From contig NZ_CP066786.1 of assembly GCF_016598595.1 (NCBI RefSeq), forward strand, positions 3,123,501 through 3,187,500: a stretch of DNA of 64,000 nt. Reading direction: 5' to 3'. The stretch is from Martelella lutilitoris (GTDB lineage: Bacteria > Pseudomonadota > Alphaproteobacteria > Rhizobiales > Rhizobiaceae). The position numbers and the translations under genes are program-made. Shown piece by piece: positions 1-64,000 of this stretch (position 1 is its first letter; the number at the start of each line of letters is the position of its first letter). The notes under the pieces were generated by a model. The model saw nothing but the letters and a program-made list of their open reading frames with translations, did not search any database and had not been told where the DNA came from.

Positions 1-215
1 CCGGTCCGGTGGTGGGCCGATTGCGAGCAATAGCCGCAATCCTCCGGGCAGCCGCCGGTCTTGATGCTCAAGAGGCTCGCCGTCTCGATCGCGGTCGGGT
101 CGAAATGGGCCCGATGCACGGTCTGCGCCCGGTGGATCAGGTCCGGAAATGGAAGGGCGTGGATCGCCCGCGCCTCGTCCATGGTCCAGTCGGTTCTGAT
201 CTTGGCACCGGTCAT
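1..215 (-). CDS. bioB: Biotin synthase BioB, N-terminal part (runs off the window)
   Basis: This is the first 71 codons of a radical SAM enzyme that inserts sulfur into dethiobiotin, the last step of biotin synthesis. The reverse strand from 215 reads [10 protein letters not shown], then [15 protein letters not shown], and the radical-SAM cluster motif CPEDCGYC is visible near residue 60. Spacing and context match BioB N-termini. The ATG overlaps the bioY stop by two bases (213-215 against 212-214), so translation is probably coupled and the two genes form a bioYB operon. The rest of the gene lies before base 1. Identity is firm from the motif and the neighbours. Confidence 0.93.
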
Positions 216-769
216 GCCGCGCGACCCTTGAGGCGGCCGAGGCCGGTGATCAGGGCGACCGCCAGCGCGATCTTGATCAGATCGCCGAGGATGAACGGAG
301 CGAGGCCGGCGGCGATCAGGCCGGTGGCCGGCACGAACAATGCGAGCCATGCCAGGCCGAAGGCATAGACCACGGCGAGACCGGCAAGCATCGCCAGCGC
401 CAGCCGCATCAGGCCATTCCCTTCGGCCAGCCTGCCGATCACGAGGGTCGAGAGCAGGTAGCCGATGAGATAGCCGCCGGTCGGCCCCGCCATGTAGGCA
501 AGTCCGATCCCGCGCGCCGGCGAGCCGGAAAATACCGGAAGGCCCACCGCCCCGGCGGCGAGATAGGCGGCCATGGCTGCAAAGCCGAGCCGGGGACCGA
601 GCGCCGCGGCCAGAAAGAACACCGCGAGCGTGTGCAGTGTCATCGGCACGGGCCAGAACGGGATCTGCACCTTGGCGCCGATCATGATCAGCACCGCGCC
701 GAAAAGCGTGAGGGCTGCACCGCGCCAGAGTGATGCCGGGCGGGTCAGAGAAGGTGTGAGCAAGGCCAT
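212..769 (-). CDS. bioY: Biotin transporter BioY (ECF S component)
   Basis: A 185-residue very hydrophobic protein with about six membrane segments. It carries the family signature around GxxxGLPVFSG and [10 protein letters not shown]. BioY is the substrate-binding membrane component for biotin uptake and works alone or with an ECF energising module; no such module is visible here. It is the first gene of a bioY-bioB unit and overlaps bioB. The upstream region carries BioR boxes at 800-809 and 842-851, so it is probably repressed by the neighbouring BioR when biotin is plentiful. The length matches the family. Confidence 0.95.
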
Positions 770-799
770 GAGGCGGTTCTCCGAAGATAGGTTTCGACG

Positions 800-809
800 C
801 TATCTATAA
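800..809. promoter_or_regulatory. Candidate BioR operator upstream of bioY
   Basis: CTATCTATAA differs by one base from the known BioR consensus TTATMKATAA. It lies 31 bases upstream of the bioY start codon, a position suited to repression. The function is inferred from the consensus and the adjacent regulator gene. Confidence 0.75.
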
Positions 810-841
810 TTCCGGAGTCAGTTTTATATGATCAATGCAGA

Positions 842-851
842 TTATAGATAA
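842..851. promoter_or_regulatory. Candidate BioR operator, perfect match
   Basis: TTATAGATAA matches the BioR consensus exactly. It abuts the stop codon of bioR (852-854) and lies about 70 bases upstream of bioY, so it probably serves the bioYB promoter together with the box at 800-809. Confidence 0.8.
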
Positions 852-1520
852 TCAGCCGGGAATTTCATAAGTCTCTCTGATATCGGCATTTTTTGATGTC
901 GGCTTGCGCTTGCCGATCCAGCCTACGTGGCGTGCCAGGGTCGAACAGGCAAATTCGGTCTGGCCCTTCCGCAGGGCATCAAGGATGGCACGGTGGTCGT
1001 GGTCTGTGCGTGCCTCCCAGTCGCTGCGCCAAGCGGCAAACAGGAAGCGCGCGCTCGCCGCCTGCAGGTCGTCGATCGTGCGCAGCAGGCGCGGCATGTG
1101 GCACGGTGTGAGGATCAGATGATGAAATCTGCGGTTCGCGGCCTCCCAGTCGCGGACATTGCCGGCGCGATCGCCGTGCCGGGTAACCTCTTCTGCCTCA
1201 TCGAGAATTGCCCGCGTCAGGTTTGGCGCAGCATGGCGTAGGGCTAGCGATTCGAGGCTCGCCCGCATCTCGGCGACCTCGCGCAATTCGGCGATATCGA
1301 ACTCGGTGACGCGGAACCCGCGCCAAGGCTCGCTCTCCGCCAGGCCCTGTTTCTGCAGCGCGCGAAAGGCCTCGCGCACCGGTACGTGGCTGGCGCCGAA
1401 CTCTGCTGCGACATAATCCTGCCGCAACCGTGCGCCTGGCCGGATCGCGCCCGATATGATCCGATCCGCGAGAATGCGCGCGATCCGGTCGGAAATGGTC
1501 TCGTCTGTCTCTTTGGTCAT
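852..1520 (-). CDS. bioR: GntR-family (FCD) biotin regulator BioR
   Basis: A 222-residue GntR-family regulator. The N-terminal winged helix (about residues 8-72) contains the typical GARLRQDYVAAEFG and HVPVREAFRALQ segments, and an FCD-type effector domain follows (acid/histidine pattern NRRFHHLIL and DHRAILDAL). BioR represses biotin synthesis and uptake genes in alphaproteobacteria. The assignment rests on location directly upstream of bioYB and on three BioR boxes around the gene, one just upstream of its own start (autoregulation). Without the boxes it would only be a generic FCD regulator. Confidence 0.88.
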   Translation of the reverse strand: MTKETDETISDRIARILADRIISGAIRPGARLRQDYVAAEFGASHVPVREAFRALQKQGLAESEPWRGFRVTEFDIAELREVAEMRASLESLALRHAAPNLTRAILDEAEEVTRHGDRAGNVRDWEAANRRFHHLILTPCHMPRLLRTIDDLQAASARFLFAAWRSDWEARTDHDHRAILDALRKGQTEFACSTLARHVGWIGKRKPTSKNADIRETYEIPG

Positions 1521-1523
1521 AGA

Positions 1524-1533
1524 TTATAGATAA
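1524..1533. promoter_or_regulatory. Candidate BioR operator at the bioR promoter
   Basis: TTATAGATAA is identical to the box at 842-851. It sits only 3 bases upstream of the bioR start codon, which implies negative autoregulation, as described for BioR in other alphaproteobacteria. Confidence 0.8.
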
Positions 1534-2324
1534 TCGATGTCACATATGAAGTCGACGTTTGTGGCGAATTGGACCTAGGGTGCGGCGAGCGACGAACTGG
1601 CTTCGGTTTGTTGAGGCGCAAGCATTCGACCGTGATCATCGGCCGCGCTATCGGGCACCTTTATGTGCTCTATCCCAACACCAGCGGCTAAAGTCGCCCA
1701 TTCTGGCGGCAAGCAACCCCAAGAGAAGGCCAGGTCCCGATCACTGTTCCGACCTCAGTACGTTGACAGCAGCACTAAGGTCGACTTATACGATGACTTG
1801 TATCGGAACGCGGACCAGCGTGGACAGCTAATTTTAAGCTGCTTTTCGTCGATATACTCACAAACATTTCTGAGCCGATCCAGATAGGATATTGATCCAT
1901 CTGGCCTTGTCGCGAGATCCCTCTCTCGGCCCCTCCCCCGTCAATTCATCCCGCCTGACCTGCCCCCGCATTGCCAAAACACAGCACCAAACTTGATGCG
2001 GGATTGAGTCTCAGAATACTCGCGATCAAGCCCCCCAAAGCATTTGAGTCACAAACGTTGTTCCAAGACGCTGTCGAGTAGAGCAGAAGCAAGCAACGCA
2101 TCACCAGCTCGTGCATGGTGCAGTGGTTGCCAGGATGCGTTAACGAATGAATGCCTCAGACAGAACCTAGCGGGTTGGATGCCTCCCTGTCCGGCCTATT
2201 TTGCTTCTTCTACCCCAAGATGGTCATCTTGGAAGTACCCGGCATCAGCTTCAAGGTTTTCGTAGGATGCCGGTTATGCCCCAAGCGTCGGCTTGAATAA
2301 CACTCCGATATCGGCGACCAATTA
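1534..2324. other. Non-coding stretch, nothing recognised
   Basis: About 790 bases between bioR and a TetR gene. Short open frames exist on both strands but none has a ribosome-binding site with recognisable protein sequence. Base composition is mixed and less GC-rich than the genes. It may be eroded accessory DNA. Confidence 0.5.
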
Positions 2325-2927
2325 TCAGGACCGGCTGGTTGGCGCGAAAGCGACGGCCAGGGCATCCAGCACTGCATGAAGCCTTGGTTCCATATCAAGC
2401 CCCGCCACGACAGCCTGCTCCACATGAGCGGGATGGACGAAGACCGTGACCGCGTCTCGCACCACACCGGCAGCAGCGTCGAGATCAAGGGTGCGGAATT
2501 CTCCCCGGGCGACCCCATCTTCCAGCACCTGCCGGACGAGCCCTGTCATTCGTCGCGCATAGTCGGCGACGAGGTCCGGGCGCTCCGTCACGATCCGGCG
2601 GTAGAGGCCGTGGATCTCCGGGTCGTCCCCCAGCTTGGCGCGTTTACTCCGATGGAGCGCCAGCACGAGACCGCGCAGCCTGTCGCTCGCAGAACCATCT
2701 GCGTTGACGAAACGGCTCGCCAGTTCGGCTTCCTCGGCCATGGTTCGTGCAGCAAGGCCATCGAAGATCTCCGCCTTCGAGCGGAAGTGCCGGTAGATCG
2801 CCGAATGGGACAGTCCCATGGCCTTGGCGATATCGACCACGTTGGTTTTTGCCTCGCCAAAGCGGCGAACCTGCTCGGCAGCCGTGTCGAGGATGCGGTC
2901 ACGATGATGGGGCGCGTCGTTTGTCAT
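2325..2927 (-). CDS. TetR-family transcriptional regulator
   Basis: A 200-residue protein with a TetR N-terminal HTH (about residues 10-57, including AKAMGLSHSAIYRHFRSKAEIFD). The helical C-terminal ligand domain ends near AVAFAPTSRS and resembles TetR_C proteins of the AcrR type. It is divergent from the SDR gene starting at 3045 with a short AT-rich gap, so it most likely controls that gene and itself. I saw no clear palindrome in the gap. The ligand is unknown. Confidence 0.85.
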   Translation of the reverse strand: MTNDAPHHRDRILDTAAEQVRRFGEAKTNVVDIAKAMGLSHSAIYRHFRSKAEIFDGLAARTMAEEAELASRFVNADGSASDRLRGLVLALHRSKRAKLGDDPEIHGLYRRIVTERPDLVADYARRMTGLVRQVLEDGVARGEFRTLDLDAAAGVVRDAVTVFVHPAHVEQAVVAGLDMEPRLHAVLDALAVAFAPTSRS

Positions 2928-3044
2928 GCACGGGTCTTAGCGCAGCGACGGCATAATCGCAACATGTAACAGAATTCATATTTTGTATTGTGTATCGTTC
3001 ATGGATGTGGCACCTTGGATCAAACGGAACCCAAGGAGATCGTC

Positions 3045-4103
3045 ATGAGCAGCATTTCACCGCGGCCTACATCCCGTGTCGCCCTCGTTACCGGCGGATC
3101 CGGCTTTGTCGGTAGACATCTCATCGGCCGCCTGCTCTCGGACGGCTGGCGCGTCCGCGCGCTCGGTCGCAGCACAGAAGCGCTGGCAGGCGTTAAGGCG
3201 CTGGGTGCTGAACCCGTCGCCGGCGACCTTGTAAACCGCGCCTCGCTGACACAGGCCATGGAAGGGGTTGAGGTGGTGTTTCATGTCGCGGCGCATTTCA
3301 AGCTCTGGGGACCGATGTCCGAGTTCCGCCGGATCAACGTTGACGGCACCGGCAATGTCATCGAGGCGGCGGAGCGGGCCGGCGTGCGCCGCGTCATCTA
3401 TGTCAGCGCCGCTGCTGTCGTGATGGGCCGGCCTGAACCGATGCGTGGCGCGACCGAGGCCATGGCCCTGCAGAAGATGGCGTTTGCCCCTTATGCAGCC
3501 TCCAAGGCCGAAGCAGAGGAAGTGCTGCTGGCGGCGAACGGCCGGCGTGCGGGATTTTCAACGGTGGCCATTCGTCCTCCCTTCATCTGGGGGCCAGACA
3601 TGCCCGCCCTTGACCACATGATCGAGACGGTTCGCAAGGGGCAGTTCCAATGGGTCGCAGGTGGTGGACAGGCGCTCTCCACCTGCCATGTCGATAACCT
3701 GTGCCACGCACTGATCCTCGCCGCCGACTGCGGATCGGGCGGCGAAGCCTTCTTTGTGAGTGATGGGGAGGACACCACATTGAAGTCGTTCCTGACGCGT
3801 CTGCTCGGCAGCCGCAACGTCACCCCCAAGGAGCGCAGCGTACCGTTCGGCGTTGCCTGGGCCACGGCCGGCCTTATGGGTGCGGTCTGGCGAGCCTTCC
3901 GCCGCAAGGGCGAGCCTCCGATCACCCGGCAGATGCTGCGCCTGATCGGCAAGGATTTCACCATCGATATAAGTCGCGCACGCGAAGAGCTTGGTTATGT
4001 TCCGGTGATATCGCCAGCCGAAGGTATGCGTCGGATGCGGCCGGTTGATGCCGCTGCGACTATCGTGACCGTCGATCAGACCCATTTGGCGGCAGCGTCA
4101 TGA
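3045..4103 (+). CDS. NAD-dependent epimerase/dehydratase (extended SDR)
   Basis: A 352-residue extended short-chain dehydrogenase/reductase. The dinucleotide motif TGGSGFVGRHL is at about residues 14-24, and the active-site Tyr-Lys pair is in YAASKAEAEE. The body resembles 3-beta-hydroxysteroid dehydrogenase or dihydroflavonol-reductase-like enzymes, and the substrate cannot be named. I chose the ATG at 3045 because AAGGAG lies at 3033-3038; the upstream in-frame ATG at 2988 has no such site. It is divergent from a TetR gene that probably regulates it. Confidence 0.85.
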   Translation: MSSISPRPTSRVALVTGGSGFVGRHLIGRLLSDGWRVRALGRSTEALAGVKALGAEPVAGDLVNRASLTQAMEGVEVVFHVAAHFKLWGPMSEFRRINVDGTGNVIEAAERAGVRRVIYVSAAAVVMGRPEPMRGATEAMALQKMAFAPYAASKAEAEEVLLAANGRRAGFSTVAIRPPFIWGPDMPALDHMIETVRKGQFQWVAGGGQALSTCHVDNLCHALILAADCGSGGEAFFVSDGEDTTLKSFLTRLLGSRNVTPKERSVPFGVAWATAGLMGAVWRAFRRKGEPPITRQMLRLIGKDFTIDISRAREELGYVPVISPAEGMRRMRPVDAAATIVTVDQTHLAAAS

Positions 4104-4464
4104 GGGTGACGTCGCTTTAACCGAGTTTGAGGCGCGTTAATATCTTTGGTCTGAATTTCACGCGCCAATCGACAACGCGATTTCGCGCCGGATTGGGTGG
4201 TGAACAACCTCCGCCCCGATCCCCTGCCTTGGCCGGCGCCGGAAGCACTGCTCTTAAAACTCGTCGCGCATCAACTCTGGGATCCGGAAAAGCGTCTGAC
4301 GGATCCGGACCATGGTGTGCCTGGTGATGTCGAAGACAAGCTTCGCATTCGAGTTTTTCTCCGGTCAGGGGATTCGGATCCTTCCTGCTAGGCGCGCTGG
4401 TTCGCTCATGAGGACGCAAAGGTCTGCGCGACGGCGAAGGGAGGATCGCGCACCTCCGTCGGAT
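4104..4464. other. Non-coding stretch, nothing recognised
   Basis: About 360 bases between two convergent genes. I see no supported gene and no strong terminator hairpin with a T tract. The 100-residue reverse-strand open frame here has low-complexity charged composition and no family resemblance. Confidence 0.45.
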
Positions 4465-5310
4465 CTACTCTGGCTTGCGAGCCCAGGCGCTTTTATGCGC
4501 ACGGATGAATGCAGCAGCGGATGTAGGAGATTGACCTGTCAGCGCGAACACGCCATCGCTGAGCCGGTCCTCACTGCCTTCGCTTATTCGTGCATCCATT
4601 TCCGCGAGTATTCTGGCATAGGCTTCGTCTAGTCCACCCCTGAGATACCGTTCAGTCAGTTCGGATGTGGTCAGGTTGATGTGCTTGATTTTCCGGCCGA
4701 TCGCATCGCTGATCTTGTCGGCAACATCCGCATACGAAAGGGTTTCTGGACCCGTCAGAATAAAGTCCCGGTTCCACGACGTGTCTGCCAGGAGCGCACT
4801 GACCGCCGCCTTCGCGATATCAGCCGCATCGATAAAACCGACACGACCTGCACCCGTTGCGGAGTAGATCGCGTCCTCGTCAAGGATCGTCTCTAGATGC
4901 TGCTGTTCCGAGAAATTCTGCATGAACCACGTAGGCCGCAACACCGTCCATTCCGGAACCTCATCGCGCAAATAGGAGTGGATCTGCCCCATCATCGGCC
5001 CGCCCGCTTCAAGGGATGACGCGCTGAGCAGGACGAAACGCTGGACGCCACGCTTTCGCGCGATCTCAAGAATGGGAGGCACGATCGTGCCGTGGTCACT
5101 GTTGTTGGTGGGCGCAACAATATAGACGGCGGCTACGCCGTCGAAGGCTGCGTCCGCTATTCGAGGGTCTTGCCAGTCGAATGCGACTTCATCGCCCCCA
5201 GAGGGTGAACGAGTGCCAATTCTTGTTCGGGCTCCTCTGGTCAGGAGTTCCTGACAGACGAGCCTTCCAGTTTTTCCCTTGCCGCCAATGACGAGGATCT
5301 GCGTTGACAT
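4465..5310 (-). CDS. NmrA-like NAD(P)-binding protein (atypical SDR)
   Basis: A 281-residue protein with the Rossmann motif VIGGKGKTGRLV at residues 6-17 and no classical YxxxK site. This is typical of NmrA/ergot-alkaloid-type atypical SDRs that act as redox sensors or quinone/aldehyde reductases. It is the second gene after the SnoaL-like gene, with a 12-base gap, so the two form an operon. A divergent TetR regulator with an operator at 5785-5800 probably controls it. The substrate is unknown. Confidence 0.82.
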   Translation of the reverse strand: MSTQILVIGGKGKTGRLVCQELLTRGARTRIGTRSPSGGDEVAFDWQDPRIADAAFDGVAAVYIVAPTNNSDHGTIVPPILEIARKRGVQRFVLLSASSLEAGGPMMGQIHSYLRDEVPEWTVLRPTWFMQNFSEQQHLETILDEDAIYSATGAGRVGFIDAADIAKAAVSALLADTSWNRDFILTGPETLSYADVADKISDAIGRKIKHINLTTSELTERYLRGGLDEAYARILAEMDARISEGSEDRLSDGVFALTGQSPTSAAAFIRAHKSAWARKPE

Positions 5311-5322
5311 GATTAAGTCCTT

Positions 5323-5763
5323 TCACTGCGCGTCGACCGAAGGCGCGATCTCGATTGCAGAGAGAACAACCAGAGGGTTCCAGTAGTCTCGATAGCGAGT
5401 AATTCGACCGTCTCTAAGCCCGATGATTGACACGTAATCCTGGTCATAGCGGGCACCGGTCTTGGGAGAGTGACCCTTGCAGCTGAACTCGATGGCCGCC
5501 ATGTCGCCCCTTGCCGAAATGAATGCCTCGTGGAGCGTCACGGACTCAATCGAAATGAGTTTCGACACTATCGGCAGGTAGATTTCGAGTGCCGCTCGCC
5601 CTTCCAGACGCTCGGTGAAACCTGGCGGGTGATAGGGGAATTCGAACACGACATCCTCCGCACACATGTCAAGAAGCGTACTTGCATCTAGCGCCAGGGC
5701 ATCTCCCAGAGCTTGCCGCAACAGCGTCGACAGGCTCGGAAACTGATCGATAGAACTGGACAT
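5323..5763 (-). CDS. SnoaL-like / NTF2-fold protein
   Basis: A 146-residue protein with the alpha+beta-barrel pattern of the SnoaL/NTF2 superfamily. It has a helical start, then VVFEFPYHPPGFTERLEGRA, an internal acidic segment, and a C-terminal DGRITRYRDYWNP strand that is a hallmark of the group. Members are small isomerases, hydrolases or ligand-binding proteins. It is the first gene of a two-gene unit with the NmrA-like gene, next to a divergent TetR gene. The exact function is unknown. Confidence 0.82.
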   Translation of the reverse strand: MSSSIDQFPSLSTLLRQALGDALALDASTLLDMCAEDVVFEFPYHPPGFTERLEGRAALEIYLPIVSKLISIESVTLHEAFISARGDMAAIEFSCKGHSPKTGARYDQDYVSIIGLRDGRITRYRDYWNPLVVLSAIEIAPSVDAQ

Positions 5764-5784
5764 TTCGCTTTACTCTTTTTCGAT

Positions 5785-5800
5785 GGAACGATACCGTTCC
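5785..5800. promoter_or_regulatory. Palindromic operator between SnoaL-like and TetR genes
   Basis: GGAACGATACCGTTCC is a 6+6 inverted repeat with a 4-base spacer. It lies centrally in the 58-base divergent gap and is well placed to let the TetR protein at 5822 repress both directions. Confidence 0.6.
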
Positions 5801-5821
5801 GACGAATATAGGACGAAATGA

Positions 5822-6433
5822 ATGGAACGCAAGCGTATCGACGAAAAAAGTAAACGGCGTCCAAGCGGCGCGGCCGTGTTGCGTGACGAAGTAACGGATT
5901 CGCTCCTGCGAGCATTTCTCGAGGAATGGGCCGTTCACGGTTATGCAGCACTGAGCTTGGAGCGGGTGGCCGTACGTGCGGGAGCCGGCAAAGCCGCCAT
6001 CTATCGCCGATGGCCCTCCAAAGTTGCGATTGCGGCCGAAGCGGTGCAGAAGTTCGGGATGGTGCTGACAGATGTCGCCGACTACGGGACGCTCAGGAAC
6101 GACTTGCAAGCATACCTGCTGATGTTGAGACGTGCCCTGCGCCATCGCCTCGTGCGCAAGATACTTCCTGATCTATATGCTGAGGCATCTCGTGGCTCGG
6201 AGCTGCTACCCCTCTTGAAAGATCTGTCCGCGTCGCGTCGGCGCAGCGCCGTAAGCTTGATCGAGCGGGCCATTGATCGCGGCGAACTTCCCGTCGGCAT
6301 CGACCGAGACCTCGCGATGGATATGATACCGGCAACCCTGTATTGGGGCATGATCGTTACACGACGTCGCATTACACAGGTACAGATCCGACGGCAGGTC
6401 GATGCACTGGTAGCCGGCCTTCAAGCCATTTAG
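5822..6433 (+). CDS. TetR-family transcriptional regulator
   Basis: A 203-residue TetR protein. The HTH is at about residues 22-68 (LERVAVRAGAGKAAIYRRWPSKVAIAAEA), and the C-terminal domain has the TetR_C_16-like arrangement (PDLYAEASRGSEL, then SLIERAIDRGELP). The gene diverges from the SnoaL/NmrA unit, with the inverted repeat GGAACG-N4-CGTTCC in between, so local repression is likely. Its 3' end is close to an IS6-family remnant, but the reading frame looks intact. Confidence 0.88.
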   Translation: MERKRIDEKSKRRPSGAAVLRDEVTDSLLRAFLEEWAVHGYAALSLERVAVRAGAGKAAIYRRWPSKVAIAAEAVQKFGMVLTDVADYGTLRNDLQAYLLMLRRALRHRLVRKILPDLYAEASRGSELLPLLKDLSASRRRSAVSLIERAIDRGELPVGIDRDLAMDMIPATLYWGMIVTRRRITQVQIRRQVDALVAGLQAI

Positions 6434-6439
6434 ACCGCC

Positions 6440-6864
6440 ATCCCTCGTGGGGCGTACGCTTCATTCCTACAACGGCGTGAAGGCCGGAGCACCTCAAGAA
6501 CGAAGCTATCCTGATCGACGGCCCGGCACAGCCAGAGTTTCTTGCCGCCAATGGAGATGACGACTTCATCAAAATACCATTTGTCGCCAATCTCCCCGGC
6601 TGATCGCCGCCGGATTTCATTGGCGAAGCGCCGCCCGAATTTCTCGGCCCAAGGCGGACCGTCTGGTGGGAGACAGTTAACACGCGCGCCGCCCGCAAGT
6701 CTTCGACCATGCGCAAGCTGAGCGGGAAGCGAAGACATAGCCAGACGGCATGAGCAATCACTCCAGCAGGAAACGGTTGGCGGCGATAAAGGGGATCACG
6801 AACGGTTTGGGGCATGTCGCGAAATCGCACAGGCCAATCGCCGTGGGGGTTAACTTTACAATGC
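6440..6864 (-). pseudogene. IS6-family insertion sequence remnant (frameshifted, truncated transposase)
   Basis: The reverse strand encodes recognisable IS6/IS26-type transposase segments in different frames. First comes DPLYRRQPFPAGVIAHAVW with LSLRMVEDLRAARVLTVSHQ (about 6650-6815); after a frameshift come AEKFGRRFANEIRRRSAG, KWYFDEVVISIGGKK and AVDQDSFVLEVL (about 6480-6660). Sequence similarity stops near 6480, so the catalytic C-terminus is lost. The outer end at 6845-6864 looks like an IS6 terminal repeat (reverse strand GGCATTGTAAAGTTAACCCC). The element is inactive, and the other end is missing. Confidence 0.82.
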
Positions 6865-7407
6865 CATCCCATCGATGAACACTCCCACGAGGTGGGTGAT
6901 GCGGGCTGTTGGGGTATCGTGTTTTTCCGTTGCAAGCGAGACTGCTATCGCCACGCAAACGACATCGTTGAAATTGATATCTGAGCGAATGACACCCGCC
7001 TTTTGCGCGCGCTGCAAAAGACGGGTGCCTTCTTCGCTGGTCGCGATACATCCCGGCGTTCCAACCTGCAACACCGTGCCGAGCGACGCCGCCAGGCCGC
7101 GATAGACGTTGCTGTATTGCACCAACTCTTCCAGGTATAGCCGCAGCGCACTCAGGGGATCGAGATCAGCATCACGGGACCGGCTGACCTCCGCAAACGT
7201 CACAAAGCGGGCGCTATAGGTCGCCGCGAGAAGTTCTTCGCGGGTTGGAAACCGGCGATAAAGCGTCGCGACCCCCACCCCGGCACGCTTCGCCACCTCG
7301 TCCAGATTGACGTGGGCACCTCGCTCTAAAAACACTTCCTCTGCCGCGATGACAATGCGCTCCCGGTTTCTCTGGGCATCGGCTCTCAACGAGGTGTCAT
7401 CGTTCAA
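6856..7407 (-). CDS. TetR-family regulator, C-terminus cut by the IS6 remnant
   Basis: A 183-residue TetR protein. The HTH spans about residues 12-60 (NLDEVAKRAGVGVATLYRRF), and the C-terminal domain is of the SBP/SFR type (LYLEELVQYSNVYRGLAASL). The stop codon at 6856-6858 lies inside the terminal repeat of the IS6 remnant, so the last few residues were replaced by insertion. It is divergent from the SDR gene at 7488, and twin palindromes in the gap probably bind it. It is likely still functional because the domain is almost complete. Confidence 0.85.
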   Translation of the reverse strand: MNDDTSLRADAQRNRERIVIAAEEVFLERGAHVNLDEVAKRAGVGVATLYRRFPTREELLAATYSARFVTFAEVSRSRDADLDPLSALRLYLEELVQYSNVYRGLAASLGTVLQVGTPGCIATSEEGTRLLQRAQKAGVIRSDINFNDVVCVAIAVSLATEKHDTPTARITHLVGVFIDGMAL

Positions 7408-7433
7408 AATTTATTCCTTTCCGACTTGATAAG

Positions 7434-7472
7434 TGGAGGATAACTCCATATAGAAAGTGGAGCAATACTCCA
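7434..7472. promoter_or_regulatory. Tandem palindromic operators TGGAG-N5-CTCCA
   Basis: Two copies of the inverted repeat occupy 7434-7448 and 7458-7472, with centres 24 bases apart, between a TetR gene and its divergent SDR gene. Two turns of spacing on one DNA face fits cooperative binding by two TetR dimers. Confidence 0.7.
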
Positions 7473-7487
7473 TTTATAAGGATGCGA

Positions 7488-8234
7488 ATGATGGCGAGAC
7501 GGTTTAACAGCAAAGTCGTGGTGATTACGGGCGGGACAGACGGGATTGGCTTGGCAACCGCCAAGGCTTTTGCGGGCGAAGGTGCCCTAGTCTACATTAC
7601 GGGCCGCAATGAAGTGCGCCTCAACGCTGCAGTGGGAGAAATCGGAAATGGCGCGGTCGGCGTCCAAGGGGACGTCAGCAATGCTGCCGACCTCGATCGC
7701 CTGTATGCCAAGATCACGGGCGATCACGACCGCGTGGACGTGGTCTATGCCAATGCTGGCGTGTCTGAGTCTGCTCCCATTGACCAGATCCAGGACGAGC
7801 ATTTCGACCGCGTGTTCGACATAAACGTCAAGGGCACCATCTACACGGTTCAAAAGGCCCTACCCCTTATGTCGGCTGGCGGCTCTATCGTGCTGGCGGG
7901 CTCGGGCGCGGGATGCAAGGGCTTTGCCAATCTGTCCGTCTACAGCGCCACCAAGGCCGCCATCCGCTCTTTTGCCCGGACATGGACAACCGACCTGAAA
8001 AGCAGGGGCATTCGAGTAAATGTCGTGTCGCCGGGCATGGTCTTGACGCCTGCCATGAAGACCTATCTGCAGGACAACGACGGCGCAGAAGACTGGATGA
8101 AGGAGGCCATTCCGTTCGGGAGGCTGGCCGAAGCCGATGAAGTAGCGAAGGCAGTCATGTTCCTGGCATCAAAGGAAAGCAGCTTCGTCGGCGGCGCCGA
8201 GCTCATGGTCGACGGGGGCTTTGTCGCTGTCTAA
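7488..8234 (+). CDS. Classical short-chain dehydrogenase/reductase
   Basis: A roughly 248-residue SDR. The cofactor motif TGGTDGIG is near residue 14, the NAG motif is in VVYANAGVSES, and the catalytic YSATKAA lies near residue 155. The C-terminus has FLASKESSFVGGAELMVDGG, typical of 3-oxoacyl-ACP reductase or glucose-dehydrogenase-like members. ATGs at 7482, 7488 and 7491 are all in frame. The ATAAGGA stretch at 7476-7482 favours 7488 or 7491. It is probably repressed by the divergent TetR protein through two operators. The substrate is not predictable. Confidence 0.88.
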   Translation: MMARRFNSKVVVITGGTDGIGLATAKAFAGEGALVYITGRNEVRLNAAVGEIGNGAVGVQGDVSNAADLDRLYAKITGDHDRVDVVYANAGVSESAPIDQIQDEHFDRVFDINVKGTIYTVQKALPLMSAGGSIVLAGSGAGCKGFANLSVYSATKAAIRSFARTWTTDLKSRGIRVNVVSPGMVLTPAMKTYLQDNDGAEDWMKEAIPFGRLAEADEVAKAVMFLASKESSFVGGAELMVDGGFVAV

Positions 8235-8364
8235 CCACGTTCGGTTCGGATGCGCCTCCACCACCACCATGGCGCAATTCAGAAGTATACCTCACTCGTC
8301 GACGAGCCTAACGACACCAAGCATCCAGCGGCATGGGGCGCTCCGCCGGCGCTCTCTGTCGCGG

Positions 8365-8928
8365 TCAGGTCTCAACTCCTTTGAGCAACTCCGTGAGTGT
8401 TTTGTCGTAGTCGTCCTTTGCGCCCGAGACGGCGGAGTTTGACCTATCGCCCATCGCAGCTGCGATAGCCGCGCCGTGGGTGAAATCGACAAGTATGTTC
8501 AGCCAAAGCCTGGAACGTGCCGACGGCAATCCGGCTTCGACCAGGAGTTGGTCAATGTCATCGGTTATCCGCTGTGCCTGCCGGGGAAAGACTGCGGGTT
8601 GCCTGAAGATGAGCAATGTGAGGCCCGGGTGGCTTAACACCCGGTCATGATAGGCTAGCAGAAGCGATCTTATCCGGTCGTGAAACGTGCCAGCGGCTGG
8701 CGCGGAAACCTCTGCATAGACATGTTCGGACAAGGCGTCGATCAAGCCGTCGCGATCCCCGAAATGATGGTAGATGGTCATCGGATTGACCTGAAGACGA
8801 TCGGCAAGCGCGCGCATTGTGAAGGCTTCGACGCCGCCGTTATCCAATAGTTCAAGCGCGGCCATCAGAATCTGCTCGCGTGAGGCGGGCGCCTTGTCCC
8901 GATGCGGGCGTCCTCGCGGACGGGTCAT
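8365..8928 (-). CDS. TetR-family transcriptional regulator
   Basis: A 187-residue TetR protein. Its HTH (about residues 14-60) contains TMRALADRLQVNPMTIYHHFGDRDGLIDAL, a form seen in TetR proteins with the TetR_C_1/TetR_C_33 type of C-terminus. Its start overlaps the stop of the upstream RibD-like gene (ATGA, 8925-8928), so the two are co-transcribed, and an operator before that gene would give autoregulation. The inducer is unknown. Confidence 0.87.
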   Translation of the reverse strand: MTRPRGRPHRDKAPASREQILMAALELLDNGGVEAFTMRALADRLQVNPMTIYHHFGDRDGLIDALSEHVYAEVSAPAAGTFHDRIRSLLLAYHDRVLSHPGLTLLIFRQPAVFPRQAQRITDDIDQLLVEAGLPSARSRLWLNILVDFTHGAAIAAAMGDRSNSAVSGAKDDYDKTLTELLKGVET

Positions 8929-9461
8929 GTGGCGATCCGGTAGCGTGACTGGACGAGACCGGAGGCGAAGCTCTTGGTATCCTCATGGGTGAGCAGTATG
9001 TCCGAGCCGGTCGCTCCGAACAGAGTGCGCCCCTCACCGAGCAGCACCGGAACGCTCGTGATGATCATGTCGTCGATCAGCCCCGCGCGCAGGAACGACT
9101 GAATAACCTTTCCGCCGTCCACATAAACGCGCCGATGCCCCTCAGCTTCGAGCATCTCCATCACCTGTCCAGGCGATTTGTCTGAAATCCGCACCTTGCC
9201 GGCAAGGTCTGCCGGTAGGTCCTGGTCTTTCAGCGACGCTGAGAGGACAAGTACCGGGCGTGTGTAGAACCACGGGCGTTCATCGCGCATTTTTTTGAAC
9301 GTGCCGCGACCCATCACGATGATGTCGATCTTCTCGATGAAAGCGTCATATCCATGATCCTCCGCCGGATCGTCGCGTTCCAGCAACCAGGCGATGTCCC
9401 CGTCCTTGCGGGCAATGAAACCGTCCAGACTGGTTGCGATGAAAACGTGCCCGGTGATCAT
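8925..9461 (-). CDS. Dihydrofolate reductase-family (RibD C-terminal-like) protein
   Basis: A 178-residue protein of the RibD_C/DHFR-like reductase superfamily. It shows IATSLDGFIARKDGDIAWL at the N-terminus, IIVMGRGTF in the middle, then VYVDGGKVIQSFLRAGLIDDM, the family's cofactor-binding region. Small stand-alone members of this group are widespread NADPH-dependent reductases of unknown substrate. It is the first gene of an operon with a TetR gene, and the palindromic stretch at 9481-9500 is just upstream. Confidence 0.85.
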   Translation of the reverse strand: MITGHVFIATSLDGFIARKDGDIAWLLERDDPAEDHGYDAFIEKIDIIVMGRGTFKKMRDERPWFYTRPVLVLSASLKDQDLPADLAGKVRISDKSPGQVMEMLEAEGHRRVYVDGGKVIQSFLRAGLIDDMIITSVPVLLGEGRTLFGATGSDILLTHEDTKSFASGLVQSRYRIAT

Positions 9462-9480
9462 CTCGATCTCCTGAATTATA

Positions 9481-9500
9481 CGATGTATAAATACATATCG
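9481..9500. promoter_or_regulatory. Palindromic operator upstream of the RibD-like/TetR operon
   Basis: ATGTAT-AA-ATACAT at 9483-9496, extended by CG and TCG flanks, forms a near-perfect inverted repeat 20-40 bases before the start codon at 9461. It is a plausible site for the TetR protein encoded second in this operon. Confidence 0.55.
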
Positions 9501-9594
9501 CTCGGGCCTTTGCAGGTCAACATGCCGCGAAGGTGAAACGGCCGAATGCGGAGGCGAATATGGCTATGCGTGATGCGGCGATTCATTCGAACCG

Positions 9595-9660
9595 CTAGAC
9601 CGGGATGCCGAGCTTCCTGGCCTTGTCGGCGAGGCATTCCTGAATGCCCGCGCCGCGGCA
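9595..9660 (-). pseudogene. C-terminal remnant of a DUF2493/SLOG-type protein
   Basis: The reverse strand reads GIQECLADKARKLGIPV followed by a stop at 9595-9597. This matches the C-terminal pattern of DUF2493 proteins, including the intact one in this window (GINDNLADKAKKLGIPVW, ending 46422). No start or upstream domain is present. It looks like debris from a related element's edge. Confidence 0.45.
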
Positions 9661-9795
9661 GCCCGCACTCGGTGAAAGCTGTCAACACGAATGCCGGGAA
9701 CAGGCGATGATGAATGACTTATCATTGTTGCCTGCAGACAGCTGGCGCGGTCCCCAAATTTTCGTCGAACGATTCGGCGCCAGCAGCTACGTGAA

Positions 9796-10020
9796 ATGGT
9801 TCCCCTGGCTGACAGCACCATTTATGAAATGGAGCAGCGTGGCGCGTTTCCCCGCCGGTTTGCGCTCTCGCCACGGTGTATCGTTTGGGACTTGGCCGAG
9901 GTCGAGGCTTGGCTGATGGCACGGCGGGCTGCGCCGATCCGGCGCGCCCAACACCCCGATGTCACCAAGCGTAAAACCCGCCCCGTCAAAGGGCAGGATC
10001 AAGCTCCATCAAGGGCATAG
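9796..10020 (+). CDS. AlpA-type phage/ICE regulatory protein
   Basis: A 74-residue MerR-like winged HTH of the AlpA/Prophage_AlpA group. It has LADSTIYEMEQRGAFPRRFALSPRCIVWDLAEVEAWL and a basic tail KRKTRPVK typical of ICE-borne copies next to integrases. The frame upstream (RRQQLRE) still fits the family, but no start codon exists before a stop, so the first HTH residues lie outside the ATG-started frame. It may be N-terminally damaged. AlpA proteins control excision genes, and here the integrase beside it is a fossil. Confidence 0.7.
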   Translation: MVPLADSTIYEMEQRGAFPRRFALSPRCIVWDLAEVEAWLMARRAAPIRRAQHPDVTKRKTRPVKGQDQAPSRA

Positions 10021-10400
10021 CTTGCGGCAAAAGCGTGGGAGCATACTTCCGGCCATCGATCCAGGCATCCACAGTATCCTCCCACTGCTGCATCATATGC
10101 CGGCGCTGCACTTCATACTCCGCCTTGTTATAGACGCCGCGCGATGAGCGCCCGTCCTCGTGCGCTCCTTTGGTTTGCGCGTCGTGCGTCGATGCATAGC
10201 TCGCGAGCTCTGGCGAGCGATATTCCGTCACGGGCATACCTACCGAGATAGACGGTCTCTCGCCTGCCGTTCAGCCGATAGTCGAGCCTGAACGAGATGG
10301 CGCCCGACGGTGCAACGCGCACATACATGCCGTCACGATCGGACACCTTGTACATTTTGGCTTTTGGTTTCAAACACTTAAGTGCTGCATCGGTCAACAT
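9986..10400 (-). pseudogene. Tyrosine integrase fossil (internal deletion)
   Basis: The start (from 10400) is a normal DUF4102 N-terminus of a P4/IntS-like integrase: MLTDAALKCLKPKAKMYKVS, then YLGRYARDGISLARAREL, to about residue 75. The sequence then jumps, in another frame at about 10156-10175, to the usual integrase C-terminus DGRSSRGVYNKAEYE, MMQQWEDTVDAW and TLLPQAMPLMELDPAL. The core-binding and catalytic domains (R...HxxR...Y, roughly 300 residues) are missing, so it is inactive. It marks an old element end beside the AlpA gene. Confidence 0.85.
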
Positions 10401-10417
10401 TTCGGGCCTCCTTGCGG

Positions 10418-10432
10418 AAAAGTACCGTCACG
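10418..10432. repeat. AAAAGTACCGTCACG box, copy 1
   Basis: A 15-base box directly upstream of the integrase fossil's start codon. It is repeated at 10490-10504, where an inverted partner follows, and imperfectly at 10915-10929. Its position suggests a former integrase-binding or regulatory repeat. Confidence 0.55.
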
Positions 10433-10490
10433 CGGTTTTTGGAGGCCGTCAGCGTCGAAAACGCTTTTAATTCAGCGTCTTATATCAAAA

Positions 10491-10530
10491 AAAGTACCGT
10501 CACGAGCCTCATTGCTCCTGACGGTACTTT
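10491..10530. repeat. Inverted repeat AAAGTACCGTCA / TGACGGTACTTT
   Basis: The arms at 10491-10502 and 10519-10530 are perfect 12-base complements around a 16-base loop, and CGTTTTT follows. It could act as arm sites for the lost integrase, as an operator, or as a terminator on the + strand. The repeated box at 10418 favours a protein-binding role. Confidence 0.6.
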
Positions 10531-10914
10531 CGTTTTTCCGTTTGATCAATGGGGGCGAGGCCCGTCAGCGAGGCTGCCAAACGCGATCTATGCCCACCGA
10601 TAGATGTCGATAGGCATAGAAGGAATTTATTTTTTTCAGTTGGTTAGATCGTATTTCAGCGCAAACTCGGCGACGTTCGGATGGGCCCGAATCATTCCCA
10701 CTCGAATATTTTCCTTATCACAAGCGATTGATTTCGCAGCAGAAAATATCCATTCCGCGTCCAGGCACCGAGGCGCAGGCCGTCAAAATCTTACCGTATT
10801 GATTTTAAAGGGAAATCACTTCAAAATTTTTTTTAGCGGCTTCAGCATCTATCTGCACCAATCGACCGCTTGAGCCAGAATTCCTAGCCCACACAATTCT
10901 CATCGGCGCCACCC

Positions 10915-10929
10915 AAAAGTACCGCCATG
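10915..10929. repeat. Degenerate third AAAAGTACCG box
   Basis: AAAAGTACCGCCATG shares the first ten bases and most of the rest with the boxes at 10418 and 10491. It lies about 400 bases away across the AT-rich region. Confidence 0.45.
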
Positions 10930-11019
10930 AGAAATTTTAGCATGCCAGCCCCTAAAAATCGAGTGGGCCTTGGACGAGCTCTTCGGCGATCAAGGCTCGC
11001 CACTTGTATGTCAGAAGAA

Positions 11020-11042
11020 CATACGTCATTTTCTGACGTATG
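11020..11042. promoter_or_regulatory. Operator overlapping the AbiEi-like start codon
   Basis: CATACGTCA-TTTTC-TGACGTATG is a perfect 9-base inverted repeat whose right arm contains the start codon (11040-11042). A related half-site TATGTCA precedes it at 11007-11013. AbiEi-type antitoxins are known to autorepress through promoter repeats, which this arrangement fits. Confidence 0.65.
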
Positions 11043-11612
11043 AAGATGATCGCTTCCTCCGTTCCCGCTCAGGTTATGAAGCGTGTCCGCGCGAGAGGAC
11101 GAGGCAGTGTCTTCACACCCAGCGATTTCCTTACTGTCGGCGCCCGTTCATCCGTCGATCAGGCTCTCTCCCGGCTGGTGAAGGGCGGCCAGCTTCGTCG
11201 CCTCGCGCGCGGGCTATACGACTTCCCCAAGATGCATCCAAAGCTTGGTGCCCTCTCGCCCGATCCCGATGATGTCGCCCAGGCACTCGCCCGGGAGACA
11301 GGCTCGCAGGTGCAGATCGCCGGTGTGCGGGCAGCGAACGCGCTCGGCCTCTCGACGCAAGTTCCCGCCCAAAGCACCTATCTGACCGATGGCCCATCGC
11401 GGCGCGTCATCCTGGGAAAGCGTGTGGTCAACCTTCGCCACGCGTCGCCCAAGCATCTGATCGCGCCCGGCAGTCCCGCCGGTACGGTCGTCCAGGCGCT
11501 TCGTCATGTCGGACCTGCGGGCGCAGCGGATGTCGCGCAGGTCGCGGTGCGGCTGCTTTCGGCCAGCGACAAAAAGACACTGGCCTCAACCGTCGTTCTA
11601 GGTCCTGCTTGA
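11040..11612 (+). CDS. AbiEi-like type IV antitoxin (DUF6088), probably C-terminally altered; no toxin
   Basis: A 190-residue protein of the DUF6088/AbiEi antitoxin group. It has an N-terminal winged helix (GSVFTPSDFLTVGARSSVDQALSRLVKGGQLRRLARGLYDFP) and a C-terminal domain with ANALGLSTQVPAQSTYLTDGPSR. These proteins neutralise and autoregulate an AbiEii nucleotidyltransferase toxin normally encoded immediately downstream. No such gene follows; the next 266 bases are non-coding. The C-terminus after about residue 178 reads unlike the family, so the pair was probably truncated by recombination when the adjacent island arrived. Confidence 0.75.
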   Translation: MKMIASSVPAQVMKRVRARGRGSVFTPSDFLTVGARSSVDQALSRLVKGGQLRRLARGLYDFPKMHPKLGALSPDPDDVAQALARETGSQVQIAGVRAANALGLSTQVPAQSTYLTDGPSRRVILGKRVVNLRHASPKHLIAPGSPAGTVVQALRHVGPAGAADVAQVAVRLLSASDKKTLASTVVLGPA

Positions 11613-11878
11613 ATGCGGCCAACACTGATCTTGATCACCAGCACGGCTGCGGCCGATATCGGTGGGTAGGGTCGCTCTGTTCGTCGCCGACGCTCGCATC
11701 GCACTCGCGGAGGCGACCGCCAGCAGAGCCACTGCCTACATTAGAGAATTTTGTTTGCGTGCCACGCAGTTCCGGAAAATCAGAGCCAATCCGAGTAGAT
11801 CCGACCAAATCCGCTTTACTGCAGTATATGTTGATGTGATAGTGCGATTATTCGCAGCATGCGGAGAAGGGGTGGCTC

Positions 11879-12121
11879 ATGACTGATCGCTGGATGTCCG
11901 TCGAGGAGATCGCCGGCTATCTGGGTGTCAGCAAAGACACGGTCTACGGTTGGATAACCAAAAGAGATCTGCCGGCACATAAGGTCGGAAGGCTCTGGAA
12001 GTTCAAGTCGGATGAAGTTGATTCGTGGGTGAGAGCTGGCAAGGCTTGCGACGACAGTAGTGAGAATACGGCAAGCGATCCGCGGAAAAGCAAAGGGCCT
12101 GCCACGAGAGGGAAGAAATGA
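11879..12121 (+). CDS. Small excisionase-type HTH protein heading the defence operon
   Basis: An 80-residue protein. Residues 5-55 form an excisionase/MerR-like winged HTH (MSVEEIAGYLGVSKDTVYGWI, then KVGRLWKFKSDEVDSWV), followed by a charged tail. A purine-rich site (GGAGAAGGGG) precedes the ATG. The stop overlaps the methyltransferase start by 4 bases, so it is translated with the defence operon. It probably acts as the operon's transcriptional regulator. A role in excision is less likely because no integrase is present. Confidence 0.8.
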   Translation: MTDRWMSVEEIAGYLGVSKDTVYGWITKRDLPAHKVGRLWKFKSDEVDSWVRAGKACDDSSENTASDPRKSKGPATRGKK

Positions 12122-13212
12122 GCGAAGTCGCCTGTATTGATCTGTTCTGTGGTGCCGGCGGCTTGACGCATGGTCTCATCCGAGCGGGTGTCCCGGTCGT
12201 CGCGGGCATCGATGTCGATACGGCATGCCGCTATCCGTTTGAGGCCAATAATGGTGCGCGGTTCCTCACTAAAGATATCAAGAGCGTCAAGCCATCGGAC
12301 CTGAACAAGTTGTATGGCGATGCAAGGATACGGATTCTGGCGGGCTGTGCTCCGTGCCAACCGTTCTCGACCTATTCCCAGCGGTACGACACCCTCACCA
12401 GCCCACGTTGGCCGCTGCTGTATCAGTTCGCGCGCCTCGTCAAATCCGTGCGCCCTGATATCGTCACCATGGAGAACGTGCCTCTGGTTGAAAAGCACGC
12501 GGTCTTCGACGACTTCGTCGCCACGCTTGAGCGACTGGGCTATAAAGTCTGGAGGAGCGTCGTGGATTGCACCCAATATGGGTTGCCTCAGACCAGACGG
12601 CGTATGGTCATCCTGGCGAGCTTGATCGGACCTATCGAGTTGATCTCGCCGACCCGCAAGAAACCGCGCACCGTCAAAGACGCGATCGGAAAGCTGCCCG
12701 CCATTGGGGCGGGAAGTGTCCACGACGACGATGCCTTCCATGTCTCCTCCAGGCTTTCGGATTTGAACCTGGAACGTATTCGTGCTTCCCGCCCCGGCGG
12801 GACGTGGCGTGATTGGCCGGAGCATTTGGTTGCCGAATGCCATCGGCGCGAAACGGGCCGCACCTATCCCGGCGTCTATGGACGCATGACTTGGGAAAAT
12901 CCGTCTCCGACGATAACCACGCAATTCTACGGTTTCGGCAACGGCCGCTTCGGCCATCCCGAGCAGGACCGTGCGATCTCCCTGCGCGAAGGTGCGATCC
13001 TGCAGGGCTTCCCAAAGAAATACGCCTTCGTAGCGGAAAATGGTCCGGCCCATTTCAAAGCGCTGGGCCGGATGATCGGCAATGCGGTCCCGGTCGCTCT
13101 CGGCGAGGCGATCGGCCAAAGCATCGTGACCCATCTCGGCGTCGAGGCGCAGACAGATCAGGCGAAGAAGGGAGACACCGCGAATGTCGCGTGTAAGCCC
13201 CTCGTCGCATGA
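12118..13212 (+). CDS. DNA (cytosine-5) methyltransferase
   Basis: A 364-residue Dcm-type enzyme with all landmarks. They are motif I DLFCGAGG (residues 5-12), the catalytic motif IV PCQPFS with its Cys near residue 79, motif VI ENVP near 119, motif VIII QTRRRM near 157, and motif X GNAVPVALGEAIG near 320. It methylates cytosine at the C5 position in a sequence that cannot be read from here. In class 2 DISARM a C5 methylase (DrmMII) marks self DNA; here it sits with class 1 genes and a vsr gene. It overlaps vsr by 29 bases. Confidence 0.95.
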   Translation: MSEVACIDLFCGAGGLTHGLIRAGVPVVAGIDVDTACRYPFEANNGARFLTKDIKSVKPSDLNKLYGDARIRILAGCAPCQPFSTYSQRYDTLTSPRWPLLYQFARLVKSVRPDIVTMENVPLVEKHAVFDDFVATLERLGYKVWRSVVDCTQYGLPQTRRRMVILASLIGPIELISPTRKKPRTVKDAIGKLPAIGAGSVHDDDAFHVSSRLSDLNLERIRASRPGGTWRDWPEHLVAECHRRETGRTYPGVYGRMTWENPSPTITTQFYGFGNGRFGHPEQDRAISLREGAILQGFPKKYAFVAENGPAHFKALGRMIGNAVPVALGEAIGQSIVTHLGVEAQTDQAKKGDTANVACKPLVA

Positions 13213-13609
13213 GGCGAGCCTCCGCATGGCTCGGGTGCGACAGAAGGGCACCGATGCTGAACTCTTTTTGCGCAAGGAATTGCACGCGAGAGGATTGCGC
13301 TATCGGTTACAAGTCCCGCTGCTGACCAAGCCACGGCGCGTTGCCGACATCGTGTTTCCCCGCGCCAGAATCGCCGTCTTCGTCGATGGCTGCTTCTGGC
13401 ATGGGTGCCCGGAGCACGCTTCCTGGCCGAAGAGCAACGCGCAATTTTGGCGTGACAAAATTGAAGCCAATCGAGCCCGAGATGCGGACACCGATCGACG
13501 CCTCAGTGCTTCGGGTTGGCGTGTCATTCGCGTATGGGCGCATGAGCGCGCCGGCGAAGCAGCCGAACGCATCGAAAATATCGTTCGAGGCGGGGGCCGG
13601 TTGCAATGA
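13184..13609 (+). CDS. vsr: Very-short-patch mismatch endonuclease Vsr
   Basis: A 141-residue Vsr nuclease. It nicks beside T:G mismatches produced by deamination of 5-methylcytosine and so limits the mutagenic cost of the adjacent C5 methylase. Diagnostic segments are RVSPSSHEASLRMARVRQKGTDAEL at the N-terminus and the catalytic core RVADIVFPRARIAVFVDGCFWHGCPEH (catalytic Asp and His, Zn-binding Cys), then NRARDADTDRRLSASGWRVIRVWAHE. The start at 13184 is kept because family members begin with the same SRVS/EAS segment. It overlaps drmD by 4 bases. Confidence 0.95.
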   Translation: MSRVSPSSHEASLRMARVRQKGTDAELFLRKELHARGLRYRLQVPLLTKPRRVADIVFPRARIAVFVDGCFWHGCPEHASWPKSNAQFWRDKIEANRARDADTDRRLSASGWRVIRVWAHERAGEAAERIENIVRGGGRLQ

Positions 13610-16600
13610 TCGTCGGGAATGCGAGCAGCTCGGCGGCTCAGATTGCTCATCACACGATTCCAGAGCCCGGTCAGTTGGTCGAAGCACGCCGACGGCAATG
13701 GATCGTATCGGAGGTCGATGGCGGATCGACCGCGCCGGGCGTTCCCAAACGCCACCTCATCCGATTGACGTCGATCGACGAAGACGCCCTCGGGGAGGAA
13801 ATCGAAGTCCTCTGGGAGTTGGAGCCCGGCGCGCACGTCATTGAGCGAGCCGGCCTGCCTCGCATCACCGGCTTGGACGATCCGGCCTCCCTACAGGCGT
13901 TCCTTGATGCCGTCCGATGGGGCGCCGCCACCAACGCCGACAGGGCCTATCTCCAGGCTCCTTTCCGCAGCGGCGTCAGCATTGAGGACTTCCAGCTCGA
14001 TCCATTGGTGCGAGCCATCGACATGGCCCGTACCAGCTTGCTCATCGCGGATGACGTTGGCCTCGGAAAGACGATCGAAGCCGGTCTGGTGATCCAGGAA
14101 ATGCTCCTGCGCCATCGTGCCCGCACCGTTTTGGTGTTGTGCCCCGCGTCCCTTCAGGAGAAGTGGCGCACGGAGATGCAGGAGAAATTCGGTCTCGACT
14201 TCCGGATCGTCGATTCCGAGTTCGTCAAGCACCTGCGCCGTGAACGCGGCCTGCACGCCAATCCGTGGACGTCGTTTCCTCTCCTCATCACGTCGATGGA
14301 TTGGGTGAAGCAAGGCGAAGGGCTGCGCCTGTTCCGGGACGCGCTGCCGCCCACTGTCACCCATCCTCGAAAATTCGATCTGCTGGTCATCGACGAAGCG
14401 CACAACATCGCGCCCACGGTCGGACACTATGCGGTCGAGAGCCTCCGTACCCGTTTGGTGCGACTGCTCGCGCCGCATTTCCAGCACAAGCTGTTTCTCA
14501 CCGCCACGCCCCATGACGGCTACACCGAGTCGTTCACCGCTCTGCTCGAACTGCTCGACGACCAACGCTTCGCCCGAAACGTCCTGCCGAGCGAGCCCCA
14601 GCGCGCTCGGGTCATGGTGCGGCGGCTGAAAAGCGACTTGGTGGATGCGAACGGCAAGCGACTTTACCCGGTACGGCGTCTCGAAGGGCTCCCCATCAAG
14701 TATGAAGATGACGAGCGGCAGATCCGGCATCTTCTCAGCGATTACATATCGTCACGCGAGAATGGCGAGGGCGGTGCCCGAGCGGTCGATCGCTTCGTCC
14801 ACCAATTGCTGCGCAAACGCCTCGCATCGTCGCCCGCCGCGTTCGCGGCGACACTGGAAAAGCACATTACGACGATCGAAGGCCGTTCGTCGGCCGACCA
14901 GACCAGGCGCAAGCTGGATGATCGCATCCTTCGCCGCGCCATCTCGAAGGCCGAAGAAGACTATGCCGACGACGCATTGCGCGAGGCGGCGGAAGACGAC
15001 GCGCTCAGCGAAGCCGGCAAACACATCCGGCCGCCCAGTGAGCAAGAGCGGCGGATGCTGGAACGCCTGCGCTCCTGGGCGCAGCAAGCATCACGCAGAG
15101 CGGATTCCAAGGCGCGCGCGATATTGGAGTGGCTGGCCAAGCATCTCCAGGAGGGCGGCGAATGGACGAATGAGCGGGTCATCCTGTTCACCGAATACCG
15201 GACGACGCAGCAGTGGATGCAAGAGACGCTCGTGTCGCACGGCTTCGGCGGCGATCGGCTGGCGTTGATCTATGGCGGCATGGATCACGACGAACGTGAG
15301 GCCGTAAAGGCGGCGTTCCAGGCCAACCCTTCGGAATCGCCAGTCAGAATCCTGTTGGCGACCGACGCGGCATCCGAAGGCATCGACCTTCAGAACCACT
15401 GCCACCTGATGATCCATTTGGAAATTCCATACAATCCTAACGTGATGGAGCAGCGGAACGGGCGCATCGACCGTCACGGCCAACGCTCCAGCGAGGTGGT
15501 CATCTGGCATCCGGTTGATGACGAAGGCGATCACGGGCAGGATATCCTGCGAGCGCTTCGGAAGCTCGACGCCATGCGGGCCGACATGGGGAGCGTCAAC
15601 CCGGTCATCGCGCCACAGCTCCCTGATCTGATCGAGGGGCGTCGGCGCGACTTGGACACCCGGCTGGCCGAAGCCCGCATGGAAAAATCGCGGCGCTTCG
15701 TTAAAGCCGAGCGAGACCTGCGGGATCGGGTCGCAAAGCTGCACGAGCGCCTCGCCGAGACCAAGCGCGAGCAAAATCTCACGCCCGATCACATCGAACG
15801 GGCGGTGAGAGCGGCGCTGCGCCTTTCGGACAAACCGGACCTCGGGGCCACGTCTATGCCCGGCGCTCCAGATGGGACCGTTTTCACCATGCCGGCGCTG
15901 TCCGGTTCATGGACGCGATGCCTGGAAGGGTTGGAGCATCCCTATACGAAGAAGGTCCGCCCCATCACGTTCGACCATGACGTGGCAAAGGGGCGCGATG
16001 ACGTCGTTCTGGTGCATCTCAATCATCCCCTCGTCCAGATGAGCCTGCGTCTGTTGCGCGCCGAAATCTGGGCGCGGGACGACGTGAAGAAGATCCACCG
16101 CGTCTCGGCCCGTTCCTTGCCCGATGGCCAGCTCGAAGGCCCCGCCGTCATCGTGGTTTCTCGATTGGTCATCACGGGTGGCAGTCATCATCGCCTGCAC
16201 GAGGAACTCACCGAGGCCGGCGGTTATCTGCGTGACGCTGGCTTCCGCCGCGAAGATCGCGTGACGGAGGTGCGCCGATGGCTTCAGGATTCCACCCCTG
16301 CCGCCTTGCCCGATACGACTTTCGCGGCGCTGCGCACCCGCTTCGATAAGCAGCGTGACTCCGTGTTGGGGTCGGTCGATGCGCGCTCCAAGGACCGCCT
16401 GCGCTTCCTGTCCAATTCGATCGACGCCCGTAAGGAACGAGAGAGCGACGACATTCGGCAGGTGCTCGACGATCTCGACACGGCCTTGCGGGCCGAACTC
16501 GTCGTCGACCATGAGCCGCAGCAACTCTCACTCTTTTCCGAGGACGAGCGCACCCAGCTCCGGCGCGATCACGCCGCCCTCGAAGCACGTCTCGCCCGCA

Positions 16601-16728
16601 TTCCGCTGGAACGGGAGCAAGAGGTGCGTGCCATCGAGAATAGATATTCTAATGTCCGAGATCACACCTTTCCCGTCGCGGTCATCCTGCTCGTACCCGA
16701 GTCCCTGACGGAGGGGCAGCCTCGATGA
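13606..16728 (+). CDS. drmD: DISARM SNF2-like helicase DrmD
   Basis: A 1040-residue SNF2/SF2 ATPase. Walker A is DDVGLGKTIEAG at about residue 148, DEAH (VIDEAHN) is near 260, the TATPHDGYTESF segment follows, and helicase motifs V and VI lie near 585-620 (ATDAASEGIDLQ, QRNGRIDRHGQ). The long helical C-terminus is as in DrmD. DrmD with an adenine methylase defines class 1 DISARM, in which phage DNA entering the cell is restricted. It overlaps vsr upstream and drmMI downstream by 4 bases each. Confidence 0.9.
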   Translation: MIVGNASSSAAQIAHHTIPEPGQLVEARRRQWIVSEVDGGSTAPGVPKRHLIRLTSIDEDALGEEIEVLWELEPGAHVIERAGLPRITGLDDPASLQAFLDAVRWGAATNADRAYLQAPFRSGVSIEDFQLDPLVRAIDMARTSLLIADDVGLGKTIEAGLVIQEMLLRHRARTVLVLCPASLQEKWRTEMQEKFGLDFRIVDSEFVKHLRRERGLHANPWTSFPLLITSMDWVKQGEGLRLFRDALPPTVTHPRKFDLLVIDEAHNIAPTVGHYAVESLRTRLVRLLAPHFQHKLFLTATPHDGYTESFTALLELLDDQRFARNVLPSEPQRARVMVRRLKSDLVDANGKRLYPVRRLEGLPIKYEDDERQIRHLLSDYISSRENGEGGARAVDRFVHQLLRKRLASSPAAFAATLEKHITTIEGRSSADQTRRKLDDRILRRAISKAEEDYADDALREAAEDDALSEAGKHIRPPSEQERRMLERLRSWAQQASRRADSKARAILEWLAKHLQEGGEWTNERVILFTEYRTTQQWMQETLVSHGFGGDRLALIYGGMDHDEREAVKAAFQANPSESPVRILLATDAASEGIDLQNHCHLMIHLEIPYNPNVMEQRNGRIDRHGQRSSEVVIWHPVDDEGDHGQDILRALRKLDAMRADMGSVNPVIAPQLPDLIEGRRRDLDTRLAEARMEKSRRFVKAERDLRDRVAKLHERLAETKREQNLTPDHIERAVRAALRLSDKPDLGATSMPGAPDGTVFTMPALSGSWTRCLEGLEHPYTKKVRPITFDHDVAKGRDDVVLVHLNHPLVQMSLRLLRAEIWARDDVKKIHRVSARSLPDGQLEGPAVIVVSRLVITGGSHHRLHEELTEAGGYLRDAGFRREDRVTEVRRWLQDSTPAALPDTTFAALRTRFDKQRDSVLGSVDARSKDRLRFLSNSIDARKERESDDIRQVLDDLDTALRAELVVDHEPQQLSLFSEDERTQLRRDHAALEARLARIPLEREQEVRAIENRYSNVRDHTFPVAVILLVPESLTEGQPR

Positions 16729-19700
16729 GCACAAACCACGACTGGCTCAACCTCATAGAGGTATCTGGACCGTTTCTTGCCGTGCCGGTTCTGCGCGAGG
16801 TGCTGCCCCAAGGGCTGGAAGCCCTTATCTCCGGCCGTCCGCAGCGGTTGCGCGCCACCTATGACGAATGGCGTGATGCCGTCGATGCGGACGACGCCGA
16901 CCTAGCGGCAATCCATTCGGCGTGGATCGACGAGGTTCTCCAGACCGCTCTCGAGGTGGACGATCAGGTTTTGCGCCGGACGGCAACTTTGCCGGAACGG
17001 CTGAAGGTGTCGCTGCCCGAACATGGTGTCACGATCGCGCCCGACCTAGCGATCGTAAATCCGACCCAGGGCGACGCCCCACTGCTACTCGTCCAGATCT
17101 ACGATCCTGATACCGATCTCGACGTCACGTGGAATTACGACGGTCTGGCCACGACACCGGGAGACAGGATGGTGTCGCTGCTTCGCGCCGCTGGATGCCT
17201 GATCGGTCTCGTGACTAATGGCGAACGCTGGATGCTCGTTCACGCGCCGGTCGGTGCGGTCGCGAGTTTCGCCAGTTGGTATGCTCGCCTCTGGGGCCAG
17301 GAGCCCGAGACGCTGCGGGCCTTCGTCAGCTTGCTCGGAGTCCGTCGCTTCTTCGGTCCCGAAGCCGAAAGGCTGCCGGCGTTGTTCGAGCGGTCTCTGA
17401 AGCACCAGGACGACGTGACCGACGCGCTCGGCGAACAGGTCCGCCGCGCGGTAGAGGTGTTGGTCCAATCCCTTGACCGTGCCGACCAGGATCGTAATCG
17501 GGACCTGTTGCACGACGTCGATCCGAAGGAACTCTACGAGGCCGGCCTCACGGTCATGATGCGACTCGTCTTCCTGCTGGCGGCAGAAGAGCGCGGCCTG
17601 CTCCTTCTCGGTGACCCTCGCTACGATGCCTTCTATGCGCTCTCCAGCCTGCGTATGCAGTTGCGTGCCGACACAGAGGAGATACTCGAACGGCGCCGCT
17701 CGGCATGGTCGCGCCTGCTCGCGCTTTTTCGTGGCGTCTATGGCGGCATCGACCATCCGTTGCTGCGGCTGCCGGCAATGGGCGGCTCGCTCTTCGACCC
17801 GGATCGTTACCCCTTCCTCGAAGGCCGCAAGAAAGGCACGAACTGGCGGAGCGATCCCGCCGAGCCTTTGCCGATCGACGACCGGACGGTCCTGCTCCTG
17901 CTGGAGGCGATTCAGACCTTCGAAGGCCGCACGCTGTCCTATCGTGCGCTCGACGTGGAACAGATCGGTCACGTCTATGAAGGTCTCCTCGAACGCACGG
18001 TCCAGCGCGTCGATGACGTAACACTCGAACTCGAAGGATCGGCCAAGGCCAAGAATGCTCGCGTCGCGCTCGGCGAGATCGAGTCCGCGCGCCTAGACGG
18101 CACCGCCAAGATCGTCGATCTCCTGAAGGAGCGGAGCGAGCGTTCCGAGCCCGCCATTCGAAACGCCATCGGCCGGGAACCGGATGAGCGCGTGGCGGCG
18201 CGGCTGCTCACCGTTTGCCGCGGTGACGTGGCCCTGCGTGACCGTATCCTGCCGTATGCCGAACTCTTGCGAACGGACCCGTGGGGATACCCTCTGGTCC
18301 ATCACGCCGACGCTTTCGTCGTCGTCCTCGGCGCCGATCGGCGCGAGAGCGGAACGCATTACACACCCAAGAGCCTGACCGAGAAGATCGTCGAGGAGAC
18401 ACTGACCCCGGTCGTCTATCGCGGCCCGGCCGAAGGCGCGGCGCGCGAGGATTGGAAGCTCAGGAGCGGCGACGAACTCCTCGACCTGAAGATCTGCGAT
18501 CCCGCGATGGGATCGGGTGCGTTCCTCGTGCAGGCTTGCCGCTGGCTCGCCGACCGGCTCGTCGAAGCCTGGTCCCATATGGAAGCGGCGGGCAGCCAGA
18601 TCGACAGCGAAGGCCTCATCCGGGCCGCCGATGACCCGGCCGGGTTCGAGCCGCTGTCGCGCGATACCGAAGAGCGCGCCATCCTCGCGCGTCGCCTGAT
18701 CGCCGAGCGCTGCCTCTACGGCGTCGACAAAAATCCGCTTGCGGTCGAGCTCGCTAAGCTGTCGCTTTGGCTGACCACGCTCGCGAAGGGGCGGCCTTTC
18801 GGCTTCCTCGATCACAACCTGCGGAGCGGCGACAGCCTACTCGGCATTCATGATCTCGGCCAGCTCGTTGAGCTGGATATGAAGCCGAAGGGCAATGCGC
18901 AGCTCCGTCTTTTCGGCCGAACCATCCGGTCTGCAGTCGACAAGGCGCTCGCACTTCGAAGCCAGCTTCGGTCGATCCCCATCCGCGACATCGGCGATGT
19001 TGAGGCGATGGCCGCGCTCGACGCTCAATCGCGTAATGAACTCGCCCTGCCTGAACTGATCGCCGACGCTCTCGTCGGCATCGTCCTCGCTGGAGAACGC
19101 GCAGTGAATATTACGGCGCTGGCGACCATTGCCGACGAGGCCGCAGGCGGTGACGCAAATGCACAGGCTCGCCTGCTGCGGCAGGCAATGGCCGACTTTG
19201 CAGGTGATACTTCCGATGGCGCTCCCCGCCGCCCGCTTCATTGGCCGCTCGAATACCCAGAGGTCTTTCTGCGAAACAATGGTGGGTTCGATGCTTTCGT
19301 CGGCAATCCGCCGTTCCTGGGAGGGCAACGGATCACTGGCGTAGCCGGCACCGTTTATCGGAATTGGCTCGTGAAGCAGATCGCCGAGGGGCGTCGTGGA
19401 TCGGCCGATCTGGTCGCGTACTTTTTCCTGCGCGCCTACTCGCTCTTGCGAGACGAAGGCGGCTTTGGGCTGCTCGCCGTCAACACCATCGCTGAAGGCG
19501 ACACACGGCAGGTTGGGTTGGAGGCCATGGTCAGCGGTGGTGCGGTAATCCATGCTGCTTATCCGAATGAACCCTGGCCTGGAAAGGCAGCGGTCGTCAC
19601 CAGTCGCGTTCATATCCACAAGGGTGAGTGGCGCGGTAGGTGTTCATTGCGCGGACACCCCACCGCATTTGTGTCGGCCTATCTTGCCGATCGGCAAGAG

Positions 19701-20837
19701 TGGAGCCCAAAAGCGCTGAAGGCTGCGGAGAATATTGCCTTCATTGGCTCCTACGTGCTCGGAAAGGGCTTTGTGCTTTCGCCGGACGAAGCACAGCAGA
19801 TGTTGGATGCCGACCCTAAAAATGCCGACGTAATCCTACCTTATCTTGATGGAGACGATCTCAAATCAATTCCAGAGCAGCGACCTACTCGATGGGTAAT
19901 AAGTTTCTGGGACTGGTCGGAGGAGCGCGCGCAAGAGTACGAATTGCCGTGGCAGCGGATAGAAGATCGGGTCAAACCAGAACGCCAACGCCTCAACGAA
20001 CAAGGTGAGTTCGTACTTCGAAAGCCTCTACCCGAGCGATGGTGGCAATTCGGCGAAAAGCGTCCTGGCCTCTATCATGCGGTAGGTCGCGGTCGCCATT
20101 TTGAACAGCACCCCAAGGATTGGGATGCACAGGCCGAGCCGCTCCAGCACATCTTCGTGGCGGGGCGCGTGGGAAAATACTTCAATCCATCCGTAGTGTC
20201 GAACGACGTCATCTTCCACGAGAAATGCGTCGTTTTCGCCGTCGCGGAAGCCTATGCCTACGCGGCGATTTTCAATTCATCCCCAGTCGACGCTTGGGTT
20301 TGGAAGCAATCCTCTCGAATGAAGCTTGATCTGAATTTCTCACCGTCCGATGCGGTTGAGACTTTTCCTTTCTTAGAATCCTCCGATATCGTTCGCTTCG
20401 ACGGGCTTGGCCGGGAATACCTACAATCGCGGCACGAGTTGATGACCGATCCGGCCAATCCCATCGGTCTCACAAAACTCTATAACCGCTTCCATGACGC
20501 GGCCGACACCGTTCGCTCAATAGAGCGACTTCGCGAGCAGCACCGCGAAATCGACGCGGCAGTCATGCGTGCCTACGGGTGGGACGACATCGACCTCGGG
20601 CATGGCTATCACGAACAACCGAACCTCGCGGAGAATGACCGCGTGAGGTTCACCATCTCCGACGCAGCCCGCGCTGAAGTTCTATTTCGCTTCGCGGAAT
20701 TGAACCGTAACCAGTACCAAAAAGAGGTCGAAGCGGGACCTCATAAGGCAGCCAAGAAGCAAAAGTCCGGCAAGAAACGAGCCAGCCCGGACGTTGGCGA
20801 TCTCTTCAATGCCGAGATGGAGGCCGTCGATGACTGA
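16725..20837 (+). CDS. drmMI: DISARM adenine-specific methyltransferase DrmMI (Eco57I/PglX-like)
   Basis: A 1370-residue N6-adenine methylase. The SAM motif DPAMGSGAFLVQA is at about residue 592 and the catalytic NPPF at about 861, in the order of Eco57I/PglX enzymes. The N-terminal 250 residues (LVTNGERWMLVHA and neighbours) resemble the N-domains of large type IIL and PglX proteins. The C-terminal third after the catalytic core is the likely target-recognition part and is visibly less GC-rich than the first two thirds. A lysine-rich tail precedes the end. It should mark host DNA and confer specificity on the class 1 DISARM system. Confidence 0.9.
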   Translation: MSTNHDWLNLIEVSGPFLAVPVLREVLPQGLEALISGRPQRLRATYDEWRDAVDADDADLAAIHSAWIDEVLQTALEVDDQVLRRTATLPERLKVSLPEHGVTIAPDLAIVNPTQGDAPLLLVQIYDPDTDLDVTWNYDGLATTPGDRMVSLLRAAGCLIGLVTNGERWMLVHAPVGAVASFASWYARLWGQEPETLRAFVSLLGVRRFFGPEAERLPALFERSLKHQDDVTDALGEQVRRAVEVLVQSLDRADQDRNRDLLHDVDPKELYEAGLTVMMRLVFLLAAEERGLLLLGDPRYDAFYALSSLRMQLRADTEEILERRRSAWSRLLALFRGVYGGIDHPLLRLPAMGGSLFDPDRYPFLEGRKKGTNWRSDPAEPLPIDDRTVLLLLEAIQTFEGRTLSYRALDVEQIGHVYEGLLERTVQRVDDVTLELEGSAKAKNARVALGEIESARLDGTAKIVDLLKERSERSEPAIRNAIGREPDERVAARLLTVCRGDVALRDRILPYAELLRTDPWGYPLVHHADAFVVVLGADRRESGTHYTPKSLTEKIVEETLTPVVYRGPAEGAAREDWKLRSGDELLDLKICDPAMGSGAFLVQACRWLADRLVEAWSHMEAAGSQIDSEGLIRAADDPAGFEPLSRDTEERAILARRLIAERCLYGVDKNPLAVELAKLSLWLTTLAKGRPFGFLDHNLRSGDSLLGIHDLGQLVELDMKPKGNAQLRLFGRTIRSAVDKALALRSQLRSIPIRDIGDVEAMAALDAQSRNELALPELIADALVGIVLAGERAVNITALATIADEAAGGDANAQARLLRQAMADFAGDTSDGAPRRPLHWPLEYPEVFLRNNGGFDAFVGNPPFLGGQRITGVAGTVYRNWLVKQIAEGRRGSADLVAYFFLRAYSLLRDEGGFGLLAVNTIAEGDTRQVGLEAMVSGGAVIHAAYPNEPWPGKAAVVTSRVHIHKGEWRGRCSLRGHPTAFVSAYLADRQEWSPKALKAAENIAFIGSYVLGKGFVLSPDEAQQMLDADPKNADVILPYLDGDDLKSIPEQRPTRWVISFWDWSEERAQEYELPWQRIEDRVKPERQRLNEQGEFVLRKPLPERWWQFGEKRPGLYHAVGRGRHFEQHPKDWDAQAEPLQHIFVAGRVGKYFNPSVVSNDVIFHEKCVVFAVAEAYAYAAIFNSSPVDAWVWKQSSRMKLDLNFSPSDAVETFPFLESSDIVRFDGLGREYLQSRHELMTDPANPIGLTKLYNRFHDAADTVRSIERLREQHREIDAAVMRAYGWDDIDLGHGYHEQPNLAENDRVRFTISDAARAEVLFRFAELNRNQYQKEVEAGPHKAAKKQKSGKKRASPDVGDLFNAEMEAVDD

Positions 20838-20897
20838 CACCAGCCAAATGGCGGTCGACCTCAACGTGCTCGTATGCCTCAAAGAAAGGGCCTGCCG

Positions 20898-22313
20898 ATG
20901 ACGAAACCCACCGCCGATCAAGCGCAGGCCAGCCCGACCAAGCGGTTCTTCGTGTCGATGCTGACGCGCGACATCAACCTTGCTGATGCGATCCTCGACC
21001 TTCTCGACAACTGCCTCGACGGCGCGCTCCGAATGGCTGATGGCGGCAATGTCGACTATGCGCAGCATTTCGTGAAAATCGAGCTCGCTGGCGATCATTT
21101 CTCGATCGAAGATAATTGCGGCGGCATCCCGCGCGAGGTCGCCAAGAATTATGCCTTCAAGATGGGCCGCGAGCCTGACGACGATCGTGACTCCGAAACT
21201 GAGACCATCGGCATGTATGGTGTCGGCATGAAGCGTGCGATCTTCAAGATGGGGCGTGAAGCGCTGGTGCGAACCCGCCATGGGGATGACACGTTCGAAG
21301 TGCCAATCACTTCGGCTTGGCTCGAAGCCAAGGGCTGGGATCCGCTACCGATCAACGAGCCGACGGAAGCGAGCGAGAAGCTCGCCGAGCCCGGCACCGT
21401 CATCCGGGTAGACGAATTATACGAGGGCGTCGCCAGACACTTTGCTAACGAGGCATTCGAGAACGAAGTCCGCACGGCCATCTCCGAACATTTTACGATG
21501 TTCCTTCAATGGGGGCTGAAGGTCGATCTCAATGGCAAGCCGGTGGAGCCCGTTTTCGTAGAAGTGCTGGTATCCGACCGCGCCGATGGTCCGGCGCCGT
21601 TCGTTTTCCAGAAGACCATCGACGATGTGCTCGTTTCAATCACCGTTGGCCTCAACACGGGGCGTAACCTCGGTAATGATGACGAGGATGAACCAGGCTT
21701 CGAGCGCGACCGCTCGTCGGCGACCGCCGGTTGGACAGTCCTGTGTAACGATCGCGCGGTGATCGTCGGCGATAAGAGCCGTCTGACGGGCTGGGGCGAT
21801 GGCATTCCGCTGTACCATCCGCAGTTCGCGATCATTACCGGTATCATTGAGTTCCGATCCAAGCTTGCCGACAAACTTCCGGTCACGACGACGAAGCGCG
21901 CGCTCGACACGTCGTCGAACGTGTGGCTCGAGTCTTTAGTAAAGATGAAAGAAGGTATGCGGATCTGGATTTCGTATACCAATCAGTGGAAGAACCATCC
22001 CCGTGCCGACCAGTCGAATTACTGGGAGGACTCAAAGCCATTGTCTTTGAGCAAGACGATCGCGGCCATCGCTTTGCGCAGCGATGTGAAAACGAGCGAT
22101 AGCCAGATTGAGTTCAACCCGCAGAAGGCGAAGGTTTTGCCGGAACCTCCCGGAAAGACGCCGTCGTCTAGGCGCATCGTGTTTTCGCGGCCCGTCGAAG
22201 AAATACGGCTCGTTTCGAAAATGCTATTCGACGTCGATGACGAAAAACCGGGCATCGTTGGCGAGAAATGTTTCGAGCTTACGCTGGCCAAAGCGCAGAA
22301 ACAAGGTGCTTGA
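20898..22313 (+). CDS. GHKL-type ATPase (Hsp90/MORC-like fold)
   Basis: A 471-residue protein with a complete Bergerat ATP-binding fold. It has the N box DAILDLLDNCLDGA near residues 28-41, the G1 box EDNCGGIP near 72, and the G2 box IGMYGVGMKRAIFKMG near 105. A transducer-like region and a helical tail follow. I place the start at 20898, behind AAAGAAAGGG, rather than at 20874. It is not one of the canonical DISARM genes but lies inside the operon, 60 bases after drmMI and 3 bases before the next gene. MORC/GHKL ATPases often act as DNA clamps, so a sensing or looping role is inferred. Confidence 0.85.
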   Translation: MTKPTADQAQASPTKRFFVSMLTRDINLADAILDLLDNCLDGALRMADGGNVDYAQHFVKIELAGDHFSIEDNCGGIPREVAKNYAFKMGREPDDDRDSETETIGMYGVGMKRAIFKMGREALVRTRHGDDTFEVPITSAWLEAKGWDPLPINEPTEASEKLAEPGTVIRVDELYEGVARHFANEAFENEVRTAISEHFTMFLQWGLKVDLNGKPVEPVFVEVLVSDRADGPAPFVFQKTIDDVLVSITVGLNTGRNLGNDDEDEPGFERDRSSATAGWTVLCNDRAVIVGDKSRLTGWGDGIPLYHPQFAIITGIIEFRSKLADKLPVTTTKRALDTSSNVWLESLVKMKEGMRIWISYTNQWKNHPRADQSNYWEDSKPLSLSKTIAAIALRSDVKTSDSQIEFNPQKAKVLPEPPGKTPSSRRIVFSRPVEEIRLVSKMLFDVDDEKPGIVGEKCFELTLAKAQKQGA

Positions 22314-22316
22314 GAT

Positions 22317-23312
22317 ATGAGCGCCGGATCTTCGCTTCCCTACCGGCTGAGGCCGAACAAGGCAGTCGACCGAGAATTGTTTCTCTCGCTGTTGATGCGG
22401 TTGGCTCCTGTCCTTTCATTGGAGAAATATCATTACGTCGGTCTCGGCGGACCTTTTCTCGAAGACTTCCGGTTGGTTCATGCCAGGCTCGGCGTCGGGA
22501 GGATGACCTGCGTAGAAACTGAGGCGGAGGTCCATAAGCGGCAGCAGTTCAATCGGCCCGTCGCCTCGATCGAATGTGTGCACAAAACCCTCGAAGATTA
22601 TCTCGACGGACACGATTTCGAGGTGCCCGCTATTGTCTGGTTCGACTACACCGAACCCAAGGGTGTTACCGCGCAAATTGAACGCTTTGCTCGCACTATC
22701 GGCACTGTGCCTTTGGGGAGCGTGCTTCGGATAACATTGAATGCCAATCCCGAATCGCTCGGCAAGCCGCTCCCAAGCGACATCTCCGTGGAGGTCGGAG
22801 ATGCTGCATCCGGTGATCGTGCGGCAAAACCAACGGTGCAGGAGTGGCGCCTAGCTCGGTTCAAGGAGCGGGTCGGTCAGCTTTTCCCGAGCGGCCTGTC
22901 TCCCGAAGGCATGACGCATAAGACCTACGGCGCGAGCGTGCTGCGCGTTCTCAAGTTGGCGGTCGAAAAGGAAGCGCTCAATTTTCGCGATCGCAAGATC
23001 GTATGGTCACTGGCGACCCACTACAAGGATGGCCAGGCCATGGTGACGGCAGCACTTGTCGTGTGCGCAGCCGCCGACGCCTCCATCGAGAAGCTCCTAA
23101 AGGAATGGGAGTTTCTTTCGACGCCGGACGATCCCCATCGCCTTGATCTGCCTGCTCTCTCCACGCTTGAGCGGTTGACCATGGAGTCGAACGATGACGT
23201 CCGGGAAAAAATGGCCTTCGACCTCCCCAAATCTGACATGGGGGAAGACCCTATAACTGTCTTCAAGAAATTCTACCGCATCTATCCACATTTCTCGCGC
23301 GTCGAGCTGTAG
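22317..23312 (+). CDS. Methyltransferase-fold protein paired with the GHKL ATPase
   Basis: A 331-residue protein of a conserved family sometimes described as O-methyltransferase-like. A Rossmann-like core is suggested by YVGLGGPFLEDFRL (glycine loop) followed by MTCVETEAEVHKRQQFNRP (acidic end of the second strand) and then VWFDYTEP. No DNA-methylase catalytic motif (NPPF or PCQ) is present, so DNA may not be its substrate. It begins 3 bases after the GHKL gene, so the two are a translational pair. The reaction is unknown. Confidence 0.65.
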   Translation: MSAGSSLPYRLRPNKAVDRELFLSLLMRLAPVLSLEKYHYVGLGGPFLEDFRLVHARLGVGRMTCVETEAEVHKRQQFNRPVASIECVHKTLEDYLDGHDFEVPAIVWFDYTEPKGVTAQIERFARTIGTVPLGSVLRITLNANPESLGKPLPSDISVEVGDAASGDRAAKPTVQEWRLARFKERVGQLFPSGLSPEGMTHKTYGASVLRVLKLAVEKEALNFRDRKIVWSLATHYKDGQAMVTAALVVCAAADASIEKLLKEWEFLSTPDDPHRLDLPALSTLERLTMESNDDVREKMAFDLPKSDMGEDPITVFKKFYRIYPHFSRVEL

Positions 23313-23333
23313 AGATTTATTCGGGGGCGACGC

Positions 23334-26300
23334 ATGAGCTTGACTGATGATCCAAACGCGCAGAGTTGGCTTGCCAAGGAACCGACTTGGCTCGGCCCGT
23401 GCATAGCTCGATTGAACGGCGAGCGTTCGGACTATTCGGCGGTCGATGAAGGACATTGGATCATCGCGGCCGAAGCCGATGGCACACTGACACGAGCCGG
23501 TCGAATTTTGCGCATTCGCGGCGATCTCGACAGCACGACGATCTATTTCGACCATGTGCATACGTTCCGGTCGTCGGGTACGGTATTCGGCCTCGGGCTG
23601 ACGCTGCCGACCGGCCCGATCGCGCGCCTCCGGCCGGAAGACTTGGCGGTGATTTTCGCTCTCGACGGCATTTCGATCAGCGATGTTCCGGTCATCCAAA
23701 ACGTCGCCTATGTGCGCGACCTGCTCGAAATAGCGGTCCGCGACGACCTGCTCGGTCCCGCCGGCGGACCGCACGAACTCATCAAGGACATGAGCGTCCG
23801 GGACCGCTATCTGGTCGGCAAGCTCGCGCCGCGGCGGCCGAGCGACACCGATACCGTCACCGTCGAGCCCGCGGCCGGTGCAGACGAAATCCGCGACATC
23901 GAAGATGAGCGGGCCGCGCCAATCCACGAACCTGGCGCCGAGTTCGCCAGCGTCTCCGGTCGCGTGGAGCCGGAAGACGACGCCCTCGACGAAATCGACA
24001 CCACGAACAATCAGTCACTCGTCCCGTCGAGCATGGGGTTCACCTTCTGCGTCGCGCCGGGCGTAGAGGCGCTGGCCGCGGATGTCCGGTGGGGACGCTA
24101 TGAGCGTGTTCCGGGCGATGAGCACGATGTCGTCAAGACCCGCAAGAACCGGGCGACCGGCCGGGAAGAAGAAGCCAAGGTCAAGGTGTGGCGGCGAATC
24201 CCGTGCGGTGGCGTCGTTCCCCTGCCGCTGAGGGATGGGCCGATACGACCGGCGACGCCGGATCGTGACCAGCCTGAAGTGAGGCTTCAAGGGACGATCC
24301 GCACAAACGCCCAAGGGGAGCACCTCGTCACTCTATTCCTCGTGAACGGCCAGTTGGAGCCTGACGACAACAAGGATCGCGCTTGGCTGTTCCAACCAGA
24401 AATCTCGGTGGCCGCGCCCGAAGGCGCTGCAGATTCGTCGATCTTCAGACGACGTCCTTCTAACGAAATCGTCGTGGATGACCCGGAACGTGATCGCCTC
24501 GCCCTGATCTATCGCAACCGACTCGAGTTCGCCGTCGGCCACGGCGTCTCCGTCCATGCCGACACGACGTCGGGCGACTCTGCAAAGGCTTCGCACCTCC
24601 GCACGGAAATCATCCCGCGCTATGAGGTCGCCGTCACTGAAACACCGGGCCTTGATCCGGACGACCGGCCGGCCATGCGCCGTATGGTCGATGAGGGGTG
24701 GCTCGACATGGGGCGGCTCGCGGAGATGGAACCGCAGCAATTGCGCAATGCCCTGTCGTGCCTGGTCGACGACTATGCCGTCTGGATCGGGGAGCAGAGA
24801 ACACGGCTGAAAACCGAGATCACGGGCTTCGATGACCCTGGAAAGGACGTGATCGCCCGTTGCGAGGAAACCTTGCGCCGCCTGCGCGAGGGAATGGACA
24901 CGCTTTTTGCCGACGCCGCGGCGCTATCGGCGTTCCGCTTCGCCAACAAGTCGATGGCGCTCCAGCGTGTCCGGAGCCTCTATGCACTCAAACGCAGGCG
25001 CGGCGAGGCGGCCGGTGTCACGCAGCTCGACATCCCAAAGAATCGATCCTGGCGCCCTTTCCAGTTGGCTTTCCTCCTATTGTCGGTGCCATCTCTCGCC
25101 GACCCCGCGCATTCCGATCGGACGAAACCGGCGGAAGCCTTCGCCGATCTCCTCTGGTTCCCGACCGGCGGTGGCAAGACCGAAGCCTATCTGGGCGTAG
25201 CGGCCTTTGCCATGGCGATGCGCCGATTGAAGGACGATCTCGGCGGCCTCGATGCCTCCCGCGGCTTGGCAGTCATCATGCGGTACACGCTGCGCCTGCT
25301 GACTCTGCAACAGTTCCAACGCGCCACGGCTCTCTTGTGCGCAATGGAAGTGATCCGGCGCGCCGATGAGAAGCTTTGGGGCAAGGAGCCCTTCTCGTTG
25401 GGGTTGTGGGTCGGCAATCGGGTGACGCCAGGCCGAACCGCCGACGCTCACCAAGCAATCGAGGCGCTGCGGAATGGCGACCGGAATAAATCCGGTATCG
25501 CGTCGCCCGCGCAACTGACGAGCTGCCCGTGGTGCGGTTCCGAAATCTCGCCGGGTCGCGACATTGAGGTCGATCGGATAGCCGGCCGAACGCTCATCCA
25601 TTGCAGCGACAAACTCGGCACCTGCGAATTTTCACGGGCCGGCTCCGGCGGCCTTCCGCATCCCGGCTTGCCCGTGAAAGTGGTCGATGAGGAAATTTAT
25701 CATCGTCCTCCGACGATGATGATCGCCACCGTGGACAAGTTCGCCATGATGGCCTGGCGGCCGGAAGTGCGGACTCTCTTCGGCCGGGTCGATGAAGAAT
25801 GTGAACGTCACGGCTTGCTCTGGCCGGGCCACGACTGCGGCACCGGGCACCGCGCACGCGGCGCCTATCCCGCCGCGAGGGTGAAGCCGGTGCGCGCCGC
25901 CGTCCGGCCTCCCGACCTCATCATCCAGGATGAGTTTCACCTCATCAGCGGCCCGCTTGGCACCATGGTCGGTCTCTATGAGAGCGCCGTCGACGAGCTG
26001 AGTTCTTGGGTACTCGGAGATACGAAGGTCCGGCCGAAGGTGGTGGCATCGACGGCCACGGTCCGGCGAGCCGAAGACCAGGTGCGTAACGTATTCATGC
26101 GTCGCATCTCGGTCTTTCCGCCCACCGGCCTCGACGTGGAGGACAATTTCTTTTCGGTTCAGCGCCCCATCGGCGAGAAACCCGGTCGCCGCTACATGGG
26201 CATCTGCGCGCCCGGCAGTTCGAGGCCAGCCGTTCTGATCCGAACCTATACGGCCTTCCTCACCGCCGCACAGGCTCTCTTCGATCGCTTCGGCCCGGTC

Positions 26301-27314
26301 GCAGATCCCTACATGACGCTCGTCGGCTATTTCAATTCGCTGCGCGAGTTGGGCGGGATGAAGCGTCTCGCCGAGGACGACGTGCAGACGCGCTCCTTCC
26401 GTGTGAACATGAGCTTGGTCGACCGTCCGGGGCTGTCACAACGTCGCGTCGATGACGTTCGGGAACTCACCTCCCGCGTCTCCAGTCACGACATCCCGCG
26501 CTATCTCGATCAGCTCGAAGTACCGTTCAATGGGACGCTCGATCCCAAGACGGGTGAATGGGCTGAGAACAGGGCTCTCGGCGATCCGCGTCCGATCGAC
26601 GTCGTTCTGGCCACCAATATGCTGTCGGTCGGCGTGGACGTGAACCGTCTCGGCGTGATGGTCGTCAATGGCCAGCCGAAAGGAACGGCGGAGTATATCC
26701 AGGCGACCAGCCGCGTCGGCCGCTCTCCACCTGGCCTGGTCGCCACCGTGCTCACTTGGGCACGCCCGCGCGACCTCTCCCATTACGAGACGTTCGAACA
26801 CTACCACGCGACCTTCTATCAGCACGTCGAGGCTCAATCCGTGACACCATTTTCCCCGCGTGCGCTGGATCGTGGTCTCACGGGCGCGATGCTGTCGATC
26901 ATGCGAAACAGCTACGATCCTTTCGCGCCCAACACGGGTGCGGGCGCGATGAACAGTCCGAGCCGACCGGAGATGATGACGACGATCGGCGTCGTGTCCG
27001 AACGAACCTGGGAGGTCACGGAAGACTCGGCGAAGAAGGCCTTGACCGAACGAGAGCTGAAGCACCGCGCCGACGATTGGGCGAAAGAGGCCGGCGTTGG
27101 AGGTCGCACGCTCGTCTATCAGAAATATGGGGCAGGCCCGACGGCCTATCCCCTTTTGGAGAATCCCGGCGTGAAGCCTTGGACGGACTGGACCGTTCCG
27201 ATGTCGATGCGGGAGGTCGAACCCGGCGTGAGGTTGGTGATGGAAGACGCGCGCTCGACGAATGATCCCGCCTGGCGAGCCCGTGTCACTCCGGCCGATG
27301 GGGGTGACGCATGA
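23334..27314 (+). CDS. drmA: DISARM helicase DrmA
   Basis: A 1326-residue DISARM core helicase. Walker A FPTGGGKTEAYLGV is near residue 608, a DExH variant QDEFHLISG near 865, motif V LSVGVDVNRLG near 1097, and motif VI QATSRVGR near 1122. A zinc-binding insert lies between motifs I and II (SCPWCGSEI with a later cysteine pair). The acidic N-terminal 550 residues match DrmA proteins. With DrmB it forms the complex that loads on 5'-overhang DNA in characterised DISARM. It overlaps drmB by 4 bases. Confidence 0.93.
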   Translation: MSLTDDPNAQSWLAKEPTWLGPCIARLNGERSDYSAVDEGHWIIAAEADGTLTRAGRILRIRGDLDSTTIYFDHVHTFRSSGTVFGLGLTLPTGPIARLRPEDLAVIFALDGISISDVPVIQNVAYVRDLLEIAVRDDLLGPAGGPHELIKDMSVRDRYLVGKLAPRRPSDTDTVTVEPAAGADEIRDIEDERAAPIHEPGAEFASVSGRVEPEDDALDEIDTTNNQSLVPSSMGFTFCVAPGVEALAADVRWGRYERVPGDEHDVVKTRKNRATGREEEAKVKVWRRIPCGGVVPLPLRDGPIRPATPDRDQPEVRLQGTIRTNAQGEHLVTLFLVNGQLEPDDNKDRAWLFQPEISVAAPEGAADSSIFRRRPSNEIVVDDPERDRLALIYRNRLEFAVGHGVSVHADTTSGDSAKASHLRTEIIPRYEVAVTETPGLDPDDRPAMRRMVDEGWLDMGRLAEMEPQQLRNALSCLVDDYAVWIGEQRTRLKTEITGFDDPGKDVIARCEETLRRLREGMDTLFADAAALSAFRFANKSMALQRVRSLYALKRRRGEAAGVTQLDIPKNRSWRPFQLAFLLLSVPSLADPAHSDRTKPAEAFADLLWFPTGGGKTEAYLGVAAFAMAMRRLKDDLGGLDASRGLAVIMRYTLRLLTLQQFQRATALLCAMEVIRRADEKLWGKEPFSLGLWVGNRVTPGRTADAHQAIEALRNGDRNKSGIASPAQLTSCPWCGSEISPGRDIEVDRIAGRTLIHCSDKLGTCEFSRAGSGGLPHPGLPVKVVDEEIYHRPPTMMIATVDKFAMMAWRPEVRTLFGRVDEECERHGLLWPGHDCGTGHRARGAYPAARVKPVRAAVRPPDLIIQDEFHLISGPLGTMVGLYESAVDELSSWVLGDTKVRPKVVASTATVRRAEDQVRNVFMRRISVFPPTGLDVEDNFFSVQRPIGEKPGRRYMGICAPGSSRPAVLIRTYTAFLTAAQALFDRFGPVADPYMTLVGYFNSLRELGGMKRLAEDDVQTRSFRVNMSLVDRPGLSQRRVDDVRELTSRVSSHDIPRYLDQLEVPFNGTLDPKTGEWAENRALGDPRPIDVVLATNMLSVGVDVNRLGVMVVNGQPKGTAEYIQATSRVGRSPPGLVATVLTWARPRDLSHYETFEHYHATFYQHVEAQSVTPFSPRALDRGLTGAMLSIMRNSYDPFAPNTGAGAMNSPSRPEMMTTIGVVSERTWEVTEDSAKKALTERELKHRADDWAKEAGVGGRTLVYQKYGAGPTAYPLLENPGVKPWTDWTVPMSMREVEPGVRLVMEDARSTNDPAWRARVTPADGGDA

Positions 27315-29152
27315 GCAAGACGCCCGTAGGTGAAATCCGTCCGAGCCAGCTGTTGTGGACTTACGGTCCCGGCGCTCTCATCGACTTACCCAATCTATCG
27401 GTCGTCACCATGGGGATCGACCGTTGGGAAAGAGACAGATGCCAGCCCATACAAGAGGCACGGTTGCTGGCGAACGTCCGAAGCGTTCTCGGCCCCCAAG
27501 TGGAATCGCTACGCATGCCGCCACTCGGCGATCGCGATGTCGTCGATCCATTCTCGCCCGCGGCGCTGATCGGTGTTCCGGTGAAACCGTTTCCCCGATG
27601 GCTGCGGTGCGTGAAATGCGGTTTGCTGTCACCATTCGACGCCGGCTTGTTCAAGCTGAAAGAAAACCGATACCGGCCGGAGCTGACACGCTTCGTGCAT
27701 GAAGGATGCCGGGGCTCGAACAACGACCAGCGTGCCAAAGACGCCGATGCGGTGCCGGCTCGCTTCCTGATGGCCTGCCGCGCAGGGCATCTGGATGATT
27801 TTCCGTGGCATTGGTTCGTTCATGGCGGCCTTGACGATTGCCGTGGAACATTACGCTTCTTCGAAAGCGGAGCATCGCTGCAAACCGAAAATCTCTGGGT
27901 CAAATGCGATGCCTGTGGTGCCGCGAAAAACATGGCACAGGCCTTCGGCCAGGCAGGTAGAGACAACCTCCCCGCCTGCCGCGGAAGGCATCCCCATATC
28001 GATCGGTTCGATGATGACTGCCCCGAAGATCCTCGGGCGATCCTTCTCGGCGCGACCAACGGCTGGTTCCCTGTCACGTTGTCGGTTCTCGCCATTCCTC
28101 AAACAGGAAGTCCCTTGGCGCAGCTCGTCGGCGATGGCTGGACCTTCTTCGAAGATGTTTCCTCGGTCGACGAAGTCGGTTTCGTGGTCAAGACGCTAAA
28201 GAAAACGGCCCAGCTCTCTGGCATCGAACAGTTCACTAGCGAACAGATCTGGGCCGCCATAGAAGCCCATCGGAATGGTGGCGCGGATATCGATCAAAGT
28301 GACCTCAAGGAACCGGAATGGCAGGTTCTGACGGCGGATGATCCGCCGACCGACTATCCGCATTTCATGAGCAAGAAGGTGGGCATCCCGAAAGGCTTCG
28401 AAACCGCGATCACGCGCGTCCTGCTGTTGGAGCGGTTGCGCGAGGTCAATGCCTTGCTCGGTTTCACCCGCGTCGAATCCCCGGACGAAGGATCGGGTGA
28501 CGATGCGGCACCACGCGCTCCGCTGGGGCGCGCGGCTCCCGATTGGGTGCCGGCGACGCAAGTTCACGGCGAGGGAATCTTCGTGCGCTTCGACGCCGAC
28601 GCCCTGGACGCTTGGGCTGAGCAAGATGCGGTGAAAGATGTCGATGCTCGTTTGCGAACGGGGCATCGTGGATGGCGCCAAAAACGGAATCTCGACCCGA
28701 GAGAGGGCTATCCCGGCGTGCGATACGTGTTTCTACACACTTTGGCCCACATGCTGATCAGGGAACTGGCTCTCGAGTGCGGATACAATGCCGCCAGCAT
28801 CCGTGAACGGATATATGGAGAAGTCGACGGCGAAAAAGAACAAGCTGGAATTCTGATTTATACCGCCGCCGCAGATTCCGACGGAACGCTCGGCGGTTTG
28901 GTCGAATTGGGCAAACCAGAAAACCTAGGGAGGTTGCTTCGCCAGGCCTTGGACCGCGCCCATGTCTGCGCTTCCGATCCGCTGTGCTCCGAGCACGATC
29001 CGAGCAAAGACCAGTCGCTGCATGGCGCCTCCTGCCATGCCTGCTCCTTTGTCTCGGAAACATCGTGCGAAAGGGGCAATCGGCATCTGGACCGCGCGTT
29101 GGTGGTTCCCACGCTTGAAAATCCCAACGCAGCATTCTTCCGGAACTCATGA
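27311..29152 (+). CDS. drmB: DISARM protein DrmB (DUF1998)
   Basis: A 613-residue DrmB. It begins with the family-typical PVGEIRPSQLLWTYGPGALIDLP and carries cysteine pairs CVKCG (about residue 99) and CDACG (about 199). The DUF1998 C-terminal part has LHTLAHMLIRELALECGY and a last cysteine cluster CSEHDP...CHAC...C. DUF1998 proteins partner helicases encoded beside them, here DrmA, with overlapping reading frames. The length and order drmA-drmB-drmC match known DISARM loci. Confidence 0.93.
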   Translation: MSKTPVGEIRPSQLLWTYGPGALIDLPNLSVVTMGIDRWERDRCQPIQEARLLANVRSVLGPQVESLRMPPLGDRDVVDPFSPAALIGVPVKPFPRWLRCVKCGLLSPFDAGLFKLKENRYRPELTRFVHEGCRGSNNDQRAKDADAVPARFLMACRAGHLDDFPWHWFVHGGLDDCRGTLRFFESGASLQTENLWVKCDACGAAKNMAQAFGQAGRDNLPACRGRHPHIDRFDDDCPEDPRAILLGATNGWFPVTLSVLAIPQTGSPLAQLVGDGWTFFEDVSSVDEVGFVVKTLKKTAQLSGIEQFTSEQIWAAIEAHRNGGADIDQSDLKEPEWQVLTADDPPTDYPHFMSKKVGIPKGFETAITRVLLLERLREVNALLGFTRVESPDEGSGDDAAPRAPLGRAAPDWVPATQVHGEGIFVRFDADALDAWAEQDAVKDVDARLRTGHRGWRQKRNLDPREGYPGVRYVFLHTLAHMLIRELALECGYNAASIRERIYGEVDGEKEQAGILIYTAAADSDGTLGGLVELGKPENLGRLLRQALDRAHVCASDPLCSEHDPSKDQSLHGASCHACSFVSETSCERGNRHLDRALVVPTLENPNAAFFRNS

Positions 29153-29913
29153 TGGATCCGCTCTTGAACGCGGTCACGAAACTCGTGGCCTTGGTGTCGC
29201 CATCGAAGATCGAAGCAATTGCGTCCCGACTGCGTGGCACGCACCCTTCTGATGGCGAGCAAAATCTCCAGGAAGTCGTTGGCACGCCCGCCGCCCGATC
29301 TGCGTTGGGCGCGGTAATGATGGCTTGGCGGGACACCGCGTTGACCGGCGACATCCTGGCAGGAATGCTGCTGGGAGCGGCTCATACCAGGCAACAGACA
29401 CAGCGAGATCATAACGTTGAACTCGTGTGGACCGGGCCAACGACGCCATTCGTCGCGACCCGTCGTACCGACCAGGTGCTTTTGGATCTCATTCGACAGG
29501 CGAAGCGAGAGGTTTTTATCGTGAGCTTCGTAGCCTACGATGTTCCTTCCGTCGTTGCCGCTCTCAACGACGCCATCGATCGAGGCGTCGATACCCGTAT
29601 TCTCGTCGAGGCTTCTTTGACCCAAGGGGGCAGTTTGCTCGTCGATCCGGTGGCGACGATGAGAAATGCTGTTCCCTCGGCCCGGCTATATGTCTGGACC
29701 GATCGCCCGCATCCATTCACCAACGGTCGTGTCCACGCGAAGGTGGCCGTCGCGGACAGCACCATTGCATTCTTGACGAGTGCCAATTTGACGGGACACG
29801 CACTAGAAAAGAACATGGAGGCAGGTGTTCTGCTGACTGGCGGATCAACTCCATCCAATTTGCGTGATCATATGTTTGCACTGATCGAAACAAAGGTAAT
29901 CAGATCTACTTAG
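29149..29913 (+). CDS. drmC: DISARM phospholipase D-like protein DrmC
   Basis: A 254-residue protein with a PLD-family C-terminal half. The active motif HxKx4D is seen as VHAKVAVAD near residue 196, followed by LTSANLTGHALEKNMEAGVLL. There is only one clear HKD motif, as in DrmC and other PLD nucleases that work as dimers. It is the third core DISARM gene. Its role is nuclease-like by family, but in characterised DISARM it was reported dispensable for protection. Confidence 0.9.
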   Translation: MMDPLLNAVTKLVALVSPSKIEAIASRLRGTHPSDGEQNLQEVVGTPAARSALGAVMMAWRDTALTGDILAGMLLGAAHTRQQTQRDHNVELVWTGPTTPFVATRRTDQVLLDLIRQAKREVFIVSFVAYDVPSVVAALNDAIDRGVDTRILVEASLTQGGSLLVDPVATMRNAVPSARLYVWTDRPHPFTNGRVHAKVAVADSTIAFLTSANLTGHALEKNMEAGVLLTGGSTPSNLRDHMFALIETKVIRST

Positions 29914-29938
29914 CCAAATCGGTATCGGAGCCATCGCA

Positions 29939-30778
29939 GTGATTCAGCGCCTGGTCATCGACAGCAACATGCTGCAGTCGGAATATCTCCGGCACTTTCT
30001 CGATACCTCGTCTACCAATTTCGCGGTTCTGCCTGATTTCGCTTGGTTTGAAATTTACAAGCAGAGATCAATCGAAGCAGTTGCATCAGCCCTTTCCGTG
30101 ATCGGTGATTTTCCCGAACAGATCGTTGTTTTAAAGTCCGGACGGGATATCGCAGAAATAGATCCCAGGATGCCAGCGATGCTGCCTTTGATGCAGTATG
30201 GGGATGCGGCAGATAGCATTCGAGAAATGGTCAATATACTGAATGGCCCCAGTCGAAACGAGCCTGCGATTCGGGATCAATTGGATCGCCTATGGGACGG
30301 CGCTGTGAATTCTCTTCCTGGCATGCTCGAAGGTGCTCAGGACATAATGACCTCTCTGCCAGAGATGTCGGAGCAAATGTTCAAAGCCCAGCACCTTCGT
30401 ATCATCAGGCAGAACTCGCGATTTACTCCGGAAATGTTTTCCTCGATTTTTGGAGCCGCCGACCAGATATGGGAGACGTTGTCGGATGGAGGACGGCATC
30501 GTTCCGCTCCGTCGGCGTTCGATGAACATAAAACGCATACCTATCTCTACCGTTATGCCCTTGCGCTCGTCATCTACCTTCTCTGGTGGATCAGGAATGG
30601 AAATCAGCCGCAAAAGCGGCTTGAACGAACGCGAAATGATCTCATCGACCTAAGCTTTGCCGTGTACGGCACATATTACGAGGGCCTGATGACCTCGGAT
30701 AAGAAGGCGGGATGGATGTATGAAAACCTTCGCCTCGCACTCGGTGCCGTTGAGGGGGAAATGACAACGATGCGGTAA
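29939..30778 (+). CDS. Unknown protein with PIN-nuclease-like ends, associated with DISARM
   Basis: A 279-residue protein starting at a GTG with GGAG 8 bases upstream. The N-terminus VIDSNMLQSEYLRHFL resembles the first strand of PIN domains (leading Asp), with an acidic residue in FAWFEIYKQ. Near the C-terminus, NDLIDLSFAVYGTYYEGLMTSDKKAGW resembles the acidic Asp...SD strand of PIN nucleases; a helical insert lies between. If so, it is an RNA- or DNA-cleaving effector. It starts 25 bases after drmC on the same strand. GC content is lower than drmA. Family identity is my inference. Confidence 0.5.
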   Translation: MIQRLVIDSNMLQSEYLRHFLDTSSTNFAVLPDFAWFEIYKQRSIEAVASALSVIGDFPEQIVVLKSGRDIAEIDPRMPAMLPLMQYGDAADSIREMVNILNGPSRNEPAIRDQLDRLWDGAVNSLPGMLEGAQDIMTSLPEMSEQMFKAQHLRIIRQNSRFTPEMFSSIFGAADQIWETLSDGGRHRSAPSAFDEHKTHTYLYRYALALVIYLLWWIRNGNQPQKRLERTRNDLIDLSFAVYGTYYEGLMTSDKKAGWMYENLRLALGAVEGEMTTMR

Positions 30779-30905
30779 TTCCATTTGCACTTTTGATGCG
30801 TCCTCCGCATCCGCCCGTCCTACACACGTCATGCGTCTCCACGATAGGCGTGGATGTACGTGAAAGCGCCTGACGGTTAGCTCTCGTACCTTTAGTATTT
30901 GTGGA

Positions 30906-31739
30906 ATGTCGACAGGACCTTGGACCGACGAAGAGAATGATCTGATCGTCGTGGATTATTTCACGATGCTGGCCGATGATATCGCAGGATGCCCCTATAG
31001 CAAGTCTGAGCATAATCGGCGAATGTTGGAGAAAATCGGCCGATCTCGAAAGTCCATCGAGTTCAAGCACCAAAACATCAGCGCGGTACTGAAGGGCCTG
31101 GGCGAGGATTGGATTCCAGGCTACAAGCCCGCCTTCCATTTCCAGGCATCTCTAGTCGACGCGGTAGTGCGCTGGCTTGCCCGCAACCCAAACTGGATAG
31201 CCCGGAAGCCGGACAGGTCGTCCCGGCCTTCACTGAGTGAGCCTTCGTCTATTTGGATCGGACCTCCGCCCACACATTCCAATCAGCCGCCCCCGCAAGA
31301 ATTGGAGCAGACGCTTCATATCGCCCGAAAATTCGATGTTGCGGGAAGAGACCAACGCAATCGTGCGCTGGGGCGAGCTGGTGAAGAACGCGTATTGGAG
31401 CACGAACGCGCAGTTTTGCTCGGCGCAGGTCGCAATGACCTCGCCCGGAAGATACGCTGGGTAGCGAACGAAGATGGGGATGGCCTCGGATACGATATCG
31501 AGAGTTTCACTCCCGATGGCCGATCGCGCCTCATTGAGGTCAAAACCACCAATGGCTGGGAACGTACTCCCTTTGAAATCACGCGGAACGAACTCTCGGT
31601 TGCCGACCATAGGCGCTCGGAGTGGTGCCTTTTCCGCCTGTGGAACTTCTCTCGCGAGCCAAGAGCGTTCGAGTTACACCCGCCACTGGATGCCCACGTC
31701 TCGCTGACTGCGACGGCATTTCAAGCGAGTTTTCGTTGA
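30906..31739 (+). CDS. DUF3883 protein with PD-(D/E)xK-like C-terminal domain
   Basis: A 277-residue protein in two parts. Residues 1-100 (WTDEENDLIVVDYFTMLADD and IEFKHQNISAVLKGLG) match a conserved N-terminal module found on restriction-associated proteins. The C-terminal part (about 150-277) is DUF3883: GRAGEERVLEHER, then YDIESF...RLIEVKTT, the Asp and ExK of a PD-(D/E)xK nuclease. It follows the defence operon after a 127-base gap and may be its own unit. GC content is lower than in the ICE core. A DNA-cleaving role is inferred. Confidence 0.78.
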   Translation: MSTGPWTDEENDLIVVDYFTMLADDIAGCPYSKSEHNRRMLEKIGRSRKSIEFKHQNISAVLKGLGEDWIPGYKPAFHFQASLVDAVVRWLARNPNWIARKPDRSSRPSLSEPSSIWIGPPPTHSNQPPPQELEQTLHIARKFDVAGRDQRNRALGRAGEERVLEHERAVLLGAGRNDLARKIRWVANEDGDGLGYDIESFTPDGRSRLIEVKTTNGWERTPFEITRNELSVADHRRSEWCLFRLWNFSREPRAFELHPPLDAHVSLTATAFQASFR

Positions 31740-31824
31740 TAGCCGAATAAAATGAGCCAAGAAGATCTAATAAATCCGATATCGGAGCCACTTTCATTAG
31801 CGAACCAAATCAATTAATTTAATC

Positions 31825-32202
31825 TCAATACGCGAAAAATGGATCGTTCTTCTGATGGGCGCGGCACGTCTCGAACGATGTTGATTTCGTCCAACGAGAG
31901 TCTGGTTTCTTTTTCTTGTCTGACCTGACGAAAACGTCCGCCATTTTCGTGATGACCCGCTTTTCGAGTGTAATGGTCCGCCCAATTTTCTTTCCTGCGG
32001 CAGCTTGCGCTCTCTCGAAGGCGGCCTTTGCAGCCGTTTTGTTTTCAAACTCGCCCCACAGCGTCGTGTTGGTCAGCCGCGCGAGTTCTTCGCCAACGTT
32101 ATATACATAGATAAAACCTTCCAGCTCGGCGCATTTGACGAACTCTTCCCATTGCTTCGACGCGCTGTCCTTGAAATCATAAGTGACGAGATAGTCTGCC
32201 AA
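31825..32202 (-). CDS. Small hypothetical protein, possible ferredoxin-like (Cas2/VapD-type) fold
   Basis: A 125-residue protein starting at TTG (32200-32202) with GGGAGG 8 bases upstream. The opening strand YLVTYDF, a helix, TTLWGEF, a second helix (TAAKAAFERAQAAAG) and a strand ITLEKRVIT give the beta-alpha-beta order of a ferredoxin-like fold, reminiscent of Cas2, VapD or SinR-like proteins. A lysine-rich tail follows. It is convergent with the DUF3883 gene and divergent from the TPR-like gene. No CRISPR array is present. The function is unknown and the fold is a guess from pattern. Confidence 0.5.
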   Translation of the reverse strand: MADYLVTYDFKDSASKQWEEFVKCAELEGFIYVYNVGEELARLTNTTLWGEFENKTAAKAAFERAQAAAGKKIGRTITLEKRVITKMADVFVRSDKKKKPDSRWTKSTSFETCRAHQKNDPFFAY

Positions 32203-32322
32203 AATATAGTCCTCCCAAGAAATCCTTCTGCAGTATCTGGGATGTCGATTCGCTCAATCCAAGAGCATGGCAATCGCTCGCAACGCATATGCCCGCAGAA
32301 AGGGCAGGACAGGAGATAGGGC

Positions 32323-33327
32323 ATGCTGACACTCGAAGTCTTCGATGACGGCGGTGTTTTCCGCCATGGCGATGACTATGATCGGATCGTCGAGGAACTG
32401 GATGACGCGCTTGAGCAGCGCGATGGCGGGTCGCTCGCGCCTGCAAAGTACGTCAAGACGCTGAAGGCGCTGGTCGAACGGCACCCCCACTTCATCGACG
32501 GCCATGCCCATCTGGGCTATGCGCTCATGGAAGAAGGCAAGCCCAAGCTTGCACTGCAAGCCTGCCTTCAGGGTCTGGAAGTGGGTGAGCGCGCGATCCC
32601 CCCCAGCTACGCCGGTTCGATCGAATGGGGCTTCCTCGAAAACCGCCCCTTTCTGCGCGCGGCACATGGCGTCGTCCTGACGCATCTCCGGCTTGGCCAG
32701 CGCAAGGACGCTCTACGACTGATGGAGAAGATGCTCGCCTGGAATCCGAACGACAACCAGGGCATCCGCTACCTGATTGGTCCGGAATATCTGCGCGTCG
32801 GTGAAACGGCAAAGGCCGAGCGCATCTTCACGGATGAAGCCCCACACTATCCGCCTTATCATTATGAGCATGCCCTGTTGCACCTGAAGGCCGGTGACCC
32901 CATCTCTGCCGCGACCAAGCTGCGCCATGGTTTTGTCGCGAACGGCTATATCGCAGAGATGTTGTCAGGGAACCCAGAGCCGGCGGCGCTTGCGATTTGG
33001 CACGGCTCGAACCTTGCCGAACCGGAGACGGCTCGCAGCTATCTAGATCAGTGTGGCGACCTTTGGCAGCGAACGCCAGGTGCGGTCGCCTTTGTACGTT
33101 GGCTGCACACGCATCCCAAAGTCCTCGCCGAAAGGGCCGCGGTCCTCGAATGCCAGGAGGCGCTGTTGTGGGAGCACGACTTTGAAAAACGGCAAGCGTT
33201 GGGCTTGAAAGAGGACGCAGCACGCGCGCGAATCGACGACGTGCTTTCGGCGGAGATCGTTCGGAAGAAGGCCGACCGCCATGGGCGGCCGATAGAACCA
33301 TGGCGATATCAACGCACGCGTTTTTGA
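32323..33327 (+). CDS. TPR-like protein of unknown function
   Basis: A 334-residue protein, acidic at the start. Tetratricopeptide-like helix pairs are visible: PHFIDGHAHLGYALMEEGKPKLALQACLQGL at about 50-85, then HGVVLTHLRLGQRKDALRLMEKMLAWNPND at about 108-140. The C-terminal third is a conserved extension ending RPIEPWRYQRTRF. TPR arrays mediate protein contacts. Neighbours (a defence island and hipBA) give no specific job. An ATG with a GGACAGGAGAT region upstream supports the start. Confidence 0.75.
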   Translation: MLTLEVFDDGGVFRHGDDYDRIVEELDDALEQRDGGSLAPAKYVKTLKALVERHPHFIDGHAHLGYALMEEGKPKLALQACLQGLEVGERAIPPSYAGSIEWGFLENRPFLRAAHGVVLTHLRLGQRKDALRLMEKMLAWNPNDNQGIRYLIGPEYLRVGETAKAERIFTDEAPHYPPYHYEHALLHLKAGDPISAATKLRHGFVANGYIAEMLSGNPEPAALAIWHGSNLAEPETARSYLDQCGDLWQRTPGAVAFVRWLHTHPKVLAERAAVLECQEALLWEHDFEKRQALGLKEDAARARIDDVLSAEIVRKKADRHGRPIEPWRYQRTRF

Positions 33328-33399
33328 AGCCTTGATTACGGTGTCCCGCTTCATGGTTCTCGGGTTCCTCCCCGAGGCGGATCGGTGATCGGGATAAAA

Positions 33400-33438
33400 C
33401 ATATTTGACCGATAATCGCCAATAATTGGTCAAATATG
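33400..33438. promoter_or_regulatory. Palindrome just downstream of hipA
   Basis: CATATTTGACC (33400-33410) and GGTCAAATATG (33428-33438) are perfect 11-base inverted arms with a 17-base spacer. The motif resembles sequence at the hipB promoter (CATATTTGATGG at 35061), so it may be an extra HipB operator. It has no GC-rich stem or T tract, so it is an unlikely terminator. Confidence 0.5.
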
Positions 33439-33440
33439 AC

Positions 33441-34673
33441 TCAAAGACTGCGCGCCGTTTCCATCTCGTCACCGACGAAAGCAGCCTCATAGTCACGCGC
33501 CAGCGCGCCAGAAACGCCCACCTGTCTGAAGACTTCCCGCCATCCGTCCGAGATCCGCTGCGCCATGGTTCGGATGATCTCCCGTGCCTCGGCCTCGGCA
33601 ATCTCGAAAAACGCGCAGGCCTCTAGAGCGAGGTTAACCGAGCGGTCATGGGCCCCGCCCTCGAGGATTGCCGTCTCGAGATGCGGGTTGCGATCCGGCG
33701 CCGGGTTCACGTCGAATACCGGCGACAAGCGCCACCGACCCGCCCCCACATAGAGGAAGCCATGGTTCTTGAGATGATCATCCTTGTTGGACACGAGGAT
33801 CGTGAAGATCAGACGCCGATAGAGTTCGCGGAAATCGTCAGAAGGATCGGACGAATAAGCCCGCATGAAATCGACGATCTCCGTATAGGAACCCAGCCCC
33901 ACGCCCGTCTTGCCGAGCGCGGTGCGCGCGGAGATGTACGGAATCCGTGCGGCCCCACGTCGGTCGAACCGCTGGACCAGTGCGACTGGAAACGGCGTGT
34001 CCGATAGTTCCAACCGTGTCTCGGGCGTGCGGATACCGCAGGCCGCCGCCAAGCGCAGCGTCGCGACCTCGACGCGCTCGATTGGCTGTTGATCGTGGAC
34101 CGAGGTGAACTTCGCCAGCCACAGCACATCGCCGTCCCTGACATTGGCTTTAGGGCGCGCGCCGCCGGAGCCGCCCGCGCCGGCCAGCGCCTGCATTTCC
34201 TCGGGCGAGATTTCCTTGCCTTGCTCATAGGCGCGCGCAATCCCCGTGATGGTTTCGAGATCGACCAGACGGGGAACGGCGTCGGCGGCCTTGCCGCGAA
34301 TGACTTCGCCCTTGTCATCCAGAAAGCGCAACGCGCCTTGCCGACAGGCATCGTCGGAAAGCGTCAGATACTCGAATTCGTTGAGACCATTGCCATAGGC
34401 GCGTTCGAGCAGCCTGCGTCCCCAACTGTCCGGAGACGCATCGGCGAAAACGCCGGCCAATGCATCGCGCATGTTGCCGGGCTGTCCCGAAGTGTGGAAA
34501 GGGCCGGCCTCAAGAGGGAAATCGGGCTGTATGGCGAAGGCGCGCGGGTTTTCGATCCATTCCGCATCATAAGTGAAGGTCGAGAATTGCCGTGGCCCGT
34601 TATGGGTGAAACGCAACTGGCCCACCGATGTCCGGCCTTCGCCAAGCGCGACATGGGCGACGAAATCGGCCAT
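33441..34673 (-). CDS. hipA: HipA-family serine/threonine kinase toxin
   Basis: A 410-residue HipA-like kinase. The phosphate-loop segment GSGGARPKANV is near residue 167, the catalytic NKDDHLKNHGFL near 300, and the metal-binding SPVFDVNP near 322, all as in HipA toxins that phosphorylate aminoacyl-tRNA synthetases to arrest growth. It overlaps hipB by one base, giving the canonical antitoxin-toxin order. The module may stabilise the element. No damage is visible in the active-site motifs. Confidence 0.9.
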   Translation of the reverse strand: MADFVAHVALGEGRTSVGQLRFTHNGPRQFSTFTYDAEWIENPRAFAIQPDFPLEAGPFHTSGQPGNMRDALAGVFADASPDSWGRRLLERAYGNGLNEFEYLTLSDDACRQGALRFLDDKGEVIRGKAADAVPRLVDLETITGIARAYEQGKEISPEEMQALAGAGGSGGARPKANVRDGDVLWLAKFTSVHDQQPIERVEVATLRLAAACGIRTPETRLELSDTPFPVALVQRFDRRGAARIPYISARTALGKTGVGLGSYTEIVDFMRAYSSDPSDDFRELYRRLIFTILVSNKDDHLKNHGFLYVGAGRWRLSPVFDVNPAPDRNPHLETAILEGGAHDRSVNLALEACAFFEIAEAEAREIIRTMAQRISDGWREVFRQVGVSGALARDYEAAFVGDEMETARSL

Positions 34674-35050
34674 CAGAAGGAGGCCCCGTCAGGGTCCACA
34701 ACGTCCTGTCGATCCTGCGTCTCCTCCGTCTGAGCCTTCTGCTTTTTCAGCCTTGCCGCGAAGGAGCGGCCCCTGCGCGGTCCGTGCTCCGCTGCCAGCG
34801 CCAGCCCCAGATCGTCCTTGCGGATATCGACCAGGTCAGCGAGCCGCTCCAGAAGGCCGAGCACAACGAGAACGTCGGCAAGCGTTCCGATCGCAACGCC
34901 CGGATCACCCCGTTCAAGGCGGGCGATAGAGCTTGGCGAGGTTCCCGCACGCACGGCGAGATCCGCCACGGCGATGCCACGCCGCAGACGCGCGTGGCGG
35001 ATATCCTGGCCCAGCCGTTCCAGTGCTGGTTTCGCCTTGGGAGAACCCAT
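34673..35050 (-). CDS. hipB: HipB-like antitoxin (XRE-type HTH)
   Basis: A roughly 125-residue protein. A Cro/XRE HTH at about residues 10-65 (LGQDIRHARLRRGIAVADLAVRAGTSPSSIARLERGD) is followed by an extended C-terminal tail that probably inserts into HipA. I prefer the ATG at 35050 (MGSPKAKPALERLG), since the longer frame from 35086 runs through the operator-like promoter sequence. It lies directly upstream of hipA. HipB binds both toxin and DNA, so autoregulation is expected through the repeats at 35061-35101. Confidence 0.87.
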   Translation of the reverse strand: MGSPKAKPALERLGQDIRHARLRRGIAVADLAVRAGTSPSSIARLERGDPGVAIGTLADVLVVLGLLERLADLVDIRKDDLGLALAAEHGPRRGRSFAARLKKQKAQTEETQDRQDVVDPDGASF

Positions 35051-35060
35051 ATCAATCGTC

Positions 35061-35101
35061 CATATTTGATGGAATGCCGCAAACAAACGGTCATATATGA
35101 C
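35061..35101. promoter_or_regulatory. hipBA promoter with palindromic boxes
   Basis: It contains CATATTTGATGG at 35061-35072 and a perfect palindrome GTCATATATGAC at 35090-35101, about 30 bases apart and upstream of the hipB start at 35050. Both resemble the palindrome downstream of hipA. They are likely HipB operators. Confidence 0.6.
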
Positions 35102-35283
35102 AAATTAAGCTATTAGTCAAGATTTCTAGCCAGTGCCCCGGCAGCGCGAGCGTTTCGGTTCGATATTTGTGACCAGAAGGTGGGGAAGGTCTTCCCCTGC
35201 GTCCGAGCCTTGGGTCTCGGCCGACCCCTTCGAGCGGGGAGATCCCCGCAACGCCCCCAGAGTGAGAGAGCGGACTTGTTTCC

Positions 35284-35330
35284 GTGACGGGTGAATAGCT
35301 GGGAGAGAGGCTCCCGCGCCCGTCGTGGAG
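35284..35330 (+). ncRNA. Structured 5' leader of the DUF932 gene (radC-motif-like)
   Basis: The leader can fold with outer arms GACGGG / CCCGTC and an inner hairpin GGGAG-AGAGG-CTCCC, followed by GGAG. The order GTGACGGG, GAGAGAGGCTCCCG, CCCGTCG, GGAG recurs before the ParB-like gene (36649-36697). It resembles the known radC RNA motif, which lies upstream of DNA-binding-protein genes in alphaproteobacterial elements; that identification is from memory of the motif. Confidence 0.6.
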
Positions 35331-35338
35331 ATTGGTCC

Positions 35339-36532
35339 ATGAACATGCAAGTACTCGATGCGCGCCGTGACACGAGCGGCGGTTACAAGGTGGATGTCAG
35401 CCGTGGCGAGCGGATCGGCCGCGTCTCGTCCGAATGGTTCTCGCGCCCGGCCGACGAGCGCTACCTGTCGCTGTCCGAGTTGGCGCGATCGGTCCGCGAC
35501 CGCGCCGATCGCAGCCGGACACGCGTGGTGGAAAGCGCACTGATCCATGTCGAGGCCAATCGCAACGATCCGGAGCGGCTGGCGCTCATGTTCCCCGCCG
35601 CCGACGCACCCGTCTCGCCGACGCACTGGTCTTTCGGTCAGCTCGCCAGCCTGGTCGGCGCGCCCGCCGCCTATCTGCGGCAGCTCCCCGCCGCGCTTGC
35701 CGGCATCAATCTGCAATATGGCCTGAGCTCCAACCGGGCCGAGCAGATCAAAACGTTCGAAACCGACGATGGGCGCGTCGAGCTGCGCGCCGTCACCGGC
35801 CCGGACTATGGCCGCATCTTCGATCACGAACTGGTCCAGGCGGTACAGCGCATCGCTGGCAACGGCACAGGCGACACACGTTGGAAGGTGCCGGGCGTGC
35901 TGGACTGGTCGACCGGCGTCTACAATCCGCGCGTCGATATCACCAAAGATACGACGACGCTCTACGCTTCGGATCGCGACGTCTTCCTGTTCCTGGTCGA
36001 CGACCTGAATCCGATTGAGGCCGGCCGACTGCCAGACGGATCGCCCGACCTTTATTTCCGGGGCTTCTACTGCTGGAATTCTGAGGTCGGCGCCAAGACC
36101 CTCGGCATGGCGAGCTTCTATCTGCGCGCGGTCTGCCAGAATCGCAATTTGTGGGGCGTGGAGGATTTCGAGGAAATCACCATCCGCCACAGCAAATATG
36201 CCGCCAACCGCTTTGCGCATGAGGCAGCGCCGGCGTTGCTGAACTTCGCGAACTCCTCGCCCATGCCTTTCGTCAACGGCATCAAGGCGGCCCGCGAGCG
36301 GATCGTTGCTAGGACAGACGAGGACCGCACCGATTTCCTGCGTCGTCGAGGTTTCTCCAAGGCCGAGACGGGCAAGATCATCGACACGGTGCTGGCTGAG
36401 GAAGGCCGCCCGCCCGAGAGCATCTTCGATTTCGTGCAGGGCATTACCGCCGTCGCACGCGACAAGCCGCATCAAGATGCCCGCCTCGATATGGAGGGCA
36501 AGGCCAAGAAGCTGCTCGACCGAGCAGCCTGA
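35339..36532 (+). CDS. DUF932 phage/plasmid-like protein
   Basis: A 397-residue DUF932 protein. It shows the conserved VSSEWFSRPADERYLSL N-terminus, HWSFGQLASLVGAPAAYLRQLPAALAGINLQYGL, the central DRDVFLFLVDDLNPIE, and a C-terminal SKYAANRFAHEAAPALLNFAN block. The family is common in plasmids, phages and ICEs next to ParB-like genes; its biochemical role is unknown. I take the ATG at 35339, which immediately follows the structured leader and its GGAG. It is the first gene of the element's backbone block. Confidence 0.88.
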   Translation: MNMQVLDARRDTSGGYKVDVSRGERIGRVSSEWFSRPADERYLSLSELARSVRDRADRSRTRVVESALIHVEANRNDPERLALMFPAADAPVSPTHWSFGQLASLVGAPAAYLRQLPAALAGINLQYGLSSNRAEQIKTFETDDGRVELRAVTGPDYGRIFDHELVQAVQRIAGNGTGDTRWKVPGVLDWSTGVYNPRVDITKDTTTLYASDRDVFLFLVDDLNPIEAGRLPDGSPDLYFRGFYCWNSEVGAKTLGMASFYLRAVCQNRNLWGVEDFEEITIRHSKYAANRFAHEAAPALLNFANSSPMPFVNGIKAARERIVARTDEDRTDFLRRRGFSKAETGKIIDTVLAEEGRPPESIFDFVQGITAVARDKPHQDARLDMEGKAKKLLDRAA

Positions 36533-36648
36533 CAACCGCAACGCCGGGGATGTGGTTTTCCGTATCTCCGGCTCTACGCTTCTCCGTATCTCAATTCCCT
36601 GACCGTGGCGCTGCCCCCCTTTAGAGGAAGAGGGCGGCGCTTCGCTTC

Positions 36649-36697
36649 GTGACGGGTTGGAGGTCGAGAGAGAGGCTCCCGGCCGCCCGTCGCGGAG
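36649..36697 (+). ncRNA. Structured 5' leader of the ParB-like gene (radC-motif-like)
   Basis: GTGACGGG pairs with CCCGTCGC across GTCGAGAGAGAGGCTCCCGGC, and GGAG follows 10 bases before the ATG. Spacing and conserved bases match the leader at 35284-35330. The flanks differ, so the similarity is confined to the structured part. Confidence 0.6.
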
Positions 36698-36706
36698 TAA
36701 ATCCCG

Positions 36707-38848
36707 ATGGCTACTGCCGTTCAGAAGATCACCCTATCGTCCTCGCGCGACATCCCCTTCAACAAGCTGGTGCTCAGCCAGTCCAACGTCCGCCGCGTCA
36801 AGGCCGGTATCTCGATCGAGGACCTGGCGGCCTCGATCGCCCGTCGCGGCCTGATCCAGAGCATCAGCGTCTTTCCGGTCATTGATGCCGAGGGCAACGA
36901 GACCGGCATGTTCGAGGTGCCGGCCGGCGGCCGCCGCTTCCGCGCGCTCGAGATGCTGGTGAAGCAGAAGCGCCTCGCCAAGACTACACCGGTGCCCTGT
37001 GTCGTGCGCGAGCGTGATGGTGCGATCCTCGCCGAGGAAGTCTCGCTTGCCGAGAATATCGAACGCGCCCCGCTGCATCCTCTCGACCAGTTCCGGGCCT
37101 TTCAGGACATGCGCGCCAAAGGCATGACCGAGGAAGAGATCGCCGCCGCCTTCTTCGTGTCGGCCCAGGTCGTGAAGCAGCGGCTCCGGCTTGCCTCTGT
37201 CTCGCCGGCGCTGCTCGACATCTATGCCGAGGACGGCATGACGCTGGAGCAGCTCATGGCCTTCACGGTTTCCGGCGACCATGACCGCCAGCAGCAGGTC
37301 TGGGATGTCGTGAAGGATTCCTGGTCGAAAGAGCCGTATCAGATCCGCCGGATGCTGACCGAGACCACGGTCCGGGCCTCCGACAAGCGCGCCGTTTTCG
37401 TCGGCCTCGACGCCTATGAGGTGGCCGGCGGCATCATCATGCGCGACCTGTTTCAGTCCGACGATGGCGGCTGGCTGCAGGACGTGGCGCTGCTCGACCG
37501 GCTGGTCGCCGAGAAGCTGAAGGCCGAAGCCGACACGATTGTAGCCGAAGGCTGGAAGTGGATCGAGGTCGCCGTCAGCTTCCCCTATGGCGCGACCCAT
37601 GGCCTGCGGGCGCTGGAAGGCGAGCCGCTCGACCTGACCACCGACGAACAGGCGACGATCGCAGCCCTGAACGCTGAATATCAGAAGCTCGAAGCCGAGT
37701 ATGAAGGCGCTGACGAGCTGCCGGAAGAGGTCGATCAGCGTCTCGGCGAGATCGAGGCCGCCCTTGCGGCCTTCGACGAGCGTCCCATCCGTTTCGAATT
37801 CGCCGACATCGCCCGCGCCGGAGTCTTCGTCAGCATCGGCAATGACGGCCGGCTCGACATCGAACGCGGCTATGTCCGCCCCGAGGACGAGGCGCCCGAA
37901 CCAGCGGACGACATCGAGGATGGCGATGCCGGCTTTGAGGCGCATGATCAGGATGATCCGCGCGTGCAGCGCGCCGTCATCACCATCGGCGGTGAACCTG
38001 CGGACGGCGAGGACGAGGAGGAAGAGGCGATCAGGCCGCTGCCCGACCGTCTGGTCACCGAGCTGACCGCACACCGGACATTGGCGCTACGCAATGCGTT
38101 GGCCGACAATCCGCATATCGCGATGACGGCGTTGCTGCACAAGCTGGTCTCCGACACCTTCCAGCACCGCATGTACAAGGGGGCGCTTGAAGCGAGCGTC
38201 AATCACATCTTCTTCCCCGTGCAGGACGAGGGGCTGAAGGACAGCCCGTCGGCCCGCACGGTGCAGGCGCGTGCCGAGGCCTGGGCAGGCGACATCCCCG
38301 CCGAAGACCAGGCACTGTGGGACTGGCTGGCCGGGCTCGACGATACCAGCCGCATGGCGCTACTCGCCCATTGCGTCAGCTATGGCGTCAACGCCCTCTA
38401 CGAGAAGCCCAACCCCTATGGCGGCAACGGCGTCTCGCAGCACATGCTGGACATGCGGCTCGCCCAAGCTGACCGGCTGGCGCGCGCGACCGGTCTCGAC
38501 ATGGTCGAGGTCGGCTGGCGGCCCACGGTCGGCAACTATCTCGGCCGGGTCACCAAGCCGCGCATCCTCGAAGCGGTACGCGAGGGTGCGGGCGAGCAGG
38601 CCGCGCAGCTCATCGACCATCTAAAGAAGGGTGACATGGCACGGGAAGCCGAGCGCCTGCTGGCCGACACCAGTTGGCTCCCGGAGCCCCTGCGCCTGGC
38701 AGCCGAGGCCGAAACCGCCACGCCCGACGTCGACGCGGGTGCTGAGGATGACGGGGCCGACCTGCCGGCCTTCCTCACCGAGGGCGACGAGGATGAAGAC
38801 GTCACCGCGGACGAGGACGACGAAGTCCACGCCATCGCGGCCGAATGA
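36707..38848 (+). CDS. Large ParB/Spo0J-domain nuclease-like protein
   Basis: A 713-residue protein. Residues 10-130 form a ParB/sulfiredoxin domain (IPFNKLVLSQSNVRRV, VPAGGRRFRALEMLV, AENIERAPLHPLDQF). A ParB-type HTH follows (GMTEEEIAAAFFVSAQVVKQRLRLASVSP, about 140-170). A long acidic C-terminal region of about 480 residues is typical of ICE-borne ParB-like proteins rather than chromosomal ParB. Its partner may be ParA at 52410, although it lies far away. A structured leader precedes it. A role in segregation or DNA processing is inferred. Confidence 0.87.
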   Translation: MATAVQKITLSSSRDIPFNKLVLSQSNVRRVKAGISIEDLAASIARRGLIQSISVFPVIDAEGNETGMFEVPAGGRRFRALEMLVKQKRLAKTTPVPCVVRERDGAILAEEVSLAENIERAPLHPLDQFRAFQDMRAKGMTEEEIAAAFFVSAQVVKQRLRLASVSPALLDIYAEDGMTLEQLMAFTVSGDHDRQQQVWDVVKDSWSKEPYQIRRMLTETTVRASDKRAVFVGLDAYEVAGGIIMRDLFQSDDGGWLQDVALLDRLVAEKLKAEADTIVAEGWKWIEVAVSFPYGATHGLRALEGEPLDLTTDEQATIAALNAEYQKLEAEYEGADELPEEVDQRLGEIEAALAAFDERPIRFEFADIARAGVFVSIGNDGRLDIERGYVRPEDEAPEPADDIEDGDAGFEAHDQDDPRVQRAVITIGGEPADGEDEEEEAIRPLPDRLVTELTAHRTLALRNALADNPHIAMTALLHKLVSDTFQHRMYKGALEASVNHIFFPVQDEGLKDSPSARTVQARAEAWAGDIPAEDQALWDWLAGLDDTSRMALLAHCVSYGVNALYEKPNPYGGNGVSQHMLDMRLAQADRLARATGLDMVEVGWRPTVGNYLGRVTKPRILEAVREGAGEQAAQLIDHLKKGDMAREAERLLADTSWLPEPLRLAAEAETATPDVDAGAEDDGADLPAFLTEGDEDEDVTADEDDEVHAIAAE

Positions 38849-38898
38849 TCACAGGAGGCGGGGTGGCTCCAGCCGCTCCGCCCCATTCCCCTCTCATC

Positions 38899-38930
38899 GA
38901 GCCCGGCCATCGCGCCGGGCTCCTTTCGTT
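38899..38930 (+). terminator. Hairpin after the ParB-like gene
   Basis: GAGCCCGG-CCATCGCG-CCGGGCTC forms a perfect 8-base stem followed by CTTTCGTTT. It is a plausible weak terminator or attenuator before the next gene at 38944. Confidence 0.5.
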
Positions 38931-38943
38931 TCAGGAGCCTGAC

Positions 38944-39360
38944 ATGGCCGACTACTTCACTCATTTCTCGTGCCTGCTCGATGTCGGCACGCCTCAGAAT
39001 GCCGCTCGTGCGCTCGATATCTACACCGGCCTGTCGGAGGAAGGCGTCTCGGAGGAACCGCCTTCAGACGGGTTCCTGCTCTCGATCCAGCCCGAACATG
39101 GCGGCACGAACCTCTGGATGCGCGATGACGTCACAGGCGATCCCGAGCGGCTGATCCAGTTCGTCAAACGGTGCGCTGTGGAATTCGGTCTCACCGGCCG
39201 CTGGGGCTTCCAATACGCCAACACCTGCTCGAAACCTCGGCTCAATGGTTTCGGCGGCGGCGCGCATGTCCTTGATCTCGCCACGGGCGAGACCGTCGAC
39301 TGGACTTACACCGATGGCTGGCTTGCCGAGCTTTTCTCTGGCGATGGAGAACGGACATGA
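38944..39360 (+). CDS. Conserved hypothetical protein of alphaproteobacterial ICEs
   Basis: A 138-residue acidic protein starting at MADYFTHFSCLLDVGT, chosen because an AGGAG precedes the ATG and upstream sequence forms a hairpin. It contains SDGFLLSIQPEHGGTNLWMRDDVTGDPERLIQFVKRCA and ends in a DUF-like WTYTDGWLAELF. I recognise it only as a companion of the ParB-like and strawberry-notch genes in such elements. The stop overlaps the next start by 4 bases. The function is unknown. Confidence 0.75.
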   Translation: MADYFTHFSCLLDVGTPQNAARALDIYTGLSEEGVSEEPPSDGFLLSIQPEHGGTNLWMRDDVTGDPERLIQFVKRCAVEFGLTGRWGFQYANTCSKPRLNGFGGGAHVLDLATGETVDWTYTDGWLAELFSGDGERT

Positions 39361-39614
39361 GCATCCCCGACCATGCTAGGTGCAATTTCCAGACGTTGCT
39401 GCGCGCGGCGGCGGATGGCAATCTCGCGCTCATGGAATGCCTCGACGCCGAGACCGGCGCCCATCGCTATGTCATCTGCGCCGTTGGGCGCGATAGCGGA
39501 GATTATGTCTTCACCCCCTTCGGCCATCTCGCCGACGACAATCCCTATGACGCCTATCTGCCGCCCGATCCTGACGATCCGGGCTGTTTCGTGCGGCCCG
39601 AAGCGCCATCATAG
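39357..39614 (+). CDS. DUF6117-like small conserved protein
   Basis: An 85-residue acidic protein whose core MSIPDHARCNFQTLLRAA, then YVICAVGRDSGDYVFTPFGHLADDNPYDAY, matches my memory of the DUF6117 family from alphaproteobacterial mobile elements. It overlaps the preceding gene (ATGA) and is followed by a terminator at 39647-39679. There are no catalytic motifs and the role is unknown. Confidence 0.75.
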   Translation: MSIPDHARCNFQTLLRAAADGNLALMECLDAETGAHRYVICAVGRDSGDYVFTPFGHLADDNPYDAYLPPDPDDPGCFVRPEAPS

Positions 39615-39646
39615 TTGAGAGAGCCAGCGCCTTTCACCCGATCGTC

Positions 39647-39679
39647 AAAGCGCCCCGCCTCGCGGCTGGGCGCTTTTTT
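39647..39679 (+). terminator. Rho-independent terminator
   Basis: AAAGCGCCC...GGGCGCTTTTTT, a GC stem with a loop of about 12 bases ending in six T residues. It closes the DUF932-ParB-DUF6117 block and separates it from the strawberry-notch gene. Confidence 0.8.
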
Positions 39680-39704
39680 CATGCCCGCCTTCGAGAGTGA
39701 GAGG

Positions 39705-39780
39705 CCCGCCGGGACGGAATGAGTCCGGGCGGTTCGAGAGAGAGCGCCGGCCGGGCTTGTCCGTTCACGCTCTCCCGAGG
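39705..39780 (+). ncRNA. Leader of the strawberry-notch gene with GAGAGAGAG element
   Basis: It contains GGACGGA...TCCG pairs and GGTTCGAGAGAGAGCGCCGG, then CCGAGG close to the ATG. This echoes the GAGAGAGG element of the leaders at 35284 and 36649 but with a different outer stem. Membership in the same motif is uncertain. Confidence 0.4.
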
Positions 39781-39788
39781 ATCTCCCG

Positions 39789-42700
39789 ATGACTGTCTTT
39801 TTATCCGTGGCCGCTCCGGCCGCGCCCGTCGCCCGTGGGCCTGCCATCCTGTCGGCAGCCCAGAACCTGCTCCTCCATCTCGAACGCGGTGAGCGCATCG
39901 ATACGCCGCTGCTGCGTGCGGTGATGGAAACCGCGTTCTGCGCTTCCGATTCCGCTGGCGCATGGGATTGGAAGGCCGCCTACGAAGCCTGCGAGGTTGC
40001 CGCCGTCCTGTTTCTGCGTAAATACGGACGCGCACTTTTCCGCAAATCCGTATCTCCGGCGGCACGGCTCTCCACGCTGGCGAAAGTCGCGGCGCTTTTG
40101 CCCACCCATACTCGCCGATCCGAGGAATCTCAGGGGCTCCAGCAATTCTCGACACCAGTGCCGCTTGGCCTCGCTGTGGTGACGGCGGCGGCGATCACGC
40201 CGGACGACATCGTGCTGGAGCCTTCGGCCGGCACTGGCCTGCTCGCCATTCTCGCATCAATGGTTGGCGGATCGCTGATCCTCAACGAATTGGCCGACCT
40301 TCGCGCCGATCTCCTCGCTTCGCTCTTTCCGGCCGTCACTGTCACGCGGTTCGACGCCGCGCAGATCGACGATCACCTTGCCCCTGCCGCCACTCCCTCC
40401 GTCGTCATCATGAATCCGCCATTCTCGGCCATGGCCAATGTCTCCGGCCGCGTTGCCGACGCCGGCTTTCGCCACATCACCTCGGCCCTGAACCGGCTCG
40501 CGCCCGGTGGTCGGCTCGTGGCGATCACCGGAGCCAATGTCGGGCCGGACACGCCTGACTGGCGCGATGCGTTCGAGCGCCTGCAGAAACGGAGCACTGT
40601 CGTGTTCTCCGCGGCAATCGCCGGCTCGGTCTATGCCGAGCACGGCACCACGTTTCCCACTAGGCTGACCGTCATCGATAAGGTGCCCGCTGCCGATCCG
40701 GCCATGCTACCAGCATCGGCAGGCACAGCCCCCGATGTTGCGATATTGCTCGACTGGATCGGGCGGGACGTTCCGTTTCGGCTGCCTGTCACCCTCCCGG
40801 CGGCTTCCGCTCCGCACGTCGTCACGGTGCCGAAGACGGCGCGCAGCTATCTCGCCCGTGCCGCTTACGCACGCCCAGCGCCGGCCAGCGATCCCGACGG
40901 TATTCCGCTCGCCTATGAGACCGTGGACTGGGCGCCGGCAGAGGGCGCGCACCTGACCGAAGCGATCTATGAAGAATACGGATTGCAATCGATCCGCATT
41001 CCCGGCTCTCAGGCCCACCCAACGAAGCTCGTCCAATCCGCCGCCATGGCGAGCATCGCGCCGCCGAGGCCTAGCTATCGGCCGACGCTGCCGGTGAACA
41101 TCCTCAGCATGCTGTCCGATGCCCAGCTCGAGACGGTGATCTATGCCGGCGAGGCGCACAGCGATTATCTCGCCGGATCGTGGACGGTCGATAAGACCTT
41201 TGACGTCGTGAAAGCCGCGCCCGCCGATGCGGCCGACACCGTTCGCTTCCGTCGCGGCTTCATGCTTGGCGACGGCACCGGAGCCGGCAAAGGCCGCCAG
41301 GCGGCCGGCGTCATCCTCGACAACTGGCTCCAGGGCCGGCGCAAGGCTGTCTGGATCAGCAAGTCCGATAAGCTGATCGAGGACGCGCAGCGCGACTGGG
41401 CGGCACTTGGCATGGAGCGCCTGCTGGTCACACCGCTGTCGCGGTTCCCGCAGGGCAAGCCCATTACGGTGTCGGAAGGCGTCCTATTTGCGACCTACGC
41501 CACGCTACGCTCCGATGACCGTGGCGAGAAGGTTTCGCGCGTCCGTCAGATCGTTGAATGGTTGGGCTCCGATTTCGACGGAGTGATCATCTTTGACGAG
41601 AGCCATGCGATGCAGAACGCCGGCGGCGGCAAGGGAGAACGCGGCGACGTCGCCGCCTCGCAGCAGGGACGTGCAGGCTTGAGGCTACAGCATGCCCTGC
41701 CGAACGCGCGCGTCGTCTATGTCTCCGCCACCGGCGCGACCACCGTTCATAATCTCGCCTATGCCCAGCGGCTCGGCCTCTGGGGCGGCGACGACTTCCC
41801 CTTCGCAACGCGTGCGGAATTCGTGGAGGCCATCGAGGGCGGCGGCGTTGCAGCGATGGAGGTGCTGGCTCGCGACCTGCGTTCGCTTGGACTCTACACC
41901 GCCCGCTCGCTCTCCTACGACGGCGTGGAATACGAGCTGGTCGAACACCAGCTCACCGACGAACAGCGCCGCATCTACGATGCCTATGCCGGCGCCTTCG
42001 CCATCATCCACAATCACCTCGATGCCGCGATGGAGGCCGCCAACATCACCGGCTCGACCGGGACGCTGAACCGGCAGGCGAAATCCGCAGCCCGCTCGGC
42101 CTTCGAATCCGCGAAGCAGCGCTTCTTCGGGCATCTGCTGACTTCTATGAAGACGCCGACCCTCATCGGTTCCATCGAGCGCGACCTTGCGGCTGGCCAT
42201 GCCGCCGTCGTGCAGATCGTGTCGACCGGCGAAGCCCTGATGGAACGACGCCTGGCCGAGATCCCGACCGACGAATGGAACGACGTGCGCGTCGACATCA
42301 CGCCGCGCGAATACGTTCTCGATTATCTCGCCCATTCCTTTCCGGTGCAGCTCTATGAGCCGTTCAGCGATGGCGAGGGCAATCTGTCGTCTCGTCCAGT
42401 CTATCGCGATGGCCAGCCCGTCGAGAGCCGCGAAGCCGTCGCGCACCGCGACGAGCTGATCGAACGCCTCGCGTCGCTCCCGCCCGTGCCGGGCGCGCTC
42501 GACCAGATCGTTCAGCGGTTCGGCACCGACATGGTGGCCGAGGTAACGGGCCGCTCGCGGCGGATCGTCCGCAAGCCGGGTGGCGGCACCGCAGGCGACC
42601 GGCTCGCGGTGGAGAACCGCGCCCCGTCCGCGAATCTCGCCGAGACCGCCGCGTTCATGGATGACCTGAAGCGCGTGCTCGTGTTCTCGGATGCCGGCGG

Positions 42701-44108
42701 CACCGGCCGCAGCTACCATGCGGAGCTGTCGGCGAAGAATCAGCGCCTTCGAGTCCACTATCTGCTCGAACCGGGCTGGAAGGCGGACGCAGCCATCCAG
42801 GGCCTCGGCCGCACCAACCGGACCAACCAGGCGCAGCCACCGCTCTTCCGCCCGATCGCGACCGACGTGAAAGCGGAAAAGCGCTTTCTCAGCACGATCG
42901 CGCGCCGGCTCGATACGCTGGGCGCAATCACGCGTGGGCAGCGACAGACCGGCGGCCAGGGCCTGTTCCGGCCCGAGGACAATCTGGAGTCCTGCTACGC
43001 CCGCGATGCGCTGCGCCAGCTCTATCTCCTGATCGTGCGCGGCAAGATCGACGGCTGCTCGCTCCATCGCTTCGAGACCGCCACCGGCCTCAAGCTGATG
43101 GACGACAACGGCATCAAAGACGAGCTGCCGCCGATCACGACCTTCCTCAATCGGCTGCTGGCGCTCACCATTGAGTTGCAGGGCATTCTATTCAGCGCGT
43201 TCGAACAGCTTCTCGATGCAAAGGTATCGAGCGCGATCACGAGCGGCGTCTATGACGTCGGCCTCGAAACCCTGACGGCGGAAAGCTTCGTCGTTACCGA
43301 TCGCACGACGATCTACACCCATCCGGCCTCGGGTGCGCAGACCCGGCTACTGACCATCGCCCAGCGGACCCGCAATCTTCCGCTCTCGCTCGACGACGCG
43401 CTCGGCTGGCTTGATAATGGTGGCGCGAAGCTGCTGGTGAACGAACGATCCGGGCGCGCTGCCGTGCAGATTTCCGCACCGTCGCTCATGCTCGACGATG
43501 GCGAGATCGAACGTCGTGTTCGGCTGATCAGGCCTATGGAGCATCACCATGCCTCGTTGAAGTCGATGGCAGAGAGCCATTGGCAGGAGGCCGACCGCGA
43601 CACCTTCGCCGCGGCTTGGTCTCGCGAACTCGCCGATGTGCCCGCGTTCAGCGACAGTACAATTCACATCGTCGCCGGATTGTTGCTGCCGGTGTGGAAA
43701 CGTCTGCCGAACGAGTCCACCCACGTTTACCGGCTTCAGACCGACGATGGCGAGCGCATCATCGGCCGCCGCGTCTCGCCAGTCTGGGCCGCGAACGCCG
43801 CTTCGACCGGCACGACCAATCTATCGGCCAACGACGCCTATGCGGCTTTGATCGACGGGCGGACGATCCTCGACCTGGCGGAAGGGCTTCAGCTTCGCCG
43901 CGTGCGCGTCATGGGCGCGAACCGCATCGAGCTTTCCGGCTTCACCGAAGCCATGCGCGAGCGCCTTCGCGCCTATGGCCTCTTCACGGAGATTATCTCG
44001 TGGAAGCTGCGGTTCTTCGTGCCGATCGACAGCACGGGACCGGCGGTGCTCGGCAAGCTGCTCGACACCTATCCGGTGGCGCGCATCGGCGAGCGGGAGG
44101 CCCCGTGA
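39789..44108 (+). CDS. Strawberry-notch-type helicase with N-terminal methyltransferase-like domain
   Basis: A 1439-residue protein common to this ICE class. Residues about 110-280 resemble an adenine methylase fold (LEPSAGTGLLAILAS, then VVIMNPPFSAM). The strawberry-notch SF2 part follows, with Walker A LGDGTGAGKGRQAAG near residue 492 and DESH (IIFDESHAMQNAGGG) near 598. The C-terminal helicase half has GLGRTNRTNQAQPPLF, the motif VI region. It probably helps element DNA maintenance or anti-defence. The stop shares one base with the toprim gene start. Confidence 0.88.
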   Translation: MTVFLSVAAPAAPVARGPAILSAAQNLLLHLERGERIDTPLLRAVMETAFCASDSAGAWDWKAAYEACEVAAVLFLRKYGRALFRKSVSPAARLSTLAKVAALLPTHTRRSEESQGLQQFSTPVPLGLAVVTAAAITPDDIVLEPSAGTGLLAILASMVGGSLILNELADLRADLLASLFPAVTVTRFDAAQIDDHLAPAATPSVVIMNPPFSAMANVSGRVADAGFRHITSALNRLAPGGRLVAITGANVGPDTPDWRDAFERLQKRSTVVFSAAIAGSVYAEHGTTFPTRLTVIDKVPAADPAMLPASAGTAPDVAILLDWIGRDVPFRLPVTLPAASAPHVVTVPKTARSYLARAAYARPAPASDPDGIPLAYETVDWAPAEGAHLTEAIYEEYGLQSIRIPGSQAHPTKLVQSAAMASIAPPRPSYRPTLPVNILSMLSDAQLETVIYAGEAHSDYLAGSWTVDKTFDVVKAAPADAADTVRFRRGFMLGDGTGAGKGRQAAGVILDNWLQGRRKAVWISKSDKLIEDAQRDWAALGMERLLVTPLSRFPQGKPITVSEGVLFATYATLRSDDRGEKVSRVRQIVEWLGSDFDGVIIFDESHAMQNAGGGKGERGDVAASQQGRAGLRLQHALPNARVVYVSATGATTVHNLAYAQRLGLWGGDDFPFATRAEFVEAIEGGGVAAMEVLARDLRSLGLYTARSLSYDGVEYELVEHQLTDEQRRIYDAYAGAFAIIHNHLDAAMEAANITGSTGTLNRQAKSAARSAFESAKQRFFGHLLTSMKTPTLIGSIERDLAAGHAAVVQIVSTGEALMERRLAEIPTDEWNDVRVDITPREYVLDYLAHSFPVQLYEPFSDGEGNLSSRPVYRDGQPVESREAVAHRDELIERLASLPPVPGALDQIVQRFGTDMVAEVTGRSRRIVRKPGGGTAGDRLAVENRAPSANLAETAAFMDDLKRVLVFSDAGGTGRSYHAELSAKNQRLRVHYLLEPGWKADAAIQGLGRTNRTNQAQPPLFRPIATDVKAEKRFLSTIARRLDTLGAITRGQRQTGGQGLFRPEDNLESCYARDALRQLYLLIVRGKIDGCSLHRFETATGLKLMDDNGIKDELPPITTFLNRLLALTIELQGILFSAFEQLLDAKVSSAITSGVYDVGLETLTAESFVVTDRTTIYTHPASGAQTRLLTIAQRTRNLPLSLDDALGWLDNGGAKLLVNERSGRAAVQISAPSLMLDDGEIERRVRLIRPMEHHHASLKSMAESHWQEADRDTFAAAWSRELADVPAFSDSTIHIVAGLLLPVWKRLPNESTHVYRLQTDDGERIIGRRVSPVWAANAASTGTTNLSANDAYAALIDGRTILDLAEGLQLRRVRVMGANRIELSGFTEAMRERLRAYGLFTEIISWKLRFFVPIDSTGPAVLGKLLDTYPVARIGEREAP

Positions 44109-45148
44109 TGGCCCGCCGCGACGCTTCCGATCTCGCATCCCGTCTCGGCCGGCAGGCTGAGGCGGTATGCAAACGCTATCTCCCTGCCGGTCGCCGACAG
44201 GGCAACTATTGGCAGGTTGGCGATGTTCGTAACACGCCCGGCCGATCCATGTTCGTGCGCCTCAAGGACACCGCCAAAGGCCCCGCTGGCAAATGGACGG
44301 ATGCCGCGACTGGCGAGCATGGCGACCTGCTCGACGTGATCCGTGATTCGCTGGGCCTCATCGACTTCGCCGACGTTGCCGAAGAGGCCCGTCTGTTCCT
44401 CAGCATGCCGCCGCCCGATCCCGAACCGCAACTGAGGCAGCACGCGCGCACGCCGGCACCATCAGGGTCGACCGAAGCCGCACACCGGCTCATCGCGATG
44501 TGCCAGCCGATCGGCGGGACGCTCGTGGAAGCGTATTTGCGCGGACGCGGCATTACGGCTTTGCACGGATGCGGAAGCCTGCGCTTCCATTCCCGGTGCT
44601 ACTATCGGCCCGACGAGCACAGCCCGACCGAGACCTGGCCGGCCATGGTCGCCGCCGTCACCGATTTCACCGACAAGATCACCGGCGCGCATCGGACCTG
44701 GCTCGCGCCCGACGGTTCAGACAAGGCGCCAATCGACATCCAGCGCAAGGCGATGGGCGACCTTCTTGGGCACGCGGTCCGCTTCGGGCTCTCCGGCGAC
44801 GTGCTGGCGGCCGGCGAAGGGATCGAAAGCGTGCTATCGGCTCGTGAGGTCATGCCCGGCATGCCGACGGCGGCGGCACTCTCTGCGGCACACCTTGCCG
44901 CCATCCAGTTCCACGATGCGCTGCGCCGGCTCTATATCGTCCGCGACAATGATCGCGCCGGGGACGGTGCGAGGAACACGCTGATCGAACGGGCGCACGC
45001 GGTCGGGATCGAGGCGATTGCCCTGTCGCCCATGCTCGGGGACTTCAACGAGGATCTCCGCACCTACGGCCGTGACGCGCTGATGGCGCATATCCGGGTG
45101 CAGCTCGCACCGCAGGACGTCGCCCGCTTCATGCTGCTGGCGGCATAG
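44108..45148 (+). CDS. Toprim-domain protein (primase-like)
   Basis: A 346-residue protein. The N-terminal part (CKRYLPAGRRQGNYWQVGDVRNTPGRSMFVRL) is a zinc-less primase-associated module. The C-terminal toprim domain has VLAAGEGIESVLSAREVMPGMPTAAALSA, with its Glu near residue 240, and the acidic pair in YIVRDNDRAGDGA near 280. Such proteins accompany strawberry-notch helicases in ICEs and probably prime element DNA synthesis after transfer. I chose the ATG at 44108, joined to the preceding stop, over the much longer open frame. Confidence 0.85.
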   Translation: MARRDASDLASRLGRQAEAVCKRYLPAGRRQGNYWQVGDVRNTPGRSMFVRLKDTAKGPAGKWTDAATGEHGDLLDVIRDSLGLIDFADVAEEARLFLSMPPPDPEPQLRQHARTPAPSGSTEAAHRLIAMCQPIGGTLVEAYLRGRGITALHGCGSLRFHSRCYYRPDEHSPTETWPAMVAAVTDFTDKITGAHRTWLAPDGSDKAPIDIQRKAMGDLLGHAVRFGLSGDVLAAGEGIESVLSAREVMPGMPTAAALSAAHLAAIQFHDALRRLYIVRDNDRAGDGARNTLIERAHAVGIEAIALSPMLGDFNEDLRTYGRDALMAHIRVQLAPQDVARFMLLAA

Positions 45149-45498
45149 ATCGGCGGCTGAACGGCGGCGGCGCGCGGCCGCCATCATGCTCGCATGGATG
45201 CACGATCCCTTGGAGAGGACCGCGCCTCGGCCTTCGAGAGGGCGATCGGCCCACAAGCGGTTCGGACAGGCAATGCCTGCGGCCGACTATTTTCCGGCGG
45301 CTGCCGTCCACCCCACGCGACAGGTCGCGTGGGGACCCCGGATCAACCGCCTTTCCATCGCGACACAAAATAGCCGGCCTCCGGCATCCTCCGCGTTCGC
45401 TCCGGCCCGGCGCGCGCGCCGGGTGCAGGTCCGCTCCGCCCGTGGGCTCCGTCGCCATGAAGGCCGCGACGGTCGCGGTCCAGCCAAAGGAGCATCCC
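45149..45498. other. Long leader before the DUF2493 gene
   Basis: 350 bases without a gene. It contains a perfect hairpin CCCCACGCG...CGCGTGGGG (45311-45334), then the elements CATCCTCCGC-G-TTCGCTCCGG (45384-45405) and GCCATNNAGGCCGC (45454-45467). The same elements recur in the same order before the first DUF736 gene. Open frames here are low-complexity Arg/Pro shadows. Confidence 0.6.
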
Positions 45499-46422
45499 AT
45501 GATCGAGCACGACGACTACGAACCCCACCACGAATCGTCCCCAACCGACCACGTCCTCAACGAACTCCAGCTCCACGGCTACCGCCCCTTCGCCGACGAG
45601 CCGGACCAGCGCCTCCTGCCAGACGGCAACCAGGTCGCGGGCGCTGTCGCCGACATCTTCGACGCCCTGATCTCGACCCTGGAGGACACGCGCCTCGAAC
45701 CCGACCTCGACGATCTCCTCTGGTCAACCGTCAACGTCTTCCACCGCGCCGCCGACCGGATCACCCGCGAACTCGACGACAACGAGCAGGCGCAGAAGCG
45801 TTCACAGCGGCAACAGGACGGCAGCGAGGTGAAGTCGGTCGAACTCGAACGCCAGATCGCCGAGGGCAAGACGCTCATCGAACGTCAGAACGCTTTCGAA
45901 CTGATGCGCGATCAGGCCGCCGAACACTACGAGCGCCATGTCGGCAAGCCTTGGCTCCCTCGCACCGGCTCAAAGGTCAACCATCGCAACCTGACCTCCG
46001 CGATGATCGACAGCCGCGACTTCCTCATGGCGAAGAAGCGCGCCGAGCAGGAAGTCCTTCTCCCTCCCGGCCCAAAGATCGTTGTCACCGGTGGCCTCGA
46101 CTTCAATGACCACCGGCTGATCTGGGCCAAGCTCGATCAGGTCCACGAGAAGCACCCAGACATGGTACTGATCCACGGCAAATCCCCGAAAGGCGCCGAA
46201 AAGATCGCCTCGCTCTGGGCGAATAATCGCAACGTACCGCAGATCGGCTTCGCACCCGACTGGACGAAGCATGGTCGCGCCGCCCCCTTCAAGCGCAACG
46301 ACGAGATGCTCGACATCGTGCCGAAGGGCGTGATGCACTTCCCAGGCACCGGCATCAACGACAACCTCGCCGACAAAGCGAAGAAACTCGGCATCCCGGT
46401 CTGGAAGTTCGGCGGCGCGTGA
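45499..46422 (+). CDS. DUF2493 (SLOG-like) protein
   Basis: A 307-residue protein. The C-terminal domain (about 190-307) is DUF2493: KIVVTGGLDFNDHRLIWAKL, then LIHGKSPKGAEKIASLWANN, and FPGTGINDNLADKAKKLGIPVW, a Rossmann-like nucleotide-binding fold related to SLOG proteins. The N-terminal 190 residues are charged and helical, as in ICE-borne members. SLOG domains often bind nucleotide second messengers, so a signalling role is possible. The start at 45499 follows AAAGGAG. A C-terminal scrap of a relative is at 9595-9660. Confidence 0.87.
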   Translation: MIEHDDYEPHHESSPTDHVLNELQLHGYRPFADEPDQRLLPDGNQVAGAVADIFDALISTLEDTRLEPDLDDLLWSTVNVFHRAADRITRELDDNEQAQKRSQRQQDGSEVKSVELERQIAEGKTLIERQNAFELMRDQAAEHYERHVGKPWLPRTGSKVNHRNLTSAMIDSRDFLMAKKRAEQEVLLPPGPKIVVTGGLDFNDHRLIWAKLDQVHEKHPDMVLIHGKSPKGAEKIASLWANNRNVPQIGFAPDWTKHGRAAPFKRNDEMLDIVPKGVMHFPGTGINDNLADKAKKLGIPVWKFGGA

Positions 46423-46429
46423 GCGCCGC

Positions 46430-47263
46430 CTATCTCAGGTCGATCTTCCAGAACCTCAGCACTTCCTCAACTTCCGCTTTCGGGTAGTGGAGGTAATCGG
46501 CATTGGCCAAATCAGACCGCACCTTCGATTTTCGTTTCGCGATCTCGCGTTCGATACGCGATGTGAAGGGAGCAGTGCCCGGTGGCAGAATGCCCGGTCG
46601 GTCGGGTGCGGGCCAACTCTTCGGATAATCTGACGGTATCCAGCCCGACCGAACTTGTTCCGCCTGCGTCCCCACAGATTCATGCTCGCATGCCCATCCG
46701 TAAAGATGGAACGAACAAACCCGCAGCATTGCCTTGATCTCGGGAAGCGTGTCGGTGAAGCCCTTCAGCGAAGTGGGCAGCCAGACCATGTTCGCAACAC
46801 ATGAGAAGTAGCGCGGGTCCTGCACGACGCTACTGCGCTGCGCGAAGGACGGATCGTCATATCCCCAGATGTGGCAGACGGTCCAATTCTTCGGCTTAGG
46901 CGACGCGACGTCGAGAGCGGCCACAAGCGCGTTCAGTGCCGCCACGTTTCCCTCGAACTTCTCGGCAGTCACGCCTGTCGCCTTCCGAGTGTTCGTGTAT
47001 CGGCGAGACCAACCGGCATCGTAGAGTGGGCGGCCTCGCGCCGTGTGCGGCGCCCAGACCGGCAGCCCGTGGAAAGTGTGCGGATGAACCCACCGTGCCG
47101 TTCGCTCGATCAATTCAACGATTGCTGGGATGTCGGCACGAAGCGCCTCGTTGCCGTCGGGCACATGAAATCCACTCGCCACTGTTCCCCCGCCATGATT
47201 ATCGCCTCCGCTGCGCGAGACGTCCGGCTGAAGTCTTGGCACTTGGGCTGTTGAGATATTCAT
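46430..47263 (-). CDS. Unknown protein, weak HNH-like pattern; cargo gene
   Basis: A 277-residue protein on the opposite strand inside the backbone. The middle reads WTVCHIWGYDDPSFA, later VVQDPRYFSCVANMVWLPTSLKGFTD. A His, a conserved Asn and an LP segment give a weak HNH-nuclease impression but the final His is not evident. A conserved EIKAMLRVCSFHLYGWACEHES block follows. It is convergent with the DUF2493 gene. I recognise no family with confidence. Restriction-like cargo is a possibility, not a claim. Confidence 0.6.
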   Translation of the reverse strand: MNISTAQVPRLQPDVSRSGGDNHGGGTVASGFHVPDGNEALRADIPAIVELIERTARWVHPHTFHGLPVWAPHTARGRPLYDAGWSRRYTNTRKATGVTAEKFEGNVAALNALVAALDVASPKPKNWTVCHIWGYDDPSFAQRSSVVQDPRYFSCVANMVWLPTSLKGFTDTLPEIKAMLRVCSFHLYGWACEHESVGTQAEQVRSGWIPSDYPKSWPAPDRPGILPPGTAPFTSRIEREIAKRKSKVRSDLANADYLHYPKAEVEEVLRFWKIDLR

Positions 47264-47477
47264 CGACTACCATTTCGGACCGGCTGACGCACCCCCCGCT
47301 TTTCTGCGCTGATCCTTGGTCCGACTGATCGCTTGATGCCATCAACCCGTAAAGGGTCGGCTATGCGGGCATGCCGCCGCTGCGGTTTCACCTTCGCGGT
47401 GATTGCAGCACTCAGTCCGACACATCGGGCGCCTGTCAGCGGGGGATGGTCCTCCGCTTCAAGCAGGAGCCGGATCA

Positions 47478-47645
47478 ATGTCCCTCAACGACGCTCAAGC
47501 CTTCGCCTTCAGCCTCGCCGCAACGCTCATGGCCGCCATCGTCATCTTCCGTGCCGGCGACGGCACGCTCTCGGTCACCCCCGCAGCCGAATACGACGGC
47601 GATGCCGCCGAAATCGTCAGCGAGATCGATCCTTTCGCCCCATGA
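47478..47645 (+). CDS. Small membrane protein of unknown function
   Basis: A 55-residue protein. One hydrophobic segment (AFAFSLAATLMAAIVIF, about residues 8-24) is followed by an acidic tail. AGGAG lies about 8 bases before the ATG. It is similar in style to small ICE-encoded membrane peptides near DUF736 genes. Whether it is expressed is not certain. Confidence 0.5.
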   Translation: MSLNDAQAFAFSLAATLMAAIVIFRAGDGTLSVTPAAEYDGDAAEIVSEIDPFAP

Positions 47646-47786
47646 CGGGGCGAAGATCGTCATGGCCGAGACGAGAACCTTGCCGGTTTCCGCTCCCGCT
47701 GACGGTTATCTTTTGCTATTCTCTGTTTCGTGCCGTGGTGGTGGTGGAGGCGCGACCGTCAGAGCTTTCCTCACGGAGACACCACC

Positions 47787-48227
47787 ATGATCTTTCTCGG
47801 CATTCTTCTTTCCATCGCAGCCATCGGCTTCTTCTGCTGGCTTCTGTTCACACTCGCCGTCTTCGCGCTTCCTTTCTTCGCAGGGCTGAGCGTCGGAACC
47901 TGGGCTTGGCACACCGGCGCGGGTTGGCTCGGAGCGATCATCATCGGCATTGTCGCCGCGGGGCTCACGCTCAGCATCGGCCAGGTCCTGTTCGTGATCG
48001 TCCGTCCCATGTGGGCGCGGCTGCTGATCGCACTGGTCTTTGTCGCGCCCGCAGTGATGGCGGGCTATCTCGCCACGCATGGCATCGTGAAACACACCAT
48101 GCCGTCGGAGACCTGGCAGATCGCATTTTCCGTCATCGGCGCGATCGCTGTCGGCATCACTGCACTCATGCGGGTCACAGGCATGGCGGCCACCGCCCCG
48201 GCCGGTCAAGGCACGATGTGGGCCTGA
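47787..48227 (+). CDS. Membrane protein of unknown function
   Basis: A 146-residue very hydrophobic protein with about four membrane segments (FLGILLSIAAIGFFCWLLF and others, with GWLGAIIIGIVAAGLTLSIG in the middle). The start at 47787 follows ACGGAG; the longer frame from 47730 begins with an implausible tryptophan run. The function is unknown. It belongs to the variable region of the backbone between DUF2493 and DUF736. Confidence 0.65.
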   Translation: MIFLGILLSIAAIGFFCWLLFTLAVFALPFFAGLSVGTWAWHTGAGWLGAIIIGIVAAGLTLSIGQVLFVIVRPMWARLLIALVFVAPAVMAGYLATHGIVKHTMPSETWQIAFSVIGAIAVGITALMRVTGMAATAPAGQGTMWA

Positions 48228-48812
48228 TCGTTTCTCCATACGATGGTTCGCCAGACCAAACGGCTGATCCGCGCGCCCGCCTCGTCGTCGAAGACGTGGC
48301 AAGGCGGCGATGGCAGCGTGTCGCGCAAGAGGCCCAGAAGCTGGAATTCTGCTGATACGCCTGGACCAGCGGTGTCCACGGCCGACACAACCAATCATGA
48401 CGTGATGGTGGGCATTCGTGATGCGGAAGGGCGTGACGGCGGAGAAGCACATGCGGCCCGCCGCTAAGGAGGGATGAGCCGGTGAGAGATCGGACAGTCT
48501 CCGCGCCAGTCGCGTCAGGTCGCCATCATCTCCGTGAGACATCCGTCCGCCGACCGCTCCAAACGGCCTCTTCAATGGGCTGATCTGGCCGAAGAGCGGC
48601 TTCGCCTCGACCGCCTATGCCGCAATGGCGCGTCCCTACTTTCTTCCCCTGCCGGCCAAGGCCGTCATTCCTCGCGAGGCAAGAAACTCGTTCCTGCGCC
48701 ATCCTCCGCTTCGCTCCGGTCGCAAGCGATGCGTCGTCGGTCGTCTCCGGCCAACCGATCGCCATCGAGGCCGCATGGTGCGGGCTCGAAAACGGAAAAC
48801 GGAGATTTGAAA
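48228..48812. other. Long leader before the first DUF736 gene
   Basis: 585 bases without a supported gene. Its second half repeats the order seen before the DUF2493 gene: a palindrome CCTCGCGAGG (48670-48679), CATCCTCCGC-TTCGCTCCGG (48700-48719) and GCCATNNAGGCCGC (48761-48774). The first half may hold debris; I see no family resemblance on either strand. Confidence 0.5.
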
Positions 48813-49139
48813 ATGGCGACCATCGGCACCTTCAAGAAGATCGGTTCGAACGAATTCACCGGCGAAATCGTCACCCTCAGCGTCCAGGCCAAGGGCGTGC
48901 GCATCGTCCCCGACCTGCGCTCCACCGGCGAAAACGCCCCCAGCCACCGGGTCCTGGTTGGCCGCGCCGAGATCGGCGCCGCCTGGACGAAGCGCTCGGG
49001 CGAAGGCCGCGACTATCTGGGCCTCAAGCTCGACGACCCGAGCTTCAACGCCCCGATCTACGCCAACCTCTTCGACGACGAGGAAGGCGACACCCATTCG
49101 CTGATCTGGTCCCGCCCCAACCGCCGCAACGGCGACTGA
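48813..49139 (+). CDS. DUF736 protein, copy 1
   Basis: A 108-residue DUF736 protein: MATIGTFKKIGSNEFTGEIVTL, then GAAWTKRSGEGRDYLGLKLDDPSFNAPIYANLF. This family is a constant member of rhizobial/sphingomonad ICEs and plasmids, and its function is unknown. A second, more divergent copy is at 54440. The start follows a purine-rich AAACGGAGA. A strong hairpin (49151-49177) follows the stop. Confidence 0.9.
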   Translation: MATIGTFKKIGSNEFTGEIVTLSVQAKGVRIVPDLRSTGENAPSHRVLVGRAEIGAAWTKRSGEGRDYLGLKLDDPSFNAPIYANLFDDEEGDTHSLIWSRPNRRNGD

Positions 49140-49150
49140 GACCCGCAGCC

Positions 49151-49177
49151 GCCCCGCCCGGATAATCCGGGCGGGGC
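49151..49177 (+). terminator. Strong hairpin after DUF736
   Basis: GCCCCGCCCGGA-TAA-TCCGGGCGGGGC is a perfect 12-base stem directly after the DUF736 gene. No T tract follows, so it may terminate weakly or protect the 3' end. Confidence 0.6.
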
Positions 49178-49328
49178 CGAAGCGCTGCCGCCGCAACCGA
49201 ATCAGTCAAGCCAGAATGACGGCTGAAGCTGGCCAATCAGCAGAAATAGCTTGGCTCACAGCCTCAAGAACGACTATTATAGTCGTAGTTCTGGCGCGCG
49301 TGCCCGTGCCGATGGGAGGTGATCATGC

Positions 49329-49583
49329 ATGATCACCGCCCGACAATCACGGGCCGCACGCGCGTTGCTGGGTTGGACACAGGAGACGCTCGCTGACAAG
49401 GCCCAAGTATCACTGACCGCATTGAAGCGCCTCGAATCCGAAAACGGCCTCGAGGTGTATGAAACAACGCGCGATCAGGTTCGCCGGGCCTTTGAAGGCA
49501 ACGGCATCGTTCTCCTCACTTCCGACCAGGGTGAAGGTGTGATGCTCGTCCGTGCGAAAATCGACAGTCGCAAGTCTTCGTGA
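49329..49583 (+). CDS. XRE-family HTH regulator
   Basis: An 84-residue protein. A Cro/C1-type HTH spans residues 1-55 (RQSRAARALLGWTQETLADKAQVSLTALKRLESENG) with a short beta-like tail (GIVLLTSDQGEGVML). A GGAGGTGATC site precedes the ATG. Such regulators control conjugation or replication genes in ICEs; its direct target is probably nearby (repA or the DUF2285 genes) but is not shown by sequence. Confidence 0.88.
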   Translation: MITARQSRAARALLGWTQETLADKAQVSLTALKRLESENGLEVYETTRDQVRRAFEGNGIVLLTSDQGEGVMLVRAKIDSRKSS

Positions 49584-49718
49584 TTTCTGCCCGTTTGAAC
49601 TGACAGGCGATACACGCGGCGCATCGCCTGATGTGTGTCGATGCTCGCTGCTTCGCGTCCAAATCCAATGGTTAACACCGGGATTTAGAACGGCTATAAA
49701 TGGGTACTGGGGCACAAT

Positions 49719-49985
49719 ATGACGGACATAGATTTTCTCGACGAACCGCCGGAAAGCGCGGTGCTCACGGCATATGACCGTAAGCACATGGTTCTCTATC
49801 TGCGCCTGCTCGACGCGGCGACGGACGGCGCCGACTGGCGCGAAGCCGTCATGATCCTGTTCGGCCTCGACCCCACGAACGAGCCGGAACGTGCGCGCCA
49901 TGTCCATGATACCCATCTGGCCCGCGCGCGCTGGATGACGGAGCACGGCTATCGCTTGTTGGTGCGCGAAGGCCATCTTCATTGA
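49719..49985 (+). CDS. DUF2285-type small protein (ICE regulator-associated)
   Basis: An 88-residue protein: FLDEPPESAVLTAYDRKHMVLYLRLLDAATDGADWREAVMILFGLDPTNEPERARHVHDTHLARARWMTEHGYR. This is the form of the DUF2285 domain found as a stand-alone protein beside AlpA and RepA genes in ICEs. It is presumed to be DNA-binding or a co-regulator. It lies directly before a gene that has the same domain at its C-terminus. Confidence 0.82.
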   Translation: MTDIDFLDEPPESAVLTAYDRKHMVLYLRLLDAATDGADWREAVMILFGLDPTNEPERARHVHDTHLARARWMTEHGYRLLVREGHLH

Positions 49986-50103
49986 TTAATTGCGATGCAG
50001 TCACGGCATCGCATGTTGCACCCCTCAGGGCTTCCGACCGGTATTGCAATCGGGAATCATCACAGGCCGCGATACGCACGAACGATGCGAGCCTGGAGGT
50101 AAC

Positions 50104-50878
50104 ATGACTCCCGATATATCGAACTGGAGAGCATCACCGAACTACGACTATATTGATCGCCTTGTGGCGCCCGATCTCGCCTGGGAATGGTTGAGGCGCA
50201 ACAGCGACTATCAGCATGACTATTCCAAGGTCGAAGGCCGGGCGGATGAGTCAGAGTTGCTTGTGAATGCTGTGCGGCGGCGATGGGGCCTGCAATTTCC
50301 TTGTCCACCCTGTTTTTACCGCCGTTGAGATCCCCGTCTTCTGGTCGCCAGAGGAAGACAGCAGCGTTGTCATCCTGACGGATGTTCCCTCGCTCCTTCC
50401 CTCCGACAACATTTTCATCGACGCGCTCGATCCGAACGCGCCCCGCCGCGACGAAACCGGCGAGCATTTTCTCCATGATCTCGGCAACGGGCAGTCGCTG
50501 CGCCTGGTCCGCCTGATTGGAGTCGATGGAGCCCGGCCGCTGGCGGCTCTTGTGCCCCTCGACGCGGACGGCCTTGATCGTGTCGAAGCGGTCAGCCGCC
50601 TCGTCAAGGCGCTTCATGGACGCGCCGTGCCACAAGATACCCGACTGACCGACCAGCAATTGCGCCGCGCGCGCCACATGCTGCAAGCCGTCGATGGCCG
50701 GACCAGCGGCGCAAGCTACCGCGAAATTGCCGAGGCCCTCTTCGGCGCGCGTCGCGTCGCCGATCAGCCGTGGAAAACCTCCGCGCTGCGAGACACCGTC
50801 AGGGATCTCGTCCGCGACGGCCTTGCCATGATTCAGGGCGGGTATCGTCAGCTTCTTCGTCATCGCCGCCGATCCTAG
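50104..50878 (+). pseudogene. DUF6499-DUF2285 regulator, frameshifted
   Basis: The first part (from ATG 50104, after GGAGGT) is DUF6499: SNWRASPNYDYIDRLVAPDLAWEWLRRN, which stops at 50328. The continuation FLVHPVFTAVEIPVFWSPEED, then the DUF2285 domain (ALVPLDADGLDRVEAVSRLVKAL and the RTSGASYREIAEALFGARRVADQPWKTSALRD block), is in another frame. The two fit if one C is removed near 50299-50300, so a 1-base insertion separates them. This is a real mutation or an assembly error. Intact members are a single protein of about 255 residues, transcriptional regulators of ICE genes. Confidence 0.8.
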
Positions 50879-51018
50879 CGAATTCTCCCTTTTCGGGAGG
50901 GGGGAGAATTTAGCCCTCCCATCTTCGCCCTCCCTCCTGCCGGGCCTTCTTCGCCACCGTGCTTTTCGTCCGCCGCCGATCCCCGACGGCTCTAACGAAC
51001 CCCACGGAGGCCCGATCC

Positions 51019-51300
51019 ATGCGACCCGATCTCGCCGTTTTGCCGCCGCGCTTCCTGCGCACCAAGGAGGCGGCCGAATTTCTCAGCCTGTCAGCCCGAA
51101 CCCTCGAAAAGCACCGGACCTACGGAACCGGCCCGGCCTACCGCAAACTCGGCGGCCGGGTCGTCTACGCGGTCGATGACCTGCAGGCCTGGGCCGAACG
51201 CGGCGCCGTCACCTCGACCTCCGACCCGCGCGGCGCGGTGCTGCCCGCCAAGCGGCAAGAGCCGACGCAGCCGGCTCATGCCGGCCGATACGCCCGCTGA
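51019..51300 (+). CDS. Helix-turn-helix (AlpA/MerR-like) regulator upstream of repA
   Basis: A 93-residue protein. Its HTH reads RFLRTKEAAEFLSLSARTLEKHRTYGTGPAYRKLGGRVVYAVDDLQAWAERGAV, the standard form of excisionase-type regulators placed before repA in Tn4371-like elements. ACGGAGG lies upstream of the chosen ATG. It overlaps no neighbour, but repA follows within 11 bases. It probably controls repA or excision. Confidence 0.88.
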   Translation: MRPDLAVLPPRFLRTKEAAEFLSLSARTLEKHRTYGTGPAYRKLGGRVVYAVDDLQAWAERGAVTSTSDPRGAVLPAKRQEPTQPAHAGRYAR

Positions 51301-51310
51301 GCGTCCGGCC

Positions 51311-52198
51311 ATGACGTTTCACCGTCACAGCAGCGAGCGGGATCAACTCGATCTCTTCCGGACGTTGCCCGGCGACCTCGCGCCGCGCGACGCCCAGGAC
51401 CTCATGGCCTATCCGTTCTTCTCGCTCGCCAAGTCGAAGCGCCTGGCGCCGATCGACTTCAAGGCCGGGTCGATCATCATCCGGGTCGAAGCGGTTGCCG
51501 AACACGGCATGGCGACCATCTGGGATGCCGACGTGCTGATCTGGGCCGCGTCCCAGATCGTCGAGGCGCGCGATCTGGGTCTGCGCCCGTCGCGCTTGAT
51601 GGCGACGACGCCCTACGAAATCCTGACCTTCATCGGCCGCGGCGTCAGCTTGCGCGATTACGATCGCCTCAAGGCAGCCCTCGATCGCCTTCAGTCGACC
51701 ACCGTGGCGACATCGATCCGCCAGCCAACCGAGCGGCGGATGCACCGCTTCTCCTGGATCAACGAGTGGAAGGAAAAGGCCGACCATCGGGGCCGTCCGC
51801 TCGGGCTCGAACTGATTCTGCCCGACTGGTTCTACGCCGCCGTGCTCGACGACGCGCTCGTGCTGACCATCGACCAGGCCTATTTCGACCTGACCGGCGG
51901 GCTTGAGCGCTGGCTCTATCGGCTCGTGCGCAAGCATGGCGGCCGCCAGGAATATGGCTGGAGCTTCGATCTCCTCCACCTGCACGCCAAGTCGGGTTCA
52001 CTCTCGCCCCTGAAGCATTTCGCCTACGACCTGCGCGACATCGTCCGGCGCCAGCCGTTGCCCGGCTACCGGCTCGTGATCGAGCAGCCGTCAGGTCTTC
52101 CCGAACGCCTTTCCTTCGCTCCGACCGACCCGGCGCCCTTCGGCGTGCCGCGGCTTCGCCGTCGCCGCGCAACCTCTCGCCCTGGGGATAAGCTGTGA
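51311..52198 (+). CDS. repA: Replication initiator protein RepA
   Basis: A 295-residue RepA-type initiator: SERDQLDLFRTLPGDLAPRDAQDLMAYPFFSLAKSKR at the N-terminus, then LRPSRLMATTPYEILTFIGRGVSLRDYDRLKAALDRL, and the C-terminal winged helix region RWLYRLVRKHGGRQEYGWSF. It binds iterons to start theta-type replication of the circular element, and iteron-like repeats lie just downstream (52205-52268). An earlier in-frame ATG exists at 51278, overlapping the HTH gene, so the exact start is open. Confidence 0.92.
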   Translation: MTFHRHSSERDQLDLFRTLPGDLAPRDAQDLMAYPFFSLAKSKRLAPIDFKAGSIIIRVEAVAEHGMATIWDADVLIWAASQIVEARDLGLRPSRLMATTPYEILTFIGRGVSLRDYDRLKAALDRLQSTTVATSIRQPTERRMHRFSWINEWKEKADHRGRPLGLELILPDWFYAAVLDDALVLTIDQAYFDLTGGLERWLYRLVRKHGGRQEYGWSFDLLHLHAKSGSLSPLKHFAYDLRDIVRRQPLPGYRLVIEQPSGLPERLSFAPTDPAPFGVPRLRRRRATSRPGDKL

Positions 52199-52204
52199 AT
52201 AGTC

Positions 52205-52268
52205 TCGTGCTATCAGGGACCGCACCTATCGTGCCATCGGGGACCCGATCCTCGTGCTATCGGGGACC
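52205..52268. repeat. Iteron-like repeats, probable oriV
   Basis: Three copies of TCGTGCYATCRGGGACC occupy 52205-52221, 52229-52245 and 52252-52268 (24 and 23 bases apart, about two helix turns). A TTATCCCC sequence (reverse strand, about 52186-52193) resembles a DnaA box. Placement between repA and parA fits an origin of vegetative replication. Confidence 0.75.
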
Positions 52269-52327
52269 GGAATCGTCGATTCCTCGCCTTGAATCAAAAG
52301 CTTGCGCCGCCCGTAACTTATCTAACC

Positions 52328-52346
52328 AGAATTCCTATGGAATTCT
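52328..52346. promoter_or_regulatory. Perfect palindrome upstream of parA
   Basis: AGAATTCCTATGGAATTCT is a perfect 8+3+8 inverted repeat (its centre is the T-A-T spacer) 64 bases before parA. It could be a parS-like centromere site or an operator for ParA or the adjacent ribbon-helix-helix protein. Confidence 0.65.
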
Positions 52347-52409
52347 TCTAACGCATTCCGTCGTTTCTACGATTGCGGAAAACCGCTCGCCGACGATCGG
52401 GAGCGCGTC

Positions 52410-53063
52410 ATGATCGTCGCGCTGCTCAATCAAAAGGGCGGTGTCGGCAAGACGACGCTGGCGCTGAATCTCGCCGGGGAACTGGCCCGTCGAGGCCAGC
52501 GCGTCACCCTGATCGACGCGGACCCGCAAGGCTCGGCGCTGGACTGGTCGCAGCAACGCAGCCGTGAAGGCCTTCCGCGCCTGTTCGGCGTCGTTGGTCT
52601 CGCCCGCGACACGCTGCATCGGGAAGCGCCGGAACTGGCACGCGACGCCGATCATGTCGTCATCGACGGGCCGCCGCGTGTCGCCGCGCTGATGCGCTCG
52701 GCGCTGCTTGCCTCCGACCTGGTCCTGATCCCCGTGCAGCCGTCGCCACTCGACGGCTGGGCTTCGGCCGAAATGCTGGCGCTCGTCACCGAGGCGCGCA
52801 TCTACCGTCCGGAGCTTGCCGCCCGCTTTGTGCTGAACCGTTGCGGTGCGCGCACGGTGCTCGCCCGCGAGACGGCCGAGACGCTGGCCGATCACGATCC
52901 GCCGGTGCTCTCCAACACCATCGGCCAGCGCATCGCCTTCGCCGCCGCAGCGCAGTCCGGCCGCCTCGTCTCGGAACTCGACGACGACACGCCCGCCGCA
53001 CGCGAGATCGCAGCGCTGGCGGACGAGCTCGACCGGCTTCGTATCGGGAGGCGCGCGCGATGA
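52410..53063 (+). CDS. parA: ParA-family partition ATPase
   Basis: A 217-residue ParA. The deviant Walker A NQKGGVGKTT is at residues 7-16, A' LIDADPQGSALDW at about 35-47, and B DHVVIDGPPR near 83. It lacks an N-terminal HTH, so it is the small Ib type, which normally works with a ribbon-helix-helix partner; the next gene fits. ParA moves replicated element copies apart. Its stop overlaps the next start (ATGA). The palindrome at 52328 may be the partition site. Confidence 0.95.
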   Translation: MIVALLNQKGGVGKTTLALNLAGELARRGQRVTLIDADPQGSALDWSQQRSREGLPRLFGVVGLARDTLHREAPELARDADHVVIDGPPRVAALMRSALLASDLVLIPVQPSPLDGWASAEMLALVTEARIYRPELAARFVLNRCGARTVLARETAETLADHDPPVLSNTIGQRIAFAAAAQSGRLVSELDDDTPAAREIAALADELDRLRIGRRAR

Positions 53064-53311
53064 GCGAGCACCCGACCCGCCGTGGCTTCGCTGCCCGTCC
53101 GGCCGATCCCGAACATTGGATCAAGGCGGCCGACGCTCCACCACGCGACGGTGAGGCCAGCGGGTTCACTGCCCGGCTCACGATCGACGTGACGCCCGAT
53201 CTGCGCGGCCGGATCAAGATCGCCGCCTTCCGTCGGGGCATCACCGTCGCCGACATGCTGCGCGGCCTGCTCGCGCGCGAATTCCCCCAAACCGAAGGAG
53301 ATCATCCATGA
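53060..53311 (+). CDS. Small ribbon-helix-helix-like partner of ParA
   Basis: An 83-residue protein. The C-terminal half FTARLTIDVTPDLRGRIKIAAFRRGITVADMLRGLLAREF has the strand-helix-helix pattern of RHH DNA-binding proteins. The N-terminus is flexible and proline-rich. It overlaps parA by 4 bases and the DUF2840 gene by 4 bases. By analogy with small ParA systems it is probably the centromere-binding protein; this is inference from order and fold. Confidence 0.75.
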   Translation: MSEHPTRRGFAARPADPEHWIKAADAPPRDGEASGFTARLTIDVTPDLRGRIKIAAFRRGITVADMLRGLLAREFPQTEGDHP

Positions 53312-53829
53312 CCAGCGCCGCGGTTCCCTCCGCGCGCGGCGGCCCGGTGCCGCGCGCGCATTCCGCCGACAGCCTTACCCATGTCGAACTGACGCATATC
53401 GAGAAGCGGATCGAGAACTGGATCAGGTTCGGCCGCGAGGTGAGCGAACAGGTGCTCGACCGCAGGCGGCGTATCTTCTCCTACCGGCCCGGCAGCATCT
53501 TCGCCTTTGTCCGTTGGGCGGCGAACGACTTCGGTACGATCATCTCGCGCATCGATATCGTGCGTGCCGTTGAACCGGGCGAGCCTTATCAGACGCTGCC
53601 CTTCGTGCGTCCCGGCGGCGACATCCTGCTCAAGATCGAGGGCTGGCCCAAGGTCGAACAGGTGCTCCGCCACATCGACGCGGTGGAAGCCGCCGGCATC
53701 GATGCTTGCGAGGTTGCTCCCGATCACTGGCGGCATGTCGCCAACCGGATGAGCGCCGGTCATGAACCGCGCGCGTACACGGCAGACCGTCATCAGGCAT
53801 GGCTGAAGCGGCGGGAGATCGAGCAATGA
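53308..53829 (+). CDS. DUF2840 protein
   Basis: A 173-residue protein matching the DUF2840 family of conjugative elements: THVELTHIEKRIENWIRFGREV, then YRPGSIFAFVRWAANDFGTIISRIDIVRAV, and LKIEGWPKVEQVLRHIDAVEAAGID. It always lies between parA and traF in this element class, and its role is unknown. It overlaps both neighbours by 4 bases, so it is translationally coupled in the parA-traF operon. Confidence 0.88.
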   Translation: MTSAAVPSARGGPVPRAHSADSLTHVELTHIEKRIENWIRFGREVSEQVLDRRRRIFSYRPGSIFAFVRWAANDFGTIISRIDIVRAVEPGEPYQTLPFVRPGGDILLKIEGWPKVEQVLRHIDAVEAAGIDACEVAPDHWRHVANRMSAGHEPRAYTADRHQAWLKRREIEQ

Positions 53830-54371
53830 CCCGCTTCGGCTATGTCATGGCGACGTACTTCTCGGTCATGGGCGTCACCATCGCCGCGTTAATCCCGACG
53901 CCGCTGCGCCTCGTCTGGAACGCCTCGGCCAGCGTGCCGATCGGCCTTTACGATCTCGATCCGCCGCGCCATCTGGAAATTGGCAATCTGGTCGCCGTCA
54001 CGCCAGACAAGCCGCTCGCAGACTTCATGGTCGAGCGCGGCTATATCGGCCGCGACGTGCCGCTGATGAAGCGCGTCATGGGGCTTCCCGGTCAACGGGT
54101 TTGCCGCACCGGCAACGCCGTGACCGTCAATGCCGTGCCGCTCGGAGATGCCCTCGATCGCGATAGCCAAGGCCGCGATCTGCCTGTCTGGCAGGGCTGC
54201 CGCCGCATCGCGGACGGCGACATCTTCCTGATGAACCCTGACGTGCGCGACAGCCTGGATGGCCGCTACTTCGGCCCGATCCCGGCGCGCACCGTCATCG
54301 GCAAGGCGGCGCCGCTCTACACCGACGAGGCCGGCGACGGTCGTTTCATCTGGCGTGCCGCCACGCGCTGA
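53826..54371 (+). CDS. traF: Conjugative transfer signal peptidase TraF (S26)
   Basis: A 181-residue S26-type peptidase. One N-terminal membrane segment is followed by NASASVPIGLYDL with the nucleophile Ser, LMKRVMGLPGQ with the general-base Lys, and a C-terminal DSLDGRYFGPIPARTVIGKA. TraF processes and cyclises the TrbC pilin (here at 62438). I place the start at 53826, overlapping the DUF2840 stop. Confidence 0.93.
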   Translation: MTRFGYVMATYFSVMGVTIAALIPTPLRLVWNASASVPIGLYDLDPPRHLEIGNLVAVTPDKPLADFMVERGYIGRDVPLMKRVMGLPGQRVCRTGNAVTVNAVPLGDALDRDSQGRDLPVWQGCRRIADGDIFLMNPDVRDSLDGRYFGPIPARTVIGKAAPLYTDEAGDGRFIWRAATR

Positions 54372-54439
54372 TCGCTTCCCCATCGGCGGGAGCGGTGTCC
54401 GCCCGATGGTTTTCCAACGCCACCGCACAGGAATCAGCC

Positions 54440-54787
54440 ATGCCGCAGATTGGTCAATTCACGCGCGAGACCACAGGCTTCGTCGGGCGCATCGAGACGT
54501 TCACGCTCTTCCGCGACATCGTCATCGTTTCGGCAGAGCTGTCCGATGCCGAGAACGCGCCGGACTTCCGCATCCATGCCAGCGATGACTGCAAAGCGGA
54601 GGTCGGCCCGGAAATCCGAGCGGGCTGGAAGCGCACCGGCGAACGCGCGGGCGAATATGTCGTCTTGCTGATTGACGATCCGGCTTTGCCGCAGCCGATC
54701 CGCGCCAACCTGTTCCGCAACGACGATGCCGGTAACGCATGGTCGCTGCACTGGAGCAGCCCGCAAGCGCGCGGCGGGAGAGACTGA
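54440..54787 (+). CDS. DUF736 protein, copy 2 (divergent)
   Basis: A 115-residue DUF736 protein: MPQIGQFTRETTGFVGRIETFTL, then EVGPEIRAGWKRTGERAGEYVVLLIDDPALPQPIRANLF. It differs strongly from copy 1 at 48813, so this is an old duplication or separate subfamily. It lies between traF and the lytic transglycosylase as in related ICEs. The role is unknown. Confidence 0.87.
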   Translation: MPQIGQFTRETTGFVGRIETFTLFRDIVIVSAELSDAENAPDFRIHASDDCKAEVGPEIRAGWKRTGERAGEYVVLLIDDPALPQPIRANLFRNDDAGNAWSLHWSSPQARGGRD

Positions 54788-54791
54788 CGTC

Positions 54792-55508
54792 ATGCGCCGT
54801 CCTGCCCTCCTTCTCCTTTCCGGCCTGATCTTCGCCGCCCCGTGGACGGCCTCCGCACTGGCGCAGGCGGAACCGGTGCAACGTCCGGCGCCTGTCGATC
54901 CCAAAGCCGCCTATATCGCGGAGGCCTCGCAGCGCTTCGGCATCCCGACGGCATGGATCAGGGCCGTCATGCGGGCCGAAAGCGCTGGCGAACGCCAGGC
55001 AATCTCTTCGGCCGGTGCGATGGGGCTGATGCAGATCATGCCCGACACCTGGGCGGAACTGCGCGTCCGGCACAGGCTCGGCAGCGATCCCTATGACCCG
55101 CGCGACAACATTCTGGCGGGCACGGCTTATCTGCGTGAACTCTACGACCGTTACGGCTCCCCGGGGTTTCTCGCTGCGTACAATGCCGGTCCCGGTCGCT
55201 ACGAAGCCTCGCTCTCCGGCCGCCCGCTGCCCGCAGAAACCCGCGCCTATGTCGCAGCCATCGCGCCGGTCATCGACGGCGGCGAAACCGTCAACCCCGT
55301 CATGGTGGCCTCGGTTGAGGCGCTCGCCTGGACCCGCGCTCCGCTGTTTGTAGCGCAACGGATAAGCGCAGCGGCTGCAAATTCCGTGTCGGCAGATCGT
55401 CCACCGAACGACGCACCGACAGCAGTTGCCGTGCGCGATGTTTCTGCCATCGCGCCGCAGTCCGGCGGCTTGTTCGTGCCGCGCCCTACGGAAAGGCCGG
55501 TCCCATGA
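54792..55508 (+). CDS. Lytic transglycosylase (VirB1-like) of the conjugation system
   Basis: A 238-residue protein. It has a signal peptide (RRPALLLLSGLIFAAPWTASALAQA) and an SLT domain at about 38-160, with the catalytic Glu in VMRAESAGERQAISSAGAMGLMQIMP and the GTAYLRELYDRYGSPGFLAAYNAGPGRYE block. It opens the peptidoglycan for assembly of the mating apparatus. The stop overlaps the next start by 4 bases. Confidence 0.92.
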   Translation: MRRPALLLLSGLIFAAPWTASALAQAEPVQRPAPVDPKAAYIAEASQRFGIPTAWIRAVMRAESAGERQAISSAGAMGLMQIMPDTWAELRVRHRLGSDPYDPRDNILAGTAYLRELYDRYGSPGFLAAYNAGPGRYEASLSGRPLPAETRAYVAAIAPVIDGGETVNPVMVASVEALAWTRAPLFVAQRISAAAANSVSADRPPNDAPTAVAVRDVSAIAPQSGGLFVPRPTERPVP

Positions 55509-55762
55509 CCGCATTGCCTCCCATTCGTATCCTGTCGGGCTCTGGCGCAGCATATCGGGCGCAGAGGTCGGGACCGGGCAACACGACCGAAGGAGGGCAG
55601 GATAAAAGGGCGCACATTGCGCTTCGGTCGGTTGGTGGTTTTTGCTGGGTTTTCTGGAAGGATCCGCACCTTGCGGCCTTCATCGGCAATGTGTGCCGCA
55701 AGCCTAAACCGCTGTATCTCCACGAGCTTTGGCACATTGCGGGGCCGCGCCATGTCCGATGA
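55505..55762 (+). CDS. Small conserved protein between transglycosylase and relaxase
   Basis: An 85-residue protein (MTALPPIRILSGSGAAYRAQRSGPGNTTEGGQ, ending WHIAGPRHVR). It overlaps the transglycosylase gene by 4 bases and the relaxase start by 11, so it is translationally coupled. I recall similar small proteins at this position in other such ICEs. It may be an accessory relaxosome protein. No domain is recognised. Confidence 0.65.
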   Translation: MTALPPIRILSGSGAAYRAQRSGPGNTTEGGQDKRAHIALRSVGGFCWVFWKDPHLAAFIGNVCRKPKPLYLHELWHIAGPRHVR

Positions 55763-57491
55763 GCGCGAATTCCGTGTCCGCCCGGGCCGCATCCGCTCGT
55801 CGGGCGCACAGCGGGCCAAGCCCTTCATCGCGCAGGCGCTGGCGGCGGCGAAGAAGGCTGGCGGCGGCGTATCACGCTCAGGCCGCATCGTGCCCGGCAA
55901 CCGCTCGCGTTTCGGGCACGGCCAGCGCGCCAGCATCCAAGCGAACCGCCTCATCACTTCGCGCTCGCGCGGAGCCGTCATCAAGGCGCGCGTCGTGCGC
56001 CATACGGCCCGAGCCGCATCACTGGCGCAGCACCTCAACTATCTGCGCCGAGAGGGCGTGACCCGCGAGGGGGAGAAGGCCCGCCTGTTCGGGCCGGGAA
56101 GCGAAAACGCGGATGCCGGCGCCTTCGCCGATCGCTACCAGGACGACCGGCATCATTTCCGCTTCATCGTTTCGCCCGACGATGCGCTGGAGATGGCCGA
56201 TCTCAAATCCTTCACCCGCGATCTCGTCGGGCAAATGGAAAAGGATCTCGATACCCAGCTCGATTGGGTGGCGGTCGATCACTGGAACACCGAGCACCCG
56301 CATGTCCATCTGATCGTGCGCGGAGTTCGTGACGACGGCCAGGACCTCGTCATCGCGCGCGATTACATCAAGGAAGGGATGCGCGATCGGGCGCGCGATC
56401 TCATCACCCAGGAACTGGGGCTACGCACCGATCTCGAGATCCGCCGCACCCTCGAGCGGCAGATCGAAACGGAACGCTGGACGCAGCTCGACCGTCAGCT
56501 TGTTCGCGACGGGCGCGACACCGGCATCATCGACCTCGCGCCGGTTCCAGGCCAGCAGCCCGACGAGTTCCATGCCCTGAAGGTCGGGCGCCTGCGCAAG
56601 CTCGAAACCCTCGGTCTCGCCAGCCAGGTCGGTAACGCGCAATGGTTCATCAAGCCGGAAGCCGAGAAGACGCTTCGCGAGCTGGGCGAACGTGGCGACA
56701 TAATAAAGCGGATGCACAAGGCGCTGACGGAGCGCGGTATCGACCGCGGCTCAACCAACTATGTCCTGGCGGCCGAAAGCCTCGATCTGCCCGTCGTTGG
56801 ACGGCTGGTCGAACGCGGTCTCGATGACGAGCTGAACGGCACGGCCTACGCCGTGGTGGATGGCGTGGACGGACGCACCCATCATATCAAGTTGCCCGAC
56901 CTCGATGCGGCCGGCGACAGCGCGCCGGGCTCGATCGTCGAACTCAGAAAGTTCGATGACGCGCGTGGCCAGCGCCGCGTCGCGCTCGCCGTGCGCTCCG
57001 ATCTCGACGTTGATGCTCAGGTCACGGCGTCTGGCGCCACCTGGCTCGACCGGCAGAATATTGCACGCGAGCCGGTCGCGCTCTCCGAAGGCGGCTTCGG
57101 CGCCGAGGTGCGGAAAGCCATGTCCGCCCGTGCCGAGCATCTAGTCGAACAGGGCCTTGCCGAGCGGCAAGGCCAGCGCATCAGCTTCGGCCGCAACCTG
57201 ATCGACACGTTGCGCCGCCGGGAACTGGAGGCGGCTGGCGACAAGCTCGCCGCTGAGACCGGCCAGCCCTTCAACCGGGCAGGCAGCGGCGAATATGTCG
57301 CTGGCACCTATCGCAACCGCCTCACGCTCGCCTCCGGCCGTTTTGCCATGATCGATGACGGCCTTGGCTTCCAGCTCGTGCCTTGGACCCCTTCGCTCGA
57401 AAAGCAGCTCGGCCGCCATGTCTCCGGCGTCGCCCGCGACGACGGCGGCGTGGATTGGAGCTTTGGCCGCAAACGGGGGCTAGGCCTCTAA
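55752..57491 (+). CDS. VirD2-family relaxase (DUF3363)
   Basis: A 579-residue relaxase/mobilisation nuclease. The relaxase domain has an arginine-rich N-terminus, the ARAASLAQHLNYLRREGV region with the likely catalytic Tyr, HHFRFIVSPDDALEM, and the metal-binding EHPHVHLIVRG. The C-terminal part is DUF3363 (SQVGNAQWFIKPEAEKTLRELG, RSKMxx-like repeats and AVDGVDGRTHHIKLPD). It nicks oriT and leads the strand through TraG and the Trb channel. I chose the ATG at 55752 inside the small preceding gene. oriT was not located. Confidence 0.92.
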   Translation: MSDEREFRVRPGRIRSSGAQRAKPFIAQALAAAKKAGGGVSRSGRIVPGNRSRFGHGQRASIQANRLITSRSRGAVIKARVVRHTARAASLAQHLNYLRREGVTREGEKARLFGPGSENADAGAFADRYQDDRHHFRFIVSPDDALEMADLKSFTRDLVGQMEKDLDTQLDWVAVDHWNTEHPHVHLIVRGVRDDGQDLVIARDYIKEGMRDRARDLITQELGLRTDLEIRRTLERQIETERWTQLDRQLVRDGRDTGIIDLAPVPGQQPDEFHALKVGRLRKLETLGLASQVGNAQWFIKPEAEKTLRELGERGDIIKRMHKALTERGIDRGSTNYVLAAESLDLPVVGRLVERGLDDELNGTAYAVVDGVDGRTHHIKLPDLDAAGDSAPGSIVELRKFDDARGQRRVALAVRSDLDVDAQVTASGATWLDRQNIAREPVALSEGGFGAEVRKAMSARAEHLVEQGLAERQGQRISFGRNLIDTLRRRELEAAGDKLAAETGQPFNRAGSGEYVAGTYRNRLTLASGRFAMIDDGLGFQLVPWTPSLEKQLGRHVSGVARDDGGVDWSFGRKRGLGL

Positions 57492-57520
57492 CCCTTCATT
57501 CCCAAGAAAGGACCGTCGCC

Positions 57521-59512
57521 ATGTCGTCCACCAAAATCCTCTGGGGCCAGATCCTCACCGTCTTTCTGATCGTGCTCGCCACCACCTGGGGCGCCACCGA
57601 ATATGTCGCATGGAAGCTCGGCTTTCAGGCGCAACTTGGGCCGCCGTGGTTCACGGTCTTCGGCTTCCCCTTCTACCTGCCGCCCGCCTTCTTCTGGTGG
57701 TGGTACTTCTACGACGCCTATGCGCCTGGCATCTTCACCCAAGGCGCATTCATCGCCGCATCAGGCGGCTTCATCGCCGTGGGTGTCGCCATCGGCATGT
57801 CGGTCTGGCGGGCGCGTGAGGCCAAGAAGGTCGAGACCTATGGTTCCGCTCGCTGGGCCGAGACGGAAGAAGTCAAAGCCGCCGGGCTTCTCGGCCCGGA
57901 TGGCGTGGTGCTCGGCAAGCTCGATCGTGACTATCTTCGCCATGACGGGCCGGAGCATGTGCTGTGCTTCGCGCCGACGAGAAGCGGCAAGGGCGTGGGC
58001 CTGGTCGTGCCATCGCTGCTGACCTGGCCGGGCTCGGCCATCGTTCACGACATCAAGGGCGAGAACTGGCAGCTTACGGCCGGCTTTCGCGCGCGGCATG
58101 GCCGTGTGCTGCTGTTTGATCCGACCAACGCAAAGTCTTCGGCCTACAATCCACTGCTGGAGGTCCGCCGGGGTGAGTGGGAAGTGCGCGACGTCCAGAA
58201 CATCGCGGACATCCTGGTCGACCCAGAAGGCTCGCTCGAAAAACGGAACCATTGGGAGAAGACCAGTCATGCGCTTCTGGTCGGCGCCATCCTCCATGTC
58301 CTCTATGCCGAAGAGGACAAGACGCTGGCAGGCGTTGCCGCTTTCCTCTCCGATCCCAAGCGCCCAATCGAGTCGACGCTCGCGGCGATGATGAAGACGG
58401 CACATCTCGGCGAGGTCGGGCCGCATCCCGTCATCGCCAGCGCCGCGCGCGAACTCCTGAACAAGTCGGACAACGAGCGGTCGGGCGTGTTGTCCACCGC
58501 CATGTCCTTCCTCGGCCTTTACCGCGATCCCGTCGTCGCCGAGGTGACGCGCCGCTGCGACTGGCGCATCACCGACATCGTGACGGCCAAACAGCCGACG
58601 ACGCTCTATCTCGTCGTGCCCCCGTCCGACATCAACCGGACAAAGCCGCTGATCCGCCTGATCCTCAATCAGGTCGGCCGCCGCCTGACCGAGGATCTGC
58701 AGGCCAAAGCCGGGCGGCACCGGTTGCTCCTGATGCTGGACGAGTTCCCGGCCCTAGGGCGGCTGGACTTCTTCGAATCGGCGTTGGCCTTCATGGCCGG
58801 CTATGGGCTGAAAAGCTTCCTGATCGCGCAGTCGCTGAACCAGATCGAAAAGGCCTACGGGGCGAACAACTCCATCCTCGACAACTGCCACGTCCGCGTG
58901 AGTTTCGCGACCAACGATGAGCGTACCGCCAAGCGCGTTTCGGATGCTTTGGGCACCGCGACCGAGATGAAGGCGATGAAGAACTATGCCGGACATCGGC
59001 TCTCGCCCTGGCTCGGGCATCTGATGGTCTCGCGCTCGGAGACGGCGCGCCCGCTGCTGACTCCCGGCGAAATCATGCAGCTTCCGCCGAGCGACGAGAT
59101 CGTCATGGTCGCGGGCACGCCGCCGATCCGGGCGAAGAAGGCGCGCTATTACGAGGACATCAGATTCAAGGAGCGTCTTCTGCCGCCTCCCGCCCCCGCC
59201 ACACCGAAGCAGGGGCGCCCCGACGATTGGACTTCGCTGCTGCTTCCGCCACGTCCCCAACTCGTCGAAGCGAAACCGGTCGAGGCCGCGCAGGATGAAG
59301 ACCCGACCGAATCCGAGCGCCGCCACCAACCGGAGCTCAATTGGGTGCAGCCGGTCGAGAAGACGCCGCCGATCGAAAACGAGTTCGAGATCGATGCTGA
59401 TCGCGATGACGAGATGGAGAACACTGCCACCCGCAACAGGCGGATGACCGGGATCATGCAGGGCGTAGCGCGACAGGTCTCGCTCGATCCGAACGACGGC
59501 ATGGAGCTATGA
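57521..59512 (+). CDS. traG: Type IV coupling protein TraG (VirD4)
   Basis: A 663-residue T4CP. Three or so N-terminal membrane segments (WGQILTVFLIVLATTWGATEY, LPPAFFWWWYFYDAY) precede Walker A PTRSGKGVGLVVP near residue 150 and Walker B LLMLDEFPALGRLDFFE near 405. The C-terminal region is acidic. It links the relaxosome to the Trb secretion channel. The gene starts after AAGAAAGGA and overlaps copG by 4 bases. Confidence 0.95.
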   Translation: MSSTKILWGQILTVFLIVLATTWGATEYVAWKLGFQAQLGPPWFTVFGFPFYLPPAFFWWWYFYDAYAPGIFTQGAFIAASGGFIAVGVAIGMSVWRAREAKKVETYGSARWAETEEVKAAGLLGPDGVVLGKLDRDYLRHDGPEHVLCFAPTRSGKGVGLVVPSLLTWPGSAIVHDIKGENWQLTAGFRARHGRVLLFDPTNAKSSAYNPLLEVRRGEWEVRDVQNIADILVDPEGSLEKRNHWEKTSHALLVGAILHVLYAEEDKTLAGVAAFLSDPKRPIESTLAAMMKTAHLGEVGPHPVIASAARELLNKSDNERSGVLSTAMSFLGLYRDPVVAEVTRRCDWRITDIVTAKQPTTLYLVVPPSDINRTKPLIRLILNQVGRRLTEDLQAKAGRHRLLLMLDEFPALGRLDFFESALAFMAGYGLKSFLIAQSLNQIEKAYGANNSILDNCHVRVSFATNDERTAKRVSDALGTATEMKAMKNYAGHRLSPWLGHLMVSRSETARPLLTPGEIMQLPPSDEIVMVAGTPPIRAKKARYYEDIRFKERLLPPPAPATPKQGRPDDWTSLLLPPRPQLVEAKPVEAAQDEDPTESERRHQPELNWVQPVEKTPPIENEFEIDADRDDEMENTATRNRRMTGIMQGVARQVSLDPNDGMEL

Positions 59513-59952
59513 AGGCCGTGGAGACCCGCAAGAAGAAGGCCCAGATCTCGGTCTATCTCGATCCGGCGATCATGACGATGCTTGCCGACCATGCGGCGCG
59601 CCGGGACCAGTCGCAGTCGATGATCGCCGAGGCTGCGATCGCGTCCTTCCTGTCACCGGATGCGGCTGAGCGCCGGGAAGCAGTGATCGCCAAGCGTCTC
59701 GATCAGCTCGATCGACGCATGACCCGGCTTGAGCGCGATAGCGGCATCGCGGTGGAGAGCCTGGCCGTGTTCATCAAGTTCTGGCTCGCGACCACGCCTG
59801 CGTTACCAGAGCCCGCCGCGCAGGCAGCGCGCGCCAAGGCCGGCGAGCGATACGATCAGTTCGTCACTGCGCTCGGTCGGCGTCTCGCCAAGGGACCGAA
59901 GCTCAGGCAGGAGATTTCGGAGGATGTCAGCCCTCAAGGCGAAGCGGATTAG
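59509..59952 (+). CDS. CopG/RHH-type ICE protein
   Basis: A 147-residue protein. The N-terminal RHH domain is KKKAQISVYLDPAIMTMLADHAARRDQSQSMIAEAAIASFL, followed by a helical C-terminus. It is a constant gene between traG and trbB in this element class, probably a transcriptional regulator or relaxosome accessory. Normally trbB follows at once; here a reverse-strand cargo gene intervenes, overlapping its stop. Confidence 0.87.
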   Translation: MKAVETRKKKAQISVYLDPAIMTMLADHAARRDQSQSMIAEAAIASFLSPDAAERREAVIAKRLDQLDRRMTRLERDSGIAVESLAVFIKFWLATTPALPEPAAQAARAKAGERYDQFVTALGRRLAKGPKLRQEISEDVSPQGEAD

Positions 59953-61211
59953 GTGGTCAGCTTTCGCTTTTGAAACAACTCGGGAAACAGTAGAAGCGCG
60001 GCTTTGCCAACCATGCTGTCCGGCGCATCCTGCGTATCTTCCATTGCGCGACCAAATTTCGCCGCAACGCTTGGCTTGTCGAGAATTTCAGGTCCCGTCG
60101 TTATCGAAATAACTTTTCGCATGATGCGCGCGAACCTGTGGCGCCGCTCACTCGACAGGAACGTGTTGATGACCTCGCTCAGGTTTCGTTGCGCTGAACC
60201 GACTGGTTTGCCTTCAACAAATGACAAGATCGCATTGAGGAGCGCGCCCATGTCGGCCTCTTCGAGGGCTGTCGCATCAATCGCGTCTTCATTGAGCCGT
60301 TCTGCCAAGTCGGCGAGCAATTCTCTCCTGAGTGACCACGGCGTCCCACCATTTGTCGTTGCGGTAAGCCAGCGTGCCCGAAAACCCATGTGCCACGGAG
60401 GCGGCGGAGCGACCGCATAGGGCAACCCCGATGGCGGCCACTCAAGTTCAGGGAGCGCAGTGATTTTCGAGTTCCAGCCTGAGCCGTGTTCCCAAAAGGC
60501 CCGAACCAGAAATGCCTTCCTTGCTCGGCACTCCGCTACAACTTCGTCGTCGAGGGAGAACAGGTTTTTATTGTGCGAGTAGAGGATATCCTCAAAAGCC
60601 GTCAGGAGGTGTGCCCGCTCGACAGGCACGAAATTCCAAGTCAGCCAGATTAGATGCCGCCCTTCGCGCTGATAGAAATCTTCCCGCGCAACGATGATCG
60701 GGATCTGCGTCGTCGCGAGCTGGATTTCGATGGCGATCGGCTTTCCATCATATGTCGCACGCACATCAGGCCGGCGCCGGCTCTCACCGCAAACAACATA
60801 TTCATCGACGACAACTGATCCTGGCTCGGTCAACGGATCTGCATTGAGCAACTCAGCAACGAGATTTTTGACGCGCAAATGCAGGGGACTTTCTTGCGCC
60901 CCCTGAAATTGTGACGCGCTGACCGCATCTGTTGTGCCCGGCTCGCCAGTCCACCATGGACAACTGCGCGGAGCACCCTTGTGGTGACGCCAGAATGGCA
61001 GTCTCGTGTTGGGCTCGCGCGGTGCGTAAACCGGAAAGCCGCAATGATCGCAGACGAAGGCCGCCTGTCCGTCGTTGCGAGCCCGCGTGGCGGACCGTCT
61101 AACCTCTTGATAGCCGTCAGCATCGATCTGAAGCAGATCATCGCTCGTAATCACAGCCATGTCTCGGAGCCGAACGGCGCGCTTCAATGTCCGTTGCAAT
61201 CTCTCTTTCAT
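59949..61211 (-). CDS. DUF6035/CoiA-like protein with nuclease-like centre; cargo in the conjugation operon
   Basis: A 420-residue protein. The N-terminal part has FVCDHCGFPVYAPREPN, with a zinc-ribbon-like Cys pair, LPFWRHHKG and a downstream CPWW. The middle reads RRPDVRATYDGKPIAIEIQLATTQIPIIVAREDFY, a PD-(D/E)xK-type core (Asp, then ExQ) as in CoiA-like competence/DUF6035 proteins. The C-terminus is unrecognised. GGAGG precedes the ATG at 61211. It is oriented against the transfer genes and splits copG from trbB. Its role is probably defensive or DNA processing, by inference. Confidence 0.75.
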   Translation of the reverse strand: MKERLQRTLKRAVRLRDMAVITSDDLLQIDADGYQEVRRSATRARNDGQAAFVCDHCGFPVYAPREPNTRLPFWRHHKGAPRSCPWWTGEPGTTDAVSASQFQGAQESPLHLRVKNLVAELLNADPLTEPGSVVVDEYVVCGESRRRPDVRATYDGKPIAIEIQLATTQIPIIVAREDFYQREGRHLIWLTWNFVPVERAHLLTAFEDILYSHNKNLFSLDDEVVAECRARKAFLVRAFWEHGSGWNSKITALPELEWPPSGLPYAVAPPPPWHMGFRARWLTATTNGGTPWSLRRELLADLAERLNEDAIDATALEEADMGALLNAILSFVEGKPVGSAQRNLSEVINTFLSSERRHRFARIMRKVISITTGPEILDKPSVAAKFGRAMEDTQDAPDSMVGKAALLLFPELFQKRKLTT

Positions 61212-61412
61212 TCAGCCCTCCAGTAACAGCGAATCGCGAGCCTCCTTTTGTGATTTTGAGATCATAGCAACGACATGATCTACGCTATCTCCTGTATTTG
61301 CACGCCACACTACTACGCCTCTAGTTTCTTGTTGAAGCGGCCCAAAATCGGGCTCTTTTAATCATCCCCGTCGGGGGACCGTCTGACTTTCCCCCGTTGC
61401 ATTGGGGATCAG

Positions 61413-62441
61413 ATGGCAGTTTCTCACCACAATTCGGAAGGCTTGGCACGCGGCGCGCGGATGCTGCGCACCGCGCTCGGCCCGGCCATCGCCCGGCTTC
61501 TCGAGGACGCCGCGATCGTCGAGGTGATGCTGAACCCGGACGGTCGCATCTGGATCGATCGGCTTTCCGAAGGACTGTCGGACACCGGCGAACGCCTGTC
61601 GCCAGCCGATGGCGAGCGCATCGTGCGTTTGGTCGCGCACCATGTCGGCGTCGAGGTCCATGCCGGCGCCCCGCGCGTCTCGGCAGAACTCCCGGAAACG
61701 GGGGAGCGGTTCGAGGGGCTGTTGCCGCCCGTCGTGTCGGCTCCGGCTTTTGCCATCCGCAAGCCCGCCGTCGCTGTCTTCACCCTCAACGACTATGTGG
61801 CCGCCGGGATCATGTCCGCCGCACAGGCTGAGGCGCTCCGCCAAGGTGTTGCGTCGCGCGCCAACATCCTCGTCGCGGGCGGCACCTCCACCGGCAAAAC
61901 GACGCTGACGAATGCGCTCCTGGCCGAGGTCGCAAAGACCTCCGAGCGCGTCGTCATCATCGAAGACACACGCGAACTGCAATGCGCAGCACCCAACCTC
62001 GTTGCCATGCGAACGAAGGACGGCGTCGCGTCTCTCTCCGATCTCGTTCGTTCGTCACTTCGCCTGCGCCCCGACCGCATCCCGGTCGGAGAGGTGCGCG
62101 GCTCGGAAGCACTCGACCTGCTCAAAGCCTGGGGCACCGGCCATCCCGGCGGCGTGGGCACCATCCACGCGGGTAGCGCCATCGGCGCGCTTCGCCGAAT
62201 GGAACAGCTCATCCAGGAAGCCGTCGTCACCGTCCCGCGCGCGCTGATCGCCGAGACGATCGACCTCGTGGCCGTGCTCTCCGGCCGCGGCTCCGCGCGT
62301 CGGCTTTCCGAACTCGCCCGTGTCGAGGGCCTCGGCCCGGATGGCGACTACCGCGTCACGCCCGCCGTCACGGCCTTGGCTGTCGAGGGCGACGGCGGTG
62401 CGACCTCTCTCACCCCCAGCCCCGAAGGAGAAAACCTGTGA
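61413..62441 (+). CDS. trbB: Conjugative ATPase TrbB (VirB11)
   Basis: A 342-residue VirB11-type secretion ATPase. The N-terminal domain ([22 protein letters not shown], then IWIDRLSEG) is followed by Walker [10 protein letters not shown] near residue 153, the Asp box IIEDTREL near 178 and the His box [16 protein letters not shown] near 245. It powers pilus assembly and transfer. It overlaps trbC by 4 bases and starts the trb operon. Confidence 0.96.
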
Positions 62442-62770
62442 TCCAAGCCTCGCGCTCAATGCGCCATCGCCTCGCCATGGTGCTGTCCGTCACCACGCTC
62501 AGCGTCGTGATGGCAGCGCCCGCCCACGCATCCGGCTCGTCCATGCCGTGGGAAGCGCCGCTGCAATCCATCCTCCAGTCGATCGAAGGCCCGGTCGCCA
62601 AGATCATCGCTGTGATCGTCATCATCTCGACCGGCCTGGCGCTGGCCTTCGGCGACACCTCGGGCGGCTTCCGCCGTCTGATCCAGATCGTGTTCGGCCT
62701 GTCGATCGCCTTTGCCGCCAGCTCGTTCTTTCTCAGCTTCTTCAGCTTCGGCGGCGGAGCGCTGGTCTGA
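62438..62770 (+). CDS. trbC: Pilin TrbC (VirB2)
   Basis: A 110-residue pre-pilin. A long signal peptide (about residues 1-31, ending in AAPAHA) precedes two hydrophobic helices (VAKIIAVIVIISTGLALAF and LIQIVFGLSIAFAASSFFL) with the LAFGD and GG patterns of VirB2-type pilins. It is cyclised with help of TraF. The stop shares a base with trbD. Confidence 0.95.
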   Translation: MIQASRSMRHRLAMVLSVTTLSVVMAAPAHASGSSMPWEAPLQSILQSIEGPVAKIIAVIVIISTGLALAFGDTSGGFRRLIQIVFGLSIAFAASSFFLSFFSFGGGALV

Positions 62771-63051
62771 TGGTGGGCGTCGTCGATCAAGGTAGCGAGG
62801 TTCCGGGCTTCACCGTTCCCGTCCACCGGGCGCTGACCGAGCCGATCCTGCTCGGCGGCGCACCGCGCGCTATCGCGATCATGAACGGCACGCTGGCCGG
62901 CGCGGTCGGGCTCGGCCTTCGCCTCTGGCTGGTCGGCCTCGCCATTTGGACGATCGGCCATTTCGCGGCGGTGTGGGCGGCCAAGCGCGATCCGCTGTTT
63001 GTCGAGGTCGGCCGCCGCCATCTGCGCATCCCCGCGCATCTTTCGGTCTGA
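62770..63051 (+). CDS. trbD: Conjugation protein TrbD (VirB3)
   Basis: A 93-residue VirB3-like inner-membrane protein. The conserved GFTVPVHRALTEPILLGGAPR start is followed by one long membrane region (LGLRLWLVGLAIWTIGHFAAVWAA) and the DPLFVEVGRRHLRIPAHL tail. It links pilin to the TrbE ATPase. The start at 62770 is coupled to trbC. Confidence 0.95.
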   Translation: MVGVVDQGSEVPGFTVPVHRALTEPILLGGAPRAIAIMNGTLAGAVGLGLRLWLVGLAIWTIGHFAAVWAAKRDPLFVEVGRRHLRIPAHLSV

Positions 63052-63064
63052 GGAGCGCGCAGCG

Positions 63065-64000
63065 ATGATGAACCTCGCCGAATACCGCAATCGCAACAGC
63101 CGGCTCGCCGACTTCCTGCCCTGGGCCGCGCTGGTCGGCACGGGCATCGTGCTCAACAAGGACGGCAGCTTCCAGCGCACGGCCCGGTTTCGTGGCCCCG
63201 ATCTGGATTCCGCCGTGCCTGCCGAGCTGGTTGCAGTCGCAGGACGATTGAACAACGCCTTCCGGCGTCTCGGCTCCGGCTGGGCGATCTTCGTGGAGGC
63301 GCAGCGCCATGCCGCAGCGATCTACCCGACGAGTAGATTCCCTGACGCGGCGTCAGCACTGGTCGATGCCGAACGCAAGGCCGATTTCGAAGAAGCCGGG
63401 GCGCATTTCGAGTCCAGCTATTTTCTGACCTTCACCTATCTGCCACCGGCCGAGGATGCCGCCCGCGCCGAGACCTGGCTCTATGAGGGCCGCGAGAAGA
63501 CCGGAATCGACCCCAACGAGGTGCTGACCGCCTTCGCCGACCGCACCGAACGCCTGCTGCGGTTGATCGAAGCCTTCATGCCGGAATGCCGATGGCTCGA
63601 TGACGGCGAGACGCTGAACTATCTGCACGGCTGCGTCTCCACGCACCGGCACCGCGTCCGCGTCCCCGAGACGCCGATCTATCTCGACGCGCTGCTCGCC
63701 GATCAGCCACTCACCGGCGGGCTGGAGCCGCGACTGGGCACGTCGCATCTGCGTGTGCTGACCATCACCGGGTTTCCGACCGCGACCACGCCGGGTCTGC
63801 TCGACGAGCTGAACCGGCTGGCCTTTCCCTATCGCTGGTCTACCCGCGCGATCCTGCTCGACAAGACGGACGCCACCAAGCTGCTCACCAAGATCAGGCG
63901 GCAATGGTTCGCCAAGCGCAAGTCCATCGCCGCGATCCTCAAGGAGGTGATGACCAACGAGGCCTCCGTACTGGTCGATACCGATGCGGCGAACAAGGCG
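63065..64000 (+). CDS. trbE: Conjugative ATPase TrbE (VirB4), N-terminal part, runs off the window
   Basis: An open frame from ATG 63065 (MMNLAEYRNRNSRLADFLPWAALV) to the window end without a stop, 312 codons. It matches the CagE/VirB4 N-domain: the ITGFPTATTPGLLDELNRLAFPYRWSTRAI stretch is near its end. The Walker motifs lie beyond base 64000. It is the third ATPase of the transfer machine and follows trbD by 13 bases. Confidence 0.95.
   Translation, partial: MMNLAEYRNRNSRLADFLPWAALVGTGIVLNKDGSFQRTARFRGPDLDSAVPAELVAVAGRLNNAFRRLGSGWAIFVEAQRHAAAIYPTSRFPDAASALVDAERKADFEEAGAHFESSYFLTFTYLPPAEDAARAETWLYEGREKTGIDPNEVLTAFADRTERLLRLIEAFMPECRWLDDGETLNYLHGCVSTHRHRVRVPETPIYLDALLADQPLTGGLEPRLGTSHLRVLTITGFPTATTPGLLDELNRLAFPYRWSTRAILLDKTDATKLLTKIRRQWFAKRKSIAAILKEVMTNEASVLVDTDAANKA

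Follow-up and report, generated by a model that had tools for sequence, protein, structure and literature searches.

A class 1 DISARM operon of Martelella lutilitoris with a C5 methylase/Vsr leader and a MORC ATPase–Methyltransf_35 pair in an accessory slot

In Martelella lutilitoris, eleven co-directional genes, all on the + strand, occupy positions 11879-30778 of the window, by which we mean the whole stretch of 64,000 nucleotides that was analysed. From the head they encode an HTH protein, a C5 methylase, Vsr, DrmD, DrmMI, a GHKL ATPase, a Methyltransf_35 protein (MT35), DrmA, DrmB, DrmC and a PIN-like protein (Table 1). Successive genes overlap at the 5' junctions (HTH/C5 4 bp, C5/Vsr 29, Vsr/DrmD 4, DrmD/DrmMI 4). 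The gap between DrmMI and the GHKL gene is 36 bp, or 60 bp if the latter starts at 20898, as most aligned homologues favour; 3 bp then separate GHKL from MT35, and 21 bp MT35 from DrmA. Further downstream, DrmA/DrmB and DrmB/DrmC each overlap by 4 bp, 25 bp separate DrmC from orf11, and 127 bp follow before the next gene. The eleven-gene operon of the first-pass annotation is thereby confirmed: every open reading frame is where it had been placed, with overlaps of 4-29 bp and gaps of at most 36 (or 60) bp.

Table 1. Genes of the operon and the gene that follows it, with window positions and supporting matches.
Feature	Position	Strand	Evidence
Excisionase/MerR-like HTH protein, operon head, 80 aa	11879..12121	+	NF047737 MAD1 82.4 bits (cut-off 80), TIGR01764 66 bits, PF12728 HTH_17 61.3 bits
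C5 cytosine DNA methylase (DrmMII-like), 364 aa	12118..13212	+	PF00145 179 bits, PDLC02651 DrmMII 320 bits; motifs PCQPFS, ENV, QTRRR, GNAV
Vsr endonuclease, 141 aa	13184..13609	+	TIGR00632 115 bits (cut-off 97.85), PF03852 60.9 bits
DrmD, SNF2-like helicase, 1040 aa	13606..16728	+	NF038317 1362.6 bits (cut-off 610)
DrmMI, MmeI-like adenine methyltransferase, 1370 aa	16725..20837	+	PDLC02643 1822 bits; type IIG REase-MTase PDLC03618 1582 bits; Eco57I + MmeI domains
Prokaryotic MORC-type GHKL ATPase, 479 aa	20874..22313 (probable true start 20898)	+	PF13589 37.4 bits (cut-off 25)
Methyltransf_35 protein (MT35), class I SAM-methyltransferase fold, 331 aa	22317..23312	+	PF20553 278.8 bits (cut-off 27)
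DrmA helicase, 1326 aa	23334..27314	+	NF038325 1444.7 bits (cut-off 950)
DrmB, MZB/DUF1998 protein, 613 aa	27311..29152	+	NF038324 757.4 bits (cut-off 240), PF09369 45.7 bits
DrmC, phospholipase D-like nuclease, 254 aa	29149..29913	+	NF038319 248.1 bits (cut-off 133), PF13091 58.9 bits, HAKVAVAD motif
orf11, PIN-like protein of no known family, 279 aa, optional tail gene	29939..30778	+	no family match; invariant acidic residues
NO VEIN-C protein (PDC-S36), 277 aa	30906..31739	+	PDLC05008 420 bits, PF13020 78.8 bits

With profile scores above the cut-offs, the family assignments of the predicted operon proteins are far beyond chance. All five members of the DISARM class 1 set (DrmD, DrmMI, DrmA, DrmB, DrmC) were found with PADLOC and NCBIfam profiles, over their full length, above the curated cut-off wherever a family has one, and in the order drmD-drmMI-drmA-drmB-drmC. 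Run as the first-pass annotation had proposed, the PADLOC models place the core within the class 1 definition, and the scores bear out its reading that the class 1 core is accompanied by a C5 methylase and Vsr. For the methylase, PDLC02651 (DrmMII) scores highest among 57 models, ahead of generic C5 models with at most 284 bits, and the adjoining gene matches the Vsr family, as in VSR repair. The operon differs from class 1 in its HTH-C5-Vsr leader, in the MORC-MT35 pair between drmMI and drmA and in a PIN-like plus NO VEIN tail. With class 2 (DrmMII, DrmA, DrmB, DrmC, DrmE) it shares the DrmMII-type methylase, but it has DrmD and DrmMI, and DrmE is absent among the best 25 PADLOC matches for each of 17 proteins, which include the ten operon proteins other than the HTH protein. 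DISARM type I, in the relevant part of PADLOC's published definition, consists of the five core genes only, with drmE prohibited. Two methylases per DISARM are not new in themselves, as the wording "DrmMI and/or DrmMII" in a passage of PMC9142583 indicates; the same source describes reduced DrmAB ATPase activity on 5mC DNA, and an unspecified "DISARM-RM hybrid cluster" is mentioned in a passage of PMC12375680. DrmMI carries an NPPF motif at 861 and matches type IIG REase-MTase models, but a motif scan of this protein for an E-x-K triplet found none. Adjacent to the C5 methylase lies Vsr, matched by a nicking endonuclease model, and the PADLOC matches listed for the operon proteins include no separate REase_II model.

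The GHKL gene product is a prokaryotic MORC protein. Its ATP motifs are intact (DLLDN, DNCGG, GMYGVGMK) and their positions are conserved in two homologue alignments. In the S5 domain the GhXhhpXXRhl motif, treated as a MORC signature in the pertinent section of PMC2292703, reads GWTVLCNDRAV at 286; it is present in all 121 homologues and in 27 of 29 aligned rows (L040 and L041 lack it), against 31 of 5800 shuffles by chance. The protein has the two-domain GHKL plus S5 structure of MORC, and its top structural matches are MORC3 and MORC4, with MORC3 in the lead and MORC4 and Hsp90 tied in Z. MT35 has the Rossmann fold of a class I SAM-methyltransferase and may be catalytic. Its sole Pfam match at E up to 0.1 is PF20553. 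The TRM family (PF02005) of Trm1 tRNA methyltransferases is not matched, and what likeness there is to Trm1 does not go beyond the fold (identity 12 %, Foldseek TM near 0.4).

Among 41 loci gathered with the profile of MT35 itself, the GHKL gene lies upstream of MT35 in every one. The search across genomes that the first-pass annotation had suggested links the pair to drm genes in 27 of these loci, all other than the window, and 17 of the 27 have the full order C5-Vsr-DrmD-DrmMI-pair-DrmA-DrmB. A C5 methylase was found in 25 of the 26 genomes searched for these 27 loci; it overlaps the locus in 24 cases, and that of L010 adjoins its drmD on another contig. The arrangement is not rigid. Two loci, L017 and L035, have their C5 methylase and Vsr behind drmC instead of at the front (the methylase of L035 lies within its own locus), drmD was not seen in L018, and Vsr was not seen at the front of five more pair-bearing drm loci. 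No C5 gene was seen in L020, whose contig begins inside drmD. Pair-bearing DISARM is, on these gene arrangements, a real variant, but a modular one.

The tail gene orf11 occurs in two of the 27 loci (two of the 23 whose sequence extends 1.3 kb or more past drmC), and a NO VEIN-C gene follows it in the window, L002 and L023. Its family comprises 72 homologues, with acidic residues D8, E38, D234, D237 and D254 invariant in the alignment and spaced, as judged by eye, in a manner that makes a PIN-like protein plausible. No Pfam, PADLOC or NCBIfam profile matches orf11, called PIN-like at first pass, and a PIN profile matched none of 16 family members.

The drmMI|drmA junction behaves as a variable accessory slot. 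In a census of 31 loci, it exceeds 300 bp in 15 of 24 measurable cases, compared with 0/17 for drmA|drmB, 0/9 for drmB|drmC and 4/28 for drmD|drmMI, and its other occupants include the UG5 reverse transcriptase, HTH-M78/PIN-like genes, another GHKL ATPase with Schlafen, and PifA. Eleven of the 31 loci have the C5 leader and only two have the pair (2/11 of those with the leader); DISARM with MORC is the minority state in this census. The close relatives L044, L053 and L054 lack the pair, their drmMI running 4 bp into drmA, and are otherwise syntenic, leader included.

Divergence was compared in the 20 loci with all nine genes by Spearman correlation of pairwise distances. Distances for the C5 methylase and Vsr rise and fall with those of the DISARM core (C5-drmA 0.83, C5-Vsr 0.87), and the pair is coherent in itself (GHKL-MT35 0.84; drmA-drmB 0.93). 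The pair appears to follow the core only loosely (GHKL-drmA 0.51, MT35-drmA 0.35), with wide bootstrap intervals (0.15 to 0.86 for GHKL-drmA). Its correlation with the core nevertheless exceeds that of permuted data (Mantel p 0.001 for GHKL-drmA, 0.013 for MT35-drmA). The interval for C5-drmA minus GHKL-drmA spans zero (-0.03 to 0.67); of three differences tested, only C5-drmD minus MT35-drmD excludes it (0.10 to 0.94). The pair tracks its linked C5 methylase no better than it tracks drmA (difference 0.02, interval -0.15 to 0.19), a result that speaks against a close bond between the pair and any single methylase.

In the gene trees, with contexts as labelled, well-supported branches force at least four changes between DISARM and stand-alone settings, and both trees group the DISARM locus L023 with the stand-alone L024, fully supported; L023 and the window are about 90 % identical in the core and about 70 % in the pair. 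Outside DISARM, a C5 methylase accompanies the pair in 12 of 14 bacterial loci without drmA and in 33/33 viral contigs, which are largely one related group and not 33 independent cases. Pair and C5 methylase are found in E. coli P2-like prophages and in the Pf phage PfAC20, and 47 of 5,426 complete E. coli genomes have at least 80 % of the cassette. The pair is thus exchangeable and moves as a unit, almost always with a C5 methylase. The first-pass annotation had proposed an undescribed DISARM subtype. The order C5-Vsr-DrmD-DrmMI-pair-DrmA-DrmB is indeed outside PADLOC's type I definition, and no description of it was found in the literature searched; the locus is nevertheless better termed a class 1 DISARM whose C5/Vsr leader co-varies with it and whose slot cargo is exchangeable.

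Related assemblies are known. The restriction-modification neighbourhoods of MORC/paraMORC ATPases in PMC2292703 share the GHKL plus S5-type ATPase, the MORC motif and the links to C5 methylase and Vsr, and a minority of the MORC-methylase neighbourhoods are without helicases; in the part of that paper devoted to them, which dates from before DISARM was named, a fixed MT35 partner and a DISARM placement were not found. Mza-like systems (PMC9523054) have a cytosine methyltransferase core, two subtypes being strongly associated with the MORC family, but their other core genes and AIPR protein were not seen in the window, and the account of them there names no MT35 partner. In the C5 methylase - HK-like - RR-like - Vsr cassettes presented in PMC8011034, an HATPase_c_3 protein likewise has a fixed partner beside the C5 methylase and Vsr, but that partner is Response_reg_2 (PF19192) rather than Methyltransf_35. 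The GHKL ATPase of the Shedu protein VcSduA/paraMORC3, as portrayed in PMC12137116, also serves phage defence, but is fused to a DUF4263 nuclease, a domain for which Pfam gave no match in the window. From ARMADA, as outlined in PMC12458937, the window differs in that DrmA and DrmB are encoded separately and that they, like DrmC, match the DISARM families.

The explanation that we consider probable is a class 1 DISARM clade with its own HTH-C5-Vsr leader, in which a portable MORC module occupies the drmMI|drmA slot as a second line of restriction sharing the self mark; the pair is read as a C5-methylase-linked defence module plugged into DISARM. DrmMI (on adenine) and the C5 methylase would mark self DNA, Vsr would repair T:G mismatches arising by deamination at C5 sites, and DrmD, DrmA, DrmB and DrmC would attack unmarked DNA. 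The MORC dimer may act as an ATP-driven clamp that entraps or loops DNA without the C5 mark, while MT35, a putative SAM-binding partner, might license this or add a further mark. The module would then restrict independently, using the same self mark.

An unlikely alternative makes the pair the restriction half of a type II-like restriction-modification system nested in DISARM, its nuclease being MORC with an unrecognised cleaving activity, or Vsr. MORC-methylase-Vsr systems of this kind are predicted in a section of PMC2292703, and REase_II is the PADLOC call for a different GHKL ATPase located next to dcm/vsr or in the slot (L060, L100). However, neither protein of the pair has a PADLOC match in four cassettes (window, L144, L145, L025), the fold of MT35 is that of a methyltransferase, and Vsr is absent both from the vicinity of 6 of the 11 stand-alone pairs that have an unambiguous C5 neighbour and from 33/33 viral stretches. 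We give little credence to a service in modification, with MORC opening or tethering DNA for fuller methylation by the C5 methylase or MT35, for which the plant MORCs that aid DNA methylation in the pertinent passage of PMC8277788 offer a model. The near-constant partner in bacterial, viral and plasmid contexts is a C5 methylase and not a nuclease, MT35 has a methyltransferase fold, and the stand-alone cassettes share no conserved dedicated nuclease; yet they are found as additional cargo among the genes of prophages, and the DISARM slot elsewhere holds defence- or toxin-like genes, both of which favour attack. The first-pass view that all eleven genes probably form one system, an obligate new subtype with two marks that includes MORC, MT35 and the PIN-like protein, has become very improbable: the tight, overlapping operon and the order recurring up to drmB speak for it, but a pair that is absent from close syntenic relatives, swapped and free-standing without drm genes argues against one obligate system, as do the loose tracking of the core and the rarity of orf11. 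Hitchhiking of unrelated defence genes in one transcript, with no functional tie to DISARM or the C5 methylase, would suit a slot with many unrelated cargoes but fits poorly with a near-constant methylase partner, and is likewise very improbable.

Beyond the portable module in the DISARM slot, MORC, Methyltransf_35 and a C5 methylase may constitute a hitherto undescribed anti-phage system of three genes that stands on its own. Prophages of the P2-like, lambdoid and filamentous kinds would carry it, it would be free-standing in many phyla, class 1 DISARM would have acquired it repeatedly via the slot, and it would correspond, in bacteria, to MORC silencing directed by cytosine methylation. We put this forward tentatively, at somewhat less than an even chance, a figure lowered slightly because PMC9523054 already ties MORC-family proteins to a methyltransferase-containing defence cluster.

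MORC proteins are gene-silencing proteins of animals and plants, and their action with DNA methylation has been studied mostly there; the module is built on a relative of them. If these readings are true, DISARM would be a chassis with an internal cargo slot rather than a fixed gene set, and its detection by five core genes would overlook part of the biology. A compact three-gene cassette that places a MORC ATPase beside a cytosine methylase would be common enough in E. coli prophages for laboratory study, and such a minimal bacterial version would make the question of how MORC and DNA methylation are connected tractable.

The eleven operon genes lie on one strand, and neighbours either overlap or stand no more than 36 bp apart (60 bp with the GHKL start of the homologues), in line with the tight packing noted in the first-pass annotation, which had read them as one composite class 1 DISARM system, perhaps an undescribed subtype. 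The class 1 core is likewise borne out, the five genes without drmE fitting PADLOC's published definition of type I DISARM, which in the accessible part of that source comprises five genes and excludes drmE. Assignment to class 2 is rejected, as DrmE is not among the PADLOC matches listed and DrmD and DrmMI are both present. PADLOC model PDLC02572, labelled DrmA, is the best match of the DrmD protein (1569.5 bits) and looks mislabelled. No PADLOC or NCBIfam model matched the GHKL ATPase (a prokaryotic MORC) or MT35 (Methyltransf_35, class I SAM-methyltransferase fold) of the window, which together form the pair considered here.

Genes and features of the window operon, its surroundings and related loci, with coordinates where available
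Feature	Locus	Position (strand)	Match or basis
Eleven-gene operon	window	11879-30778	
HTH protein	window		NF047737, TIGR01764
C5 methylase	window		PF00145; PADLOC DrmMII
Vsr	window		TIGR00632
DrmD	window		NF038317
DrmMI	window		PDLC02643
GHKL ATPase	window		PF13589
MT35	window		PF20553
DrmA	window		NF038325
DrmB	window		NF038324
DrmC	window		NF038319
orf11	window		orphan PIN-like protein
NO VEIN-C protein	window	30906-31739 (+)	PADLOC candidate PDC-S36, 420 bits
Integrase-like N-terminal fragment, short	window	10128-10400 (-)	by eye
AbiEi/DUF6088 antitoxin-like gene	window	11040-11612 (+)	
HipA-like gene	window	33441-34673 (-)	PF07804
ParB-like ORF	window	36707-38848	by eye
Helicase/methyltransferase-like ORF	window	39789-44108	by eye
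Toprim-like ORF	window	43580-45148	by eye
Slot: MORC-MT35	window, L043		
Slot: XRE-type genes	L046-L050, L058		HTH and Peptidase_M78 by Pfam in L049, L058; others by eye
Slot: PIN-like gene after XRE-type gene	L048, L049, L058		by eye; two scanned with Pfam, neither matching
Slot: UG5 reverse transcriptase-nitrilase	L089		PADLOC, 948 bits
Slot: GHKL ATPase and Schlafen AlbA_2 protein	L100, L101		PADLOC REase_II; L100 scanned, L101 by like-sized, like-starting genes
Slot: PIN	L105		PF01850
Slot: PifA-like KAP NTPase and PIN	L106		
Slot: 359-aa protein	L103, L107		
vsr, C5 methylase, GHKL REase_II gene	L060	30163-33872	
Cassette in P2-like prophages, same site as in L115	L144, L147		annotated
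Cassette in lambdoid-looking prophage region	L146		annotated
MORC, MT35, C5 methylase (ORF1-3) of filamentous Pseudomonas phage PfAC20	L145	280-3711	

A motif scan of the window proteins recovered the catalytic motifs of the C5 methylase, of DrmC and of the GHKL protein. DrmMI also matches type IIG REase-methylase models (1582 bits); since NPPF is present and an E-x-K triplet absent from its sequence, it is probably a methylase without nuclease. A pattern scan revealed a DEAH box in DrmD, and no Walker A was found in DrmD or DrmA by simple, crude patterns. At an E-value of 0.001 or below, relatives of the GHKL protein numbered 3208 of 8000 scored candidates and those of MT35 922 of 7999. An identity of MT35 as an O-methyltransferase is not supported: VIA-align places it nearest mostly to RNA-methyltransferase folds, though Foldseek also puts small-molecule methyltransferases close behind Trm1. 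No Trm1 genes (PF02005) were found in ten genomes with related loci, and a PDB sequence search with the MT35 or GHKL profiles gave no firm match.

The operon seems to lie on an ICE-like island. Large ORFs between 33000 and 46500, named by eye, support this look. The border is placed only roughly by comparison with a single 20-kb stretch of a same-genus genome (L099), which matches the window at 37210-46411 and 8357-9654 and nothing in between. An integrase-like fragment upstream of the operon is perhaps the remnant of the island's integrase. The antitoxin-like gene stands directly ahead of the operon, and a HipA-like gene is also present. The NO VEIN-C gene comes 127 bp after the eleven-gene run and follows orf11 in the window, L002 and L023; the two are perhaps a two-gene cargo behind drmC. 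A Pfam scan found no PIN domain in members of the orf11 family.

A profile-based scan of the genome collection for MT35, seeded by exact matches to the peptides WFDYTEP or LRPNKAVD, returned 41 loci, the frequencies of which describe the surroundings of the pair and not DISARM in general. The invariance of LRPNKAVDR in the resulting alignment (A4) is partly a product of this peptide-based search; a prophage locus, L115, reads LRQNKAIER at this place. The sources include Alpha-, Beta- and Gammaproteobacteria, Myxococcota, Planctomycetota and Chlorobiota. A GHKL gene precedes MT35 in all 41, and in 27 the pair lies in a DISARM locus, before drmA. The pair's linkage to drm genes thus recurs in 27 other loci, so that the refuting case named in the first-pass annotation, a pair not tied to drm genes anywhere else, does not apply, and a chance mosaic in one genome is rejected on the same count. 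drmMI is upstream of the pair in 26 of the 27, the remaining one (L010) being truncated at the GHKL gene; L010 probably has the complete order, divided between two contigs. The complete C5-Vsr-drmD-drmMI-pair-drmA-drmB order is seen in 17 of the 27. Five loci have a leader without detected Vsr (L012, L019, L021, L029, L030), drmD was not seen in L018, C5 and Vsr genes stand behind drmC in L017 and L035, and L020 begins within drmD, its C5 gene not being found. A C5 methylase occurs in 25 of the 26 genomes searched (those of the 27 loci except L035), and in 24 it overlaps the DISARM locus.

To escape the bias of a pair-based search, a census of DISARM loci was taken with DrmD (NF038317), which scored above cut-off in 10/397, 3/385, 7/398, 4/360, 11/221 and 3/176 genomes of six draws. 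These draws overlap, the first three contain the window's genome, and they are centred on its order, class and phylum and on two other genomes, not on all bacteria; they yielded 31 distinct loci including the window. The pair is present in two, the window and L043 (the same strain as L008, with identical pairs and contigs of equal length). A C5 leader is found in 11 (the window, L043, L044, L053, L054, L089, L100, L101, L102, L108 and L109), all but the last three with Vsr. More than 300 bp separate drmMI from drmA in 15 of the 24 measurable loci, compared with 4/28 at drmD|drmMI, 0/17 at drmA|drmB and 0/9 at drmB|drmC (Fisher p 4.7e-4, 3.1e-5 and 1.4e-3, respectively, for related loci that are not independent). 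At least two of the four long drmD|drmMI gaps (L051, L108) stem from interrupted drmD frames. The seven loci outside the slot measurement are cut (L056, L090, L091, L102), lack a visible drmA (L109), are rearranged (L057) or have an unrecognised drmA frame (L089). The slot is empty, with drmMI and drmA overlapping by 4 bp, in L044, L052, L053, L054 and L110; elsewhere it holds diverse cargo (see table), and L100 and L101, with GHKL REase_II and Schlafen cargo, both carry the C5-Vsr leader. L089 also has a separate MmeI target-recognition gene within its DISARM operon. On a Deinococcus plasmid (L060), the vsr, C5 methylase and GHKL REase_II genes lie right behind a plain class 1 DISARM, perhaps an independent joining of like gene kinds.

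Co-variation was assessed as Spearman correlation of pairwise distances in the 20 pair-bearing DISARM loci, out of 29 loci entered, that have all nine genes; L010 was left out here and in the trees, and L042 in the trees. Core and leader genes correlate strongly (drmA-drmB 0.93, drmA-drmD 0.92, C5-drmA 0.83, C5-Vsr 0.87), as do GHKL and MT35 (0.84). The pair follows the core less closely, with wide intervals (GHKL-drmA 0.51, MT35-drmA 0.35, MT35-drmD 0.34), though still beyond permutation (Mantel p 0.001 for GHKL-drmA and 0.013 for MT35-drmA), and its link with the C5 methylase is no closer than its link with drmA. The clearest difference, C5-drmD minus MT35-drmD, has an interval of 0.10 to 0.94. 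drmMI co-varies with the core less than other core genes do (drmMI-drmA 0.66), and in L044 and L089 its methylase and target-recognition parts seem to be separate pieces, as might be expected of an exchangeable specificity. Well-supported branches of the GHKL and MT35 trees (42 rows) require the pair to have changed setting, DISARM or stand-alone, at least four times, a number that may be smaller since the stand-alone labels of L014 and L033 come from contigs ending close by; both trees have long branches in distant stand-alone rows. Both trees join L023 (Nguyenibacter, DISARM) to L024 (Arenimonas, stand-alone) as its sister, with full support. Because the core of L023 is about 90% identical to that of the window but its pair only about 70%, the pair is, judging from these sequences, exchanged as one unit.

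drmA is absent from 14 of the 41 loci. A same-strand C5 methylase adjoins the pair in 11 of these, five of them with Vsr, and no other neighbour cluster is repeated in more than three. The C5 match of L014 is weaker (28%), and its contig stops right after MT35; L033 is a contig of 4.3 kb, and no C5 methylase was seen next to the pair in L042. On plasmids, a search at E <=1e-20 gave one record, from Microvirga. A scan of viral contigs returned 33 loci, largely one related group and with identity near 30% in 31, all with a C5 methylase and 32 with the GHKL gene (L112 begins at MT35); drm or vsr was found in none at E <=1e-4. In L115, by eye a P2-like prophage, the cassette sits between a portal and a replication gene. 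At least 80% of it is present in 47 of 5,426 complete E. coli genomes and any match, sometimes to the methylase alone, in 254. None of the PADLOC models covers the MORC and MT35 proteins of L144, L145 and L025. In the accessible text of the PfAC20 paper (PMC11878078), the authors list just a 'cytosine methyltransferase' and class it as an incomplete system.

Several elements have precedents in the accessible parts of earlier work: two methylases in one DISARM were foreseen (PMC9142583), MORC-methylase-Vsr neighbourhoods predicted in 2008 (PMC2292703), and a parallel C5/HK-like/RR-like/Vsr cassette (2021, PMC8011034), a Mza-like cluster with methyltransferase associated with a MORC-family protein (2022, PMC9523054) and an unspecified 'DISARM-RM hybrid cluster' (2025, PMC12375680) reported. 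A literature search, mostly without subscription papers and in part-available texts, found neither the pair in DISARM nor the drmMI|drmA slot nor MORC-MT35-C5 as a defence cassette, which is weak evidence of absence.

Architecture, recurrence, exchange and the C5 partner are the observed part of the following model. Vsr repairs T:G at deaminated 5mC, and several restriction enzymes require SAM. DISARM marks self DNA, DrmAB being less active on 5mC DNA in work on the mark of DrmMII (PMC9142583, accessible part), and a DNA-looping role in R-M systems has been proposed for MORC proteins, which are ATPases (PMC2292703, likewise). The C5 methylase would supply a mark that the MORC module respects as well as the DISARM core does, and unmarked DNA would be clamped by MORC with MT35, the latter acting either as a SAM-requiring licensing factor or else as a third modifier. 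There is a fair chance that the MORC-MT35 module is a separate, undescribed system.
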